A stretch of DNA of 64,000 nucleotides from Tsukamurella spumae (GTDB lineage: Bacteria > Actinomycetota > Actinomycetes > Mycobacteriales > Mycobacteriaceae). The first letter of the stretch is position 1. Each line of letters begins with the position of its first letter. Shown here one piece after another: positions 1 through 64,000 of the stretch. The notes under the pieces are model-generated. The model saw only the letters and a list, made by a program, of their open reading frames with translations. It was not told the DNA's origin and made no database searches. The DNA is taken from the NCBI RefSeq assembly GCF_012396015.1, contig NZ_JAAXOQ010000016.1, positions 1-64,000 of the forward strand, in the 5' to 3' direction. The position numbers were made by a program, and so were the translations under genes.

Positions 1-256
1 CCGCGGCCAACCGCTGCCGCGCCTGCACCGCCTCCCGGTAGTTCGCCGGCTGGGCCAGGTACTGCGCCTCATCATCGGCGTAGAGGGCGCGATGCAAGGC
101 GTACACGGCCGTCATCGTGCGGCAGTACGCGACACACTCCGCCCGGCGCTGTTCGAACAACACCTCCGCCACCGCACCATCCGCACCCCGGGCATCGACC
201 AGCCCCTGAGGGATCAGATCCTCAGGGAGACTGCGTAATACCTCCGGTAGCGCCAT
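1..256 (-). CDS. DUF222/13E12-repeat (HNH-type) protein, 5' part only
   Basis: The ATG at 256 opens a frame that runs off the left window edge, giving 85 residues with no stop. The start reads MALPEVLRSLPEDL, and further on are YCRTMTAVYALHRAL and PANYREAVQARQRLAA. This helical N-terminus resembles the DUF222 (13E12 repeat) proteins of mycobacteria and relatives, which usually end in an HNH endonuclease domain. That domain would lie outside the window. These families are multicopy and often near mobile DNA. An in-frame ATG at 277 is followed at once by TAG, so it is excluded. A TATCAT hexamer lies 6 bases upstream. The family call rests on remembered similarity of a short segment. Confidence 0.6.
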   Translation of the reverse strand, partial: MALPEVLRSLPEDLIPQGLVDARGADGAVAEVLFEQRRAECVAYCRTMTAVYALHRALYADDEAQYLAQPANYREAVQARQRLAA

Positions 257-262
257 GCCACC

Positions 263-268
263 ATGATA
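263..268 (-). promoter_or_regulatory. putative -10 element (TATCAT) of the DUF222 gene
   Basis: TATCAT on the minus strand ends 6 bases before the ATG at 256, the spacing expected for a leaderless transcript. No convincing -35 is visible. An inverted repeat GTTCGA/TCGAAC (278-283 and 297-302) lies just upstream and could bind a regulator. Inference only. Confidence 0.35.
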
Positions 269-345
269 CGCCTACATGTTCGATCGCGCCATGTTTTCGA
301 ACCCGATGCGGCGCAGAAATCGGGAGTACTGCGGGGCGACGCCGC

Positions 346-2379
346 TCATGGAGTCAGACCACGCCACTCGAGCAGGGGCGCGATATCGGGATCGCCGCCG
401 CGGAAGTCGCGGTAGGCCTGCGAGGCGTCGACGCTGCCGCCGCGGGAGAGCACTGCGGCGCGCAGCTTCTCGCCGTTCTCCCGCGTCGGGCCGTCGTGCG
501 CGGTGAACCAGGCGGCGGCATCGGCGTCGAGCACCTCGGACCAGATGTAGCTGTAGTACCCGGCGCTGTAGCCACCCGAGAAGATGTGGTTGAAGAACGG
601 GCCGCGGTAGCGGGGCGGCACGCCGGGCACGTCGAGCCCGGCGTCGGCGAGGGCCGCCGCCTCGAAGGCCTCGACATCGGCGACGACGGTGCCCGGCTCG
701 ATCGTGTGCCACGCCAGGTCGATGACGGCCGCGGCGAGGTACTCGACGGTGCCGAATCCCTCACCGCGCGTCCCGGGCTCGAGCACCGAGCGGCGAAGCC
801 CCTCGGGCAGCGGCTCCCCCGTCGCGTGATGCCGGGCGTAGCCGTCGAGGATCGAAGGCCACGCGGCGAACATCTCGTTGAACTGCGAGGGGAACTCGAC
901 GAAGTCGCGCGGCACGCTCGTCCCCGAGAAGTACGGATAGGTCACCTCCGAGAGCAGGCCGTGCAGGGCGTGCCCGAACTCGTGGAAGACGGTGGTCACC
1001 TCGTCGCGGCTGAGCAGCGCGGGCCGCCCGTCCGGCGGGCGGACGACGTTGCAGACGTTGATGATCACCGGCTGCGCATCGAGCAGGCGCGGCTGGTCCA
1101 CGAAGCTCGTCATCCACGCTCCGCCCCGCTTGCTGGGGCGGGCGAAGTAGTCCCCGATGAACAGGCCGAGCGGCGCACCGTCGGGCCCCGTGACCTGCCA
1201 CGCGCGCGCGTCCGGGTGGTGCAGCCCGAGATCCGTGCGCTCGACGAAGCCCAACCCGTACATCCGGGAGGCGGCCTCGAAGACGCCCTTCTCGATCACG
1301 TTGTCGAGCGCCAGGTACTCGTTCAGCGCGGGTCCGGATCCGCCCTCGTCGGCCCCGGCCCGCTGCTCGGCGATGCGCGCGTAGAAGGGCCAGTCCCAGG
1401 CCTCGATCCCGTGGTCCGCAATCTCTTCCAGCTCGGCGCGCTCGGCGGTGGCATTGCGCGCGGCGGGCACGGCCAGGTCGCGCAGCATGCCGAGGGCAGC
1501 CTCCGCCGTGCCGGCGGTCTGGTCGGCGATCTGGTACGCCGCGTGGTGCGGGTACCCGAACAACGCCGCGCGCTCGGCCCGCAGGCCGGCGATGCGGGTG
1601 ATGAGTTCGCGGGTGTCGTTCTCGCCTCCCCGCGCGTTGCGGCCCGACGACGCCTCGTACACCCTGCGCCGCGACGCACGGCTGGTCAGGCGCGCGAGGT
1701 TCGGCTGGTTCAGCGGGTAGCCGAGGGCCAGGAGGTACCCGTCCTGCCCCGCCGCCTCGGCGGCGGCGCGGGCCCCGGCGATCGCGTCGGCGCCCAGCCC
1801 GTCGAGCTCGGCCTCGGTCGCGAAATGCACTGCGGAGGCGTTCGTCTCGGCGAGGGTACGGCGCGAGAACTCGGTGGTGAGCTCGGCGAGCTCGGTGTTG
1901 ATGACCCGCAGCCGCTCCTGGGCGGCACCGTCGAGCCCGGCCCCCGCGCGGGTGAACCGGAGGTGGTAGCGCTCGAGCAGCCGAAGCTGCTCGGGGTCGA
2001 GGCCCAATTCGCCGCGCCGGGAGTGCAGCGCGTCCACCCGGCCGAAGAGCGCCGCGTCCATGAGGATGGCGTCGAAGTGCGCCGACCACAGCGGCGAGAC
2101 CGCGGCCTGCGCGGCTTCCAACGCATCCGTGCGGTCGGTGGAGGTCAGCGAGAAGAACACGGCCGCAACGCGCCCGAGGTCCTGCCCCGCGCGCTCCATC
2201 GCCTCGACGGTGTTGGCGAACGTGGCGGGCTCGGCAGCGCCGGCGATCGCCGCGATCTCCCGACGATGCCGGGCGAACCCCTCGGCGAAGGCCGCCTCGA
2301 AGTCCGTGTCCGCGAACGCGGCGAAGTCCGGCAGGGCGAAGGGCAGGGTGCTGGGGGCGAGAACGGCATCGACGGTCAC
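346..2379 (-). CDS. dcp: peptidyl-dipeptidase, M3 family (Dcp-like)
   Basis: This 677-residue protein is close to the usual length of peptidyl-dipeptidase Dcp, a cytosolic zinc peptidase that removes dipeptides from the C-terminus of oligopeptides. The zinc site HEFGH is at residues 466-470, with the third ligand probably E495 in the FVEFPSQFNE segment. The Tyr-rich substrate-binding segment near the C-terminus (NHIFSGGYSAGYYSYIWSE) is also present. The start is GTG at 2379; the N-terminus lacks a signal peptide, which fits a cytoplasmic enzyme. It stands alone, with the pentapeptide gene ending 33 bases upstream on the same strand. M3A oligopeptidase is the alternative name; Dcp fits best by length and motifs. 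Confidence 0.9.
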   Translation of the reverse strand: MTVDAVLAPSTLPFALPDFAAFADTDFEAAFAEGFARHRREIAAIAGAAEPATFANTVEAMERAGQDLGRVAAVFFSLTSTDRTDALEAAQAAVSPLWSAHFDAILMDAALFGRVDALHSRRGELGLDPEQLRLLERYHLRFTRAGAGLDGAAQERLRVINTELAELTTEFSRRTLAETNASAVHFATEAELDGLGADAIAGARAAAEAAGQDGYLLALGYPLNQPNLARLTSRASRRRVYEASSGRNARGGENDTRELITRIAGLRAERAALFGYPHHAAYQIADQTAGTAEAALGMLRDLAVPAARNATAERAELEEIADHGIEAWDWPFYARIAEQRAGADEGGSGPALNEYLALDNVIEKGVFEAASRMYGLGFVERTDLGLHHPDARAWQVTGPDGAPLGLFIGDYFARPSKRGGAWMTSFVDQPRLLDAQPVIINVCNVVRPPDGRPALLSRDEVTTVFHEFGHALHGLLSEVTYPYFSGTSVPRDFVEFPSQFNEMFAAWPSILDGYARHHATGEPLPEGLRRSVLEPGTRGEGFGTVEYLAAAVIDLAWHTIEPGTVVADVEAFEAAALADAGLDVPGVPPRYRGPFFNHIFSGGYSAGYYSYIWSEVLDADAAAWFTAHDGPTRENGEKLRAAVLSRGGSVDASQAYRDFRGGDPDIAPLLEWRGLTP

Positions 2380-2412
2380 ACCCCGAACCTACCCGGGCGG
2401 GCTCCGTCGACC

Positions 2413-3066
2413 TCAGTCAGTGACGCTGATCCCGAAGTGCGCGGCGAACACCTCCGCCAGGCCGACGACCTGCAGGTGCGACATCGTCGCCCCGGCGATG
2501 CCCTCGATCCCGCGGATCCGCTCCACCTGCAGACCGCGCAGGTCCACGTGCTGCAGCTTCGCTCGGGTCGCGTCGAGCTCGCCCGCGCGGCAGTCCTCGA
2601 ACGCCACCCGGGTGAGAGTCGCGTCGCCGGCGTCGATGCCGTCGAGCACGCACTCCCGGAACACGACATCGGTGAGCGCGGCACCCCGCAGGTTCACGAA
2701 GCCGAGACGGACGCCGGTGAAGACGACGGAGCGCAACGTGGAGTCCATCAGCTCGACGGCGCCGATGCGGGCATCGTCGACCTCGACCTGCCGGAAGGTC
2801 GAGCGAGAGGCCCGGAAGCCCGTCGCGAACAGTGAGGAGATGCGGGTCTCGAGGAACGCGGACTCGGTGAACACCGCGTCGCGGACCTCCCACCCGACGA
2901 GCTCGCACTCGCTGAAGGTGATCCCGCCGAGGTCGCGGCCCTTGACCGTCGGCTGGGCGAAGCGCTGCCGGTCGTGGACGTCGCCCGGGACGAGATCGTC
3001 GGTGACGCCGTCCTCGAGGTCCGGCAGGCGCAGCGGCGCGACCTTCGGCGCGACGAGGCCGGCCAT
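2413..3066 (-). CDS. pentapeptide repeat-containing protein
   Basis: This 217-residue protein is built mostly of five-residue repeats of the A(D/N)LXX type, for example SECEL, DAVFTES, STLRSVVFTG, VNLRGAAL and VAFEDCR. The fold expected is a right-handed quadrilateral beta-helix. The start is the ATG at 3066 (MAGLVAPKVAPLRLP), which overlaps the stop of the nitronate monooxygenase gene by one base (TGATG), so the two are translationally coupled. A longer open frame upstream has Arg-rich shadow composition and was not used. Some family members, such as MfpA, mimic DNA and protect gyrase; nothing here shows that function. Confidence 0.8.
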   Translation of the reverse strand: MAGLVAPKVAPLRLPDLEDGVTDDLVPGDVHDRQRFAQPTVKGRDLGGITFSECELVGWEVRDAVFTESAFLETRISSLFATGFRASRSTFRQVEVDDARIGAVELMDSTLRSVVFTGVRLGFVNLRGAALTDVVFRECVLDGIDAGDATLTRVAFEDCRAGELDATRAKLQHVDLRGLQVERIRGIEGIAGATMSHLQVVGLAEVFAAHFGISVTD

Positions 3067-4037
3067 CAGCCGAGCACCTCGGCGACGGCACGAAGCCGGG
3101 ACTCCGCGTCCGCGGCGATCGACGCCACCACCTCGCGGGCGGGGCGCACCTCGTCGACGAGGCCCGCGGCCTGTCCGGCGTAGACGACACCGATCTCGGG
3201 GATGGCCCCGTCGTACGCGGCGCTGACGGCTTCCTCGCTGCCGGACGAGGCGTCCACCCCGTCGCCGTCGTGCCACCGGGCGGTGAAGTCATTGGTGAGC
3301 GCGCGTCCGAACCACCGGTTCTCGGGCCAGGGCTGATGCCGGGCCTTGTCGAAGACATCGGTGTAGACCGTGTCCTCGCTGCGGGCCTTGAGCAACGCGG
3401 GGATCGCGTACTCGGGGCCGACGGTCTCGGGCGAGGCGAGCAGCGCCGTGCCGATCAGCGCGCCCTGCGCCCCGGCCGCCAGCACCGCCGCCAGGCCCGC
3501 ACCGCTGCCGATGCCGCCGGCCGCCAGCACGGGGAGATCGGTGGCGCGGAGCACCTCCTGCAGCAGGGGCAGGGTGGCGATGCGGCCGGTGTGCCCGCCG
3601 GCCTCACCACCCTGGGCGACGACCGCGTCCACGCCGGCCGCCTCCACCTCGCGCAGATCCTCGAGGGAGTTGATCTGCGAGATCACCACAGCCCCCGCGT
3701 CCTTGACGCGCTGGACGAACGGCGCGGGATCGCCGAAGGACAACGAGACCAGCTTCGGCCGCGCCGCCAGGACGGAGTCCAGCAGCTCGGGGCTGTCCGC
3801 CAGCGACCAGGTCTGCAGGCCGAATGCCAGCGGCGCGTCTTCGCCGGCGGCCGCGCGAATGACGCGCAGCTGCTCGTCGATCCACTCGGCGGTGGCGTAC
3901 CGGGCGGCGCCGATCATGCCCAGCCCGCCCGCCGCTGTCACCTGCCCGGCGAGCTCGCCCCCGGCACGGCCCCCCATGGGGGCACCGAGGATCGGCAGGT
4001 CGATGTTCAGGGTGCGCGTCAGCCAGGTGTTCCACAC
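3066..4037 (-). CDS. nitronate monooxygenase family flavoprotein
   Basis: This 323-residue FMN-dependent TIM barrel has the ILGAPMGG motif near the N-terminus and the conserved QGGEAGGHTG segment, whose His is the catalytic base of class I enzymes. IGSGAGLAAVLAAGAQGALIG is the phosphate-binding region of FMN. These enzymes oxidise alkyl nitronates such as propionate-3-nitronate. The family was formerly called 2-nitropropane dioxygenase, and actinobacteria carry many paralogues of unknown substrate. The start is GTG at 4037; a TAGCCT hexamer lies 7 bases upstream. It is co-transcribed with the pentapeptide gene and divergent from the winged-helix gene. Confidence 0.85.
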   Translation of the reverse strand: MWNTWLTRTLNIDLPILGAPMGGRAGGELAGQVTAAGGLGMIGAARYATAEWIDEQLRVIRAAAGEDAPLAFGLQTWSLADSPELLDSVLAARPKLVSLSFGDPAPFVQRVKDAGAVVISQINSLEDLREVEAAGVDAVVAQGGEAGGHTGRIATLPLLQEVLRATDLPVLAAGGIGSGAGLAAVLAAGAQGALIGTALLASPETVGPEYAIPALLKARSEDTVYTDVFDKARHQPWPENRWFGRALTNDFTARWHDGDGVDASSGSEEAVSAAYDGAIPEIGVVYAGQAAGLVDEVRPAREVVASIAADAESRLRAVAEVLG

Positions 4038-4073
4038 ACCGACGAGGCTACGCCCGTGGCAGGATCATCACTC

Positions 4074-5189
4074 GTGGCCGTATCTGTGGACCCCGAGATC
4101 CGCCGTCTCCGCGCCCTCCGGCTCCGCGCGCAGGGTCTGGTGCCCGGTGTGCGGGACTGGCGCACAGCGCAGGACGCCGCGCGCGGGATGCTCGCGATCC
4201 AGGCGCAGGACGGCGCGGCGGCCCGGTTCGCCCTCTCCCTGCGCGCCGCGGATCGTCCCTCCGACGCCGCCGTCCTCGCCGATCTCGCGGAGCGGCGCCT
4301 CGTCCGGAACCGCCCGGCTCGCGGGACCCTCCAGATCACTGCGCCCGACGACGTGCACTGGCTCAGTGCCGCGCTCACCGAGCGTTCGCGGGCCGAGGCG
4401 GCCAAACGGCGTCCGGCACTCGGGCTCTCGGACGCCATGGTCGACGGTGCCGAGCGGACCATCCGCGCGGAGCTGGCGGGCGGAAGAGTTCTCACGCGTC
4501 CACAGCTCGTGGAGGCGTGCGCGCAGAACGGGGTCGTCCTCGACAACGGTCAGGCGGGGCACGTGCTGCGGCACCTCACCGAGCTCATGGCGATCGTGTT
4601 CGCCGATCCGGCCTCGAAGACCGATGCCTTCGCCCTGGCCGACGAGTGGGTCGCGGAACGCCGGGAGCCGGATCACGCACTGGGAGAGATGGTCTCGCGG
4701 TTCGTCACCGCCCGCGGTCCGGTGACCCGGCAGGACATCGGCAAGTGGGCCTACCTGCCGATGGGATCCGTCGACGAGGGCCTCGCCGCCGCGGGCCCCG
4801 CCGTCGGCACCGTCGAGCTGGCGGGCACCACTTACCTGGTCGCGCCCGGCACCGTCGACATCACCGATGCGGAGGTCGACGAGGCGCTCGCCGAGCCCCT
4901 TCTCCTCCCCGGCTTCGACGAGTACATCATCGGATACGGTTCCCGCGCACCGCAGCTCGACGAGCGGTATCTGGCGCGGATCATCCCCGGCCGCAACGGG
5001 GTCTTCAAGCCGATGATCGTCGTCGACGGCGAGATCGTGGGCATCTGGAGCCGCAAGGCCACGGCGAAGAAGGTCACCGTCGCGCTGGAGCCCTTCACCT
5101 CGCTCACCGCTGCCGCGAAGCGACGACTCGCCGGGCCGGTGCGCGATTACGGGCGGTTCCTCGGGCTCAAGGCGCAGCTAGCGCCGTAG
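4074..5189 (+). CDS. winged-helix DNA-binding protein, AlkZ/YcaQ (HTH_42) family
   Basis: This 371-residue protein has the HTH_42 architecture: three tandem winged-helix units. Family members AlkZ and YcaQ are DNA glycosylases that unhook interstrand crosslinks, using a QxQ or QxD catalytic pair. Here Q43-A-Q45 (LAIQAQDG) sits at the expected position near the N-terminus. Other family marks are RGTLQITAPDDVHWL and LLPGFDEYIIGYGSR. The GTG at 4074 gives the natural N-terminus MAVSVDPEIRRLRALRLR; the frame is open upstream over the opposite gene but encodes nothing plausible there. Glycosylase activity is inferred from the family, since most actinobacterial homologues are untested. Confidence 0.8.
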   Translation: MAVSVDPEIRRLRALRLRAQGLVPGVRDWRTAQDAARGMLAIQAQDGAAARFALSLRAADRPSDAAVLADLAERRLVRNRPARGTLQITAPDDVHWLSAALTERSRAEAAKRRPALGLSDAMVDGAERTIRAELAGGRVLTRPQLVEACAQNGVVLDNGQAGHVLRHLTELMAIVFADPASKTDAFALADEWVAERREPDHALGEMVSRFVTARGPVTRQDIGKWAYLPMGSVDEGLAAAGPAVGTVELAGTTYLVAPGTVDITDAEVDEALAEPLLLPGFDEYIIGYGSRAPQLDERYLARIIPGRNGVFKPMIVVDGEIVGIWSRKATAKKVTVALEPFTSLTAAAKRRLAGPVRDYGRFLGLKAQLAP

Positions 5190-5200
5190 GCCGGAACGAC

Positions 5201-5668
5201 TCACGAGGACGCTCCGGCCACCGGCGCCTGCACCTGCACCTGCACCGCGTCGACCAGGGGCCGCAGCTCGGGTTGCTCCGCCGCTTCGGCCAGCGCATCC
5301 CGCAGCACCCGTTCCTGGGTCGGACGTGCCGCCGTGAGCAGGTCCCACCCGGCGGGGGTGAGCTCGGTGTAGATGCCGCGACGGTCGTCCGCGCACAGGA
5401 TCCGGGTCAACAGACCCCGATCCTCGAGCCGGGTGACCAGGCGCGTCGTGGCACTGCTGGACAGCGCCGCGGCCCGCGCGAGCTGACGCATCCGCATGTG
5501 CCAGCCGTCCTGCCGGCTCAGTGCGTCGAGCACGGTGAACTCGACAACGGACAGGTCGTGCCCGGCCTGCAAGGAGCGCTCGAGATCGTTCTCGATCAGC
5601 GCGTGCAGCGCGACCAGCGTGCGCCACCCCCGTGCGCGGATCTCCACCGCATCGTCGGCGATACCCAT
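5201..5668 (-). CDS. MarR-family transcriptional regulator
   Basis: This protein of about 155 residues has the MarR winged helix: recognition helix in ARAAALSSSATTRLVTRLEDRG, then the wing RILCADDRRGIYTELTPAG. The ATG at 5668 has an AAAGGGG ribosome-binding site 7-8 bases upstream; an in-frame ATG at 5701 would add 11 residues and cannot be excluded. It is divergent from the MFS gene, with repeated GTGTGCAACTA elements between them. That is the usual layout of a local drug-responsive repressor controlling itself and an efflux pump. Confidence 0.88.
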   Translation of the reverse strand: MGIADDAVEIRARGWRTLVALHALIENDLERSLQAGHDLSVVEFTVLDALSRQDGWHMRMRQLARAAALSSSATTRLVTRLEDRGLLTRILCADDRRGIYTELTPAGWDLLTAARPTQERVLRDALAEAAEQPELRPLVDAVQVQVQAPVAGASS

Positions 5669-5724
5669 GGCCCGCGCCCCTTTCGTCGTGACCACGAGCA
5701 TACCACCTTGCGAGGATTAGCCGC

Positions 5725-5785
5725 GTGTGCAACTATCTATCTCGTTGTGTGTGCAACTACTGCAGACGCTGGTGATTGCAGACGC
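5725..5785. promoter_or_regulatory. probable MarR operator region with direct and inverted repeats
   Basis: GTGTGCAACTA occurs twice, at 5725-5735 and 5749-5759, 24 bases apart. The second copy forms an inverted repeat GTTG-N6-CAAC at 5744-5757. A second direct repeat, TGCAGACGC, follows at 5761-5769 and 5777-5785. The site lies between the divergent marR and MFS starts, so binding could repress both. Seen in sequence; the binding protein is inferred. Confidence 0.6.
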
Positions 5786-5816
5786 GCCAATTATCCCGAC
5801 TCCCTAAGGAACCCTC

Positions 5817-7007
5817 ATGCCCATCGCGCTGTTCGCGCTCGCCCTCGGGGGCTTCGGCATCGGACTGACCGAGTTCGTCATCATGGGACTGCTCCCCGAG
5901 GTCGCGCGCGACTTCGCCGTCAGCGAGACCGTGGCCGGCTACCTGATCTCCGGCTACGCCCTGTCCGTGGCCGTCGGCGGCATCATCCTCACCGCGGCAC
6001 TCGGCCGGGTCAACCGCAAGCACGCCCTCCTCGGACTCCTCGTCCTGTTCATCGTGGGCAACATGATGTCGGCACTCGCCGGCACCTACGAGCTCATGCT
6101 GGCGGGCCGCATCGTCGCAGCGCTGTGCCACGGCGCGTTCTTCGGCATCGGCGCCGTCGTGGCGGCGGACCTCGTGGCCGAGAACCGTCGCGCCGCAGCG
6201 ATCTCCATCATGTTCGCCGGCCTGACCGTCTCGAACGTCCTCGGCGTGCCGCTCGGCACCTTCCTCGGCCAGGCCGCGGGCTGGCGCTCGACCTTCTGGG
6301 CCATCACGATCATCGGCGTCCTCGCCCTGATCGGCATCGCCGCACTCGTGCAGAACACCCCGGCCGCGGCGACAGGCGGCAACCCGTTCGCCGAGTTCCG
6401 GATCTTCCGCAGCCGACAGGTGTGGCTCTCGATGCTCGTCACGGTGCTCGGCTACGGCGGCATGTTCGGCGCCTTCACCTACATCGCGTTCACCCTCACC
6501 GAGGTCGGCGGCTTCGCGTCCTCGTCCGTGCCGTGGCTGCTCGTGCTGTTCGGCGCCGGCCTGTTCGTCGGCAACCTGCTCGGCGGGCGCGCGGCGGACC
6601 GCAACCTGCCGCTCACGCTCATCGCGCTGCTCGCCGCGCTGACCGTGGTCCTCGGCGTGTTCGCGCTGACCGCCACCTCGCAGGTCGCGACCGTCGTCGC
6701 CCTGGTCCTCATGGGCGCCTTCGGCTTCGCCACCGTGCCCGGCCTGCAGATGCGCATCATGAACCACGCCGACGACGCCCCCACGCTGGCCTCCGGCGCC
6801 AACATCGCCGCCTTCAACCTGGGCAACGCCTTCGGCGCCTGGGCCGGCGGGCTCACGCTCGCCGCCGGACTCGGCTACGTCTCGCCGCTCTGGGTGGGCG
6901 CGGGCATCACCCTCGCCGGCCTGGTCGCGTACCTCATCGCGGCCCGCGTCCGCGGCGGCGAGTTCGACCGGTCCACCGTGGCGGCGCCGGACCCCGTCGC
7001 CGCTTGA
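5817..7007 (+). CDS. MFS transporter, DHA1-type drug efflux
   Basis: This 396-residue protein has about 12 hydrophobic segments and the drug:H+ antiporter (DHA1) signature region GYLISGYALSVAVGG and GRVNRKHALLG (motif A). It resembles the Cmx/CmlR and AraJ-like efflux proteins of actinobacteria, which export chloramphenicol-like compounds or sugars. The ATG at 5817 is preceded by AAGGA at 5806-5810. It is divergent from marR with operator-like repeats between, so it is probably induced when its substrate releases MarR. The substrate is not evident from sequence. Confidence 0.88.
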   Translation: MPIALFALALGGFGIGLTEFVIMGLLPEVARDFAVSETVAGYLISGYALSVAVGGIILTAALGRVNRKHALLGLLVLFIVGNMMSALAGTYELMLAGRIVAALCHGAFFGIGAVVAADLVAENRRAAAISIMFAGLTVSNVLGVPLGTFLGQAAGWRSTFWAITIIGVLALIGIAALVQNTPAAATGGNPFAEFRIFRSRQVWLSMLVTVLGYGGMFGAFTYIAFTLTEVGGFASSSVPWLLVLFGAGLFVGNLLGGRAADRNLPLTLIALLAALTVVLGVFALTATSQVATVVALVLMGAFGFATVPGLQMRIMNHADDAPTLASGANIAAFNLGNAFGAWAGGLTLAAGLGYVSPLWVGAGITLAGLVAYLIAARVRGGEFDRSTVAAPDPVAA

Positions 7008-7045
7008 GAACCGACCCCTGACCATCCCCACACGGCGATGATCTA

Positions 7046-7059
7046 CGGCCTCGAGGCCG
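7046..7059. terminator. perfect 14-base palindrome between convergent genes
   Basis: CGGCCTCGAGGCCG lies in the 90-base gap between the convergent MFS and CDF genes. It could act as a bidirectional hairpin, but there is no T-run. The rest of the gap (7008-7097) holds only a 12-codon frame, 7038-7076, of no clear meaning. Confidence 0.3.
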
Positions 7060-7097
7060 ACGGCCGCAACGGCTGAGCGTGCGGCGGGCCGGTCGAC

Positions 7098-8036
7098 TCA
7101 GTCCAGCCGCCAGTCCTCGTACGCCCGCGGATCGTCGATCGGTTCGATGTGCACGGTGATCCGCAGGTCGTCGAAGAGGGCGTCGAGGTCCGCCTCGACC
7201 TCCTCGGTGACGTCGTGGGCGCGCTGCACCGTCCAGTCGCCGGGCACGAGCATGTGCATCTGCAGGAAGCGCTCGTGCCCGGACTCGCGGGTCCGGATGT
7301 CGTGGAAGTCGATGCCCGCGGCGCGGTGGCGGTCGAGCACCTCGTCGATCTGCGCCCGATCCTCGGTCGGCAGCGCGGCGTCCATGAGGCCGGCGCCCGA
7401 CTGCCACACCAGGCGCGCCCCGACCACCAGGATGTTCACCGCCACGGCGATGGCGATGAGCGGGTCCAGCGGCAACCATCCGGTGAGCGCGACGAGCACC
7501 ACACCCACGATCACCCCGGCCGTGGTCCACACGTCCGTGATCAGGTGCTTGCCGTCGGCCTGCAGCGCGTGCGAGCGGTGCCGTCGGCCCACCCGGATCA
7601 GGTAGAGCCCGACGAGCCCGTTGAGCACCGTCGCCGCCACGGAGATCCCGAGACCGAGGCCCACCTGCTCGAGTTCCCGCGGATTCAGCAACCGGTCCAC
7701 CGCGGAGACGATGATGACCACCGCGGCCACCACGATCATCACGCCCTCGAGCACCGCCGAGAAGTACTCGGCCTTGGTGTGCCCGAAGTTGTGGTCGTGG
7801 TCCGCCGGCTTGGCCACCACCTTGAGCGCGACGAACGCCGTGATCGCCGCGACCACGTTCACCGAGGACTCGGCGGCGTCCGACAGGAGGCCCACCGACC
7901 CGGTCAGCCGCCACGCGAGGATCTTCAGTGCGATCACGACCAGCGAGGTCACGATCGAGAGCAGGGCGAAGCGCGAGAGGTCCTGCCGGACGCGGGGACC
8001 CGCGCCCGGGGCTGCCGGGCTCGACGGTGCGGTCAC
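7098..8036 (-). CDS. cation diffusion facilitator family metal transporter
   Basis: This 312-residue protein has six predicted membrane segments followed by a cytoplasmic domain of about 90 residues. The metal-site helices show SDAAESSVN in TM2 and HLITD in TM5. A His/Asp-rich loop (DHDHNFGH) follows TM2. The family exports divalent cations (Zn, Fe, Mn, Co) by proton antiport. The C-terminal domain (VHIEPIDDP) is the usual ferredoxin-like dimerisation fold. It lies 10 bases downstream of lepA on the same strand, so read-through co-transcription is likely. Metal specificity cannot be fixed from these motifs. Confidence 0.88.
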   Translation of the reverse strand: MTAPSSPAAPGAGPRVRQDLSRFALLSIVTSLVVIALKILAWRLTGSVGLLSDAAESSVNVVAAITAFVALKVVAKPADHDHNFGHTKAEYFSAVLEGVMIVVAAVVIIVSAVDRLLNPRELEQVGLGLGISVAATVLNGLVGLYLIRVGRRHRSHALQADGKHLITDVWTTAGVIVGVVLVALTGWLPLDPLIAIAVAVNILVVGARLVWQSGAGLMDAALPTEDRAQIDEVLDRHRAAGIDFHDIRTRESGHERFLQMHMLVPGDWTVQRAHDVTEEVEADLDALFDDLRITVHIEPIDDPRAYEDWRLD

Positions 8037-8046
8037 CGTCGGGACA

Positions 8047-9945
<1,899 letters not shown>

Positions 9946-10050
9946 ACGTCACCCTCCAGTTTCTCATGCCGCCGCGAGTGCTCGCACCGCGGTGACCCAG
10001 TACCTGGGACTTCGCCCCGGTTCACCCCCGTCGCGGTAGCGTCGAACGGC

Positions 10051-12207
10051 ATGAGTGATTCTGAATCCTCACGAACATCGAAACCAGCAGACACGACATC
10101 GACACCGACGAGCTCCCTCAACCGCCGAGTCTTCATCGCCGCCGCAGGCTCGGTCCTGGCCTTCGCCCTCTGGGCACTCGCCTCTCCCGAGACCGCGGAG
10201 AGTGTGATCAGCGGCGTCGTCTCCTTCATCACCACCTGGTTCGGCTGGTGGTACTTCCTCCTCGCGACGGCGATCGTCGGCGTGGTCGTGTTCATCGGCC
10301 TGAGCCGCTACGGGCGCTACCGCTTGGGACCGGAGGAGTCCCGCCCCGAGTACAGCCTCTTCACCTGGACCTCGATGCTGTTCGCCGCGGGCATCGGCAT
10401 CGACCTCATGTTCTTCTCCGTGGCCGAGCCGGTGAGCCACTACCTCGCCCCTCCGGTCGGCGCGGGCGAGAACAACCACGCGGCGCGGGAGGCGGTCACC
10501 TGGACCGTCTTCCACTACGGCATCACCGGCTGGGCGATGTACGCGCTGATGGGCGGCGCCCTCGCCTACTTCGCCTTCCGGCACAACCTGCCGCTCACCA
10601 TCCGCGCCGCCCTCTATCCGATCCTCGGCAAGCGCGTACACGGACGGCTCGGTGACGCCGTGGACGTGGCCGCCGTCCTCGGCACGATCTTCGGCATCGC
10701 CACCTCCCTGGGGATCGGCATCGTCCAGCTCAACTACGGGCTGCACGAGCTCTTCGGCATCCCCCAGGGCAGAGCCGCGCAGATCGGCCTCATCGTGCTG
10801 TCGGTCATCGTCGCGACGATCTCCGCGACCTCCGGCGTCGACAAGGGCATCCGGCGACTGAGCGAGCTCAACGTGATCCTGGCGATGCTCATGCTGGTCT
10901 ACATCCTGGTCGCGGGACGCTCCGACTTCCTCCTCAACGGCCTCGTGCAGAACACGGGCGACTACCTGTCGACCTTCCTCGACCGCACGATGGACACCTT
11001 CGCGTGGGGCCAGATCAATCCCGAGTCGGCGGGCGACCCGTCGGGCTGGCTGGACTCGTGGACGCTGTTCTTCTGGGCGTGGTGGGTGGCGTGGGCCCCC
11101 TTCGTCGGACTGTTCCTGGCCCGCATATCGCGCGGACGCACGTTGCGCCAGTTCGTCTTCGGCGTCCTCGTCGTGCCCTTCAGCTTCATCCTGGTGTGGA
11201 TCTCGATCTTCGGCAACAGCGCGCTCGAGGTGGCCCGGGGCGACCGGACCTTCGCCGAGGCGACCGCGTCGACGCCCGAGGTCGGGTTCTACTCGCTCCT
11301 CGAGAAGTACCCCGGCGCACCGCTTCTCCTGGCCGTCGCGACCATCACCGGCCTGCTGTTCTACGTCACGAGCGCCGACTCCGGCTCACTCGTGATGGGC
11401 AACTTCACCAGCAGGCTGGCCGATCCGATGGCGGACTGCGCCCGCGGCACGCGGATCTTCTGGTCCTTCGCGATCGGCCTGCTGACCCTCGCGATGCTGT
11501 TCGCCGGCAACGACGGCTCGATCGTCACGCTGCAGAAGGCCACCATCATCATGGGACTGCCCTTCTCCTTCGTACTGGCGCTGGTCGGCCTCTCGCTGCT
11601 GCGGGCATTGCACTCCGAGTCGTACAAGCAGGACAGCTACCGCACAGCGCTGCCCAAGGCGCTCGCCGCGGGGCGGGGCGGCGGCGAGTCCGGCAGCTGG
11701 CGACGGCGCCTCCTCGCGACCGTGCACTACCCGGGCCGCGGCGCCACCCTACGGTTCCTGGAGAACGCCGTCGCACCCGCCATGCGGGACGTGGCAGCGG
11801 AGTTCACCGCCGAGGGCGTGTCGGCGACGATCGACGAATCGGGCCGCAGCGAGTCGCTGCCCTCCCCGACGCTCACCGTCGACCTGGCGGGCGAGCCGCA
11901 CTTCGAATACTGCGTGTGGCCCGTCTCCGCCCCGGCACCGAGCTACGCCGTCCTCGCGCACCGCTCGGCCGACCGGTACTTCCGATGCGAGGTCTACCTC
12001 GCGGAGGGCTCGCAGGGATACACGCTCAACGGATACACCCGCGAGCAGATCATCGGCGACATCCTCGACCAGTACGAACGCCATCTCGGCTACCTGCATC
12101 TGCGCCGCGCGGCGACCGACCATCACGACCCCCACGACGAGTCCGCCGGCACCCGGACCGATCCCGACCCGGAAGCGTCCACCGAACCCGAAGGGACACC
12201 CGCATGA
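10051..12207 (+). CDS. betT: BCCT-family choline/betaine transporter (BetT-like)
   Basis: This 718-residue secondary transporter has 12 predicted membrane helices and the BCCT signature around residues 342-353 (WAWWVAWAPFVG). The long hydrophilic C-terminus, from about residue 525, is typical of BetT-type carriers, where it senses osmotic stress; short BCCTs lack it. It imports choline. The start is ATG at 10051 (MSDSESSRTSK); the open frame extends far upstream but overlaps lepA. A TAGCGT hexamer lies 8 bases upstream. The stop overlaps the betB start (ATGA), so it heads a betT-betB-betA operon. No betI-type repressor is in the window. Confidence 0.92.
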   Translation: MSDSESSRTSKPADTTSTPTSSLNRRVFIAAAGSVLAFALWALASPETAESVISGVVSFITTWFGWWYFLLATAIVGVVVFIGLSRYGRYRLGPEESRPEYSLFTWTSMLFAAGIGIDLMFFSVAEPVSHYLAPPVGAGENNHAAREAVTWTVFHYGITGWAMYALMGGALAYFAFRHNLPLTIRAALYPILGKRVHGRLGDAVDVAAVLGTIFGIATSLGIGIVQLNYGLHELFGIPQGRAAQIGLIVLSVIVATISATSGVDKGIRRLSELNVILAMLMLVYILVAGRSDFLLNGLVQNTGDYLSTFLDRTMDTFAWGQINPESAGDPSGWLDSWTLFFWAWWVAWAPFVGLFLARISRGRTLRQFVFGVLVVPFSFILVWISIFGNSALEVARGDRTFAEATASTPEVGFYSLLEKYPGAPLLLAVATITGLLFYVTSADSGSLVMGNFTSRLADPMADCARGTRIFWSFAIGLLTLAMLFAGNDGSIVTLQKATIIMGLPFSFVLALVGLSLLRALHSESYKQDSYRTALPKALAAGRGGGESGSWRRRLLATVHYPGRGATLRFLENAVAPAMRDVAAEFTAEGVSATIDESGRSESLPSPTLTVDLAGEPHFEYCVWPVSAPAPSYAVLAHRSADRYFRCEVYLAEGSQGYTLNGYTREQIIGDILDQYERHLGYLHLRRAATDHHDPHDESAGTRTDPDPEASTEPEGTPA

Positions 12208-13721
12208 CCGACCCCACCCTGTTCATCGACGGCACGTGGCGCCACAGCGCAGACGGCGGCACACGCGTCATCATCTGCCCCGCCGACGGCACCGAGGCCG
12301 GCGTGGTCGACGAGGCGACCGCCGCCGACACCGAGGCCGCGATCGCCGCCGCCCGCCGCGCGTTCGACACCGGCCCCTGGCCGCACGTGCCGGCGGCCGA
12401 GCGGGGCGACCTGCTGCTGCGAGTAGCGGACGCGATCGATCGCCGGCGCGACGAGTTCGCCCGCGCGGAGACCCTGGACACCGGCAAGCGCCTGTACGAG
12501 TCCGAGCTGGACATGGCCGACATCGCGGCCTGCTTCCGCTACTTCGGCAAGCTCGCCGGCCAGGACTCCGGCCGGATCGTGGACGCCGGATCCGCGGATG
12601 TCGCCTCGCAGATCGTGTACGAGCCCGTGGGCGTGTGCGCGATGATCACCCCCTGGAACTACCCCCTGCTGCAGGCGGCGTGGAAGGTCGCGCCCGCGCT
12701 GGCGGCCGGGGACACCTTCGTGCTCAAGCCCTCCGAGCTCACCCCGCACACGTCGATCCTGCTGATGCGGGTGCTCCAGGAGGTGGGCCTGCCGGACGGC
12801 GTGGCGAACCTGGTCCTCGGCGCGGGGGCGCGGGCGGGCGCTCCCCTCTCCACCCACCCGGACGTCGACCTGGTCTCCTTCACCGGCGGGCTCGTGACCG
12901 GCCGGCTCATCGCGGCGAACGCCGCCGGCACCGTCAAGAAGGTGGCGCTGGAGCTCGGCGGCAAGAACCCGAACGTGATCTTCGCCGACGCCTGTGCGAC
13001 GCCGGAAGGCCTCGCCGCGGCGGTGGACAACGCGCTCAACGGGGCGTTCCTCCACTCCGGTCAGGTCTGCTCCGCGGGCGCCCGGCTCGTGGTCGAGGCG
13101 TCCGTGCACGACGTCCTCGTCGACGAACTTGTCCGGCGCGCGGAGGGCATCCGTCAGGGCCTGCCCTACGCCGACGGCACCGAGACCGGGCCGCTGATCT
13201 CCGCCGCCCATCGCGACAAGGTCCACGCGTACGTCGAGCGGGCGCGCGCCGACGGCGCGGTCGTCCGCACGGGCGGCGCGTTCGCCACCGGGGACCAGGG
13301 CTCGGGGACGCTGGACGGCGGCTTCTTCTACCTCCCGACGGTGCTCGATCACTGCGATCCGTCGATGGCCTGCGTGCACGACGAGGCCTTCGGGCCGACG
13401 GTCACCGTCGAGACCTTCGAGACGGAGGACGAGGCGGTGGCGATCGCCAATGACACGGAGTACGGCCTCGCGGGCGCGGTCTGGTCGGCCGACGGGGGCC
13501 GCGCCAAGCGGGTCGCGCGGCGCCTGCGGCACGGCACCGTCTGGATCAACGACTTCGGGCCCTACCTCCCCCAGGCCGAGTGGGGCGGCTTCGGCGCCTC
13601 CGGCATCGGGCGCGAGCTGGGCCCCACCGGCCTCGGCGAGTACCTCGAGGCCAAGCACGTCTACGAGAACCTGCGACCGTCCGTCACCGGATGGTTCGCC
13701 GAGCGGAAGGACGATCAGTGA
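12204..13721 (+). CDS. betB: betaine-aldehyde dehydrogenase
   Basis: This 505-residue NAD(P)-dependent aldehyde dehydrogenase has the catalytic Cys at residue 289 (SGQVCSAG), the general-base Glu at 250 (ELGGKNP) and the WNYP cofactor motif. The usual FTGS glycine motif reads FTGG here. It oxidises betaine aldehyde to glycine betaine. The start ATG at 12204 overlaps the betT stop by four bases, and the stop overlaps the betA start. The assignment rests on family motifs plus its position between a BCCT carrier and a GMC choline oxidoreductase. Other aldehydes are possible, but context strongly favours BetB. Confidence 0.92.
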   Translation: MTDPTLFIDGTWRHSADGGTRVIICPADGTEAGVVDEATAADTEAAIAAARRAFDTGPWPHVPAAERGDLLLRVADAIDRRRDEFARAETLDTGKRLYESELDMADIAACFRYFGKLAGQDSGRIVDAGSADVASQIVYEPVGVCAMITPWNYPLLQAAWKVAPALAAGDTFVLKPSELTPHTSILLMRVLQEVGLPDGVANLVLGAGARAGAPLSTHPDVDLVSFTGGLVTGRLIAANAAGTVKKVALELGGKNPNVIFADACATPEGLAAAVDNALNGAFLHSGQVCSAGARLVVEASVHDVLVDELVRRAEGIRQGLPYADGTETGPLISAAHRDKVHAYVERARADGAVVRTGGAFATGDQGSGTLDGGFFYLPTVLDHCDPSMACVHDEAFGPTVTVETFETEDEAVAIANDTEYGLAGAVWSADGGRAKRVARRLRHGTVWINDFGPYLPQAEWGGFGASGIGRELGPTGLGEYLEAKHVYENLRPSVTGWFAERKDDQ

Positions 13722-15301
13722 GCACGAACGATTCCGATAACGAGACCTTCGATTACGTCGTCGTGGGAGCGGGTTCGGCGGGGGCCGCCATCGCCGCCCG
13801 CCTGTCCGAGGACCCGACGGTGAGCGTCTGCCTCCTGGAGGCCGGGCCCTCCGACGTGGGCGATGAGGCGATCCTGCGACTGGACCGCTGGATGGAGCTG
13901 CTCGAGTCGGGCTACGACTGGGACTATCCGATCGAGCCCCAGGAGAACGGCAACTCGTTCATGCGGCACGCCCGCGCGAAGGTGTTGGGCGGCTGCAGCT
14001 CGCACAACAGCTGCATCGCCTTCTGGGCGCCGCGGGAGGACCTGGACTCGTGGGAACGCGACCACGGCGCGGCGGGCTGGGGTGCCGACTCGGTCTACCG
14101 GCTCTACCCCCGGATCGAGACCAACGACGCGCCCGGCGAGCACCACGGGCGCTCCGGCCCGGTGCACATCATGACGGTGCCCCCGAACGACCCGTGCGGC
14201 GTCGCGCTGCTCGACGCGTGCGAGGAGGTGGGCATCCCCCGCGCCGAGTTCAACTCCGGGACCACGGTGACCAACGGCGCGAACTTCTTCCAGATCAACC
14301 GGCGCGCCGACGGGACGCGATCGTCCTCGTCGGTGAGCTACCTGCACCCCGTGCTCGATCGCGAGAACCTGACCATCAGGACCGGCGCGTGGGCCAAGCG
14401 CGTCGTGTTCGACCCGTCCGGCGACCGACCGCGCGCCACCGGCGTGGACATCACGGTGGGCGCGTTCGGACGCACCACGTTCGTCGAGGCCCGGCGCGAG
14501 GTGATCGTCAGCGCGGGCGCCATCGACTCGCCGAAGTTGTTGATGCTCTCGGGGATCGGCCCCGCTGATCACCTGCGGGAGACCGGCGTCGACGTGCTCG
14601 TCGACTCCCCCGGCGTGGGCGCGCACCTGCAGGACCACCCGGAGGGCGTGATCGGCTTCGAAACCTCGCGGCCGATGGTCCGCGAGTCCACCCAGTGGTG
14701 GGAGATCGGGATCTTCACGCCCACCGAGTACGGCCTGGACCGACCGGACCTGATGATGCACTACGGCAGCGTCCCCTTCGACATGCACACGCTGCGGCAG
14801 GGCTATCCGACCGCCGAGGACACCTTCTGCCTCACGCCGAACGTGACGCACGCGCGCTCGCGCGGCACCGTGCGGCTGCGGTCCCGCGACTTCCGGGACA
14901 AGCCCAGGGTCGACCCGCGGTACTTCACCGACAGCGAGGGGCACGACCTGAAGGTGATGATCGCCGGGATCCGCAAGGCCCGGGAGATCGCCGAGGCGGG
15001 GCCGCTCAGGGAGTGGATCGAGCGGGAGCTGTACCCGGGCCCGGGTGCCCGGACGGACGCCGAGTTGGCCGATTACATCCGGCGCACGCACAACACGGTC
15101 TACCACCCGGCGGGCACCGTGCGGATGGGCGCCGTCGACGACCCGATGTCTCCGCTCGACCCGGAACTGCGGGTCAAGGGCGTTTCCGGGCTGCGCGTCG
15201 CCGACGCGTCGGTCTTCCCCGAACACACGACGGTCAACCCGAACATCACCGTGATGCTGGTCGGCGAGCGCTGCGCGGAACTCGTCGCGGCAGGTCGCTG
15301 A
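13718..15301 (+). CDS. betA: choline dehydrogenase, GMC oxidoreductase family
   Basis: This 527-residue flavoprotein has the N-terminal FAD-binding motif VVGAGSAGAAIAARL and the GMC signature segments (GGCSSHNSCIAFW and GAIDSPKLLMLSGIGP). The catalytic pair is probably H463 (VYHPAGT) and N509 (VNPN). It oxidises choline to betaine aldehyde, feeding BetB. The start is GTG at 13718, overlapping the betB stop (GTGA), so all three genes are translationally coupled. Homologues are often called 'GMC oxidoreductase'; operon context supports BetA. It ends 32 bases before the convergent GNAT gene. Confidence 0.9.
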   Translation: MSTNDSDNETFDYVVVGAGSAGAAIAARLSEDPTVSVCLLEAGPSDVGDEAILRLDRWMELLESGYDWDYPIEPQENGNSFMRHARAKVLGGCSSHNSCIAFWAPREDLDSWERDHGAAGWGADSVYRLYPRIETNDAPGEHHGRSGPVHIMTVPPNDPCGVALLDACEEVGIPRAEFNSGTTVTNGANFFQINRRADGTRSSSSVSYLHPVLDRENLTIRTGAWAKRVVFDPSGDRPRATGVDITVGAFGRTTFVEARREVIVSAGAIDSPKLLMLSGIGPADHLRETGVDVLVDSPGVGAHLQDHPEGVIGFETSRPMVRESTQWWEIGIFTPTEYGLDRPDLMMHYGSVPFDMHTLRQGYPTAEDTFCLTPNVTHARSRGTVRLRSRDFRDKPRVDPRYFTDSEGHDLKVMIAGIRKAREIAEAGPLREWIERELYPGPGARTDAELADYIRRTHNTVYHPAGTVRMGAVDDPMSPLDPELRVKGVSGLRVADASVFPEHTTVNPNITVMLVGERCAELVAAGR

Positions 15302-15333
15302 CCGCGGCTGTCACCAGACCGGGCGGCGGATGA

Positions 15334-15849
15334 TCAGCCCTGAAGATCGAGGACCCATGTCTGATATGAGCCGCGTACCGCGCCGAGCGGCTCAAAGCCG
15401 TTGCGCTGCGCCATCCGGATGCTGGCACGGTTGTTCACGTGAATCACCGCGGTGATCGCCTCAACCGACCGCTCGGGCCTGCGACATTCGGCACGGACAC
15501 GCTCAATCACCTCGTCGGCGATGCGCGATCCCCCGGCCTGCCTGTCCTCCACTCGGACCGCGATCACATTCAGGTGCGCGCTCCGGACCTCAGCATCGAG
15601 CTCGAACGACAGATGTGCGACGGCGACCGGCTCGCCGTCGGCGGACTCGACGACGACCACGATGTCCCCCGCGCGGAACCTCTCACGCAGGGTACGGACC
15701 ATCGCTTGGGCCTCCCACTCCCATGCCCGTGGATGCGAAGCGGTCCGGCGGCCGCCTGCAAGACGCGGCCAATCGACCGTGCACGTGAAGCGTTGCAGCG
15801 CCCTACACTCGGCCTTGACCGCGATCAACCGCCACGTTCGCCCCGTCAC
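15334..15849 (-). CDS. GNAT-family N-acetyltransferase
   Basis: This 171-residue protein carries the GNAT acetyl-CoA-binding segment IAVRVEDRQAGGSRIADEVI (motif A; the RQAGGS turn binds the pyrophosphate) and motif B (NNRASIRMAQRNGF). The acceptor is unknown. The start ATG overlaps the stop of the HTH-ImmA/IrrE gene by four bases, so the two proteins are made together. Pairs of an XRE-ImmA/IrrE protein and a GNAT partner recur on mobile elements and look like toxin-antitoxin or stress modules. By that analogy this could be the effector. Base composition seems less GC-rich than the flanks, which hints at transfer. Confidence 0.82.
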   Translation of the reverse strand: MTGRTWRLIAVKAECRALQRFTCTVDWPRLAGGRRTASHPRAWEWEAQAMVRTLRERFRAGDIVVVVESADGEPVAVAHLSFELDAEVRSAHLNVIAVRVEDRQAGGSRIADEVIERVRAECRRPERSVEAITAVIHVNNRASIRMAQRNGFEPLGAVRGSYQTWVLDLQG

Positions 15850-16988
15850 CGAGCGTGCCGCGCCGCTGCGAGATAGGACTGCAGTTCGGCCGACGTCGGT
15901 CCGTGAGCCACCGCAGACGCGTAGCGTTCAGCGGCTCTCTCCTCATCCAGGTCCGGTTCCGGGTAGTCGATCTCCTCGACGTCCACGTCCTGCACCCAGG
16001 CGAGCAATTCAGGATCGACCTCACCCGCGGAAACCCGCTCCTCGAGAATCGCGACGAGGCTCTCCGGGAACAGCCTCCCGATCGACCCCTCGCCTCGACG
16101 GCGGATCAGGAACCGGTCGTTCATCATCGCCGGCAAGTGCTTTCGCAGAATCTGCTGAGTCGATTCGGCCGTGAGCGCGTCCACCAACTCCCGATCCGCG
16201 AGTTCGAGCCATTTCAGCCGCGTGGCGAGAGCACGGGCGGATACGCCCCGGTTCCATAACTCGGCGGCGACGTCCGCGAGAGTCGAAACGCGCCAATCGA
16301 TCCCACGCATCTCCTCCTCCGGGAGAAGGAGTTCCGCGGCGAACAGGTCCGCGGAGTTCTCGTTCTGCCGCACGCCGGTGCCCTCATCGTGGTGCCCCAA
16401 CGCGAGGTGCGCCAACTCGTGGGCCGCCGACCAGTTGTTCCGGAACCAGTTCGGCGTACTCACGAGAACGATGACCGCCCGCCCACCTATCCGCAGCGAA
16501 TAGTCCGTGCTGAGTCCGGGAATCCTGATCACGTCAACACCCAATCGGCTTTCCAGCCGCTCCGCGAACGACGCGACGAAACCGCGCCCGAGCACCTCTC
16601 GCGTGTGAGCGGGGTCGCCCGGAAGCGTGGCCGATACCAACGCACCCTCGGGAAACGCCTGCCGGTACGCGCTCGCGATCTTGTCGAGGACCACGACATC
16701 CGCCTCGCGCCCGACATTGGAACGCTCCCTCGACTCCGGGTCCCAGTCATGTCGCGCAGCGATGGTCATCCGGTTCGGGGCTTCGCGACCGGTGATGATC
16801 CAGTGCGTGTCCGCCCCGATCGCCTCGGCGATCGCTGCGACCTCCAGGGACGAGATCCCACGCTGTCCGTTGAGGGCACGCGAGAGGGCATCGGGCTTCA
16901 TCCCGACCCGCTCCGCCAGCTGCCGTTGGCTCATCGACGACATGCGGGAACGAATACGTTCACCGAGTTCTCGCATTTCGTGGTCCAT
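15846..16988 (-). CDS. XRE-type HTH fused to ImmA/IrrE metallopeptidase
   Basis: This 380-residue fusion has an N-terminal XRE helix-turn-helix (about residues 18-60, SQRQLAERVGMKPDALSRAL) and a central ImmA/IrrE zinc peptidase. The zinc site is HELAH at residues 190-194, with a likely third ligand at E210, followed by the family segment ADLFAAELLLP. An acidic C-terminal part of about 140 residues follows. Relatives cleave phage or ICE repressors (ImmA) or DdrO (IrrE) after DNA damage. The HTH probably binds the palindrome at 17009-17023, giving autoregulation. It is co-transcribed with the GNAT gene and divergent from the PemK/MazF-like gene. Confidence 0.88.
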   Translation of the reverse strand: MDHEMRELGERIRSRMSSMSQRQLAERVGMKPDALSRALNGQRGISSLEVAAIAEAIGADTHWIITGREAPNRMTIAARHDWDPESRERSNVGREADVVVLDKIASAYRQAFPEGALVSATLPGDPAHTREVLGRGFVASFAERLESRLGVDVIRIPGLSTDYSLRIGGRAVIVLVSTPNWFRNNWSAAHELAHLALGHHDEGTGVRQNENSADLFAAELLLPEEEMRGIDWRVSTLADVAAELWNRGVSARALATRLKWLELADRELVDALTAESTQQILRKHLPAMMNDRFLIRRRGEGSIGRLFPESLVAILEERVSAGEVDPELLAWVQDVDVEEIDYPEPDLDEERAAERYASAVAHGPTSAELQSYLAAARHAR

Positions 16989-16994
16989 GACCAG

Positions 16995-17023
16995 AGCCTA
17001 CGCGCGTATTGGGATATTCCCAA
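16995..17023 (-). promoter_or_regulatory. promoter with overlapping palindromic operator for the HTH-ImmA/IrrE gene
   Basis: On the minus strand a -35 TTGGGA (17018-17023) and a -10 TAGGCT (16995-17000) are exactly 17 bases apart, and the -10 ends 6 bases before the ATG. The -35 is one arm of the perfect inverted repeat TTGGGATATTCCCAA (17009-17023). A protein bound there would block the promoter, which fits autorepression by the XRE domain. It could also affect the divergent gene. Confidence 0.6.
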
Positions 17024-17046
17024 CGCCCATGCGGAGAGAGGCGATC

Positions 17047-17052
17047 TATCCT
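17047..17052 (+). promoter_or_regulatory. putative -10 (TATCCT) of the PemK/MazF-like gene
   Basis: TATCCT ends 6 bases before the ATG at 17059, as for a leaderless transcript. No clear -35 lies 16-18 bases upstream; the shared palindrome is 23 bases away. Confidence 0.35.
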
Positions 17053-17058
17053 TGCAGC

Positions 17059-17673
17059 ATGGCGAACGACTTCACCCGCTTCGCGGCCGTGGCGGCCAAG
17101 CTCGCGCGCGAGCACGGCCCACGGCTCGCGGCGCAGGTCGTGAACAGCCCTCCCGTGCGGGCGGGCCGGGAGGCGATCACCCAGGTGGTCACCCAGACGG
17201 TGAACCAGGCGCTCGGCCTCGAGGCACCGTCGGAGCCCAAGGAGTTCACCCCCGGACGCCCCGTGACCCGCACCTCGACCCGGACCGAACTGATGGCCCG
17301 GTCGGTGGTGTACGCACCCCAACTGGACGGGCGCGCCGATCCGGGCGAGGTCGTCTGGACCTGGGTCGAGTTCGAGGAGACGACGGGGCCCAACGCCGGT
17401 CAGGGCAAGGACCGGCCCGTGCTCGTCGTGGGCCGCTCCGGGGTCGTCCTGCTCGGCCTGATGCTCTCCAGTCAGGACAAGCACATGGGCGATCCGGACT
17501 GGGTCGGCATCGGTTCCGGCCCGTGGGACGAGGACCGTCGCCCCTCGTGGGTGCGCCTCGACCGGGTCCTCGACGTGCCGGAGGACGGGATCCGGCGCGA
17601 GGGCGCCGTCCTGGACCGGCGCCGCTTCGAATCCGTCGCCCAGCGCCTGCGCAACGACTACGGCTGGTCCTGA
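17059..17673 (+). CDS. PemK/MazF-like toxin-fold protein
   Basis: This 204-residue protein has a helical N-terminal half of about 70 residues followed by a PemK/MazF-like beta-barrel: VVWTWVEFEE, then KDRPVLVVGRSGVVLLGLMLSS, then DPDWVGIGSGPWD. MazF-fold toxins cleave mRNA and normally pair with a small antitoxin. No antitoxin ORF lies beside it here, and the long N-terminal extension is unusual. Chromosomal actinobacterial homologues of this size may be housekeeping rather than toxic. The ATG at 17059 is the only good start. It converges with the UvrA-like gene, 7 bases away. Confidence 0.7.
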   Translation: MANDFTRFAAVAAKLAREHGPRLAAQVVNSPPVRAGREAITQVVTQTVNQALGLEAPSEPKEFTPGRPVTRTSTRTELMARSVVYAPQLDGRADPGEVVWTWVEFEETTGPNAGQGKDRPVLVVGRSGVVLLGLMLSSQDKHMGDPDWVGIGSGPWDEDRRPSWVRLDRVLDVPEDGIRREGAVLDRRRFESVAQRLRNDYGWS

Positions 17674-17680
17674 GCCGGAT

Positions 17681-18367
17681 TCATCGCGCGCGACCGGACC
17701 GCGCGAGGTGCGCCCGCAGGAACCGGCCGGTCACGCTGTCCGGGGTCGCCGCGATCCGCTCGGGCGTCCCCTGGGCGACGACGGTGCCGCCCGCGGCCCC
17801 GCCGCCCGGGCCCAGGTCGATGACGTGGTCGGCGTTGGCGATCATGTCCAGGTCGTGTTCGACGACGATGACCGTCGCGCCGCGGTCGACGAGTCGCTGC
17901 AGCACGTCCAGCAGGACCCGGACGTCCTTCGGGTGCAGGCCCACTGAGGGCTCGTCGAGCACGAAGACCGCGTCGGACTGATCGCGCCCCAGCTCACCCG
18001 CGAGCTTGAGCCGCTGCGCCTCGCCGCCCGACAGCGCGGGGGTGGCCTCGCCGAGCGTGAGGTAGCCCAGGCCGAGATCGACGAGGGTGCGCAACTTCGT
18101 GGCGATCCGCGGCACCGGCACGAGCTCGGCGGCCTCGCGGACGCTGCGCGCCAGCAGATCCGGGAGGGCGAGGCCGGCACCGTCGCCGCCCTCGGGCCAG
18201 CGGACCGCCGAGGCCTCGGGGGCGTACCGTCGGCCCAGGCACACCGGGCACTCGATGTCGACGTCGGGGAGGAACTGGACGTCGAGCGAGACCTGCCCCG
18301 TGCCCTCGCACCGCGGGCAGCGCAGCGATCCCGTGTTGTAGGAGAAGGCACCGGCTTTCAGGCTCAT
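17681..18367 (-). CDS. UvrA-like ATPase, C-terminal part (half of NBD2)
   Basis: This 228-residue ORF begins MSLKAGAFSYNTGSLRC and contains the UvrA zinc-module cysteines (CPRCEGTG, CPVCLGRR), the ABC signature LSGGEAQRLKLA and Walker B VFVLDEPSVGLHP. The Walker A of the same ATPase domain is in the upstream ORF, so neither ORF alone has a complete NBD2. Its ATG lies inside the upstream stop region (ATGA overlap). Placed end to end, the spacing across the junction equals that in E. coli UvrA, which supports a single ancestral protein. The product could form by reinitiation, by -1 frameshifting, or the gene could be freshly broken. Confidence 0.8.
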   Translation of the reverse strand: MSLKAGAFSYNTGSLRCPRCEGTGQVSLDVQFLPDVDIECPVCLGRRYAPEASAVRWPEGGDGAGLALPDLLARSVREAAELVPVPRIATKLRTLVDLGLGYLTLGEATPALSGGEAQRLKLAGELGRDQSDAVFVLDEPSVGLHPKDVRVLLDVLQRLVDRGATVIVVEHDLDMIANADHVIDLGPGGGAAGGTVVAQGTPERIAATPDSVTGRFLRAHLARSGRAR

Positions 18368-20199
18368 TCCTTCGCGGCCGCGGTCTTGGCGTACTCCCGA
18401 CGCAGGTCGTCGAGGACGCCGCTGTAGGTCGCGATCGTCGAGCGCACGTTGACGCCGATCGGCGTGGCGTCCACCAGGTTCACCCGGCCGAGGCTCGGCG
18501 CATCGAGGGCAGTCACCGGTGCACGCGGGGGTTCGCCCTCCGCCGCGGCCGTCAGCGCAGGAACCAGGGCCTCGAGCACCAGCGTGGACTTGCCCGAGCC
18601 GGAAACGCCCGTCACCGTGGTGATCCGGCCGATCGGCAGGTCGACGGACAGAGCGTGCACGGTGTGGATCGGCTCGGTCTCGAGGTGGATGCGGCCCCGC
18701 GCGAAGACCTCGTCGTCGGCGGTGCGGGGCCGGGTCCGAACCGGCACGCGGCCCGCGAGGTAGTCGCCCAGCACGGAGTCCGGGTCCCGTTCGATCTCGG
18801 CGACGGTGCCCTGCGCGATCAGGAGGCCGCCCTCCGCGCCGGAACCGGGGCCGATCTCGACGAGGTGCTCCGCCTCGCGCACGACGTCCAGGTCGTGATC
18901 GACGACGACCACGGAGTTGCCGTCCCGCAACAGGTCCCGCACCACGCCGAGCAGGCCCTCGACATTGGCCGGATGCAGGCCCACCGAGGGCTCGTCGAGC
19001 ACGTACAGCACCCCGGTGGTGCGGTTGCGGACCGCCCGCGCCAGCTGCACCCGCTGCCGCTCACCGGTGGAGAGGGTGGCCGCACCGCGGTCCAGGCCGA
19101 GGTACCCGAGCCCCAGTTCCACCAGGCGGCGCGCGATCGATTCCAGGGTGTCGACAAGGATTCCGGCCATCTCGCGCATGTCGGCCGGGAGCGGTCCGAC
19201 GGTGCCCGGTGCCCACGCCACCACCTCGTCGAGGGTCATCGCGGTGACGTCGGCGAGACCGAGATCGCCGATGCGCGGCGCACGGGCCTCCGGACTCAGT
19301 CGGGTGCCGCCGCAGTCGCCACACGGGCCCGCGTGCACGAACCGGTTGACCCGCCCGAGGCCCGCCTCGGTGGTCGCCTTGTCGAGCGCCTCCTGCACGG
19401 CGGCGTTCGCGCTCCGATAGGTGAAGTTGACCTCGAACAGCTTGCCGCTCTTGCTGGAGACCGCCACCTTCCGCTTCTCGCCGGGGCCGTGCAGCACGAT
19501 CTCCCGCTCGGCATCGGTGAGGTCGTCGTAGGGCACGTCGATCCGGACGCCGAGATCCGCGACGACCTGGGGCATGAAGGAGAAGCCGAACATCGACCAG
19601 GGCGCGACGGCACCGTCGGCGATTGTCCTCGTGGGGTCGGGCACCAGTGCGGCCCCGTCGATCTCGCGGACGGTACCCGTCCCGGCGCAGGTGGGGCAGG
19701 CACCGTCGGAGTTGAAGGCCAGGGACTCCGCTCCGGGCGGGGTGAAGACCGCACCGCAGACCGGACAGGTGAGGTCGAGTCCGGCGGCGACGTCGATCGT
19801 GGGCTCGAGGTAGTGCCCGTTCGGGCAGCGGTGCGCGGCGAGCCGGGAGAACATGAGCCGCAGCACGTTCAGCAGCTCAGTACTGGTTCCGAAGGTGCTG
19901 CGCACGCCGGGGACGCCGGGCCGCTGCCGCAGTGCGAGTGCCGCGGGGACGTGCTCGACGGCGTCGACGGCGGCCCGCGGCGCCTGCGACATGCGGCGTC
20001 GCGTGTACGTGGACAGCGCCTCGAGGTAGCGGCGCGAGCCCTCGGCGTACAGGACGCCCATCGCCAACGACGACTTGCCGCTGCCGGACACACCGGCGAT
20101 GGCGACCAGCCGGCGCAGCGGCACGTCGACGTCCAGGGACCGCAGGTTGTGCACCCGGGCGCCGCGGACGGCGATCCACAGCGGGGTGTCGTCGGTCAT
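18364..20199 (-). CDS. UvrA-like excinuclease/drug-resistance ATPase, N-terminal part
   Basis: This 611-residue ORF has a first Walker A at residues 36-43 (GVSGSGKS), the zinc module CPVCGAVF/CPTCAGTG, signature LSTGERQRVQLA and Walker B VLYVLDEPSVGLHP. A second Walker A (GVSGSGKST) lies near residue 540, then the ORF stops after AKTAAAKE. The combined product (about 839 residues) matches the short UvrA-like proteins of actinobacteria, which lack the UvrB-binding region and are linked to intercalator resistance. The start ATG at 20199 overlaps the transglutaminase stop. It is not the genome's main uvrA, which is about 950 residues and intact in other species. Confidence 0.85.
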   Translation of the reverse strand: MTDDTPLWIAVRGARVHNLRSLDVDVPLRRLVAIAGVSGSGKSSLAMGVLYAEGSRRYLEALSTYTRRRMSQAPRAAVDAVEHVPAALALRQRPGVPGVRSTFGTSTELLNVLRLMFSRLAAHRCPNGHYLEPTIDVAAGLDLTCPVCGAVFTPPGAESLAFNSDGACPTCAGTGTVREIDGAALVPDPTRTIADGAVAPWSMFGFSFMPQVVADLGVRIDVPYDDLTDAEREIVLHGPGEKRKVAVSSKSGKLFEVNFTYRSANAAVQEALDKATTEAGLGRVNRFVHAGPCGDCGGTRLSPEARAPRIGDLGLADVTAMTLDEVVAWAPGTVGPLPADMREMAGILVDTLESIARRLVELGLGYLGLDRGAATLSTGERQRVQLARAVRNRTTGVLYVLDEPSVGLHPANVEGLLGVVRDLLRDGNSVVVVDHDLDVVREAEHLVEIGPGSGAEGGLLIAQGTVAEIERDPDSVLGDYLAGRVPVRTRPRTADDEVFARGRIHLETEPIHTVHALSVDLPIGRITTVTGVSGSGKSTLVLEALVPALTAAAEGEPPRAPVTALDAPSLGRVNLVDATPIGVNVRSTIATYSGVLDDLRREYAKTAAAKE

Positions 20200-21038
20200 G
20201 CGAGGCGGGTGATCTCCACGACCACATCGAGATCCGATGCGCCGCCGCCCGCGATCACGCCGCGCAGCGGCGGGACGTCCGCGTAGTCGCGGCCCACGCC
20301 GACAGAGACGTGCCGCTCGCTGATCGGGACGTCGTTCGTCGGGTCGTAGCCGCGCCACTGCCCCGTCCACGCCTCGATCCACGCATGGGACTCCCCCGCC
20401 ACCGTCGACCCGACCTCCGCGTCGTGCTGCGGGTGCAGGTAGCCGGAGACGTACCGGCCCGGGATGCCGATGCTGCGCAGCAGCAGGAGCGTGAGGTGCG
20501 CGTAGTCCTGGCACACGCCCTTGCGTTCCTCCCAGGCGTCGGTCGCCGACGAATGCACGCCGGTGGTGCCGGGCACGTAGTCCAGCTCCTCGTGCACCCA
20601 GCGACACACCTCGAGCACGGCCTCGTCGGGCTCGAGGTCCTTGACCAGCTTCTTGGCCTGCGCGGCGAGCTTGCGCTGCTTGGGCACGTAGTCGGTGTAG
20701 CTGAGCAGCTCGTCGAACCGGTCGCGGACGCGATCCGCCGCGAGCTCGTCCCAGCCGATCACCTCGCCGGCGTCGTCGGCGGCCTCGGTCTCCACGACGG
20801 AGGCGCCGGTGACCTCGAGCGCCGTGTGCGGGGCGTGCAGGTCGAACGCCGTGACCGCGGTGCCCCAGTAGTCGGTGTACCGGTAGACGCGGGTGGCGGG
20901 CACCGTCTCCACACGGTTGAGGATCACGTTCTGCCGCTGGTCGCTGCGCGGTGTCAGCCGGGCCTCGTTGTACGACGAGGTGACCGGTGCGTTGTAGCCG
21001 AAACCGGTGGAGTGCACGACTCGTAGACGCCAGCTCAC
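20196..21038 (-). CDS. transglutaminase-like cysteine peptidase-fold protein
   Basis: This 280-residue protein has an N-terminal beta domain (MSWRLRVVHSTGFGYN) and a transglutaminase-like core. The catalytic triad is visible as Cys in ERKGVCQDYAHL, His in GESHAWIEAW and Asp in GYDPTND. It is cytosolic by lack of a signal. The start is GTG at 21038 (GTGA overlap with the alpha-E gene). It corresponds to Rv2409c. The linked ATP-grasp and alpha-E genes suggest synthesis or trimming of a small peptide or amide-linked product, a prediction in the comparative-genomics literature that remains untested as far as I know. Confidence 0.9.
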   Translation of the reverse strand: MSWRLRVVHSTGFGYNAPVTSSYNEARLTPRSDQRQNVILNRVETVPATRVYRYTDYWGTAVTAFDLHAPHTALEVTGASVVETEAADDAGEVIGWDELAADRVRDRFDELLSYTDYVPKQRKLAAQAKKLVKDLEPDEAVLEVCRWVHEELDYVPGTTGVHSSATDAWEERKGVCQDYAHLTLLLLRSIGIPGRYVSGYLHPQHDAEVGSTVAGESHAWIEAWTGQWRGYDPTNDVPISERHVSVGVGRDYADVPPLRGVIAGGGASDLDVVVEITRLA

Positions 21039-22018
21039 AGCTCCCCCTCCAGGATGGTGTCGATGTCTCCGCGGGCGCGGGCGTCGGTCCAGGCGACGTA
21101 CGGCGTCACGTGGAAGTAGCGGGCGGTGACGGCCTCGCTCGCGGCCTGCCCGAGCTCCTGCAGCGCGATCAGGCGGCGCTGCAGATCGTCGAGAAGCTCT
21201 CCCGGCGCGAGGAATTCGAGCTCGCCGCGCGCCCGGCCGAGCAGTCGCTGTGCCTCCGTGTGGGTGCCGAGCCGCCCCTCGCGGCCGCCCTCGATCGCAC
21301 TCAGGCAGTCCTCCGCCGTGGTGAGCGCGTGGATCACCGACCGCGGGAACAGCCGGTCGACGAGGATGAACTCGACGACGCGCGTGGCGTCCAGCACGCC
21401 GCGGTGCGTGCGCAGGTAGGTGTCGTGGGCGCCCGTCGCGCGGAGCACCGTGACCCAGGTGGGGGCGTTCGCGCGGTCGCCGGCGCGCGAGAGGAGCAGG
21501 CGCACCGCCATGTCCATCCGTTCGATGGAGCGCCCGAGGAGCAGGAAGCGGTAGCCCTCGTCGCGCGAGAGCGTCGAGTCGGTGAGGCCGGAGAACATCG
21601 CCGCGCGGTTCTTGATGTAGTTGAGGAACTCGTGCGGGCCGAGCCGCCGGGCAGCGCGCTCGCGCTCGGCGATGCCGTTGTAGGTGGCGTTGAGGCACTC
21701 CCACATCTCGGAGCTGGTGACCTCCCGTGCGCCGCGGGCGTTCTCGCGGGCCGCGGCGATGGTGGCGGCGATCGAGCCGCTGCCCGGGTCGCGGTTGTAC
21801 GCGACCACCTCCGTGACGGACCGCAGGTCGAGCGGCTGGTCCGCCGGCGGCTCCGGGATGCCGAGGACGCGGACGAGCTGCCGGGAGACCCGGTCCTCGT
21901 CGACGGTGGCGTCCTCGAGGAACTGGTGCACCGTGACGTCCAGCATGCGGGCGGTGTCGTCGGCGCGTTCGGCGTACCGGCCGATCCAGTACAGCGCCTC
22001 AGCGTTACGGGCGAGCAT
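21035..22018 (-). CDS. alpha-E domain-containing protein (DUF403)
   Basis: This 327-residue, almost wholly helical protein opens with the family hallmark [20 protein letters not shown]. It corresponds to Rv2410c. Alpha-E proteins are nearly always encoded with a circularly permuted ATP-grasp and a transglutaminase, and no activity is established. The start at 22018 overlaps the ATP-grasp stop by 14 bases, and the stop overlaps the transglutaminase start, so the three are coupled. Confidence 0.9.
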   Translation of the reverse strand: MLARNAEALYWIGRYAERADDTARMLDVTVHQFLEDATVDEDRVSRQLVRVLGIPEPPADQPLDLRSVTEVVAYNRDPGSGSIAATIAAARENARGAREVTSSEMWECLNATYNGIAERERAARRLGPHEFLNYIKNRAAMFSGLTDSTLSRDEGYRFLLLGRSIERMDMAVRLLLSRAGDRANAPTWVTVLRATGAHDTYLRTHRGVLDATRVVEFILVDRLFPRSVIHALTTAEDCLSAIEGGREGRLGTHTEAQRLLGRARGELEFLAPGELLDDLQRRLIALQELGQAASEAVTARYFHVTPYVAWTDARARGDIDTILEGEL

Positions 22019-23711
22019 GACGCTCCTCCTCTCGTGCCTGCGGGCGCTGGCGTGCCTGCTGTTGCTGCTGATCCTGCGAGCTGAGCTCGGGACCGATCTC
22101 CACCTGCTGTTGCTCGGCGAGGTCGCGGCTCGGAACCACCTCCACGCCTTCGAGTTCCGCCTCCGCGGCCGAGGACCGGGCCGCGAGCACCCAGGTGTCC
22201 TTGGAGCCGCCGCCCTGGCTCGAGTTCACCACGAGGGAGCCCTCGGGGAGCGCGACGCGGGTGAGGCCACCGGGCAGCACCCACACGTCGTCGCCGTCGT
22301 TGACCGCGAACGGACGCAGGTCCACGTGCCGGGGCCGGGCCTGCTCGCCGATCTTCGTCGGCACCGTCGACAGTTGCATGACCGGCTGGGCGATCCAGCC
22401 GCGCGGGTCCGCGATGACCTTCCGGCGGATCGTCGCGAGCTCCTTCTCGCTCGCGTCGGGCCCGAAGACGATGCCGTAGCCGCCCGACCCCTCGACCGGC
22501 TTGATGACGAGTTCGTCGATGCGGTCGAGCACCTCTTCGCGCTCGTCGTCGAGCCAGCAGCGCAGCGTGTCCACGTTCTGCAGGAGCGGCTTCTCGCCGA
22601 GGTAGTAGTCGATGATGTCGGGGACGTAGGTGTAGGTCAGCTTGTCGTCGGCGACGCCGTTGCCCACGGCGGAGCTGATCACCACGTTGCCGGCGCGGGC
22701 CGCGTTGAGCAGTCCCGCCACGCCCAGCACCGAGTTGGGCAGGAACTGCATCGGATCGAGGTACTCGTCGTCGATGCGGCGGTAGATCACGTCCACCTGC
22801 TGCTCGCCGCTGGTGGTGCGCATGTAGACCACGTTGTCGCGGCAGAAGAGGTCGCGGCCCTCGACCAGCTCGACCCCCATCTGCCGGGCGAGCAGGGAGT
22901 GCTCGAAGTAGGCGGAGTTCGCCATGCCGGGCGTGAGGACCACCACCGTCGGGTCGGCCTCGTTCGACGCGGCGCTGCGCCGGAGGGCCCGCAGCAGGTG
23001 CGAGCTGTAGTCGGCGACGGCGCGCACGCGGTGCCGCTGGAACAGGTCCGGGAAGACCTGGGCCATGGCCCGGCGGTTCTCCATCACGTAGCTCACGCCC
23101 GACGGGGACCGCAGGTTGTCCTCGAGCACGCGGAAGGTTCCTTCGGCGTCGCGGATCAGGTCGATCCCGGCGACGTGGATGCGCACCCCGTTGGGCGGGC
23201 GGATGCCGGCGGCCTGGCGATGGAAGTGCGCACACGAGGTGACCAGACGTTTCGGGACGACGCCGTCGCGCAGGATCTCCTGCTCGGAGTAGATGTCGTC
23301 GAGGAACATCTCCAGCGCCTGCACCCGCTGCTTGATCCCCTTCTCCAGCCGGTTCCACTCGGCGGCGGCGATCACGCGCGGCACCAGGTCCAGCGGGAAG
23401 GGCCGCTCGCGGCCCTCGAGGGAGAAGGTGATGCCCTGGTCGATGAACGCGGTGCCGAGCGCGTCCACGCGGGCCGCCAGGTCCGACTCGTCCGCCGACG
23501 CGAGCGCGCCGAAGATCCGCTTGTAGGGCGCGCGCACGGTGCCGTCGTCGGCGAACATCTCGTCGAAGGCCCGCCCGAACGACGGTGCCTCGTCGTAGCG
23601 CGCGAACAGCGGCGCGTCGTCGGACAGTCGTGGGACGGCGGACGGCTTCCGGGTCGCGGACGCCGATGTGCGTCCCGTGGTGCCGGCCTTGGCCTGTTTC
23701 TGCGGGGTCAC
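22005..23711 (-). CDS. circularly permuted type 2 ATP-grasp protein
   Basis: This 568-residue protein matches the DUF404/DUF407 family (Rv2411c). ATP-grasp elements appear in permuted order: [30 protein letters not shown], then [16 protein letters not shown] (nucleotide-binding lysine and glycine loop). Such enzymes ligate a carboxylate to an amine; the substrate is unknown. The GTG at 23711 gives [10 protein letters not shown]; the frame is open further upstream but would run into the rpsT promoter. The C-terminus is rich in Gln ([10 protein letters not shown]), which is probably disordered. It is first in a five-ORF overlapping operon reaching 17681. Confidence 0.9.
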
Positions 23712-23808
23712 TCGGTCATCGTGCCGCACCCGCGCCGTTTCGGCAGCGCATCGTTCACAGCGTGGCAAGCTGGGCGTCGGACGCCGTTCCACCGGCCGGT
23801 GCCGCGAT

Positions 23809-23837
23809 TTGGGTTGTATCCGAGCCGCTGGTAACCT
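23809..23837 (+). promoter_or_regulatory. sigma-70-type promoter of rpsT
   Basis: A -35 TTGGGT (23809-23814), a 17-base spacer and a -10 TAACCT (23832-23837) lie 55 bases before the rpsT start. They fall in the 181-base gap between the divergent ATP-grasp gene and rpsT. Confidence 0.5.
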
Positions 23838-23892
23838 GGTACGTCGGCAGTCATCACCGGCTGTCCTATTCGAGACAAGAGAGTTTGAACGC

Positions 23893-24153
23893 GTGGCCAA
23901 CATCAAGTCCCAGATCAAGCGGATCAAGACCAACGAGCGCAACCGTCTGCGCAACCAGTCGGCGAAGTCGTCGCTGCGTACCGCCATCCGCCACTTCCGC
24001 GAGGCCGTCGAGGCCGGGGACAAGGCCAAGGCCGGCGAGCTCCTCGTCAGCACCAGCCGTCAGCTCGACAAGGCCGCCAGCGCCGGCGTCATCCACGCCA
24101 ACCAGGCCGCCAACAAGAAGTCGGCGCTGTCGCTGGCTCTGAACAAGCTCTGA
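23893..24153 (+). CDS. rpsT: 30S ribosomal protein S20
   Basis: This 86-residue basic protein starts [21 protein letters not shown], the classic S20 N-terminus, and ends with [13 protein letters not shown]. It binds 16S rRNA in the 30S body. The start is GTG at 23893; the ribosome-binding site is weak (AGAGAG, 9 bases upstream). It is monocistronic, with its own promoter and a hairpin after the gene. Position matches Rv2412. Confidence 0.97.
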
Positions 24154-24175
24154 TCTTCCGCTAGACGCGCGTATC

Positions 24176-24231
24176 ACCGCGCCGCACCACCACCGGCACC
24201 ACGCGGGCCGGAGAGGGTACGGCGCGGTTTT
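24176..24231 (+). terminator. terminator-like inverted repeat after rpsT
   Basis: ACCGCGCCG (24176-24184) pairs with CGGCGCGGT (24220-24228), followed by a short T-run. A nested CCGG stem lies in the loop. It sits between convergent rpsT and holA. The long loop and short T-run make it a weak intrinsic terminator. The remainder of 24154-24297 shows nothing else. Confidence 0.4.
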
Positions 24232-24297
24232 CGCGTATCCGGGTACGGGTGACGGCGTTCGACGGTCCCGCCCGCCCCGCCGCTCGGCCTCCCGGGT

Positions 24298-25299
24298 TCA
24301 GCCCGCGAGGGTGGCGACCTTGCGAACCGCGATCTCCAGCGCGTAGTCCGGGTCGGCCGCCTGGCCCTTCACATCCGCGTTCGCGGCCGCCACGGCCTGC
24401 AGCGCGCTCGCCACGTTCTCCGCGCGCCACCGGCGCGCCACCTGCGTCATCTTCTTCACCTTCCACGGCGCCATGCCCAGCTCCCCCGCGTCCCGGTACT
24501 GGTCCGGCGTGCGGCCGAGGCCGCGGATGCGCGCCACCGAATGCACCGCGTCCGCCAGCGCGTCGGCGATGAGCACGTGCGGGGTGCCGCGGTGCTGCGC
24601 CCAGCGCAGCGCCTCGAGCGCGGCCGCGACCTGTCCGGCGACCGCCTTGTCGGCGATCTCGAAGCCGGTGACCTCGGCGCGCCCCGCGTAGTAGCGATGC
24701 ACCGCCGCGAGGTCCACGCGGCCGCCCGTGTCCGCCACCAGCTGGGCGATGGCCGCCGCCAGCTCCCGCAGGTCCTTGCCCACGGAATCGACGAGCAGGT
24801 CCACCAGCTCGTCGGAGACCCGGACCTTCTGCGCGCGGAACTCCGACTTGGCGAAGTCCGCCCGATCACGGGCGGAAGTGATCGTCGGAACCTCGACCAT
24901 CACGGCCCCGGCCTTCTTCAGGGCCGCCACCATCGACTTCGCGCGGCCACCTCCGCTGTGCTCGATCACCAGGGTGATGCCGTCCGGCGGGTTCCGAGCC
25001 GCCTCCACGATGAGATCGACGGGAGCCTTGCCCGCCTCGGCGGCGGCCTCGAGGACGACGATGCGCTCCTCCGCGAACAACGACGGGCTCAGCAGCTCCA
25101 CCAGCTCGGACTGGTCGACATCGCCGGCCCGGATGCGCGTGACCGGGACCGCGTCACCGGCGCCACCCGGCAGCCCCATGCCGCCGTCACCCGCACTCGC
25201 GCGCGCCGCGTCGACGATCGCGGCGACCGCCCGCTCCACCAGGAGGCCCTCGGTCCCCACCACCACGTGCACCCGCGCGCTGTCCACCACGACTCCCAT
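24298..25299 (-). CDS. holA: DNA polymerase III delta subunit
   Basis: This 333-residue clamp-loader subunit opens DNA sliding clamps. It has the expected AAA-like N-domain (MGVVVDSARVHVVVGTEGLL), the DVDQSELVELLSPSLFAEERIVVLE region and the helical collar at the C-terminus ending DPDYALEIAVRKVATLAG. The ATG at 25299 is chosen; a GTG at 25314 would add five residues. Its 5' end overlaps the 3' end of comEC by more than 110 bases in another frame. Position matches Rv2413c. Confidence 0.92.
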   Translation of the reverse strand: MGVVVDSARVHVVVGTEGLLVERAVAAIVDAARASAGDGGMGLPGGAGDAVPVTRIRAGDVDQSELVELLSPSLFAEERIVVLEAAAEAGKAPVDLIVEAARNPPDGITLVIEHSGGGRAKSMVAALKKAGAVMVEVPTITSARDRADFAKSEFRAQKVRVSDELVDLLVDSVGKDLRELAAAIAQLVADTGGRVDLAAVHRYYAGRAEVTGFEIADKAVAGQVAAALEALRWAQHRGTPHVLIADALADAVHSVARIRGLGRTPDQYRDAGELGMAPWKVKKMTQVARRWRAENVASALQAVAAANADVKGQAADPDYALEIAVRKVATLAG

Positions 25300-26770
25300 A
25301 CTTCCAGACCCCACCGACGATCACGCACGCCGCGGCGAGCAGAACGCCGGCGGCCGTGCCTCCGGGCACCTCGATCACCCCGATCCGCGCGCACCACCGC
25401 GCCACCGTGATCACCCACCACAGCTCCGGCCCCGTCGCCCGCACCGCCACCCCCGCGATCGGCGGGACCACCGGGGACACCACCGCCGCCAGCGTCCCCA
25501 CCACCGTGATCACCGGGATCACGGGGCCCGCCAACAGATTCGCGACCAGCCCGCCCAACGGAACCCGGCCGGAGAACGCGACCAGCAGCGGCAGCGTCAC
25601 CACCTGGGCCACGACAGTCACCGCGAGCAGGCCCGCGAGGGTGTCCGGCACGCGCGCCGCCACCAGCCGATCACGCAGCACCGGCGACCACAGGACCAGC
25701 CCGGCAGTCGCGGCCACCGACAGGGCGAAGCCGATGTCCCTGGCCAGTACGGGCCGGACCACCATGAGCACGACGACCGCCGCGAACAACGCGACCAACG
25801 GCTGCCGCCCGCGCCGCAGCGCCAGGGCCGCCACGCCGACCAGCCCCATCACCGCGGCCCGGACCACCGACCCCGTCGGGCCCACCAATCCCACGAAGCC
25901 GATCATGGCGGCCGCGGTCAGCCCGGCACGCGCCGGCAACGGAAGCCCCGCGGCGGCGCACGCGCCCAGGACGCAGAGCGCCAGAATCGCGAAGTTGGCG
26001 CCGCTCACGGCCGTCAAGTGGGTGAGCCCGGAGTCCTGGAAGTCGCCGCGCACCGTCGGTAGGGTGGCCGACTCATCGCCCAGGACCAGCGCCGGCAACA
26101 GGCCCGCGGCGTCCGTCTGCAAGGATGCCGCCGCGACATCCGACAGCGCCCGCCGCACCGCCGCGGCCGCGCGGAAGTGGGGCGGCGCGTGATCGAGCAC
26201 CGCCGGCTGCCCCGACCCGATCAGCACGGCCGCGACGAGGCCCGGCCGGGCACTGCGCAGCACCGTCGCCCGGATCGCGATCCGCTCCCCCGGAACCAGT
26301 GCGCCGAGATCGAAACCCGCTCCCAGTAGCAGGATCCCGCCCCGCGCGGCGACCGCACCATGAGAGGTCCGCACCGCCCGGACGGTGCCCGGCACCAGTA
26401 CGCGCGAGGCGTCGAGATGCCCGCCCGGATCGCCCGATCTCTGCCGCGGCCACTCCTCGACCTCGAGCAGGACCTGCACGGGGCCCGCGCCGTCGAAGTC
26501 CGCGATGGACGCCCGCTCCCGGTCGTGCACCCGGAAGGCGACCGACACGGCCACCCCGGCGCCGAGGCCCGCCGCCGCGACGACCACGAGGGCGAGGGAC
26601 TGCACCGCGGGCCGGCGGGCGCGCCCCCGCACGAGCGCCGCCAGCCCGGCGGCGGCCACGAGGACCCCCGCCACCCACCACGCGGCCACGGCCGACACCA
26701 GCGCGATGATCGCCGCGGCCCAGCACACCATCGCCGCCGGAAGGAGCCGCAGGTCCAGCTGCTCGCGCAT
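25187..26770 (-). CDS. comEC: ComEC/Rec2-family DNA uptake channel protein, lacking MBL domain
   Basis: This 527-residue membrane protein has an N-terminal two-helix segment, a DUF4131/OB region (about 60-180) and the Competence core, with LTHLTAVSGANFAILAL and FVGLVGPTGSVVRAAVMG as hallmarks, followed by about ten membrane helices. The C-terminal metallo-beta-lactamase nuclease domain of Bacillus ComEC is absent. The last 40 or so residues are Arg/Gly-rich and overlap the holA start in a shifted frame, so the functional protein may end near VWKYGS. With comEA three bases upstream it forms a competence-like pair (Rv2414c-Rv2415c). Confidence 0.88.
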   Translation of the reverse strand: MREQLDLRLLPAAMVCWAAAIIALVSAVAAWWVAGVLVAAAGLAALVRGRARRPAVQSLALVVVAAAGLGAGVAVSVAFRVHDRERASIADFDGAGPVQVLLEVEEWPRQRSGDPGGHLDASRVLVPGTVRAVRTSHGAVAARGGILLLGAGFDLGALVPGERIAIRATVLRSARPGLVAAVLIGSGQPAVLDHAPPHFRAAAAVRRALSDVAAASLQTDAAGLLPALVLGDESATLPTVRGDFQDSGLTHLTAVSGANFAILALCVLGACAAAGLPLPARAGLTAAAMIGFVGLVGPTGSVVRAAVMGLVGVAALALRRGRQPLVALFAAVVVLMVVRPVLARDIGFALSVAATAGLVLWSPVLRDRLVAARVPDTLAGLLAVTVVAQVVTLPLLVAFSGRVPLGGLVANLLAGPVIPVITVVGTLAAVVSPVVPPIAGVAVRATGPELWWVITVARWCARIGVIEVPGGTAAGVLLAAACVIVGGVWKYGSRGGQRAGARGGGDRGPPGGAGGRRDRRRGARECG

Positions 26771-26773
26771 CCC

Positions 26774-27679
26774 TCACACCGTGGCCATCGACTTGATCTT
26801 CGCGAGCTTCGCGGTCCCGATCCCGCTGACCTTCGCCAGGTCGTCGACCGAGCGGAAGGGCCCGTTGCGGTCCCGGTACGCGACGATCGCCGCGGCCGTC
26901 GCGGCGCCCACGCCGGGCAGCTTGTCGAGCTCGGCGGCGCCCGCCGTATTGATGTTCACGGTGCCGGCCGCGGCGGCCGGAGCCCCCGTCGGAGCCCCCG
27001 CGGACACGGGTCCCGCGGCCCCGGGCGCCGCGCCCGACACCACCGAACTGCGAAGCTTCACACCGGAACTCGGGTCCACCACACCGACCACCACCTGATC
27101 GCCGTCCCGCAGCGGCTGCGCCAGATTCAGGCTGGCGGTGTCCGCCCCGCCGAGGGCGCCCCGCGCGGCGGTCAGGGCGTCCGCCACCCGCGCGCCCGGC
27201 CGCAGGCGGTACAGGCCCGGGGCCCGGACCAGCCCGACGACCGCGACCACCAGCTCCGACGGCGCCGCGCTGGAGGGGCGAACCGCAACGGACGCACCGG
27301 CATCCGCACCGCCCGCGGGTGCACTCGCCGACGCCCCGGCGAAGTTCACCACCGGATACGGACCGGAGCCGCCCGAGTCGGACGACCCGACCACCGCGAC
27401 CGCGGCCACCACTGCGGCGACCACGCCGACCACGATCAGCGCGATCGCCGCGCGCGGCGTCGTCCGCACCCGGTCGACCGTCGCGCGCCACCCCGTCGGC
27501 TCCGGGTCCCAGAAATCGTCGTCCTCCAGGCGGGCATCCCGACCCCGTGGGGCCGGGTCGGCAGGCTCGGCGGGCGCCCGCGCGGCGCCGCCCGCGAACT
27601 CCTCCAACCACGCCGGTCGCGCGAAGATCTGCTCCTCGGCCGCGCCGGCCTCGGGCGCCGCCTCTCGTTCGCCGTTCAT
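26774..27679 (-). CDS. comEA: ComEA-like DNA-binding membrane protein (SLBB + helix-hairpin-helix)
   Basis: This 301-residue protein has a cytoplasmic Pro/Ala-rich N-terminus, one membrane helix (IALIVVGVVAAVVAAVAVVG, about residues 70-90), an SLBB domain (VVAVVGLVRAPGLYRLRPG) and a C-terminal helix-hairpin-helix (VNINTAGAAELDKLPGVG and VSGIGTAKLAKIKSM) that binds DNA outside the membrane. The ATG at 27679 has TACCTT 6 bases upstream, as for leaderless starts; a GTG at 27703 would add eight residues. Two DnaA-box-like 9-mers lie 64-90 bases upstream. Confidence 0.9.
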   Translation of the reverse strand: MNGEREAAPEAGAAEEQIFARPAWLEEFAGGAARAPAEPADPAPRGRDARLEDDDFWDPEPTGWRATVDRVRTTPRAAIALIVVGVVAAVVAAVAVVGSSDSGGSGPYPVVNFAGASASAPAGGADAGASVAVRPSSAAPSELVVAVVGLVRAPGLYRLRPGARVADALTAARGALGGADTASLNLAQPLRDGDQVVVGVVDPSSGVKLRSSVVSGAAPGAAGPVSAGAPTGAPAAAAGTVNINTAGAAELDKLPGVGAATAAAIVAYRDRNGPFRSVDDLAKVSGIGTAKLAKIKSMATV

Positions 27680-27742
27680 GCGACGAAGGTAGGCCGGAGG
27701 CACCGTCGGAAAGCCCGTCGGAACCCCGAGAATCGGCCCGCC

Positions 27743-27769
27743 TGTGGATAACCCCGAACCTGTGGATGA
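27743..27769 (-). promoter_or_regulatory. two DnaA-box-like 9-mers upstream of comEA
   Basis: TTATCCACA (minus strand, 27743-27751) equals the strict DnaA box. A second site, TCATCCACA (27761-27769), differs by one base and starts 18 bases away in the same orientation; both sit in a CCTGTGGATRACCC repeat. They could couple comEA to replication status or titrate DnaA. Binding is inferred. Confidence 0.45.
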
Positions 27770-27805
27770 CCCGCTCCAGCGGCGCTGCGCGGTCGGCCCG
27801 GTGTG

Positions 27806-28672
27806 CTAGGCCTCGGCCTCTGCCTCGGCCTCGCCGTCGACCAGCGCCGGAGCGACCGCGACGCCCACCGCGCCCGGGCCGAGGTGCGCCGCGATGGTGC
27901 CGCCGAACCGGCCGATCACCAGCTCCTTCAGCTGCGGGAACTCACCGCGGACGAGCTCCGCCACGTGCTCCGCGGCCTCGGGCGCCTCGACGTGGTGCAC
28001 CGCGACCCGCGCCGGCCGGTTCCCCAGGTGCTGCGAGGCCAGCGCCGCCAGCTGGTCGCGGGCGCGGGAGACGGTGCGGGTCTTGCGTTCGGAGACGATC
28101 CGGCCGTCCTGCAGCCGCAGCACGGGAACGATCTGCAGCGCCCCACCCAGCAGCTTGGCGAGCGCGCTCACCCGCCCTCCGGCCCGCAGGTGGTCGAGGG
28201 TCGCGACGCAGAAGAAGCCCTCGGCACCGTCGAGCACCTGGCGCGCGGCCTCGGCGACCTCGTCGGCGGACGCCCCGGCGCGGGCCAGCCGCGCGGCCTC
28301 CAGCACCCCGAAGCCCATCGCCATATCGATGCTGCGGGAGTCGATCACGGTGACATCGGCGTCCATCAGCGCGGCCTGCGCGACCGAGGTCGAGTACGTG
28401 GAGCTCAGGTGCGAGCTCATGGTGATCACCACGACGCCGTCGCCGCCGGCCTCGGCGGCGGCCTCGGCGAGCACCTCACGGACCTCTCCCACCGAGGGCC
28501 CGGAGGTGGTCACGCCCTCCTTGACGAACCGTTCGGCCTGGTAGCCGGTGCCGCGGTCGAGGTACTCGCTCTCGCCGGACAGAACGTGCAGCGGCAGGAT
28601 GCGGATCCCCAGCTCGTCGGCGCGGTCGGGGACGATCGCCGCCGATGCATCGGTCACCACGACGACACTCAT
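27806..28672 (-). CDS. DegV family fatty-acid-binding protein
   Basis: This 288-residue protein has the DegV marks: N-terminal VVVTDASAAI, the TSGPSVGEV segment (Ser/Thr-binding of the fatty acyl carboxylate), VVITMSSHLSSTYSTS and IDSRSIDMAMGF. DegV (FakB-type) proteins present fatty acids to a FakA kinase; a DAK2/FakA-like gene lies at 50287-51945. Position matches Rv2417c, next to octT, so a role in acyl supply to octanoylation is possible (inference). The start overlaps the octT stop (ATGA). It ends in an Ala/Glu repeat (AEAEAEA). Confidence 0.9.
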   Translation of the reverse strand: MSVVVVTDASAAIVPDRADELGIRILPLHVLSGESEYLDRGTGYQAERFVKEGVTTSGPSVGEVREVLAEAAAEAGGDGVVVITMSSHLSSTYSTSVAQAALMDADVTVIDSRSIDMAMGFGVLEAARLARAGASADEVAEAARQVLDGAEGFFCVATLDHLRAGGRVSALAKLLGGALQIVPVLRLQDGRIVSERKTRTVSRARDQLAALASQHLGNRPARVAVHHVEAPEAAEHVAELVRGEFPQLKELVIGRFGGTIAAHLGPGAVGVAVAPALVDGEAEAEAEA

Positions 28673-29397
28673 TGCGCACCCCCTTCCGCACCGCCCAGCG
28701 AACGCAGCACGCGCCGCGCCACCTGCTCGTGCATCTCGAACGACCAGTGGATCCCGTCGATGTTATTGATCCCCAGGTCGAACGACCACTCGCACAGGTC
28801 ACGCAAGGGGACCATCGGCACGCCGGCACCGTCGGACCACGCGCGCACGGCACCCTCCGTGCGCGACCACCCGGGATGCGCGAAGGAGTAGGCGAGCGCC
28901 CGGTGCGTGGGCGGCGCGAGCACCGCCATCGGCGCGTCGGGCCGCAGGGCGTGCAGGGACCGGTAGGTCTTGTCCAGGTAGTCGACGGTGACCTTCGGCG
29001 GCAGCGCCATCGGCCAGCCGACCGGCGAGAACACCTTCTGGATCGTCGCGTAGCCCTCGCGCGCGCGGGCGCGCAGCGACGCCGGCCGCAGGTAGCGGAT
29101 CTGCTCGCGGACCGCGGTCGGGAGCGGCGAGGGCAGCGAGTCCATGCCGCCGAGCGCCAGGACCGCGGCCTCGACGGTCGGCACCGCGGCCCACACGCGC
29201 GGATCCTGGGTCACGCACCACCAGCCGTCGCGCGTGGTCCAGCCGACGCGGGCGAACAGCTCGCAGCGCAGCCCCAGCTCCGCGGCGACCAGATTGGGCC
29301 AGATCCGCGGGTCGGAGGTCGGCAGGGCTCCCTCGGGTCCGTAGAAGCCCAGCGAATCGCTGAGCACCAGGAGCGTGCCGGTCGATGGATCGCTCAC
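28669..29397 (-). CDS. octT: diglucosylglycerate octanoyltransferase (OctT-like, SGNH fold)
   Basis: This 242-residue protein aligns by context and motifs with Rv2418c, which transfers octanoate to diglucosylglycerate in methylglucose lipopolysaccharide synthesis. An SGNH-type nucleophile segment is near the N-terminus (LVLSDSLGFYG, Ser about residue 15), with the Asp-His pair near the C-terminus (NNIDGIHWSFEMHEQ). The GTG at 29397 overlaps the gpgP stop (GTGA). Neighbours degV and gpgP match the mycobacterial order. Confidence 0.85.
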   Translation of the reverse strand: MSDPSTGTLLVLSDSLGFYGPEGALPTSDPRIWPNLVAAELGLRCELFARVGWTTRDGWWCVTQDPRVWAAVPTVEAAVLALGGMDSLPSPLPTAVREQIRYLRPASLRARAREGYATIQKVFSPVGWPMALPPKVTVDYLDKTYRSLHALRPDAPMAVLAPPTHRALAYSFAHPGWSRTEGAVRAWSDGAGVPMVPLRDLCEWSFDLGINNIDGIHWSFEMHEQVARRVLRSLGGAEGGAQ

Positions 29398-30101
29398 TGG
29401 ACCTCGGGAACCAACTGGGGCGCCGCGTCGACGTCCGACGAGGCGTTCCACACGTCGAGCCGCCACCGGGTGGCGTCGCCGTGCGCCGAGAGCTGCACCC
29501 AGCTGCAATTACCGAGGCCGCCGAGGACCGGCCAGTGATCGACGGGCAGGTCCAGCAGCCGGGCCGTGAGGGCCGCGATCAGGCCGCCGTGCGCGACCAG
29601 GATCACCGGACGTTCGTTCGAGCCCCACTCCGGGAGCCGCTCGATCAGCTCCGTCACCAGCGGATACGACCGCGCCGCCACGTCCACCCGGGCCTCGCCG
29701 CCGGGCGGCGCCCACTCGGGGGCGTCGCGCCACCGTCGGCGCGCTCCGGGCATGTACGTGTCCACCTCGTGGTGCGTCAGGCCCTGCCACTCCCCCAGCA
29801 TGGTCTCCCGCAGCCGGACATCGGATTCGACGGTGCCGCCCGTCGCCGCCGCCACGGCGTCCGCGGTGTCGCGGGCGCGGCGCAGGTCCGAGCTGATGAT
29901 CGCGATCGGGTCCCGGTCCGCGAGGGCCGCGGCCGCCGCGCGGGCCTGTCGCCGCCCCAGGTCGGTGAGGTCGGTGTCCAGGTGGCCCTGCATGCGCCCC
30001 TCCGCGTTGAACGCGGTCTGGCCGTGGCGGAGCAGGAGCAGGCGGCGCACCGTCGGAGTGAGGCGCTCGACGGACGAGTCGAGCCCGTCCTCGACGTGCA
30101 T
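29394..30101 (-). CDS. gpgP: glucosyl-3-phosphoglycerate phosphatase (histidine phosphatase family)
   Basis: This 235-residue enzyme has the RHG motif with catalytic H26 (LLLLRHGQTAFN), ISSDLRRARDTA, the acid/base Glu segment LRETMLGEWQG and the second His in LVAHGGLI. In mycobacteria this position (Rv2419c) encodes GpgP, which dephosphorylates glucosyl-3-phosphoglycerate, the second step of methylglucose lipopolysaccharide synthesis. The start ATG at 30101 overlaps the rsfS stop by one base (TGATG). Synteny raises the call above generic 'phosphoglycerate mutase-like'. Confidence 0.88.
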   Translation of the reverse strand: MHVEDGLDSSVERLTPTVRRLLLLRHGQTAFNAEGRMQGHLDTDLTDLGRRQARAAAAALADRDPIAIISSDLRRARDTADAVAAATGGTVESDVRLRETMLGEWQGLTHHEVDTYMPGARRRWRDAPEWAPPGGEARVDVAARSYPLVTELIERLPEWGSNERPVILVAHGGLIAALTARLLDLPVDHWPVLGGLGNCSWVQLSAHGDATRWRLDVWNASSDVDAAPQLVPEVQ

Positions 30102-30517
30102 CAGGCGTCCTCGTCGGCCCTGGTGCCGCTCTGGGCCGCAGACTCGTCGGCGTGCTGCCCGAGGCCCTCGACCTCGATGTGCGGGCAGTCCTTCCACAGC
30201 TTCTCGAGCGCGTAGTACTCGCGCTCCTCCTGGTGGAAGACGTGCACCACGATGTCGAGGAAGTCCAGCAGCGCCCAGCGACCCTCGCGGGCGCCCTCGC
30301 GGCGGGCCGGCTTCACGCCCGCCTCGCGCAGCTGATCCTCGATCTCCTCGACGATCGCGCTGACCTGGCGCTCGTTGCTCGCCGACGCGATGACGAAGGC
30401 CTCGGTCAGCACGAGCTGTTCGGACACGTCGAGGACGACGATGTCGCTCGCGAGCTTGTCGTCGGCCGCACGGGCCGCGATGGCGGCGAGGGTGCGGGCT
30501 TGATCGGATGCGGTCAT
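30101..30517 (-). CDS. rsfS: ribosome silencing factor RsfS
   Basis: This 138-residue protein has the RsfS/Iojap core: [28 protein letters not shown] and [30 protein letters not shown]. It binds ribosomal protein uL14 and blocks subunit joining in starvation. The start ATG at 30517 overlaps the nadD stop (ATGA). An acidic C-terminal tail of about 20 residues is typical of mycobacterial relatives (Rv2420c). Confidence 0.95.
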
Positions 30518-31161
30518 GATCCTCCTGGGTTCACGGTCTTCTCCTGCGCCGGGCGGCTCTGGTAGAGGGCGCGCTTGGCGATGTACTGGACCACGCCGTC
30601 GGGCACGAGGTACCAGACGGGGCGCCCGGCGTCGGCCCGCGCGCGGCACTCGGTGGACGAGATGGCCAGCGCGGGCACCTCCACGAGGAACAATCTATCC
30701 TTCGGCACGTCCGACAGGTGATCCGCCGCCAGCTGGTAGCCGGGCCGGGAGACCCCGATGAAGGTCGCGAGGCCGAACAGTTCCTCCCAGTCCTGCCAGC
30801 TGAGGATCGAGGCGAGGGCGTCGGCGCCGGTGATGAAGTACAGATCGGCGTCCGGGTTCCGGCCCTGCAGATCGCGCAGGGTGTCCACGGTGTAGGTGTC
30901 GCCGCCGCGGTCGATGTCCACGCGGCTCACGGAGAACCGCGGGTTCGACGCGGTCGCGATCACCGTCATCAGGTAGCGATCCTCCGCGGGCGTGACCTCG
31001 TTCTTCTGCCACGGCCGGCCGGTGGGCACGAACACCACCTCGTCGAGATCGAACCGATCGGCCACCTCGCTGGCGGCCACGAGGTGGCCGTGGTGGATCG
31101 GATCGAAGGTGCCACCCATGACGCCCACGCGGCGGCGTGCGGCGGTGCTGGACTCACGCAT
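30514..31161 (-). CDS. nadD: nicotinate-nucleotide adenylyltransferase
   Basis: This 215-residue NAD-synthesis enzyme transfers AMP to nicotinate mononucleotide. It shows the nucleotidyltransferase motif [12 protein letters not shown] at its N-terminus, the [15 protein letters not shown] segment and the C-terminal ISSTECRAR motif. It heads the nadD-rsfS-gpgP-octT-degV operon with overlapping stops and starts throughout (Rv2421c to Rv2417c). A TAGGAT hexamer lies 8 bases before the ATG. Confidence 0.96.
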
Positions 31162-31201
31162 AACGGACCATCCTATGCGGCCACCGCTCGTGCCCGCGTA
31201 C

Positions 31202-32689
31202 TCACACGGGCAACAGGCGCCCGACGACCTCGGCCAACTGCCCTGCGGTGCGGCACTCGTACATGTCGATCAGGCGGCCGTACTTGTCCGCGACCGAGTC
31301 GCCCGTGCCCCACGCCGCCCTCCGCTCGGGGTTGAGCCAGAACGCGTGCCGCGCCTTCGCGACGAGCTCGTCAAGCTCCGCGAGCGCGGGATCGGTGTGA
31401 TTGGAGCGGGCGTCGCCGAGGATCAGCAGCGTCCCGCGGTGCGTCACCGCGTCGGGGAAGTCGCGGACGAAGGTGCGCAGGACGTTGCCGTAGTCGGAGC
31501 CGCCGAACCGCGCGACCTTGGTCTCGCGGATCACGCGGTCGAACATGTCGACCACGGTGTCGACCGTCAGCGTGCGCGACGGGTCGATGTAGTCGGTGAT
31601 CTCGTCCACCGAGTCGACGAAGCCGAACACCCGGATCTTGGAGAACTCTGCGCGCAGCGCGTGCGTGAGCAGCAGGGTGAAGTTGGAGAAGCCCGCGACG
31701 GAGCCGGACAGGTCGCACAGCAGCACGAGCTCGGGTTTGGTCGGGCGGGGTCGACGGTGCGCCAGATCGATCGGCACGCCGCCCGTCGACATCGACTTGC
31801 GCAGGGTGCGGCGCAGGTCGATGGGGCCGCGCCGCGCCCGGCGCCGGCGCACCAGCAGCCGCGTGGACAGTTGCCGGGCGAGCGGCCGGACGGTCTGCTC
31901 CATGCGGTGCAACTCGGTGCGGGTGGCGGCGAAGAAGGCGACGTTCTCCGGCAGCTGCGGCGCGGCGTACTGCGCGACGGCCTCGGGGCCCCGTCGGGCG
32001 GCCATCGCGACGGACGTGAGCTCCTGCACGCGTTCCGTCAGGCCCGCCACGCGCGAGCGCGCGACGCGGCGGGCGGACTCGTACTCGAAGCTGCCGGGCG
32101 CGGCGCCCTCCTCGCCGGCGGCGGCGAGGAGGCCGTTCGCGATGGCGGCGATGAGCGTCTGCGGGTTCAGGGCCTTGAGCGCCTGGTAGGAGGAGAAGGC
32201 GGTGCCGGTCGCTGAGTTGTACTCGCCGAGCTGCTCGACGATCTGGCTGGCGATGCCGTCGTGGTCGCCGCCCGCGACGAGCGCGGCGATCGCCTCCTGG
32301 CGCAGCGCCTCGCGCACCGCGTCCGGATCGGGCGGGGTATCGGCGGCCGGCATCGTCAGCGGGTCGGACTCCCCCGGCACGCCGGAGCAGCCCTGCCCGC
32401 CCGTGCCGGACGCGCCCGCGGCACCGTCGGACGCGGCCCCGAAGCCGCCGCGCACCGGGAAGTACAGGTCGAAGATGACGTCGAAGGTCTTGCGGTGCAT
32501 CTGCTCGCGCAGCAGCACGGCGGCGAGGCCCTCGCGGAGCTGCCCGCGGTCGGTGAGGTCGAGCACCGTCAACACCTCGGCGGCGGTGATCGCCTCGCCC
32601 GGGCCGATGGACATCCCGCGCTCGCGCAGCGTCCGCACGAAGGCGTGCAGATGCTTGTCGAGCGGGGTGCCGGCCTGCGCGGTGGTCAT
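31202..32689 (-). CDS. VWA domain (CoxE-like) protein
   Basis: This 495-residue protein has a helical N-terminus and a C-terminal von Willebrand A domain of the CoxE type, with the MIDAS segment [15 protein letters not shown] and [14 protein letters not shown] basic patch ([19 protein letters not shown]) precedes it. MoxR-VWA pairs act as chaperones that load cofactors into metalloenzymes, as CoxD/CoxE do for CO dehydrogenase. No such target enzyme is in the window. The ATG at 32689 abuts the MoxR stop (TAGATG). Matches Rv2425c. Confidence 0.88.
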
Positions 32690-33592
32690 CTACAGGCCCA
32701 GCGCCGCGGCGGCGGTCTCGATGTCCACCTGGTGCTTGAGCACCACGCCGAGCGTCGAGCGGAGTGCCGCCTTGTCGATCGAGCCGTTCGCGGTGCCGGT
32801 GACGCCGAGGGCGAGCAGGGTGCGGCACCAGTCCAGGGTCTCGGAGACCGAGGGCTTCTTCTTCAGGTCCAGCCCGCGCAGGGTCGAGATCACGCGCAGC
32901 AGCTGCTGCGCGACCTCGACCGAGAGGTCCGGGACGCGGCTGCGGATGATCGACAGCTCGAGCTCGGCGTCCGGGAAGTCGATGTGCAGGTACAGGCAGC
33001 GCCGTTTGAGCGCCTCCGACAGCTCGCGGGTGGCGTTGGAGGTCAGGAAGACCAGCGGCTTGCGCACCGCCGTGATGGTGCCGAGCTCGGGCACCGTCAC
33101 CGCGTAGTCGGAGAGGACCTCCAGCAACAGGCCCTCGAACTCGAGGTCGGCCTTGTCGGCCTCGTCGATCAGCAGGACCGACGGTCCGCTCTCCCGCACG
33201 GCCTGCAGGAGGGGGCGCGGGAGGAGGAACTCCTCGGAGAAGACGTCCTGCTTGGTGTCGTCCCAGTCGCCGTCGGTGCCGCCCGACTGGATGCGCAGGA
33301 TCTGCTTGGCGTGGTTCCACTCGTAGAGGGCGCGCGCCTCGTCGATGCCCTCGTAGCACTGCAGGCGCACGAACCGCGCCTCGCGGGCCTGGGCGCAGGC
33401 GCGGGCCAGCTCGGTCTTGCCGACGCCGGCCGGCCCCTCGACGAGGAGCGGCTTGCCGAGCTTGTCGGCGAGGAACACGGCCGTCGCGGTGGCGACGGAC
33501 GGGATGTAGCCGGTCTCGCGCAGTGCCGCGGCGACGTCGTCGACGCCGGTGAACAGCGCCGTCGGGGCCGTGATCGTGGTGTTGGTGCTCAG
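32690..33592 (-). CDS. MoxR-family AAA+ ATPase, probable CTG start
   Basis: This 300-residue ATPase has Walker A EGPAGVGKTELA, Walker B VLLIDEADKAD and sensor 1 LVFLTSNATREL. The first good codon after the upstream stop is a CTG at 33592, forming a CTGA overlap with the SRPBCC stop and giving STNTTITAPTALFTG. No ATG, GTG or TTG lies in frame before the conserved core, so CTG initiation is the simplest reading. It should work with the VWA protein. Matches Rv2426c. Confidence 0.85.
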   Translation of the reverse strand: MSTNTTITAPTALFTGVDDVAAALRETGYIPSVATATAVFLADKLGKPLLVEGPAGVGKTELARACAQAREARFVRLQCYEGIDEARALYEWNHAKQILRIQSGGTDGDWDDTKQDVFSEEFLLPRPLLQAVRESGPSVLLIDEADKADLEFEGLLLEVLSDYAVTVPELGTITAVRKPLVFLTSNATRELSEALKRRCLYLHIDFPDAELELSIIRSRVPDLSVEVAQQLLRVISTLRGLDLKKKPSVSETLDWCRTLLALGVTGTANGSIDKAALRSTLGVVLKHQVDIETAAAALGL

Positions 33593-34041
33593 CGTGCAGC
33601 CTTCCGTTTGAGGACCTCCTTCGTGAAGCCCTTCGACGCGATCTCTGCACTCATCTTCACACCCTTGCGCACGACGAAGCCGGGCAGCTTGATCTTGAGG
33701 TCGATGTTCATGTCGCAGAGGACGTGCACCCTGTCCTCGCCGAGGGGCGTGAGCTGGTAGTACCCGCCCTGGGAGCGGACCGCCATGCCCTCGCCCTCGG
33801 ACTGCCACGCGACCGTGGTCTCCGGCGTGAACTCGTACCGGAAGCGCATGCGGTCGCTCACGCCCACCATGGCCGCCTCGACCTCGACGCGGCTGGGGTT
33901 GCCGGCCGCATCGCGCTCGGTGACCGTCACGCTCTTGTGGGAGCTGGACCACTCGGGCAGGGACTCGACGTCCAGCAGCGTCGCGTAGGCGAGCGCCGCC
34001 GGCGCGTCGATCTCGAACTCGACCTGTTCATTGATTGCCAT
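33589..34041 (-). CDS. SRPBCC (START-like) family protein, copy 1
   Basis: This 150-residue protein (MAINEQVEFEIDAPAAL) is a helix-grip fold SRPBCC protein of the cyclase/dehydrase type, related to CoxG, which partners MoxR-VWA modules at membranes. The C-terminal helix GFTKEVLKRKAA is almost identical to that of copy 2, so they are tandem duplicates that have diverged elsewhere. A TACATT hexamer (34048-34053) lies 6 bases before the ATG. It probably begins the SRPBCC-MoxR-VWA transcript. Ligand unknown. Confidence 0.82.
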   Translation of the reverse strand: MAINEQVEFEIDAPAALAYATLLDVESLPEWSSSHKSVTVTERDAAGNPSRVEVEAAMVGVSDRMRFRYEFTPETTVAWQSEGEGMAVRSQGGYYQLTPLGEDRVHVLCDMNIDLKIKLPGFVVRKGVKMSAEIASKGFTKEVLKRKAAR

Positions 34042-34047
34042 TGCAAC

Positions 34048-34073
34048 AATGTAGCGTCGGGCCGCGCCCGACG
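34048..34073 (-). promoter_or_regulatory. hairpin followed by a -10 between the two SRPBCC genes
   Basis: A perfect 8-base stem, CGTCGGGC/GCCCGACG, with a 3-base loop spans 34055-34073. On the minus strand it is followed directly by TACATT (34048-34053), 6 bases from the next ATG. The hairpin may end or attenuate the copy 2 transcript while the hexamer starts the next. No T-run is present. Confidence 0.4.
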
Positions 34074-34095
34074 GGGCCGTGGCCCGGTCGAACGG

Positions 34096-34545
34096 TCAGG
34101 CGGCGGCCTTGCGCTTGAGGACCTCTTTGGTCAGGCCGTTCTTGATGATGTCCATGGCCAGCTTGATGCCCTTCTTGACCACGAAGCCGGGCGCCTTGAC
34201 CTTGGGGTCGAGGTACATGGTGACCTTGACGTGCGTCTGGTCGTCGCCCTTGGGCGAGAGCTCGTAGAGGCCGCCCTGGCTGCGCACGGCGGTGCCCTCG
34301 TTGCGGGTGTCCCACTTGCAGCTCACGTCGGTGAAGACGTAGTCGAAGGTGAGGTTGTCGCTGAACATCAGCAGGCCGACGGACGCGTCCACCACGCTGG
34401 GGCGGCCGTTCGCGTCGCGCTCGACGATCTTGACATTGCTGTGCGCGGAGGACCAGTCCGGCAACGCGTCGACGTCAGCCAGGGTGTCGAGCACCAGCGT
34501 GACCGGTGCATCGATGTCGAATTCGAGGGATTCGTTGATTGCCAT
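34096..34545 (-). CDS. SRPBCC (START-like) family protein, copy 2
   Basis: This 149-residue paralogue of the downstream gene shares the N-terminal MAINE start, the central EG(T/M)AVRSQGG segment and the C-terminal TKEVLKRKAA. The cavity-lining middle differs (FSDNLTFDYVFTDVSCKW), which suggests a different ligand. It lies 44 bases downstream of proA on the same strand. Function unknown; a lipid or cofactor carrier is the family norm. Confidence 0.8.
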   Translation of the reverse strand: MAINESLEFDIDAPVTLVLDTLADVDALPDWSSAHSNVKIVERDANGRPSVVDASVGLLMFSDNLTFDYVFTDVSCKWDTRNEGTAVRSQGGLYELSPKGDDQTHVKVTMYLDPKVKAPGFVVKKGIKLAMDIIKNGLTKEVLKRKAAA

Positions 34546-34589
34546 GGCGACAACCTACCCCCGCGCGTGCCCGATTCCGGCGGCTTCGG

Positions 34590-35876
34590 TCACCGAGGCC
34601 GGACGTGCCCGTCGCCCCAGGCGATCCACTTGGTGGAGGTGAGCTCCGGCAGGCCCATCGGGCCGCGGGCGTGCAGCTTCTGGGTGGAGATGCCGATCTC
34701 GGCGCCGAAGCCGAACTGCTCGCCGTCGGTGAACGCCGTGGAGGCGTTGACCATCACCGCCGCGGCGTCGACGCGCGTGGTGAACGCGCGGGCCGCGGAC
34801 AGGTCGTCGGTGACGATGGCCTCGGTGTGCCCCGTGCCGTAACGGTCGATGTGCTCGATCGCCTGATCCAGCCCGTCCACGACCTTCACCGCGATGTCGA
34901 GGCTGAGGTACTCGTCCGCCCAGTCGGTCTCGGTCGCGGGGATCATCCCCGTCTCGTCGCCGTGCACGATCACCCCCTCCGCCTGGAAGGTGCCGAGCAG
35001 GCGGGGCAGGAACGAGTCCTTCAGCGCCGCGTCCACCAGGACGGTCTCGGCCGTGTTGCAGACGCTGGGCCGGCGGGTCTTGGCGTTGACGACGATCCGC
35101 TCCGCCATGTCCAGGTCCGCGTCGGCGTGCACGTACACGTGGCAGTTGCCCGTGCCCGTCTCGATGGTGGGCACGGTCGCATCGCGCACCACCGCCGCGA
35201 TCAGCCCGGCGCCGCCGCGCGGGATCACCACGTCGACGAGGCCGCGAGCGCGGATCAGCGCGGTGACGCTGGCGCGGGAGTCGGCCGAGAGCAGCGCGAC
35301 GGCATCCGGGGTGATGCCCGACGCCGCCAGCGACTCGCGCAGGACCTCGACCAGGGCCGCGTTCGACGAGGCCGCCGAGCTCGAGCCGCGCAGCAGCACC
35401 GCGTTCCCGGACTTGAGCGTGAGCCCGAAGGCGTCGACGGTGACATTCGGCCGCGCCTCGTAGACGATGCCCACCACGCCGAGGGGCACGGCGACCTGGC
35501 GCAGCTCCAGGCCGTTGGGCAGCGTGGAGCCGCGCAGCACGTTCCCGATCGGGTCCGGCAGCCCTGCGACCTGCCGCAGGCCGGACGCGATGCCGTCGAT
35601 CCGGGCCTCGTTCAGGGCGAGCCGGTCGATGAGGGACTCCTCCGTACCGGCGGCGCGGGCGCGATCGACGTCCTCCGCGTTCGCGGCGAGGATCCGGTCC
35701 TTGTTCGCCAGCAGGGCATCGGCCGCCGCATGCAGCGCGGCGTTCTTCTGCTCGGTGGTCAGCGTGATCAGCTGCTTCGACGCGGCGCGGGCCGCTCGCG
35801 CCACCGCCTCCACCGCGGCGGTCGCGGACTGCAGCTCGGCGTCGGTGGCGGCATCGGAGGCGGTGGGCGTGCTCAT
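34590..35876 (-). CDS. proA: gamma-glutamyl phosphate reductase
   Basis: This 428-residue NADPH-dependent enzyme makes glutamate-5-semialdehyde for proline. It has the aldehyde-dehydrogenase-like fold, with [40 protein letters not shown] and the catalytic Cys in [19 protein letters not shown] lies 6 bases before the ATG at 35876. proB is not in the window. Position matches Rv2427c. Confidence 0.96.
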
Positions 35877-35919
35877 GAGTCGAGAATACGTGGCCGCGCC
35901 GACACCTCCGTGCTCGCCG

Positions 35920-37023
35920 TCACGACGCGGGAACCGGGACGAACGCAGCGCCGATCGTCCCGTGCAGCGTGGGCGAGATCGAGTTCATGAACGCCAGCAC
36001 CTCGCTCGTTTCCGCAGGCCCGTACGGTGTCGGCACGAAGTCGTTGTAGTCGGCGGTGCTGGAGACGCGGGTCGGCACGATCCGGTAGTCCACGCCCGTC
36101 ACCGTCGGGCCGGCGACGGTGACCCTCGTCTGCACGATCATCGAGCGCTTGTCGGCCGGGTTGTTGTTGCCCCCGAAGCTGAAGTTGCCCAAGGAGTAGA
36201 CGATCAGCCTGCCCTTGTACTGCGCCATCGATTGCAGGACATGGGGATGACTGCCGATGACGATGTCCGCGCCCGCGTCGATCGCGTGCTGCGCGAGGGC
36301 GGTCTGGACCGCGTAGGGCACGTGTTGGGATTCGATTCCCCAGTGCATGAACGGGATGACGATCTGTGCCCCGCGCTCGCGCAGCCGGCGGACGTGGCCC
36401 TCGATCGAGGACCTGTTCTCCGGGCTGTCGAGCCAGGTCATCATGCCGAACAGGCCGACCTTCACGCCCTTGACCTCGGCGATGTGGTCGTTCTCCGCAC
36501 CGAACGCGTCGCCGAACGGGGCGGTGCCGACGCCACGCAGGGCCGCCAGCGTGTCGCCGTACGCATCGGGCCCGTAGTCGCCCGTGTGATTGTTGGCCAC
36601 CGTCGCAGCCTCGATCCCGCCCGCCCGCAGCGATTCGGCGAGCGCCGGGGAGCCCCGGAAGTGGTAGAACTCGCCGGTCCCCTTGTCGACCTTCTGGCCG
36701 CGCTCGCTCAGCACGACCTCGACATTGGCCACGGTGAGGTCGTCCGCCCGCAGAATCGGCGCGACGTTCCGGAAGAAGTACGCGGGGTCGTGACCGGCCG
36801 CCGCCCACCGCGCGGGCAGGCTCGTGCCCGCATCGAACCGGTCGTCGGTCCCCAGGATGTTGTCCCCGATGAAGGACAGCGTGATCGCGGCTGCTCCTGC
36901 GGGGCGCGCCGACGACGAGCCGCCCGCCGCCGTGCCCGCCCCGGGTGCCGCGCAGCCCGCGAGTGCCGCCGCCCCGATGACCACTGCGGCCCCTACCGCG
37001 CCGAGCCGCGCGCGTACCTCCAC
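35920..37023 (-). CDS. CapA-family poly-gamma-glutamate-type lipoprotein
   Basis: This 367-residue protein has a signal peptide ending in a lipobox (AAALAGC), so it should be lipid-anchored outside the membrane. The CapA/metallophosphatase-like core follows: [41 protein letters not shown] and [10 protein letters not shown]. CapA supports poly-gamma-glutamate capsule export in Bacillus; the actinobacterial role is unclear and no capBC genes are near. The GTG at 37023 has AAGGGGGA about 8 bases upstream, better than the ATG at 37071. Confidence 0.85.
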
Positions 37024-37190
37024 GCCACCATCCCCCTTGTCGCTCGCCCGTTCCCGCCCCACTCGCCGCACCGCGACGGGGCCGCGACCATCCTCGATCG
37101 CCGGGAGCTCAGCGGTGCACCGCTCGGCCGGAATTCATCCGGTCGGAGGACGGGTCGACGCGACCCCGCTCGGGTGTCGGTGCGGGGTGC

Positions 37191-37196
37191 TAGGTT
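37191..37196 (+). promoter_or_regulatory. putative -10 (TAGGTT) of the HNH nuclease gene
   Basis: TAGGTT ends 6 bases before the GTG at 37203. The rest of the 179-base gap (37024-37202) between divergent capA and the nuclease gene shows no clear -35 or operator. Confidence 0.35.
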
Positions 37197-37202
37197 CCGC
37201 TC

Positions 37203-37937
37203 GTGTCCCGCCGGAGAGCCACCCGTCGCCTGTCCAGGCAGTCCTGGATCGGGCTGGTCCTCGTCACGGCCACCGCCGTGTTCGTGGCGGTCGGGGTGTA
37301 TCGGGACCGGTCCGGAGCCGAGCCCGCACCCGGTCCGGCGGCGCCGTCCGTCCAGATGTCCGACGGTGCGCCGCTGGCGGGCGTCCGGATCGTCGCCGCA
37401 CGCGAGCGGGCGCCGCAGGCGTACCGTCGGGCCGCCTTCGGCGAGGCGTGGACCGATGAGCAGTCCGCGCCGCTCGGACACAACGGCTGCGACACCCGCA
37501 ACGACGTGCTCAACCGAGACCTCGCCGACAAGACCTTCGTGCGCACGTCGGCCTGCCCGAACGCCGTGGCCACCGGCACCCTCGTCGACCCGTACAGCGG
37601 CACGACGATGCGTTTCACGCGCGGCTCGAAGACCTCCGCCAAGGTGCAGATCGACCACATCGTCGCGCTCGCCTACGCGTGGGACATGGGCGCCTGGTCG
37701 TGGGACGACGGCAAGCGCACCGCGTTCGCCAACGACCCGCGCAACCTCGTCGCGGTGGACGGGCCGGCCAACGAGAACAAGCGCGACTCTCCCCCGGGTC
37801 GCTGGATGCCGGCGAACGCGCGCTTCCACTGCCAGTACGCCCGCCAGTTCGCCTTCGTCGCGCGCGAGTACGGCCTGTCCGTGGATCGCGCCTCCGCCGC
37901 CGTCGTCGAGCGGGCCGTCGCGAGCTGCGAACCTTAA
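37203..37937 (+). CDS. secreted/membrane-anchored HNH (GmrSD C-terminal-like) endonuclease
   Basis: This 244-residue protein has an N-terminal signal anchor (IGLVLVTATAVFVAVGVY, about 16-33). The nuclease core has CDTRNDVLNRDL, the HNH motif with QIDHIVALAYAWDMGA, and DPRNLVAVDGPANENKRDS. This is the DUF1524-like family of small secreted nucleases common in Gram-positives. It could serve nutrient scavenging from DNA or attack competitors; no immunity gene is visible. The stop codon is built into a strong terminator. Confidence 0.85.
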   Translation: MSRRRATRRLSRQSWIGLVLVTATAVFVAVGVYRDRSGAEPAPGPAAPSVQMSDGAPLAGVRIVAARERAPQAYRRAAFGEAWTDEQSAPLGHNGCDTRNDVLNRDLADKTFVRTSACPNAVATGTLVDPYSGTTMRFTRGSKTSAKVQIDHIVALAYAWDMGAWSWDDGKRTAFANDPRNLVAVDGPANENKRDSPPGRWMPANARFHCQYARQFAFVAREYGLSVDRASAAVVERAVASCEP

Positions 37938-37961
37938 ACAAGCATTGCTGCTTGTTTTTTT
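37936..37961 (+). terminator. strong rho-independent terminator
   Basis: AAACAAGCA (37936-37944) and TGCTTGTTT (37949-37957) form a perfect 9-base stem with loop TTGC, running into seven T residues (37955-37961). The TAA stop of the nuclease gene (37935-37937) overlaps the first base pairs. It is strikingly AT-rich for this genome. Confidence 0.92.
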
Positions 37962-37980
37962 GCCTCGGGGCTGACAGAGT

Positions 37981-38769
37981 GTGGGCGTGCCCACTTCAGT
38001 CCCTGTGTTCGACGCGCTCGAGACCACCTCGGCCGCCGTCGCCGCCATCGCGGATTCGCTCCCCGACTGGTCGATCCCCACCCCCGCGGAGAGCTGGACG
38101 GTCGCCCATCAGGTCGCTCACCTGGCCTGGACCGACGAGGTCTCCCTGGTCGCCGCCACCGACCCGGAGGCCTTCACCGCACTCCTGCAGGAGGCCCTGA
38201 AGGACCCGATGGGCTTCGTCGATGCCGGCGCCGCCGAGCTCGCCGCCGATCCGGAGCTGCGCGCCCGCTGGGACCGGGCCCGCGCCGCGCTCGCGGTCGC
38301 GCTCCGGGCGGCGGACCCGGGTACCCCGCTCCCCTGGTTCGGCCCGCCCATGCGGCCCGCCACCATGGCGAACGCCCGCCTCATGGAGACCTGGGCGCAC
38401 GGACTCGATATCGCCGACGCCGCGGGCGTCGACCTGAACACGCCCGAGGCGCTGCCGCACGTGGCCAAGATCGCCTACAAGACCCGCGATTTCGCGTACA
38501 CGGTCAACGGCGAGACCCCGCCCGCCGAGCCCTTCGACGTCTTCCTCGTCGCGGCCGACGGCTCGGAGGCCTGCTTCGGTCCCGGCGACGCGCAGCAGCG
38601 CGTGACCGGGTCGCTGGAGGACTTCTGTCGCCTCGCGACCCAGCGCATCAACGTCGCCGACACCGACCTCGTCGCCACCGGTGCGGACGCCGCCCACTGG
38701 CTCACCATCGCGCAGTGCTTCGCCGGTGCGCCCGGCACCGGCCGCGCGCCGCAGGAGGGACGCGCATGA
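37981..38769 (+). CDS. TIGR03084-type mycothiol-dependent/DinB-fold metal-binding protein
   Basis: This 262-residue protein resembles the maleylpyruvate isomerase N-terminal (DinB-like) superfamily: WSIPTPAESWTVAHQVAHLAWTDE supplies a metal-binding His, with a second in LMETWAHGLDIADA. These four-helix proteins bind zinc and often use mycothiol. The subfamily is typically found beside AtuA in actinobacteria. GTG at 37981 or 37987 is the start. The stop overlaps the atuA start (ATGA). Confidence 0.8.
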   Translation: MGVPTSVPVFDALETTSAAVAAIADSLPDWSIPTPAESWTVAHQVAHLAWTDEVSLVAATDPEAFTALLQEALKDPMGFVDAGAAELAADPELRARWDRARAALAVALRAADPGTPLPWFGPPMRPATMANARLMETWAHGLDIADAAGVDLNTPEALPHVAKIAYKTRDFAYTVNGETPPAEPFDVFLVAADGSEACFGPGDAQQRVTGSLEDFCRLATQRINVADTDLVATGADAAHWLTIAQCFAGAPGTGRAPQEGRA

Positions 38770-40511
38770 CCCGTTCCGTCCGCATCGCCAACGTCTCCGG
38801 GTTCTACGGCGACCGCGCCACCGCACTCGGCGAGATGCTCGCCGGCCCCCGGGTCGACTACATCACCGGCGACTACCTGGCCGAGCTCACCATGCTGATC
38901 CTCGGGCGCGACCGCCTCAGGGACGCCGACCTCGGCTACGCCAAGACCTTCCTGCGTCAACTGACCCCACACCTGCGTACCCTCGCCGAACGCGGCACCA
39001 AGGTCGTCGTCAACGCCGGCGGGCTCAACCCGGGCGGCCTCGCCGCCGCCGTCGAGAAGGCGATGGAGAGCGCTGAGGAGTCGGTCCGCCATCTCAAGGT
39101 CGGGTGGGTCGACGGTGACGACCTGATCGCCCGGTCCGCCGAGCTCGGCGTGCCGAACGCGGTCACAGCCAACGCCTACCTCGGCGCCTTCGGCATCGCC
39201 GACTGCCTGGCCGCCGGCGCCGACATCGTGATCACCGGCCGCGTCACGGACGCCTCCGTGATCCTCGGCCCGGCGATCGCCGAATTCGGCTGGCAGCGCA
39301 CGGACTTCGACGCCCTCGCCGGCGCGGTCGCCGCGGGCCACATCATCGAATGCGGCACCCAGGCCACCGGTGGCAACTACGCCTTCTTCGACCGGCACCC
39401 GATCGAGCGGTTGCTGCACCCCGGCTTCCCCGTCGCCGAGATCGAGGCGGACGGCTCCTTCGCCATCACCAAACAGCCCGGCACCGGCGGCGTGGTCGAG
39501 GTGGGCACCGTCACCGCACAGCTGCTCTACGAGGTCACGGGGCAGCGCTACGCCAATCCCGATGTGACGCTGCGCCTGGACTCGATGACCCTGGCCCAGG
39601 ACGGCGCAGACCGGGTCACCGTCTCCGGCGTCCGAGGCGAGGCACCGTCGGCCACGACCAAGGTGGCCACCACCACCCTGGGCGGGTTCCGCAACGAGAT
39701 CGCCTTCCTGCTCACCGGACTCGACATCGAACGCAAAGCCGCCCTCCTCGAGGCGCAGCTGCGCGCCTCGCTCCAGCCCGCGCCGTCCGAGCTGCAGTTC
39801 CGCCTCGCCCGCACCGACCACCCGGACGCGTCGACGGAGGCCGCGGCGTCGGCCACGCTCACCGCGATCGCCTGGGACGCCGACCCGAACCGCGTGGGCC
39901 GCGCCTTCAGCTCCGCCGCCGTCGAGCTCGCGCTCGCCACCTACCCCGGCGCCTCTCCGATGGCCCCGCCGTCGAGCGGCGGCCCCTACGGCGTGTACCA
40001 GGCGGTATACGTCCCGAACGGCGATGTGCCGCACCGCTCCCACCGCCCCGACGGCACCGTCGTCGACATCGCGCCGCCGGGGGCGACGCAGGTCCTGCCC
40101 GCGGACCCCTCGCAGCCGGGCACGGCACCGTCGCCCGACGGTGCCGCCACCGTCCGCGTACCGCTGGGCACCGTGTTCGGCGCCCGCAGCGGCGACAAGG
40201 GCGGCAGCGCGAACGTGGGCGTCTGGGCGGAGTCCGACGACGCCTACGACTGGCTCCGCACGCACCTGACGGAAGCCGCACTGCGCGAACTGCTCCCGGA
40301 GGCGGCGGACCTGCCCGTCCGGCGCTACGAGCTCCCCAATCTGCGGGCCGTGAACTTCGTCGTCGAGGACCTCCTCGGCAAGGGCGTCGCGCACGGCTTC
40401 CGCTTCGACCCGCAGGCCAAAGGCGTCGGCGAGTGGCTCCGTGGCCGCTACGTCGACCTGCCCGTCACCCTGCTGCCCGCGACCGCCCACACCGAGGAGA
40501 TCAACGCATGA
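38766..40511 (+). CDS. acyclic terpene utilisation AtuA-family protein (DUF1446)
   Basis: This 581-residue protein has the DUF1446 core (RIANVSGFYGDR, VVVNAGGLNPGG, ITGRVTDASVILGP) and a C-terminal AtuA-like domain (ARSGDKGGSANVGVWA). AtuA is required for citronellol/geraniol catabolism in Pseudomonas, though its reaction is not settled. Here it is coupled by ATGA overlaps to the genes on both sides. A perfect inverted repeat of the iterated motif lies within it at 40124-40145. Confidence 0.88.
   Translation: MTRSVRIANVSGFYGDRATALGEMLAGPRVDYITGDYLAELTMLILGRDRLRDADLGYAKTFLRQLTPHLRTLAERGTKVVVNAGGLNPGGLAAAVEKAMESAEESVRHLKVGWVDGDDLIARSAELGVPNAVTANAYLGAFGIADCLAAGADIVITGRVTDASVILGPAIAEFGWQRTDFDALAGAVAAGHIIECGTQATGGNYAFFDRHPIERLLHPGFPVAEIEADGSFAITKQPGTGGVVEVGTVTAQLLYEVTGQRYANPDVTLRLDSMTLAQDGADRVTVSGVRGEAPSATTKVATTTLGGFRNEIAFLLTGLDIERKAALLEAQLRASLQPAPSELQFRLARTDHPDASTEAAASATLTAIAWDADPNRVGRAFSSAAVELALATYPGASPMAPPSSGGPYGVYQAVYVPNGDVPHRSHRPDGTVVDIAPPGATQVLPADPSQPGTAPSPDGAATVRVPLGTVFGARSGDKGGSANVGVWAESDDAYDWLRTHLTEAALRELLPEAADLPVRRYELPNLRAVNFVVEDLLGKGVAHGFRFDPQAKGVGEWLRGRYVDLPVTLLPATAHTEEINA
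40124..40145. repeat. perfect inverted pair of the iterated GGCACCGTCG motif
   Basis: GGCACCGTCG is followed after two bases by its exact complement CGACGGTGCC, inside the atuA reading frame at a Pro/Ser/Ala-rich linker between its two domains. It could form a 10-base-pair hairpin in DNA or mRNA. Confidence 0.7.
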
Positions 40512-41692
40512 CCGGCCTCTGGGAGTCCGAGGAGCGGATCGCGCTCCGCGACACGGTGACCGCGTTCACGCAGCGCGAGATCCTGCCCCACCTCGACGAA
40601 TGGGAGGCCAGCGGCCTGCTCCCCCGGGAGCTCCACGAGAAGGCCGGCGCGTTGGGCCTGCTCGGCGTGTCCTTCCCCGAGTCGGTGGGCGGCGGCGGGG
40701 GCGATCCCCGCGACGCGCTCATCGTGTGCGAGGCGATGCACGAGGCCGGCGGCTCCGGCGGCCTGTTCGCCTCGCTGTTCACCTGCGGGATCTCGGTGCC
40801 GCACATCATCCTCGCCGGCACCGAGGAGCAGAAGCGGAGATGGGTCGCGCCGGTCCTGGCGGGCGAGAAGATCAGCTCGCTGGCGCTCACCGAGCCCGGC
40901 GGCGGCTCCGACCTCGGGCACCTGACGACCACCGCCCGGCGCTTCGACGACGGGGACGGGTCCTACTACCTCGTCAACGGCGCCAAGACCTTCATCACCT
41001 CGGGCGTGCGCGCCGACTGGGTCGTGACCGCGGTCCGCACCGGCGGCGAGGGCGCGAGCGGAATCAGCCTCCTCGTCATCCCCAAGGGCCTGGACGGATT
41101 CGAGGTCAGCGCGCCCCTGAAGAAGATGGGCTGGCTCGCCTCCGACACCGCCGAGCTGTCCTTCACCGACGTCCGCGTGCCCGCCGAGAACCTCATCGGC
41201 CCCGAGAACAGCGGCTTCCTCATGATCGGCGCCGCCTTCGTCACCGAGCGGCTCGCCCTCGCGGTGCAGGCCTATTCGCACGCGCAGCGCTGCCTCGACC
41301 TCACCCTCGACTGGGTGCGCACTCGCGAGACCTTCGGGCAGCCGCTGATCACGCGGCAGGCGGTGCAGAACACCGTCACCGAGATGCGCAGGCGCACCGA
41401 GGTCGCCCGGGTCTACAGCCGGCATGTCGCCGATCTCTACACCGACGCACTCGAATCCGGCGGTCCGGCCGCGGCGGCCGAGCTCGTCCCCCAGGCGTGT
41501 TTCGCGAAGAACACCGCCGTCGAGACGGCCGAGTGGGTCGCGAACGAGGCCGTGCAGCTGTTCGGCGGCCACGGCTACATGGCCGAGTACGAGGTCTCGC
41601 GGCACTACCGCGACGTCCGCATCCTCGGCATCGGCGGCGGCACCACCCAGATCCTGACCACGCTCGCAGCCAATCGACTCGGCTACAAGTGA
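40508..41692 (+). CDS. acyl-CoA dehydrogenase (AtuD/LiuA-like), first copy
   Basis: This 394-residue flavoprotein has the FAD/substrate segments SLALTEPGGGSDLGHLTTTA and NGAKTFITSG, and the C-terminal signature EAVQLFGGHGYMAEYEVSRHYRDVRI. It introduces an alpha,beta double bond in an acyl-CoA, probably branched (isovaleryl- or citronellyl-CoA), judging from the neighbouring carboxylase genes. The start overlaps the atuA stop (ATGA). Confidence 0.88.
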   Translation: MTGLWESEERIALRDTVTAFTQREILPHLDEWEASGLLPRELHEKAGALGLLGVSFPESVGGGGGDPRDALIVCEAMHEAGGSGGLFASLFTCGISVPHIILAGTEEQKRRWVAPVLAGEKISSLALTEPGGGSDLGHLTTTARRFDDGDGSYYLVNGAKTFITSGVRADWVVTAVRTGGEGASGISLLVIPKGLDGFEVSAPLKKMGWLASDTAELSFTDVRVPAENLIGPENSGFLMIGAAFVTERLALAVQAYSHAQRCLDLTLDWVRTRETFGQPLITRQAVQNTVTEMRRRTEVARVYSRHVADLYTDALESGGPAAAAELVPQACFAKNTAVETAEWVANEAVQLFGGHGYMAEYEVSRHYRDVRILGIGGGTTQILTTLAANRLGYK

Positions 41693-41744
41693 TCCCCCCA
41701 TCGGGTCGTCCGCCACGCACCCACGAAAGCAGAGGAACACACCC

Positions 41745-43330
<1,586 letters not shown>

Positions 43331-43334
<4 letters not shown>

Positions 43335-45310
43335 GTGAAATGACCGATACTGTTTTCGATTCCGTCCTCGTCGCGAACCGCGGCGAGATCGCCCGCCGCG
43401 TCATCGCCGCGGCCCACGCCCGCGGCCTGCGCGCCGTGGCCGTCTACTCCGACCCGGACGCGAGCGCGCCGCACGTCGCCGAGGCCGACGAGGCGGTGCG
43501 CCTGCCCGGCGAGTCCCCCGCCGACACGTACCTGCAGGGCGAGCAGATCATCGCCGCGGCGAAGGCCACCGGCGCACAGGCGATCCACCCCGGCTACGGC
43601 TTCCTCTCCGAGAACGCCGAGTTCGCCGCCGCGGTCCGGGCGGCGGGCATCGTCTGGATCGGCCCCTCCCCCGAGGCCATCACCGCGATGGGTTCCAAGG
43701 TCGCGGCCAAGGCCCGCCTCGCCGCGGCCGGCGTCCCGATGCTCACCAATCTCACGCCGGACCAGGTCTCCGACGACGACTTCCCGGTCCTGGTGAAGGC
43801 CTCCGCGGGCGGCGGCGGCCGCGGCATGCGCGTGGTCCGCACCCGCGCCGAGCTGGAGGAGAACCTGGAGACCGCGGAGCGCGAGGCGAAATCGGCCTTC
43901 GGCGACGGCACCGTCTTCTGCGAGCGCTACCTCGAGCGCGGCCGGCACATCGAGGTCCAGGTGATGGCGGACTCCCAGGGCACCGTGTGGGCCGTGGGCG
44001 AGCGCGAGTGCTCCATCCAGCGCCGCCACCAGAAGGTGCTCGAGGAGGCCCCGTCGCCCCTCGTGGAGCGGCACCCGGCCATGCGCGCCGCCCTGTACGA
44101 CGCGGCCACCAGCGCGGCGAGGGCCATCGGCTACACGGGCGCGGGCACCGTCGAGTTCCTCGCCACCGATGCCGGCGAGTTCTTCTTCCTCGAGGTGAAC
44201 ACCCGCCTGCAGGTGGAGCATCCGGTCACCGAGGCCACCACCGGCCTCGACCTCGTGGGACTGCAGTTCGACGTGGCCGCGGGCCTGCCACTGCCGTCCG
44301 CCGAGCCGCCCGCGACCCGCGGGTGGGCGATCGAGGCACGGCTCTACGCCGAGGACCCCGCCAACGACTGGCGCCCCGCCGCGGGCGTCGTGCACCGCTT
44401 CGAGGTGCCCGGCACGATCAGCGAGTTCTCCGGCCCGGACCGGCCCGGCATCCGCCTCGACAGCGCGCTCGCGCCCACGGGCAGCGTCGTCGAGGTCTTC
44501 TACGACCCGATGCTCGCCAAGGTGATCGGCTACGCCCCCACCCGCGCGCAGGCGCTCGCCATCACGGAGGCGGCGCTGCGGAAGGCGACGATCCACGGCC
44601 TCACCACGAACCGCGACCTGCTGGTCCGGATCCTCGCGGACGCGGACTTCAAGGCCGGCGACTTCGCCGCCGACTTCCTCACCGGGGAGCGGCTCGAGCG
44701 CCTCGCGGCGCCGCTGCTGGACGAGACGGAGCTGGCGCAGGCCGCGAGCGCGGCCGGCGCCGTCCTGGACCGACGGGGCGCCGCCGCCGGCCCGCTGCCG
44801 CACGTCGCGCCGGGGTGGCGCAATGTCGGTGCGCGCAGTCTCGTGCCGGAGTTCCGCACCACGGACGAGCGGGAGTTCCGCGCCGACGGCGGGCAGGTCG
44901 CGACCGTCACCGACGACGGTGACCGCGCGCGGGTCGCGGTCGAGCGCGACGGGATCCGGCGCACCGTCGCCGTGACGGCGTATCCGGGGGACCGCACCGT
45001 CGTCGAGGTGGAGACCGCGCGCGGCGCGGCGACGCTGACGCTCGTCGACCCCCTGCCCTCGGCGGACGCCGCCGCGGCGGCGGGTTCGCTGCTCGCGCCC
45101 ATGCCCGGCGTGATCACCCGGATCGGCGCGCAGGAGGGCGATTCCGTCACCGTCGGGCAGCCCGTGCTGTGGATGGAGGCGATGAAGATGGAGCACGCCA
45201 TCTCGGCGCCCGCCGATGGCGTCATCACCACCATCGCCGTCGAGGTGGGCCAGAACATCGATGCCGGCGCCGTCGTCGCCGTGCTGGAAGATTCAGGAGA
45301 CAACACGTAA
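43331..45310 (+). CDS. acyl-CoA carboxylase alpha (biotin carboxylase + BCCP) subunit
   Basis: This 659-residue protein has the biotin carboxylase N-domain (SVLVANRGEIARRVI), ATP-grasp glycine loop VKASAGGGGRGMRVV, EVNTRLQVEHPVTE and a C-terminal biotinyl domain with the carrier lysine at about residue 619 (WMEAMKMEHA). It uses ATP and bicarbonate to charge biotin for the beta subunit. GTG at 43331 overlaps the beta stop; an ATG at 43340 (MTDTVFDS) is an equally good start. Confidence 0.93.
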
Positions 45311-46489
45311 ATGAGCACCACCAGCATCTCCATGGACGTCATCGAGTCCGAGGAGCGCCAGGCGCTCCGCACGACCGTCTCGGAGCTGGGCCGGCGGTTC
45401 GGCCCCGAGTACATGCGCGAGAAGATCGCCGCCGGCGAGGGCCCCATCGAACTGTGGAGGGCCGCGGGCGATCTCGGCCTAATCGGCGTGAACATCGCCG
45501 AGCAGTACGGCGGCGGCGGCGCCGGCATGTACGAACTGGGCATCGTCGGCGAGGAGCTCGCCGCGGTCGGGTCCTCACTGCTCATGCTGGTGGTGTCCCC
45601 GGCGATCAACGGCACCATCATCTCCCGGTTCGGCACCGAGGAGCAGAAACAGCGCTGGCTGCCCGGCATCGCCTCGGGCGAGACCATCGCGGCCTTCGCG
45701 ATCACCGAGCCGGATGCGGGCAGCAACAGCCACCGGATCACGACCACCGCCCGGCGGGACGGCGACGACTGGATCATCTCGGGCCAGAAGACCTTCATCT
45801 CCGGCATCGAGCTGGCCGACGTGATCCTCGTGGTCTCGCGCAGCGAGGACGCCAAGACCGGCAAACTGCGCCCCGCGCTGTTCCTCATGCCCACCGACTC
45901 CCCCGGCCTGCAGAGGACGAAGATCCCCATGGAGGTGGGCCTGCCGGAGTCCCAGTGGACGCTGTTCTTCGACGACGTGCGGCTGCCCGCCGAGGCGCTC
46001 GTCGGCGAGCCCGACGCTGCGATCGCCCAGCTCTTCGCGGGGCTCAACCCCGAGCGCATCATGGCCGCCGCCGGCTCGGTGGGCTCGGCCCGCTACGCGA
46101 TCGACCGCGCGGTGGACTACGCCAAGCAGCGCACCGTCTTCAAGGTCCCGATCGGCGCGCATCAGGCGATCGCCCATCCGCTCGCCGAGCTCAAGGTCGA
46201 GACGGAGCTCGCGAAGCTCATGCTGCAGAAGGCCGCGACGCTCTACGACGCCGGGCAGGAGTTCGCCGCGGCGGAGGCCGCGAACATGGCGAAGTTCGCG
46301 GGCGGCGAGGCGGGCGCGAAGGCCGTCGACCGGGCGATCCACTCGCTCGGCGGCAACGGCCTGACCACCGAGTACGGCCTGGCGCAGATGCTGGTGGCGT
46401 CGAGGCTGTTCCGCATCGCGCCGGTCAGCCGCGAGATGGTGCTCAACTTCATCTCCGAGCACAGCCTCGGCCTGCCCAAGAGCTACTAG
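45311..46489 (+). CDS. acyl-CoA dehydrogenase, second copy
   Basis: This 392-residue enzyme has the FAD segments AFAITEPDAGSNSHRI and ISGQKTFISG, and the C-terminal HSLGGNGLTTEYGLAQM signature. It differs clearly from the copy at 40508, so the pathway likely has two desaturation steps on different chain lengths or branches. The start is the ATG at 45311, directly after the alpha subunit, with AGGAGA upstream. Confidence 0.9.
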   Translation: MSTTSISMDVIESEERQALRTTVSELGRRFGPEYMREKIAAGEGPIELWRAAGDLGLIGVNIAEQYGGGGAGMYELGIVGEELAAVGSSLLMLVVSPAINGTIISRFGTEEQKQRWLPGIASGETIAAFAITEPDAGSNSHRITTTARRDGDDWIISGQKTFISGIELADVILVVSRSEDAKTGKLRPALFLMPTDSPGLQRTKIPMEVGLPESQWTLFFDDVRLPAEALVGEPDAAIAQLFAGLNPERIMAAAGSVGSARYAIDRAVDYAKQRTVFKVPIGAHQAIAHPLAELKVETELAKLMLQKAATLYDAGQEFAAAEAANMAKFAGGEAGAKAVDRAIHSLGGNGLTTEYGLAQMLVASRLFRIAPVSREMVLNFISEHSLGLPKSY

Positions 46490-46497
46490 GAGCCCCG

Positions 46498-47283
46498 GTG
46501 ACCGACTCCTTGGTCCACTATGAGACGCACGGCGGCGCCGCGTATCTCACGATCGACAGCCCGCACAACCGCAACGCGATCTCGCAGCGCCTGCTCGCCG
46601 ATCTGCGTGCGGGGCTCCAGCGGGCGGCCGCCGACGACGCCGCGCGCGCGGTGGTGCTCACCCACACCGGCACGACCTTCTGCGCCGGTGCGGATCTCAA
46701 GGAGGCGGCGGCGAACGGGGCCGGGACGGATCCGAGGTCGCGCACGCTGGCGATGATCGGCGCCATGCGCGGCATCGTCGAGTGCCCGAAGCCGGTGATC
46801 GCCCAGGTCGACGGGCACGTGCGCGCCGGCGGCTTCGGCCTCATCGGGTCCTGTGATTTCGTGTTCGCCGGCCCGGCGGCCTCGTTCGCCGTGACGGAGA
46901 CCCGCATCGGGGTGGCGCCGGCGATGGTCTCGCTGGTGCTGCTGCCGCATCTGCCCTCCCGGGTCGCGTCCGCCCTCCTGCTCACGGGCCGGAGCTTCGA
47001 CGGTGCGCAGGCCGCCGAGTACGGGCTGATCACCGCCGCCGTCGACGATCCCGCGGCGGCCGTCGCGGACCAGCTGGCCGAGCTGCAGTTGTGCAGCCCG
47101 CAGGGCCTGCGGGAGACGAAGCAGATCCTGTGGCACGACGTCCTGCGCTCGTTCGACGAGCGGGCCGAGTCGCTCGGCGAGCAGTCGGCGCGGCTGTTCG
47201 GGTCGGCGGAATCGGTCGAGGGGATCACCGCGTTCCTGCAGAAGCGCGCGCCGAGCTGGGCCGAACCGGCACCGTCGGCATAG
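46498..47283 (+). CDS. enoyl-CoA hydratase/isomerase family protein
   Basis: This 261-residue crotonase has the oxyanion-hole segments CAGADLKEA and DGHVRAGGFGLIGSCD. Of the two catalytic Glu residues of standard hydratases, the first is replaced (AGGFGL for GGGCEL); the second is kept in VTETRIG. It may hydrate a branched 2-enoyl-CoA such as a methylglutaconyl-type product, but the loss of one acid leaves the reaction open. GTG at 46498 follows GGAG. Confidence 0.83.
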   Translation: MTDSLVHYETHGGAAYLTIDSPHNRNAISQRLLADLRAGLQRAAADDAARAVVLTHTGTTFCAGADLKEAAANGAGTDPRSRTLAMIGAMRGIVECPKPVIAQVDGHVRAGGFGLIGSCDFVFAGPAASFAVTETRIGVAPAMVSLVLLPHLPSRVASALLLTGRSFDGAQAAEYGLITAAVDDPAAAVADQLAELQLCSPQGLRETKQILWHDVLRSFDERAESLGEQSARLFGSAESVEGITAFLQKRAPSWAEPAPSA

Positions 47284-47294
47284 GCTTATCCCCA

Positions 47295-47909
47295 ATGGCA
47301 CCCCTTCGTCCGCCCATCCGGGCACCCCAACAGTCCCGCAGCCGGGAGACCCGGCAGCGGCTGTTGGAGACCACGATCGCGTCCCTGGCCACCCGCGGCT
47401 GGGTCGCGACCACCGTCGGTAGCGTCGCCCGGCGGGCGGGCGTGTCGCGCGGCGCGGCGCAGCACCACTTCCCCACCAGGGAGGACCTGATCAGCGCCGC
47501 CCTCGAGTACATGGGCGAGCAGCGCCTCGCGCACGTCGCGGCGGCGGGCGCGGCGGTCCCGGAGGGCCCCGAGCGGCCGTACGCCGTGGCGCGCCTGATC
47601 GTCGAGTACTACACCGATGACCTGTTCAAGGCGGCGCTGCACGTGTGGACCGCGGCGGCCAGCGACGAGGCGCTGCGCGAACGGATGCTGCCCTTCGAGA
47701 ACCGGCACTCCCGCGAGGTGTTCGCCCTCGCCATGCGCCTGCTCGAGGTGGACCGCGACGACGACGAGGCCCGCCGGGCGGTGCAGGCGACGCTCGATCT
47801 GGCCCGCGGACTCGGTCTCGCCGACCTGCTCTCCGACGACGCCGAGCGGCGCGAACAGGTCATCGACTTCTGGGGCCGGCAGCTCACCTCGATCGTCGCG
47901 TCCCGCTGA
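47295..47909 (+). CDS. TetR-family transcriptional regulator
   Basis: This 204-residue protein has a TetR helix-turn-helix at the N-terminus (TVGSVARRAGVSRGAAQHHFPTREDLI) and a helical ligand-binding domain. It is last in the catabolic cluster, 11 bases after the hydratase gene on the same strand, and is the obvious local regulator, likely sensing an acyl-CoA intermediate. No palindromic operator was recognised near it. Confidence 0.88.
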   Translation: MAPLRPPIRAPQQSRSRETRQRLLETTIASLATRGWVATTVGSVARRAGVSRGAAQHHFPTREDLISAALEYMGEQRLAHVAAAGAAVPEGPERPYAVARLIVEYYTDDLFKAALHVWTAAASDEALRERMLPFENRHSREVFALAMRLLEVDRDDDEARRAVQATLDLARGLGLADLLSDDAERREQVIDFWGRQLTSIVASR

Positions 47910-47926
47910 CCCGGGCGGCGCGGCGG

Positions 47927-50290
47927 CTAGGCCTTGTCGAGGTAGTCGCCGCGCTCGCCGCCGAGGACCACCTCGTTCATCGCCCGCAGCGCGGGATGGC
48001 GCTCCAGTTCCGGATCCTCGCCCACGATCTCGTAGGCGAGGTCCCGCGCCGCGGCGAGCACGTCCCCGTCGGTCGCGAGGTCCAGGAAGCTCAGGCGCCG
48101 CGCGAGCCCGGACTGGTCGACGCCGAGGATGTCGCCGAAGCCGCGGTACTCCAGGTCGAGCTGGGCGAGGGCGAAGCCGTCGACGGTGTCGGCCACCGCG
48201 TTCAGCCGCCCCAGCGTGCGCTCGGATCCGCTGGCGGTGATGAGCAGGCACAGCCCGGGCAGGCCGCCGCGGCCCACCCGGCCGCGCAGCTGGTGCAGCT
48301 GGCTGATGCCGAACCGATCGGCGTCGCGGACCACCATCGTGGTCGCGTTCGCCACATCGACGCCGACCTCGATCACGGTGGTTGCCACCAGGATGTCGAT
48401 CTCGCCCACGGCGAAGGCGGCCATGATCTCGGCCTTCTCCTCGGCGGGCAACCGTCCGTGCAGCAGCGCGATCCGGTGCTCGCCGAGCGGCCCGGCGGCC
48501 AATTCGTCGTACATCTCGATCGCCGACACGGTCTTCTGCTTCGCGTCCTCGTCCTCGGCGGGCTCGGCGCGGGAGGCGCCCCGACCGCCGGACTTCGGGG
48601 CGGGTTCGGCGACGCGGTCGAAATCGTAGTCCTCGTCGGTGAAACCGGCCTTGGCCTGTTCCCCTGTCGCGTCGTCGCCGATGCGGGGACACACCACGTA
48701 GACCTGACGCCCGGCGCGGACCTCCTCGTCGACGCGGGCCCACGCCCGAGCGACCCACGCCTCCCGGTCCGCCGGGACCACGGAGGTCTGGATCGGCTGC
48801 CGCCCGCGCGGCAGCTCGCGCAGCACGGAGGTGGCCATGTCGCCGAACTGCGCCAGCGCGACGGTGCGCGGGATCGGCGTCGCCGTCATCACCAGCAGGT
48901 GCGGCATCGTCTCGTCGGGCGTGTCCGCGTCGGAGGTTCCGGTGCCCCTGCGCCGCAACCGGTCCCGCTGCTCCACGCCGAACCGGTGCTGCTCGTCGAC
49001 CACCACCAGGCCGAGCCGGAAGAACTCGACCGTGTCCTCCAACAGCGCGTGGGTGCCGATGACGATCCCCGCCTCGCCGGTCACGATGCGCAGCAGCGCC
49101 GCCCGCCGCTGCTTGACCGTCATGGATCCCGTCAGGAGCGTCACCGTGGTGGCGGCGTCGGCCGCGCCCAGCTGTCCCGCCTCGGCGAGGTCGCCCAGCA
49201 TCTTCGAGATCGAGAGCAGGTGCTGCGTGGCGAGCACCTCCGTCGGCGCCAGCAGCACCGCCTGATACCCCGCGTCGACGGCGGCGAGCATCGCCAACAA
49301 CGCCACGAGCGTCTTGCCCGAGCCCACCTCGCCCTGCAGCAGTCGGGTCATCGGATGGTCACGCGCCAGGTCCGCGAGGATCTCGGCGAGCACCTCCTCC
49401 TGACCGTCGGTGAGCGAGAAGGGCAGTCGCTCGCGCAGCCCGACCTGGAGCGGACCGTCGGGCGCGTGCAGCGGCGGGGAGGCGACGGTGCCCACGTCGT
49501 GCGCCCGGCGGGCCAGGGCCGTCTCGATCGCGACGGCCTCGTCGAACGCGAGCCGGCGCTTCGCCTCCTCCGACTGCGCGCGCCCGTCGGGCTTGTGCGC
49601 CGCGCGCACCGCGTCGTCCAGGCTCATCAGACCGTGCTGCGCGAGGAACGCCGTCGGCAGCGACTCCGGCACGGGTGCGAGCCTCTTGAGCACCGCGTCG
49701 ACGAGCGAGAGGATCAGCCACGTGGGCATGTTCTTGGTGCCGTGGTAGATCGGCACGGTCGGCTGCATCAACAGGCTCAGGTCCGCGAACTTGAGCCGCT
49801 TGGAACCGGCCTTGGTCGAGCCCGCCTCGTTGGCGGCGAGCGCCTCCGCCGAGGTGATCGTCGTGTCCGGCAGCACGAGCCACTCCGGGTGCGTCAGCTG
49901 CAGCTTGCCGTTGAACTCGCCGAGCCTGCCGATCAGCAGCAGCTGGCGGTCGGGCTGGATCGGCTTGGGCAGGTAGTTGAAGAAGGTCACGTCGTAGGCG
50001 CGGACCTTGTTGACCACCTGCACCTTGAACATCTTCTTGCCGCGGTGATGCGCCCGGGGCGGCGTGATGGCGGTGACGGTGCCGATGACCACCACGTCGT
50101 CGCCGATCCGGGGCTCGGAGCGCCGCGTACCGTCGTCCTCGACGGCCCCGCCCTCGTACCGGAACGGGAAGTGCCGCAGCAGATCCCCGACCGTGTCCAA
50201 GCCGAGCTCCGCGGTGACCAGCTCGGCGATCTCGGGATCGAGCGCCTGCGCCAGCGGCGTCTGCAGGGTCAGGTCGCGCGCAGCGGTCAT
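47927..50290 (-). CDS. recG: ATP-dependent DNA helicase RecG
   Basis: This 787-residue superfamily 2 helicase has an N-terminal wedge/OB domain, then Walker A LQGEVGSGKTLVAL, the DEQH box VVVDEQHRFGVEQR, motif III VMTATPIPRTVAL and motif VI QLRGRVGRGG. It remodels stalled forks and Holliday junctions. An acidic Lys/Asp/Glu insertion (EPAEDEDAKQKT region) sits in the second helicase lobe. It overlaps the DAK2 gene by four bases (ATGA). Matches Rv2973c. Confidence 0.96.
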   Translation of the reverse strand: MTAARDLTLQTPLAQALDPEIAELVTAELGLDTVGDLLRHFPFRYEGGAVEDDGTRRSEPRIGDDVVVIGTVTAITPPRAHHRGKKMFKVQVVNKVRAYDVTFFNYLPKPIQPDRQLLLIGRLGEFNGKLQLTHPEWLVLPDTTITSAEALAANEAGSTKAGSKRLKFADLSLLMQPTVPIYHGTKNMPTWLILSLVDAVLKRLAPVPESLPTAFLAQHGLMSLDDAVRAAHKPDGRAQSEEAKRRLAFDEAVAIETALARRAHDVGTVASPPLHAPDGPLQVGLRERLPFSLTDGQEEVLAEILADLARDHPMTRLLQGEVGSGKTLVALLAMLAAVDAGYQAVLLAPTEVLATQHLLSISKMLGDLAEAGQLGAADAATTVTLLTGSMTVKQRRAALLRIVTGEAGIVIGTHALLEDTVEFFRLGLVVVDEQHRFGVEQRDRLRRRGTGTSDADTPDETMPHLLVMTATPIPRTVALAQFGDMATSVLRELPRGRQPIQTSVVPADREAWVARAWARVDEEVRAGRQVYVVCPRIGDDATGEQAKAGFTDEDYDFDRVAEPAPKSGGRGASRAEPAEDEDAKQKTVSAIEMYDELAAGPLGEHRIALLHGRLPAEEKAEIMAAFAVGEIDILVATTVIEVGVDVANATTMVVRDADRFGISQLHQLRGRVGRGGLPGLCLLITASGSERTLGRLNAVADTVDGFALAQLDLEYRGFGDILGVDQSGLARRLSFLDLATDGDVLAAARDLAYEIVGEDPELERHPALRAMNEVVLGGERGDYLDKA

Positions 50291-51945
50291 TCGACGCCGA
50301 TCTCCATCACGCTGGCGGTCTGCCCGCCGCGGTAGCCCACCACCTCGACCTCGGGCCGGTCCGGACGCAGCGCCGCGCTCACCCGATCGGGGAAGTCGCC
50401 GTCGCCCGCATCGCCGAGCAGCACCGTGACCATGTCGCCGCCCGTTGCGAGCAGCAGCTCCGCGAGCGCCTCTCCGGCGGAGTACTGATCCTCCTCGAGC
50501 ACCACCACCTCGCCGCCGACCATGCCCAGGTAGTCGCCGGGACCGCAGGGACCGAGGATCGTCAGGGCGTCCTCGGTGACCGCCACGACGGCGCCGCAGC
50601 GCGCCCCGGCCGCCGCCTCCGCCATCGAGTAGGTGTCATCGGCGGCGTGTCCCGCGGGCTCGTGCACCGCGAGCGCCGCGATCGCCTGCACCATCGACGA
50701 GGTGGGCAGCAGCGTGACGAGCACCCCCGACTCGCGGGACCGGGCGGCGACCGCCAGCAGTTCCGGCGTCGGCAGGGCGCCGTTGGGCATGAGCAGGACC
50801 TCGCGGCCCTCGAAGCGGTGCAGCGCGGCGAGCAACTCCGCGTGCGTCATGCCCTGATCGCAGCGGATCACCTCGGCCCCCGCGCCCGCGAACAGCTCCG
50901 CCGCACCGTCGCCGGAGACGAGGGCGACGATGGCCCGGGGCGCGTCCAACAGCGCCTGCAGCGGCGTCTCGGCCTGTCCCGCCTCCTGGAGGACGTTGAC
51001 GGCGATGCTGCGCAGCTTGCCGTGCCGCAGGCCGGTCTGGATCGCGGCGCCGGGCTCGGTGGTGTGCGTGTGGACCGACCAGGTGGCCACCGGATCCGGA
51101 TCCGCCGCCGCGACCACGACGACGGAGTCGCCGAAGGCCTGCAGTTCCGCCCGCAATCGATTCGCCGTGGCCTCGGTCGCGTCGGGCAGCAGGTACATCA
51201 CCTCGTAGTCCGCGTGCGGGCCGCGCGGCGGATCCTCGCCGTGGTGATGCGCGTGCCCGTCGCCCTCGCCGACGTGCACGTGCGGTGCGGTCCGCCGGTT
51301 GAACCGCGGGCGCTCGGGCGCGGCGCCGGCCGTCACCTCGACGAGCGCGTCGAGCAGCACCAGTAGCCCCCGGCCGCCGGCGTCGACGACCCCCGCGGCG
51401 GCGTTGTCGGCCAGCTGATCGCGGGTGCGCAGCAGCGCGTCGAACGCGGCGTCCGCGGCGCCCCGCGCGCAGCCGGCCAGGTCCGCCCCGCCCGCCAGGG
51501 CGGCCCCGGCACCGTCGGCCCCCGCCCGCAGGACGGAGAGGATGGTGCCCTCGATCGGGTCGGCGACGGCCGTCGTCACGAGGTCGGTGCCCCGGCGCAG
51601 GCCGGTCGCGAACCCCTCCGCCGTGAGGTCCGCGTCGGGGCCGAGCTGCCCCGCCAGCCCGCGCATGATCTGGGAGACGATGACGCCCGAGTTGCCGCGG
51701 GCGCCGGCGACCGCGCCGGCCACCGTGGCCCGGGCCACCGCGTGCGGCCCCTCCGTGCGGTCCGCCTCCTCCGCCGCGCGCGCCGCGGCACGGAGGGTGA
51801 CCAGCATGTTCGTCCCCGTGTCGGCATCGGCGACGGGGAACACGTTCAGCGCATTGATCTCGTCCACGGCGCGTTCCAGGCCGAGGACCGCGCGCTGGAG
51901 CCACGCGACCACCACGCGCCCGTCCGCCACCATCGGTCCCGTCAC
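50287..51945 (-). CDS. DAK2 (FakA-like) kinase-domain protein
   Basis: This 552-residue protein has an N-terminal DhaL-type ATP-binding domain (NVFPVADADTGTNML, RGNSGVIVSQIMRGLA), a His-rich linker (HVHVGEGDGHAHHHG) and a C-terminal DegV-partner-like half. FakA-type kinases phosphorylate fatty acids bound to DegV proteins; a DegV gene lies at 27806. In actinobacteria this gene is constantly paired with recG (Rv2974c). The loop reads ADADTG where FakA has PDGDTG, so kinase activity is likely but not proven. Confidence 0.85.
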   Translation of the reverse strand: MTGPMVADGRVVVAWLQRAVLGLERAVDEINALNVFPVADADTGTNMLVTLRAAARAAEEADRTEGPHAVARATVAGAVAGARGNSGVIVSQIMRGLAGQLGPDADLTAEGFATGLRRGTDLVTTAVADPIEGTILSVLRAGADGAGAALAGGADLAGCARGAADAAFDALLRTRDQLADNAAAGVVDAGGRGLLVLLDALVEVTAGAAPERPRFNRRTAPHVHVGEGDGHAHHHGEDPPRGPHADYEVMYLLPDATEATANRLRAELQAFGDSVVVVAAADPDPVATWSVHTHTTEPGAAIQTGLRHGKLRSIAVNVLQEAGQAETPLQALLDAPRAIVALVSGDGAAELFAGAGAEVIRCDQGMTHAELLAALHRFEGREVLLMPNGALPTPELLAVAARSRESGVLVTLLPTSSMVQAIAALAVHEPAGHAADDTYSMAEAAAGARCGAVVAVTEDALTILGPCGPGDYLGMVGGEVVVLEEDQYSAGEALAELLLATGGDMVTVLLGDAGDGDFPDRVSAALRPDRPEVEVVGYRGGQTASVMEIGVE

Positions 51946-51995
51946 GACCGCAAGCCTAGTGGGCGGGCCCGACCGGTACGGGCCCGCAGAGCGGT

Positions 51996-52024
51996 TTGGC
52001 TCCGTCGACGCCCTCGGCTATGCT
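51996..52024 (+). promoter_or_regulatory. sigma-70-type promoter of rpmB
   Basis: TTGGCT (51996-52001), a 17-base spacer and TATGCT (52019-52024) form a near-consensus promoter in the 173-base gap between divergent DAK2 and rpmB. A leader of about 90 bases precedes the gene. Confidence 0.65.
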
Positions 52025-52118
52025 TGCAGGGTTGCCTCGCGTCCGGGCGTGTGTTCCACATGTTCAGGGCCGGCGGGGCGAAGCACAGGTTTTCAACTAT
52101 TGCGAGGAGTACACGACT

Positions 52119-52310
52119 ATGGCTGCCGTCTGCGACGTCTGCGACAAGGGCCCCGGCTTCGGTAAGTCGGTCTCGCACTCGCATCGGCGTACCAACCGCC
52201 GGTGGAACCCGAACATCCAGACCGTGCGCGCCCAGGTCGCGCCCGGCCAGACCCGTCGCCTGAACGTGTGCACCTCGTGCATCAAGGCCGGCAAGGTCGT
52301 TCGCGGGTAG
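52119..52310 (+). CDS. rpmB: 50S ribosomal protein L28 (zinc-ribbon form)
   Basis: This 63-residue protein starts MAAVCDVCDKGPGFGKSVSHS and keeps both Cys pairs (CDVC and CTSC), the zinc-binding C+ form. GAGGAG lies 9 bases before the ATG. Because it needs zinc, a second, Cys-free copy under Zur control may exist elsewhere, as in mycobacteria (inference). Matches Rv2975A in order. Confidence 0.96.
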   Translation: MAAVCDVCDKGPGFGKSVSHSHRRTNRRWNPNIQTVRAQVAPGQTRRLNVCTSCIKAGKVVRG

Positions 52311-52336
52311 TACGCGAGTAGCGCTTTTTCCGTCCG

Positions 52337-52366
52337 AGGCCCGTCACCGTCGCAGGTGGCGGGCCT
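52337..52366. terminator. hairpin between convergent rpmB and ung
   Basis: AGGCCCGTCACC (52337-52348) pairs with GGTGGCGGGCCT (52355-52366), 12 pairs with one G-T wobble, loop GTCGCA. It has no T-run; it probably serves as a bidirectional stop for the two converging genes. Confidence 0.55.
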
Positions 52367-52379
52367 TCGGCGTCTCCGA

Positions 52380-53075
52380 TCAGAGCGCCGCGGCGAGGTG
52401 CGGCAGCCGCCAATCGATCGGCTCGGCACCCAGTCCGGCCAACGCCTCGTTCGCCCGCGAGAAGGGGCGCGAGCCGAAGAAGCCGCGCGAGGCGGACAGC
52501 GGAGACGGATGCGCCGACTCGATCCGCGGCACATCGCCCAGCCGCGGCCCGAGCGATGCCGCGTCGCGGCCCCAGAGGATCACGACCAGCGGTGCGTCCC
52601 GCGCGACCAGCGCGTCGATCGCGCACTCGGTGACCTTCTCCCAGCCCTTGCCGCGGTGCGAGGCGGCCTCGCCCGGGCGCACCGTCAGCACCCGGTTCAG
52701 CAGCAGCACGCCCTGCCGCGACCACGGTGAGAGGTCGCCGTTCGCGGGCATCGGCAGATCCAGGTCCTCGCAGTACTCGCGGTAGATGTTCTGCAGGCTC
52801 CGGGGGATCGGCCGCACCGACGGATCCACCGAGAAGGACAGCCCGACCGCGTGCCCCGGAGTGGGGTACGGGTCCTGGCCGACGATGAGCACCCGGACGT
52901 CCGCGAAGGGCTGCCGGAAGGCTCGCAGCACGTTCGCGCCGGCGGGCAGGTAGCCGTGCCCCTCCGCGTTCTCCGCCCGCAGGAACTCGCCCATCGCGGC
53001 GATCTCCTCCGTGACCGGGGCCAGGGCCTGCGCCCATCCGGCCTCGACGGTGTCCGTCAGGGGTCGCGCCGTCAT
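52380..53075 (-). CDS. ung: uracil-DNA glycosylase, family 1
   Basis: This 231-residue repair enzyme removes uracil from DNA. It has the catalytic Asp at residue 68 in [26 protein letters not shown], and the [13 protein letters not shown] leucine-loop motif. The start ATG at 53075 overlaps the thiL stop (ATGA). Matches Rv2976c. Confidence 0.97.
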
Positions 53076-54091
53076 CGCCCGTTCTCCTCGCTGCTCTCGG
53101 TGAAGGTGTTCCAGCCGCCCACGACGGGTCCAGCGTCGCCGTCGACGGTGACGGTGCCCGCGGGCAGCGCCCCGGGCGCGAGCGCGGTACCGATCGCGCG
53201 CCAGCCGTCCGGCAGGGCCGTCCCCGCGGGGAAGGTCGCGAGCAGGGCGTGGTCCTCGCCGCCGGTGCGAACCCACCGATCCGCGTCGGCGTCCAGCGCG
53301 CGGGCGCACGCCAGCAGCTCCGGATCGGGGGCCAGGCGCGCACCGTCGAGCTCGATCGCGACGCCCGAGGCCGTGGCGAGGGCCCGCGCGTCGCGCAGCA
53401 GGCCGTCGGAGACGTCCGTGAGGGCGGTGGCCCCGGCCGCGGCCGCCTGCGGACCGGCGGCGAGCGGCGGCGCCGGGCAGCGGTAGGTCTCCGCGAGGCC
53501 CTCGTGGCCGCCGATGCCCGCCAGCAGCACCTCGAGTCCCGCGGCGGAGTGGCCGAGCGTGCCGCACACCGCGACCAGATCGCCCGGGCGGGCGCCCGAG
53601 AGCAGTACGGGCGCGCGGCCCTGCAGATCGCCGAGCACGGTCACGGCGAGCAGCACCTGATCGGTGCGCACCACGTCTCCCCCGGCGACGGCGCCGCCGG
53701 CGTCCGCCGCCCCGCGCGTGGTGCCGCGCGCGATGCCCGCGATCACGTCCGCGCCGGTGTCGGGCGGGCACCCCAGGGTCACGGTGAACGCGGTGCACAC
53801 CGCGCCCATCGCCGCGATGTCCGCGGCGTTCTGCGCCATCGCGCGCCGCCCCACGTGCTCCGGTGTGGTCAGTTCGAACCGGAAATGCCGTCCCTCGACG
53901 ATCGCATCGGACGAGACCACGGTCCGGCCGTCGGCGGCGGTCACGACGGCGGCATCGTCACCCGGGCCCACCAGCACGCGGGGATCCGGCTGCACACCGG
54001 CCACGGCCAGCGCGATCACGCCGTCCTCCCCCAGCGCCGCAGCGGTGCGCGCCGGGGACTGCGCAGGGCTCGCCGGCTCCTGAAATGTCAT
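53072..54091 (-). CDS. thiL: thiamine-monophosphate kinase
   Basis: This 339-residue enzyme makes thiamine diphosphate from the monophosphate. It has [32 protein letters not shown] and [14 protein letters not shown], all ThiL ATP/Mg-binding marks. The ATG at 54091 is chosen since the frame upstream overlaps the opposite gene. Only 19 bases separate it from the divergent DUF3515 gene, and overlapping -10 hexamers are visible there. Confidence 0.95.
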
Positions 54092-54097
54092 CGCGGC

Positions 54098-54104
54098 TAC
54101 GGTA
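54098..54104. promoter_or_regulatory. overlapping divergent -10 elements (TACGGTA)
   Basis: TACGGT on the plus strand (54098-54103) ends 7 bases before the DUF3515 start, and TACCGT on the minus strand (54099-54104) ends 7 bases before the thiL start. The two hexamers overlap by five bases. Confidence 0.4.
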
Positions 54105-54110
54105 TCGGAC

Positions 54111-54704
54111 GTGAGCGATGCAGACGACACGACCACCGAGGGCGCGCAGGACCCGACCCCACGTACGCGCAGGAGCCCGGCCTTCCTCGCCACCGCCGTG
54201 GCCCTGCCGGTGGCGGTCCTGGCCTGCTTCATCACCTTCCTGATCCTGGCGCAGAACAAGCAGGGCGACGCCCGCGACGCCGCGGAGGCCGGGCACCTGA
54301 AGTCGATCGCGGCACCGTCGTCGGGCGACGCGGCGTGCGGCGCGCTGCTCGGCGCGCTCCCGGCCGATCTCGACGGCTTCCGGCGCACCGACGCCACGGA
54401 TCCCAGCGGATTCGCCCGCTGGACCAAGGACACGGCGGGCGCCGTCGAGCTGCGCTGCGGCACGGACCGGCCCGCAGAGCTGACCCCGACGGCGAAACTG
54501 CAGATCATCAACGGTGTGCAGTGGCTGCAGGCCGTCCCCGCGGGCGCGCCCGCCCCCGATGGGGGCGCCTACTGGACCGCCGTCGACCACCGCCCGTATG
54601 TCACGCTCTGGGTGCCCGACGGTGCCGGGACCTCGGCCGTGCAGGCGACCTCGGACGCGATCCGCGCGCACCTGGGGCAGGCGTCACTCGATCTCGGGAA
54701 GTGA
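54111..54704 (+). CDS. DUF3515 membrane-anchored protein
   Basis: This 197-residue protein has an N-terminal membrane anchor (FLATAVALPVAVLACFITFLIL, about 25-46) and an extracytoplasmic DUF3515 domain with two Cys (DAACGALL, ELRCGTD) that could form a disulfide. It matches Rv2980 in order. Function is unknown in all species I know of. The GTG at 54111 is the only reasonable start. Confidence 0.87.
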   Translation: MSDADDTTTEGAQDPTPRTRRSPAFLATAVALPVAVLACFITFLILAQNKQGDARDAAEAGHLKSIAAPSSGDAACGALLGALPADLDGFRRTDATDPSGFARWTKDTAGAVELRCGTDRPAELTPTAKLQIINGVQWLQAVPAGAPAPDGGAYWTAVDHRPYVTLWVPDGAGTSAVQATSDAIRAHLGQASLDLGK

Positions 54705-54733
54705 CCGGGGGACGTGCCGTCGGCCGGTGAGCC

Positions 54734-55819
54734 TCAGCGCAGGCCCGTGCCGCGGGCGAGCGCGGTATCGATGAGCACGGTCAGCAGCTCGGCGTAGTCC
54801 ACGCCCGACTCGGCCCACATCCGCGGGTACATCGACGTCGAGGTGAAGCCCGGCATCGTGTTGACCTCGTTGATGACCGGGCCGTCGGCGGTCTGGAAGA
54901 AGTCGACGCGGGACAGGCCCTGGCAGTCGAAGGCGTGGAAGGCGCGCACCGCGAGGTCGCGGATCACCGCCGCCTGCTCCTCCGGGAGGTTCGCGGGCAC
55001 CGTGTACTGCGCGCGGTCGTCGAGGTACTTGGTCTCGAAGTCGTAGAACGAGTGCTCGGCGTCGGCCGCCATTTCGATCTCCGCGATGGCGGACGCTGCG
55101 GCGCTGCCGTCCGGCCGTTCGAGCACCCCGATCTCCACCTCACGGCCGATCACCGCGGCCTCGATGATCACCTTCGGATCCCACTTCCGGGCCTCGGCAA
55201 TCGCGGCGGGCAGCTCGGTCAGATCGGTGACCCGGGTGATGCCGATCGACGACCCGCCGCGCGCGGGCTTGACGAAGAGCGGCAGTCCCAGGCGGTGCAG
55301 CACGTCCGAGGGGACCTCGGTCTCGCGCTGACGGAGCACGTGGAAGTCGCCGACCGGCAGTCCGTCGGCCGCGAGCAGCTTCTTCGCGAACTCCTTGTCC
55401 ATGCCCGCCGCGGAGGCGAGGACGCCGGCGCCCACATAGGGCACGCCGACCATCTCCAGCAGCCCCTGCAGGGTGCCGTCCTCGCCGTAGGGGCCGTGCA
55501 GCACGGGGAAGACGACATCGACGGTGCCCAGGAGCTCACCCGCGCTATCGGCGTGCACCGAGACGAGCTCCGCGCCGGGCAACAGCGCCAGGTCGGTGGG
55601 ACCGTCCGCCACGCTCGGGAGCGCGCGATCGGAGAACCGCAGGGCCTGCGCGTCGCCGTCGGAGAGCACCCACGCGCCGGCACGGGTGATACCGACGGGG
55701 ATCACCTGGTAGCGCTCGGGATCGAGGTGCGCGAGGATGCTGCCCGCCGACACGCACGAGACCGCATGCTCACTGCTGCGCCCGCCGAACACCACTGCCA
55801 CCCTGATTCGCTCCGTCAC
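54734..55819 (-). CDS. ddl: D-alanine--D-alanine ligase
   Basis: This 361-residue ATP-grasp enzyme makes the D-Ala-D-Ala end of peptidoglycan precursors. It has [13 protein letters not shown] at the N-terminus, [19 protein letters not shown] and the metal-binding [20 protein letters not shown]. The GTG at 55819 follows TAAGGT by 8 bases. Matches Rv2981c. It converges with DUF3515. Confidence 0.96.
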
Positions 55820-55895
55820 GGTCGCCCACCTTACGTGGCGGCCGTGCCGAGGGCCACGCGATCACCGGCTCGCGCGATCGCCCCGGAAGGCACGG

Positions 55896-56927
55896 CTACT
55901 CCTCGCCCCGGGGACGCCACTCGCCCCCGACATCGCGGTTGAGGAGGTCGTCCATCGCCCGGGAGACGGGGACCCCGTCGTAGCAGACGGCCCGCACGGC
56001 CTCCGTGAGCGGCATTTCGACCCCCACCCGGCGGGCCAGATCGGCGATGGAGATGCACGACTTGGCGCCCTCGGCCACCTGCCCGTGCGCGGCGGCCTGC
56101 GCCTGCTCGACGGTCATGCCCTGGCCCAGGCGCGCACCGAAGCTGAAGTTGCGCGACTGGGGCGAACTGCACGTGGCCACCAGGTCGCCGACGCCGGCCA
56201 GGCCGGCCAGGGTCAGCGGCTGCGCCCCGAGGGCCGTGCCCAGGCGCAGCGTCTCCGCGAGGCCGCGCGTGATGATCGCGGCCCGGGAGTTCTCGCCCAG
56301 GTTGATGCCGGAGGCGATGCCGCAGACCAGAGCGATGACATTCTTGGTGGCGCCGCCGATCTCGCAGCCCACGACGTCGTCGCTGGTGTAGGGGCGGAAG
56401 TAGTCCGTGCGTGCCAGGTACTGCGTGCGGGAGGCGCGCTCGGCGTTGTCGGAGGCGACCACGGCGAGCGTGGGCTGGCGCTTGGCGATCTCCTTGGCGA
56501 AGTTCGGCCCCGTCAGCACGGCCAGGCGGTCGCGGTCGATGCCCGCGGCGTCGACGACCACCTCGCTCATCCGGTCCAGCGTGCCGATCTCGATGCCCTT
56601 GGCCAGGTTGACCACGGTGATGTCCGGTGGGATGAGGTGACCCCAGTCCTGGAGGTTCGCACGCAGCGTCTGCGACGGCACGGCCAGCACCACGAGCCCC
56701 GCGCCGCGCATCGCCTCCGCGGGATCGTGGGTGGCGGAGAGGTTCTCGGGGAGCACGCCCTCGGGCAGGTACTGGGCGTTGATGCGCGTGGTGTTGATCT
56801 GGTCGGCGACCTCCTGCCGGCGGCACCACATCGTGACCCGGTGCGGTTCCGGCCGAGTCGCCTCCGCGAACACCTTCGCCATCGCGGTGCCGAACGAGCC
56901 CGCTCCCATCACCGCAACGTCGACCAT
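55896..56927 (-). CDS. gpsA: NAD(P)-dependent glycerol-3-phosphate dehydrogenase
   Basis: This 343-residue enzyme makes sn-glycerol-3-phosphate for phospholipids. It has the dinucleotide motif [33 protein letters not shown] and the catalytic Lys in GATKNVIAL. The ATG at 56927 ([10 protein letters not shown]) is the natural start. Matches Rv2982c. Confidence 0.95.
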
Positions 56928-57032
56928 CGCACCCCAACTCCTCGCATCGCGCCAGCACCCACACCGGCGGACGTGGGCATCGCAGGAGAGCGTATCGCCC
57001 GACCAAGCGCGGCACCGTCGGTTCCACACGCC

Positions 57033-57038
57033 TAGATT
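57033..57038 (+). promoter_or_regulatory. putative -10 (TAGATT) of fbiD
   Basis: TAGATT ends 7 bases before the fbiD ATG. One copy of the iterated GGCACCGTCGG motif (57011-57021) covers the place of a -35. Confidence 0.4.
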
Positions 57039-57045
57039 GGTGGTC

Positions 57046-57747
57046 ATGACCGCACTCCGCGGCGCCGACGCGCCCCCTGCCGTGGTGGTGGTGACCGCCG
57101 TGAAGTCCCTCGACACCGCGAAGACCCGGTTCGCCGCGCCCGGCGGGGGCCGGCGGGAGGCGGTTCCCGGGCTCGTCCTGGCGATGCTCCGCGACACGCT
57201 GGCCGCGGCGCGCGCCGTGCCCGCGGTCGCCGCCGTCCACGTCGTGTCGCCCGATCCCGTGGTCCGCGCGGCCGCCGCCGAGGCGGGGGCGTACGCCCTC
57301 GACGAGCCGCGGCCGGGCGGGCTCAACGCCGCACTCGCCGCGGGGGCGGCCGCCGCGGTCGCCCGGTACGACGGTGCCGTGGCCGTGCTCGCGCTGCAGG
57401 CGGACCTGCCCGGCATCACCGCCGGTGAGCTGGGCGCGTTCCTCGCCGCGGCGGACGGCCGCCGCGCGTTCGTGCCGGATCACGCGGGAACCGGCACCGC
57501 CGCGCTGTACGCGCCCGCGGGCACGCCGCTGCGCCCGGCGTTCGGTGTCGATTCGGCTGCGGCGCACCGGGCCGGGGGCGCCGTCGCACATGCCGGGCCC
57601 TGGCCCGGTCTGCGCACCGACGTGGACACCCCGGAGGATCTCGCCGGCGCGCTCGTGGTGGGCGAGCACACCGCGGCGGCGCTCGCCGCGGCCGATCCGG
57701 ACATCGCGTCGAACTCGTGCGGTCCATGCGCCAGAATGGAGCGGTGA
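57046..57747 (+). CDS. fbiD: phosphoenolpyruvate guanylyltransferase (FbiD/CofC)
   Basis: This 233-residue nucleotidyltransferase activates phosphoenolpyruvate for coenzyme F420 synthesis (Rv2983). Marks are [27 protein letters not shown] (metal-binding Asp), and the C-terminal [12 protein letters not shown]. Its presence implies an F420-making organism. The stop overlaps the ppk start (GTGA). Confidence 0.9.
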
Positions 57748-59936
57748 CCACCGAGCCTTCCGCCCCCGCCCCCGAACCGACCGGCGCTCCGGGGACCGTC
57801 GCCACCGAGAGCTCCACGCCCCTCCCGGGCCGGATCACGGCGATCCCGACCGCGCCGCCCGCCGCGCCGGTGGAGGTGACCAGCGACCTCCCCGAGGATC
57901 GCTACCTCAACCGCGAACTGAGCTGGCTCGACTTCAACGCCCGCGTGCTGGCGATGGCCGAGGATTCCTCGCTGCCGCTGCTCGAGCGCGCGAAGTTCCT
58001 CGCGATCTTCGCCTCGAACCTGGACGAGTTCTTCATGGTTCGCGTGGCGGGCCTCAAGCGGCGCGACCAGATGGGCCTGTCGGTGCGGTCCGCGGACGGG
58101 CTCTCGCCCCGCGAGCAGCTCCGGATGATCTCGCGTCGCACCCAGGAGCTCTCGCACAAGCACGCGCTGGTGTTCAGTGACGCCGTGCGGCCCGAGCTGG
58201 CGGCGCGCGGGATCTCGGTGCTGAGCTGGTCGGAGCTGGCGGCGGACGAGCGCGAGCGGCTCACCGCCTACTTCCACAACCAGGTCTTCCCGGTGCTCAC
58301 CCCGCTGGCGGTCGACCCTGCGCATCCGTTCCCGTACATCTCGGGCCTGTCCCTGAACCTGGCCGTCGCGGTGCACGACACCGCCACCGGCGGCGAGCAT
58401 TTCGCCCGGGTCAAGGTTCCCGACAACGTGGATCGACTGGTCCCGGTGCGGTCCGAGCAGATGGACTACGCGGTGCTCCCCCTGGAGGACCTCATCTCCG
58501 CCCACCTCGATGTCCTGTTCCCGGGGATGTCGGTGACCGAGCACCACGTATTCCGGATCACCCGCAACGCCGACTTCGAGGTCGAGGAGGACCGCGACGA
58601 GGATCTGCTGCAGGCGCTCGAGCGGGAACTGGCGCGCCGCCGGTTCGGCTCGCCGGTCCGGCTCGAGGTGGCCGAGGACATGTCCGAGCACATGCTGGAG
58701 CTGCTGCTGCGCGAGATGGACGTCGATCCCGCGGACGTCATCACCGTTCCCGGCCTCCTCGACCTGAACTGCCTCTTCGAGCTGTACGGCGTGGACCGGC
58801 CGGACCTCAAGGAGAAGCCCTACGTCCCGGTGACGCACCCGGCCTTCGGCGAGCGCGAGACGCCCAAGAGCGTCTTCTCCACGCTGCGCGAGGGCGATGT
58901 CCTGGTGCACCATCCGTACGACTCGTTCTCCACGAGCGTGCAGCGGTTCATCGAGCAGGCCGCCGCCGATCCGCAGGTGCTGGCGATCAAGCAGACGCTG
59001 TACCGCACCTCCGGCGACTCGCCGATCGTCGACGCCCTCATCGACGCGGCCGAGGCCGGTAAACAGGTCGTGGCGCTGGTGGAGATCAAGGCGCGCTTCG
59101 ACGAGCAGGCCAACATCAAGTGGGCCCGCAAGCTGGAGCAGGCCGGGGTGCACGTGGTGTACGGCCTCGTCGGGCTCAAGACCCACTGCAAGACCTGCCT
59201 GGTGGTCCGGCGCGAGGGCGCGACCATCCGCCGCTACTGCCACATCGGTACCGGCAACTACAACCCGAAGACGGCGCGACTGTACGAGGACGTGGGCCTG
59301 TTCACCGCCGATCCCGACCTGGGCGCGGATCTGACGGACCTGTTCAACCGGCTCACCGGCTACTCCCGCAAGGAGGAGTACCGCAACCTCATGGTGGCGC
59401 CGCACGGCATCCGGTCGGGCATCGTCGACCGGATCGACCGGGAGATCCAGCTGCACCGTGCCGGGAAGCCCTCGGGCGTGCAGCTCAAGGCGAACGCGGT
59501 CGTCGACGAGCAGATCATCGACGCGCTCTACCGCGCGAGCCAGGCGGGAGTGCCCGTCGAGGTCGTGGTCCGCGGCATCTGTGCGCTGCGCCCGGGGATG
59601 CCCGGGGTCAGCGAGAACATCACCGTCCGGTCGATCCTCGGCCAGTTCCTCGAGCACTCCCGGATCCTGCACTTCCGCGGCGCGGACGAGTACTGGATCG
59701 GCAGCGCGGACATGATGCACCGCAACCTCGATCGGCGGGTCGAGGTGATGGCGCAGGTCAAGGATCCGCGGCTCACCCGGCAGCTGGCCGACATGTTCGA
59801 GTCCGCACTCGACCCGGCCACCCGGTGCTGGGTGCTCGACGCGGACGGCAACTGGAACGCGTCCCCCGTCCCGGGCGAGACGGTGCGCGACCATCAGCGG
59901 GAACTCATGCGCGTGCATCGCGCGAGCCAGCGGTGA
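57744..59936 (+). CDS. ppk: polyphosphate kinase 1
   Basis: This 730-residue enzyme makes polyphosphate from ATP through a phosphohistidine. It has [32 protein letters not shown] and the catalytic His at about residue 500 in [12 protein letters not shown], then [15 protein letters not shown] at 57744 overlaps the fbiD stop. An unstructured Pro/Ala/Thr N-terminus of about 50 residues is usual in mycobacterial homologues (Rv2984). Confidence 0.96.
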
Positions 59937-60886
59937 CCGGCAAGGGCGACGGGGCCGTCGTCCGCGCCGCCGGGGGTGTGCTGTGGCGGCACGGCCCCGA
60001 CGGTGCCGAGGTCGCCGTGGTGCACCGGCCCCGCTACGACGACTGGTCGCTCCCCAAGGGCCATGTCGAACCCGACGAGAACTGCGTCGTGGGCGGACTG
60101 CGCGAGGTGGTCGAGGAGACCGGCTTCTCGGCGCGCTTCGTCCGTCGGATCGGCCAGGTGTCCTACGACGTGCCGCGGCGCGGCCGGCACGGTCCGGGCG
60201 GAGCGACGGCGCGCAAGCGCGTGTCCTACTGGTCGGCGCTCGCCGGGTCCGGCGAGTTCGCACCGAACGAGGAGACGGACGAGCTGCGCTGGCTCTCCGT
60301 GAAGGCCGGCACCGCACTGCTGACCTACCCGATGGACAAGCGGATCCTGCGCGCCTTCGGCAAGCAACCCGATTCGACGGCGACGATGCTGATCGTCCGG
60401 CACGCCAAGGCCGGACGGAAACAGGGCTACCAGGGCGACGACCTCGCGCGCCCGCTCGACGGGAACGGCCGGGCCCAGGCCGAGGCGCTCGTGGATCTCC
60501 TGAGCGCCTTCGGCCCGGGCCGGCTGCTCTCCGCTCCCCCGGTGCGGTGCACGCAGACCCTCGAGCCCCTGGCGGCCGAGACCGGCCTTCCCCTCGCCCT
60601 GGAGCCGACGGTGTCGGAGACCGCGTACGCGCGCGATCCCGTGGCCGCGCACCGTCGGATCCGCGAGATCGCACGGGCCGGTGAGGAATCGGGCACCGTG
60701 CCGGTCGTGTGCAGTCAGGGCGGGGTCATCCCGGAGCTCACCGCGTGGTGGGCCGGGGCCGACGGTGTCCGGCTGCCGCCCGCGCGCAACCGCAAGGCGA
60801 GCGTCTGGGTGCTGACCACGTCGGGCGGCCGCCTGCTGACCATGGACCACATCGACAGTCCGCTGCCACTACACGCGAATACGTAG
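59933..60886 (+). CDS. mutT1: MutT1-type Nudix hydrolase with histidine-phosphatase domain
   Basis: This 317-residue protein joins an N-terminal Nudix domain (Nudix box from GHVEPDE through REVVEETGF) to a C-terminal histidine phosphatase ([13 protein letters not shown]). In mycobacteria (Rv2985) it clears 8-oxo-dGTP/GTP. GTG at 59933 overlaps the ppk stop. Its 3' end overlaps the convergent lipoprotein gene by 18 bases. Confidence 0.93.
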
Positions 60887-61543
60887 GTCCCGGTCGATCG
60901 TCTGGACGGTGGCCTGGACGATCGGCTCCTGCGACCGTGCCCCCGTCACGCTGATCTGCGCGACATAGGTCGCGTCGCGCCCGGCGATCACCACCGTGGA
61001 CTGTCCGACGACGGCGGGCATGCCGTCCAGGTCGTAGGTCGCAGCGATCTTGTACGCGCGGTGCCCCGCCAACAGCTCCTTCCGCGGCGAACCGTGCGGT
61101 GCGTATCCGGCCAGGTTGCGCACCTCCCCGGGCGCGACGGCGAGGAGCGCATCGTGATCGATCGCGCGCCCCGTGAGCCGCGAGAGCAGGACCACGACGT
61201 TCGGCGTGTAGTCCGTGGCGGCGACGCCCGTGTACTTGACAGCGGCATAGGTGTTCTCGCCGGCCTGTTCCGTCGCGTCCACCCAGTCCGGCAGGGTCGG
61301 CAGCTGGATCGTCGGCGCCGACGCGTCGTCGACGTGCACGGGAGTCTCGGTGATGCCGGCGTCGCGGAGGTAGTCGGCGATCGTCGTCTCGGCACCGGGG
61401 ACCACGGCGGCCGACGATGCGGAGGGGTGCGCCGGCGTGGCGTCGCCGGCCGAGATGTTGAGGCCGCAGGCGGCCACGGACGATGCGGTCGCGAGGGCGA
61501 CGAGCACAGCTGAGAGACGGTGTACGAGGTTCGTCGAGGTCAT
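60869..61543 (-). CDS. LpqN/LpqT-family lipoprotein
   Basis: This 224-residue protein has a lipoprotein signal (VLVALATASSVAAC) and the LpqN domain: TTIADYLRDAGITETPV, IQLPTLPDWVDA, then a PsbP-like beta fold. LpqN-type lipoproteins in mycobacteria help cell-envelope lipid transport. The ATG at 61543 is chosen. A copy of the iterated motif (61548-61556) lies 4 bases before the start, in the place of a ribosome-binding site. The gene's 3' end overlaps mutT1. Confidence 0.85.
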   Translation of the reverse strand: MTSTNLVHRLSAVLVALATASSVAACGLNISAGDATPAHPSASSAAVVPGAETTIADYLRDAGITETPVHVDDASAPTIQLPTLPDWVDATEQAGENTYAAVKYTGVAATDYTPNVVVLLSRLTGRAIDHDALLAVAPGEVRNLAGYAPHGSPRKELLAGHRAYKIAATYDLDGMPAVVGQSTVVIAGRDATYVAQISVTGARSQEPIVQATVQTIDRDLRIRV

Positions 61544-61565
61544 GGTCCGACGGTGCGCCGGCCCG

Positions 61566-64000
61566 CTAGGAGAACTCTTGGAGCCGGTTGCGCGCGGCCC
61601 GCGCCCACACCTCGTTCCCGCAGCGCTCCGCCAGTTGCACCGCCGCGCGGTAGTGATCGGCGGCGCGCTCCGATCCGCCGAGTCGCGCCGCGAGATCGCC
61701 GAGGACCGTGTCGACGGGGCCGACCACGTAACAGCCCGTGTCTGCACCGCCGAGTTCGCCGCGGTAGCGCAGGAGTTCGTCGTAGACGTCGGCCACCTCG
61801 TCCTGGCCGCCGATCGCCGCGACCGCGATGCCCCGCGTGGTCAGCAGCAGGGAGTGGAAGAAGTCCCGCCGCACCGGGCGAACCGCGCGCCGCACCCGCA
61901 CCGCCTCGGATCGCCGACCCGCCGACAGCAGCGCCAGTGCGACCGGATCGCACAGGACGTCCCCCGCGGACGAGTCGATCGCTCCGAGGACCTCCACGAA
62001 CTCCGCGACGTCCCCCAGTGAGAGCCGGACGCTGAACTGCGCGAGCGCGATCATCCCCGCGCCGTCCGCGATCCGCTGGCGGGCGAACACGTCGCCCGCC
62101 TCCCGGTAGTGCTCCGCCGCCTCGGCGAAGCGTCCGCCCGCATGCGCGAGCATCGCGTGGATCAACAGGTCGGAGGCGATCGCCTGCCCCCAGCGGAACA
62201 TGCCCACCAGCCGGTCCATCTCCTCGAGGTGAGCCCGCGCCTCGTCCAACGCCCCCACTGCACCCGCGGCCTGCACGTGCGTGAAATGCCCGATGAGCCC
62301 GAACACCTCGCGATTGGCCGACTCCCCGAGGCCGATCAGCTCGTCCGCCAGTTCGGCCCGTTCCGCGGGCGGGGTGAGGGGGCGCGGAAGGGTCAGATAG
62401 GCCACCAGCGCCAGTCCGCGCACGAGCGGATCACCCACCGCCGCGGACAGTTCGAGCACCTCCCGCGCCGCCTCGGTCGCGACCTCGTCCTGCTCGCCGT
62501 ACACCTCCTCGATCAGGACGACGAGGAGGCGGCATCGCACGTCCGGGGGCAGTTCAGCCTGCTCGAGCCGCTCGCGCACCGCATCGACGATCTCCGTGTC
62601 GACGGAGCCGTACCGGCGGGTGATCAACGGCGTCGGCAGGTCCCATGCGGTGATCGCGGCATCGAGCATCTCCGTGTCGGAGCCCCGCGCGAGCCGCACC
62701 GCCCGCAGCCGCGTCTCGCGGGCCTCCTCGAGCCGCCCGTCCGCGAGCAGTGTCCGGCTGAGCCTGCACAGGTGGGCGATCCGGTCCCGGTCGGCGTACC
62801 CCGGGATCCGGAGGTACGCGCGCTCCGCGGCGCGCAGATTCTCCGCGGCGATGTCATGGGCGAACCCCGCGTCCGCGAGATCGGCGGCGGCGAGCGCGTA
62901 TCGCAGTGCCTCGGCGGCGTTGTCGGCGCCGAGGGCGGCACCGAGGTGGTGGGCGATGGCCGCCACCGCCGAGGGCTCGACCTCCTCCAACGCCCGGGCG
63001 ATCCGACGGTGCCACCGCACCCTGCGCAGGCGCGGTAGGTCCGCGATGAGGGTGTCCCGCACCAGCACATGGGTGAAGCTCACCGTGGTCGCGTCCACCT
63101 CCAACAGGCCCGCGAGCTGGCCGGCGTCGAGACCGTCGAACACGACCTCCTCCTCCACCTCCGCCGCCCGGACGAGCACGTCGAGATCCGCCGTGCGGCC
63201 GACCAGGGCTGCGAGCCGGAGCACGGAGACCGCGACATCGGGCAGACGCATCAGGCGCCGGCGCAGCACGTCCCGCACGCCGGCGGGGACCGCCGAGAGC
63301 GCGACGAGCTCGCCCTCGCTGCGCAGCAGGCGCGCGCTCTCCTTGAGATGGAAGGGATTTCCCCCCGTCCGCTCGAGCAGCCGTCGCATCGTGTCGGGCG
63401 ACGGTGCCGTGTGCGCGAACTCGGCGACGAGCGCGGTGGCGTCGTCGAGGGCGAGGCCCGGCAGCCGGAGTCGGAGCGGGTGCCCAACGGCGAGGGACCC
63501 GAGCGCGATCTCGAGGTGACGGCCGACCTCGTCGGGGCGGTACGCACCGACCACCAGGACGGGAACCGCCGCCGCGACCTCGATCAGGAGGTTGAGGGTC
63601 TCGGACTCCGCGCGGTGCAGGTCGTCGAGGAGGATCGCGACGGGTCCCCTCGCCGCGGCCGTGCACAGGGCGTCGACGACGTCCTGGTGGAGGAGGAACC
63701 GCGACATCTCGGCGGACTGCTCCGCGCCCGTCGGCCCCGCCGGCTCGGCCCCCGCGAGCCGGTCGACGAGCGCACGACAGCGGCCCTCCTCGCCGCGTTC
63801 CCCCAGGGCCCCGAGCACCTGGCTCCACGCCCATGCCGGAGGAGCGCCCTCGGCCTCGGGGCAACGGCCCGTGACCACCTCCCAGCCGCGGGCCCGGAGG
63901 ACGCGCGCGACATGTCCCAGGAGCGCTGACTTCCCGTCTCCCGCCTCCCCGGTGACCAGACACAGCCCGGGCTCGCGTGCGGTGCGGACGGTCTCGGCCG
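61566..64000 (-). CDS. large AAA-ATPase/TPR transcriptional-regulator-like protein, 5' end missing
   Basis: The frame is open to the window edge and carries at least 811 residues. It has Walker A TGEAGDGKSALL about 20 codons from the edge, Walker B AILLDDLHRAESE, an AAA_16-type domain, then about 500 residues of TPR-like helices. No HTH is at the C-terminus, so a DNA-binding (for example SARP/BTAD) domain, if present, would be at the unseen N-terminus. It is likely a STAND-type sensor-regulator. The start cannot be given. Confidence 0.8.
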   Translation of the reverse strand, partial: AETVRTAREPGLCLVTGEAGDGKSALLGHVARVLRARGWEVVTGRCPEAEGAPPAWAWSQVLGALGERGEEGRCRALVDRLAGAEPAGPTGAEQSAEMSRFLLHQDVVDALCTAAARGPVAILLDDLHRAESETLNLLIEVAAAVPVLVVGAYRPDEVGRHLEIALGSLAVGHPLRLRLPGLALDDATALVAEFAHTAPSPDTMRRLLERTGGNPFHLKESARLLRSEGELVALSAVPAGVRDVLRRRLMRLPDVAVSVLRLAALVGRTADLDVLVRAAEVEEEVVFDGLDAGQLAGLLEVDATTVSFTHVLVRDTLIADLPRLRRVRWHRRIARALEEVEPSAVAAIAHHLGAALGADNAAEALRYALAAADLADAGFAHDIAAENLRAAERAYLRIPGYADRDRIAHLCRLSRTLLADGRLEEARETRLRAVRLARGSDTEMLDAAITAWDLPTPLITRRYGSVDTEIVDAVRERLEQAELPPDVRCRLLVVLIEEVYGEQDEVATEAAREVLELSAAVGDPLVRGLALVAYLTLPRPLTPPAERAELADELIGLGESANREVFGLIGHFTHVQAAGAVGALDEARAHLEEMDRLVGMFRWGQAIASDLLIHAMLAHAGGRFAEAAEHYREAGDVFARQRIADGAGMIALAQFSVRLSLGDVAEFVEVLGAIDSSAGDVLCDPVALALLSAGRRSEAVRVRRAVRPVRRDFFHSLLLTTRGIAVAAIGGQDEVADVYDELLRYRGELGGADTGCYVVGPVDTVLGDLAARLGGSERAADHYRAAVQLAERCGNEVWARAARNRLQEFS

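What the first reader, a model, noticed from the sequence alone, without database searches (positions are those of the whole stretch)
684..63407. A highly iterated non-palindromic motif, GGCACCGTCG, about every 1.3 kb
I counted about 50 copies of GCACCGTCG/CGACGGTGC. At about 70% GC a 9-mer of this composition is expected roughly twice in 64 kb on both strands, so it is enriched more than twentyfold. Codon bias does not explain it: copies fall in different frames and force less-favoured codons (GGT in GAC-GGT-GCC, GCA in GCA-CCG-TCG) where the genome prefers GGC and GCC. Copies also sit in intergenic DNA (27700, 57012, 61548). This looks like a HIP1-like or uptake/segregation-type genomic signature that I do not know to be described for this group.
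Basis: partly seen in the sequence, partly recalled or inferred. Interest (0 to 1): 0.8.

Follow-up and report, generated by a model that had tools for sequence, protein, structure and literature searches.

The report
Actinomycete genus-wide DNA uptake-like word
Tsukamurella bacteria carry a 10-letter DNA word hundreds to thousands of times across their chromosomes but hardly ever in their integrated mobile elements, much like the labels that some other bacteria use to recognise DNA of their own kind when taking it up; if confirmed it would be the first such label I know of in this phylum.

Summary
GGCACCGTCG occurs 37 times in the window (expected 1.0-1.7) and 1793 times in the genome, a Tsukamurella. 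Sixteen species of the genus hold 360-2346 copies; 149 other genomes of the order hold 14-409. Codon use does not explain it (161 coding copies in 364 kb against 21 after synonymous shuffling), and intergenic DNA is enriched too. Positions 3 and 6-9 are strict; one-mismatch forms are enriched 2.6-fold. Sampled copies show no replication-strand polarity (153 leading, 176 lagging), unlike Chi or KOPS; the word is non-palindromic, unlike HIP1. Six mobile elements in five genomes hold 1 copy in 151 kb, their flanks 122 in 349 kb. Best explanation (0.58): a DNA-uptake-type signal, accumulated by biased uptake and recombination, probably through the Tad/Flp pilus with ComEA and ComEC (both comE genes lie in the window). 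In 7 of 15 resolved species the Tad genes are split, with inserted DNA proven in all five followed across, as elements elsewhere split comYC, comFA, comK and comM. Uptake and the reader protein are inferred. Copy number does not track the state of the pilus genes. I found no description in the open-access papers searched.

The parts
684..693 (-). GGCACCGTCG copy 1
744..753 (-). copy 2
1924..1933 (+). copy 3
4442..4451 (-). copy 4
4806..4815 (+). copy 5
4848..4857 (+). copy 6
17223..17232 (+). copy 7
17779..17788 (-). copy 8
18176..18185 (+). copy 9
18801..18810 (-). copy 10
19197..19206 (-). copy 11
19609..19618 (+). copy 12
19699..19708 (+). copy 13
22360..22369 (+). copy 14; same word in 11 of the 13 relatives aligned at this site
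23580..23589 (-). copy 15
27699..27708 (+). copy 16, outside called genes, just upstream of comEA
28223..28232 (+). copy 17
28825..28834 (+). copy 18
29828..29837 (-). copy 19
32420..32429 (+). copy 20
39641..39650 (+). copy 21
40053..40062 (+). copy 22
40124..40133 (+). copy 23, inverted pair with copy 24, two bases apart, inside a gene
40136..40145 (-). copy 24
42539..42548 (+). copy 25
44144..44153 (+). copy 26
47268..47277 (+). copy 27
49483..49492 (-). copy 28
51508..51517 (+). copy 29
54311..54320 (+). copy 30
54617..54626 (-). copy 31
55519..55528 (-). copy 32
57011..57020 (+). copy 33, outside called genes
57369..57378 (-). copy 34
59998..60007 (-). copy 35
63004..63013 (-). copy 36
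63399..63408 (-). copy 37
25187..26770 (-). comEC (DNA import channel family, PF03772), candidate part of the uptake machine; no copy of the 10-mer inside
   Evidence: ortholog annotated ComEC/Rec2
26774..27679 (-). comEA (SLBB + helix-hairpin-helix DNA-binding protein), candidate part of the uptake machine; no copy of the 10-mer inside
   Evidence: ortholog annotated ComEA

Best explanation
GGCACCGTCG (strict part C3 and C6-G7-T8-C9, softer flanks) is a DNA-uptake-type signal of the genus Tsukamurella. A sequence-specific reader on or near the DNA-uptake machine, most likely the Tad/Flp pilus feeding ComEA and ComEC, prefers fragments that carry the word. Such fragments recombine into the chromosome more often, so point mutations that create the word, or come nearer to it, spread and accumulate by molecular drive in resident DNA, on both strands, in several reading frames and between genes. 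DNA that arrives by other routes (integrated elements) lacks it. Shown: overrepresentation, genus restriction, mismatch gradient, absence of polarity in samples of two genomes, near absence from six integrated elements, presence of comEA, comEC and a Tad locus, a split Tad locus in 7 of 15 resolved species.
For: Genus restriction: 16 Tsukamurella genomes 360-2346 copies, 149 other genomes of the order 14-409. Coding copies 161 against 21.0 (sd 3.5) in 100 synonymous shuffles. Intergenic 13 against 0.56 expected in G000. Mismatch ladder 18.9, 2.6, 1.2, 1.05 for 0-3 mismatches and position-specific tolerance, like the gradient described for uptake words in PMC1939737 (abstract and passages). No polarity: 153 leading, 176 lagging in 43 stretches of two genomes. 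Six mobile elements in five genomes: 1 copy in 150.8 kb, 46.0 expected at genome density; flanks 122 in 349.2 kb. Three further 20-kb stretches without the word hold integrase, resolvase, transposase or FtsK-type genes. Orthologous sites: the word is kept more often than control 10-mers in 10 of 15 relatives (for example 23 of 28 against 0.50 in G155, 13 of 23 against 0.26 in G151). Machine: comEA and comEC in the window; Tad locus with TadA, TadB, TadC, Flp. In Micrococcus luteus, an actinomycete, tad genes are required for transformation (PMC4322843 and PMC6370729, passages). The Tad locus is split (tadA codon 334, or flp) in 7 of 15 resolved species, with both halves found on either side of inserted DNA in 5 of 5 checked, as elements elsewhere insert in comYC, comFA, comK, comM (PMC4774983, passages).
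Against: No paper held joins Tsukamurella with 'natural transformation' (0 papers). comEC and the Flp-like pilin are also in relatives without the word, so machinery alone does not explain genus restriction. Classical type IV pilins (PF07963) were found in 1 of 16 Tsukamurella (G161) and Flp_Fap pilins (PF04964) in 0 of 16, so no counterpart of ComP is identified. Copy number does not differ between 8 species with a whole and 7 with a split Tad locus (rank test p = 0.34); split ones keep up to 1886 copies. The tadA insertion lies at the end of the ATPase domain (Pfam match to residue 337), so TadA may stay active. Phage TPA2 has 6 copies against 1.1 expected and its CACCGTC count is 2.9 times expectation, against 1.2-1.7 in seven outside relatives. 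The siderophore part of plasmid pTpau01 is rich in the word. G161 (360 copies) lies within the range of outside genomes. In 5 of 15 relatives the window sites are kept no more often than controls, in G163 1 of 29 against 0.16.
Confidence: 0.58

Rival explanations
1. A Chi-like recombination hotspot: the word regulates RecBCD (or AdnAB) and is selected genome-wide to save broken chromosomes.
For: RecC (PF04257) found in 16 of 16 Tsukamurella genomes and in only 2 of 15 others examined. Chi words are also rarer in newly acquired genes (PMC8022716, passages).
Against: No leading-strand polarity: 153 against 176, 95% interval 0.41-0.52 for the leading share; Chi in E. coli is almost only on the leading strand (PMC8022716). 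The 10-base length and 19-fold excess are beyond usual Chi words (recalled). Of the two other RecC-bearing relatives, G165 shows 2 copies against 1.1 expected in 60 kb and G003 145 copies in 5.0 Mb; they could use other words.
Confidence: 0.12
2. A binding or modification site of a chromosome-wide DNA-binding protein or methyltransferase (nucleoid architecture or epigenetic mark, HIP1-like), kept by selection for its presence.
For: Near-random scatter along the chromosome (gap CV 1.05 in 280 kb of C1, 1.33 in the window), strict core with soft flanks, near absence from integrated elements.
Against: Non-palindromic and 10 bases long; HIP words are palindromes matched to methyltransferases (PMC4390886, abstract and passages). 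No polar pattern seen. Methylation and binding could not be tested; methyltransferase genes were not searched for.
Confidence: 0.15
3. A biased mutation or repair process that creates the word in any DNA replicated in the cell.
For: Both strands, coding and intergenic; some excess in phages TPA2 (6 against 1.1 expected) and TIN2 (2 against 0.3).
Against: 1 copy in 150.8 kb of integrated elements; amino-acid changes are carried along: DGA, GTV and APS tripeptides 1.9-2.1 times expectation from amino-acid frequencies, against 0.93-1.39 for eight permuted tripeptides.
Confidence: 0.08
4. Codon-pair or tripeptide preference.
For: Three registers hold 147 of 161 coding copies. Such words exist: in relative G074 the dispersed word CGTCGAGCAG (15 copies) sits 13 times in one register and synonymous shuffling still gives 4.1.
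Against: Synonymous shuffles give 21 of 161; rare codons GGT and GCA are forced; intergenic copies; genus restriction.
Confidence: 0.02

Closest known systems
DNA uptake sequence (DUS) of Neisseriaceae
   Same: 10-base non-palindromic word, lineage-restricted, thousands of copies (2245-4549 in passages of PMC3630211), strict core with softer flanks.
   Different: Different sequence and phylum; no ComP-type pilin found; uptake not shown; genome about 70% G+C; the pilus candidate is Tad/Flp.
Uptake signal sequence (USS) of Pasteurellaceae
   Same: Short word, mismatch gradient explained by molecular drive (PMC1939737).
   Different: USS has AT-rich flanking segments; none seen here beyond the codon rhythm in 554 pooled sites.
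Flp pilus-dependent natural transformation of Micrococcus luteus
   Same: tad locus plus comEA/comEC, in an actinomycete.
   Different: The phrase 'uptake sequence' is absent from the two M. luteus papers searched; uptake by Tsukamurella is unknown.
Chi sites
   Same: Non-palindromic, overrepresented in resident DNA, poorer in acquired DNA.
   Different: No strand polarity here.
HIP1 of cyanobacteria
   Same: Lineage-wide highly iterated short word.
   Different: HIP1 is palindromic and tied to methyltransferases.

Membership tests
DNA uptake sequence / USS | Short non-palindromic word far above expectation on both strands | tested here: met
   905/888 copies in G000, reversed control 12/12
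DNA uptake sequence / USS | Graded excess of near-matches, strict core | tested here: met
   ratios 18.9, 2.6, 1.2, 1.05; positions 3 and 6-9 strict
DNA uptake sequence / USS | Poor in newly acquired DNA | tested here: met
   1 in 150.8 kb of six elements against 122 in 349.2 kb of flanks; two phages show a small excess
DNA uptake sequence / USS | Naturally competent host with uptake biased to the word | not testable with these tools
   needs an uptake experiment; no paper found
DNA uptake sequence / USS | Type IV pilin receptor (ComP or minor pilin) | tested here: not met
   PF07963 in 1 of 16 Tsukamurella genomes (G161), 0 in G000; a Tad-type receptor is possible but not identified. So it is not filed as a member, only as working like one
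Flp/Tad plus ComEA/ComEC uptake machine | tadA-tadB-tadC-flp-tadE cluster and comEA-comEC | tested here: met
   whole in G000; split in 7 of 15 resolved Tsukamurella
Chi | Polarised on the leading strand | tested here: not met
   153 leading, 176 lagging
Chi | RecBCD or AddAB present | tested here: met
   RecC in 16 of 16
KOPS / segregation signals | Orientation switches at origin and terminus | tested here: not met
HIP1 | Palindrome | tested here: not met
   GGCACCGTCG is not its own reverse complement
HIP1 | Matching methyltransferase | not tested
   no search made

The most novel reading that the evidence does not exclude
An actinomycete genus has evolved its own DNA-uptake language read by a Tad/Flp pilus machine, independently of Neisseriaceae and Pasteurellaceae, and its mobile elements fight back by repeatedly inserting into the pilus genes tadA and flp; some species may be losing the word after losing the pilus.
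Probability: 0.45. Interest if true: 0.9.

Novelty: new variant of a known kind. Interest (0 to 1): 0.77.

Why it matters
Uptake words are known to me only from two proteobacterial families (recalled). A third, independent case in a high-GC Gram-positive genus, with a different pilus, would show that self-recognition of DNA evolves repeatedly, would point to natural transformation in mycolic-acid bacteria, and would give a clean comparison for finding what reads such words. The repeated splitting of the pilus genes by mobile elements makes the conflict hypothesis testable in a new phylum.

Tried and rejected
Strand run: the place list seemed to show 150 kb with all copies on the + strand; reading the DNA showed it to be an artefact of the listing. 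Dialects: in samples of seven relatives of the family (20-80 kb each; one G170 stretch of three is all N) the top 10-mers of G165, G169 and G171 are local clusters and those of G067 partly a run; G074 has one dispersed word, 15 copies against 0.9, mostly in one codon register. G160 and G161 samples (12-18 kb) were too short to judge dialects. Hairpin or terminator role: of 13 adjacent pairs within 60 bases in the stretches, 6 are convergent inverted, 1 divergent and 6 same-way; all 6 convergent ones are in G000 (of 8 close pairs there), 5 of them inside one gene, but 19 stretches of G159 give 1 convergent of 9, and all adjacent pairs together are balanced (105 +-, 105 -+, 96 ++, 81 --). So not general; the G000 excess is unexplained. 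Flanking AT tracts as in USS: none. Copy number against Tad state: no significant difference. Clear att duplications at the element ends: at best a 9-base shared word (G153), 4-8 elsewhere. The 10-mer as text in papers: 66 papers, 20 listed, their titles unrelated to a genomic motif; 46 not seen.

Gene calls come from my own simple codon-usage caller; G159 is an 83% complete assembly with broken frames, so its coding/intergenic split is doubtful. Phage expectations are for the first 50 kb only. The 39-kb insert in tadA of G162 was not annotated.

Full report
WHAT IS THERE. GGCACCGTCG occurs 37 times in the 64-kb window (dinucleotide-shuffle mean 1.0, largest of 100 shuffles 4) and its 9-mer core GCACCGTCG 54 times (mean 3.9, largest 10). 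In the whole genome there are 1793 copies, 905 on one strand and 888 on the other, against 24 for the word read backwards. The genome is a Tsukamurella: the RecG protein of the window is 80-96% identical to eight named Tsukamurella loci.

GENUS RESTRICTION. The 16 genomes of the genus searched have 360-2346 copies. Among 149 other genomes drawn from the order, counts are 14-409, and in a phylum sample of 396 (own genome and some of those included) the highest other count I read is 382 (G202). In samples of seven family members outside the genus, observed/expected under an order-2 Markov model is 0.7-2.7 on counts of 1-6, against 18.3 and 11.3 in two Tsukamurella. 15 of 16 Tsukamurella exceed every other genome seen; G161 (360 copies, 5.0 Mb) does not.

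NOT CODON USE. In 364 kb of the genome, 161 copies lie in called genes, against 21.0 (sd 3.5, largest 33) after synonymous shuffling within genes; in the window alone 35 against 4.0, largest of 200 shuffles 8. They fall in registers Asp-Gly-Ala (64), Gly-Thr-Val (49), Ala-Pro-Ser (34), with 12 and 2 in two more and 0 in the sixth. Rare codons are forced: GCA-CCG-TCG is used at 47 of 88 Ala-Pro-Ser sites where codon usage predicts 0.9. The tripeptides DGA, GTV and APS are themselves 1.9-2.1 times above expectation while eight permuted ones are 0.93-1.39. Intergenic DNA is enriched as well: 13 copies against 0.56 expected in G000, 7 against 0.95 in G154, 2 against 0.15 in G155, 46 against 1.83 in G159, whose gene calls are unreliable. 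For comparison, the one dispersed word seen in an outside relative, G074, is largely a codon effect (13 of 15 in one register, shuffle mean 4.1).

SHAPE OF THE WORD. Single-base variants show which positions matter: changes at C3, C6, G7, T8 and C9 occur at 0-1.9 times expectation, whereas G1C, G2T, G2A, G10A, G10T, A4C and C5T stay 4- to 10-fold enriched. The excess falls with mismatches: 18.9, 2.6, 1.2 and 1.05 for 0, 1, 2 and 3. A paper on uptake words describes such a gradient and attributes it to molecular drive (PMC1939737, abstract and passages).

NO POLARITY. With dnaA placed by PF08299 and the terminus taken as opposite, copies in 23 stretches of G159 point 97 leading to 115 lagging, in 20 stretches of G154 56 to 61; together 153 to 176, leading share 0.41-0.52. 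Chi in E. [quoted passage not shown] An apparent strand run was a listing artefact. Spacing is near random (gap CV 1.05 and 1.33).

RESIDENT DNA ONLY. Of the Tsukamurella stretches examined, five full 20-kb ones have no copy. Two (L153, L159) lie at or in the elements below; the others (L009, L043, L051) hold integrase and resolvase, a transposase with metal-ATPase and multicopper-oxidase genes, or FtsK-type genes. In five genomes I delimited six integrated elements: 1 copy in 150.8 kb, where the genome density predicts 46.0 and Markov 2.9; the flanks on the same stretches hold 122 in 349.2 kb. In plasmid pTpau01, 2 copies lie in the first 70 kb (relaxase, IS elements) and 21 in the 25 kb of siderophore-type synthesis genes from 71.7 kb on. 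Against this pattern, phage TPA2 has 6 copies in 61 kb and TIN2 2 in 77 kb, above Markov (1.1 and 0.3 for the first 50 kb), and TPA2's CACCGTC count is 2.9 times expectation, against 1.2-1.7 in the outside relatives.

TURNOVER. At sites orthologous to window copies the word is kept more often than control 10-mers in 10 of 15 relatives: G155 23 of 28 (control 0.50), G151 13 of 23 (0.26), G164 8 of 14 (0.32), G156 4 of 8 (0.26), G159 11 of 23 (0.22), G158 8 of 19 (0.28), G152 11 of 29 (0.26), G162 8 of 21 (0.22), G150 8 of 23 (0.24), G157 2 of 8 (0.17). In five it is not: G154 2 of 8 (0.26), G153 1 of 8 (0.13), G160 0 of 4 (0.09), G161 0 of 7 (0.09), G163 1 of 29 (0.16). G163 holds 979 copies yet shares hardly any site, as expected if the word as such, not each site, is favoured.

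CANDIDATE MACHINE. comEA and comEC lie in the window (26774-27679 and 25187-26770, minus strand). comEC is found in 41 of 41 genomes searched. Classical type IV pilins are found in 1 of 16 Tsukamurella and Flp_Fap pilins in 0 of 16, but the short Flp-like DUF4244 pilin is in 15 of 16, and in 15 of 15 other genomes. Its locus in G000 has TadA, TadB, TadC, Flp and a TadE/G-like protein, and next to them a TfoX_N protein; TfoX_N lies near the locus in all 15 resolved Tsukamurella (G153 only after its far side was fetched) and not in the 20-kb stretches of two outgroups. In Micrococcus luteus the tad genes are required for transformation, and the authors note that tad with comEA/comEC occurs often in actinobacteria (PMC4322843, passages).

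SPLIT PILUS GENES. In 7 of 15 Tsukamurella genomes with a resolved locus it is split (G162's tadA break was seen): in tadA at codon 334 in G154, G157, G164, G156 and G162, and in flp at codon 13-14 in G162 and G160, or codon 33-36 in G153. In the five genomes where I fetched the far side, the missing halves lie there, behind 15.2, 29.9 and 42.8 kb (G154, G157, G164), 39.1 and 11.8 kb (G162) and 12.0 kb (G153) of inserted DNA. For G156 and G160 the far side was not fetched; G161 is unresolved. Tyrosine recombinases were found in the tadA elements of G154 and G156; those of G164 and G157 match the same module by DNA; G162's tadA insert was not annotated. The flp elements of G162 and G153 carry serine recombinases beside the break, and G153's side also a terminase; the gene next to the break in G160 is a DUF6119 gene, with an integrase-like fragment nearby. 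Mobile elements that insert into competence genes (comYC, comFA, comK, comM) have been explained as blocking transformation that would remove them (PMC4774983, passages). The same reading here would make the Tad pilus a transformation pilus. Against it: the tadA break nearly spares the ATPase domain (match 58-337), copy number does not differ by locus state (p = 0.34), and the locus may just be a tolerated integration site.

VERDICT. A real, genus-wide, non-palindromic signature, best explained by sequence-biased DNA uptake and recombination. RecC in 16 of 16 Tsukamurella against 2 of 15 others keeps a Chi-like role alive despite the missing polarity. I found no description of it: searches for Tsukamurella with natural transformation (0 papers), with competence (23 papers, 15 listed), with phage and genome (81, 15 listed), with comparative genomics, repeats and motifs (over 20,000 by three of four terms, 12 listed), for uptake sequences in actinobacteria, for uptake signals in general, for the letters of the word (66, 20 listed) and for Micrococcus with Tad pili (35, 12 listed) showed none in the listings read; a Tsukamurella phylogenomics paper has no mention of recombination, competence, transformation, uptake or repeats (PMC4955295, term search). 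Subscription papers are not held, and most listed papers were seen by title and abstract start only.

Noticed in passing
L138, L139, L141, L142, L143, L134, L130 (Tad loci of G154, G164, G157, G162, G156, G160, G153): The Tad/Flp pilus locus is an integration hotspot for different mobile elements, at one exact point of tadA and at two points of flp.
   Followed up: partly
L127 11053-11382: A TfoX_N-domain gene (TfoX/Sxy is a competence regulator in gamma-proteobacteria, recalled) sits beside the Tad locus in Tsukamurella, not in the two outgroup stretches looked at.
   Followed up: partly
window 40124-40145; C1 of G000 at 30290, 39341, 41434, 127596, 265794: Six of eight close pairs (under 60 bases) of the word in the G000 stretches are convergent inverted repeats, five inside one gene; this is not so in the other genomes sampled.
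   Followed up: partly
G000:C3:78166-79140: RecC is in all 16 Tsukamurella but only 2 of 15 other genomes of the order examined: a patchy RecBCD distribution.
   Followed up: no
L099/L100 (pTpau01): The plasmid is a chimera by motif density: 2 copies in its first 70 kb, 21 in 25 kb of siderophore-type NRPS genes.
   Followed up: partly
L076 (NZ_LR134460.1): A record labelled plasmid 18 of T. tyrosinosolvens carries lepA, rpsT, comEA-comEC and DNA polymerase III delta and looks like a piece of chromosome.
   Followed up: no
L088 5499, 19387 and L028 1696 (G163): Palindrome GGACATGTCC: three copies in 42 kb where almost none is expected.
   Followed up: no
window 4858-17222: A 12-kb gap without the 10-mer, holding lepA, betT and an IrrE-like gene, with the lowest G+C of the window (0.68 at 8-12 kb).
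   Followed up: no
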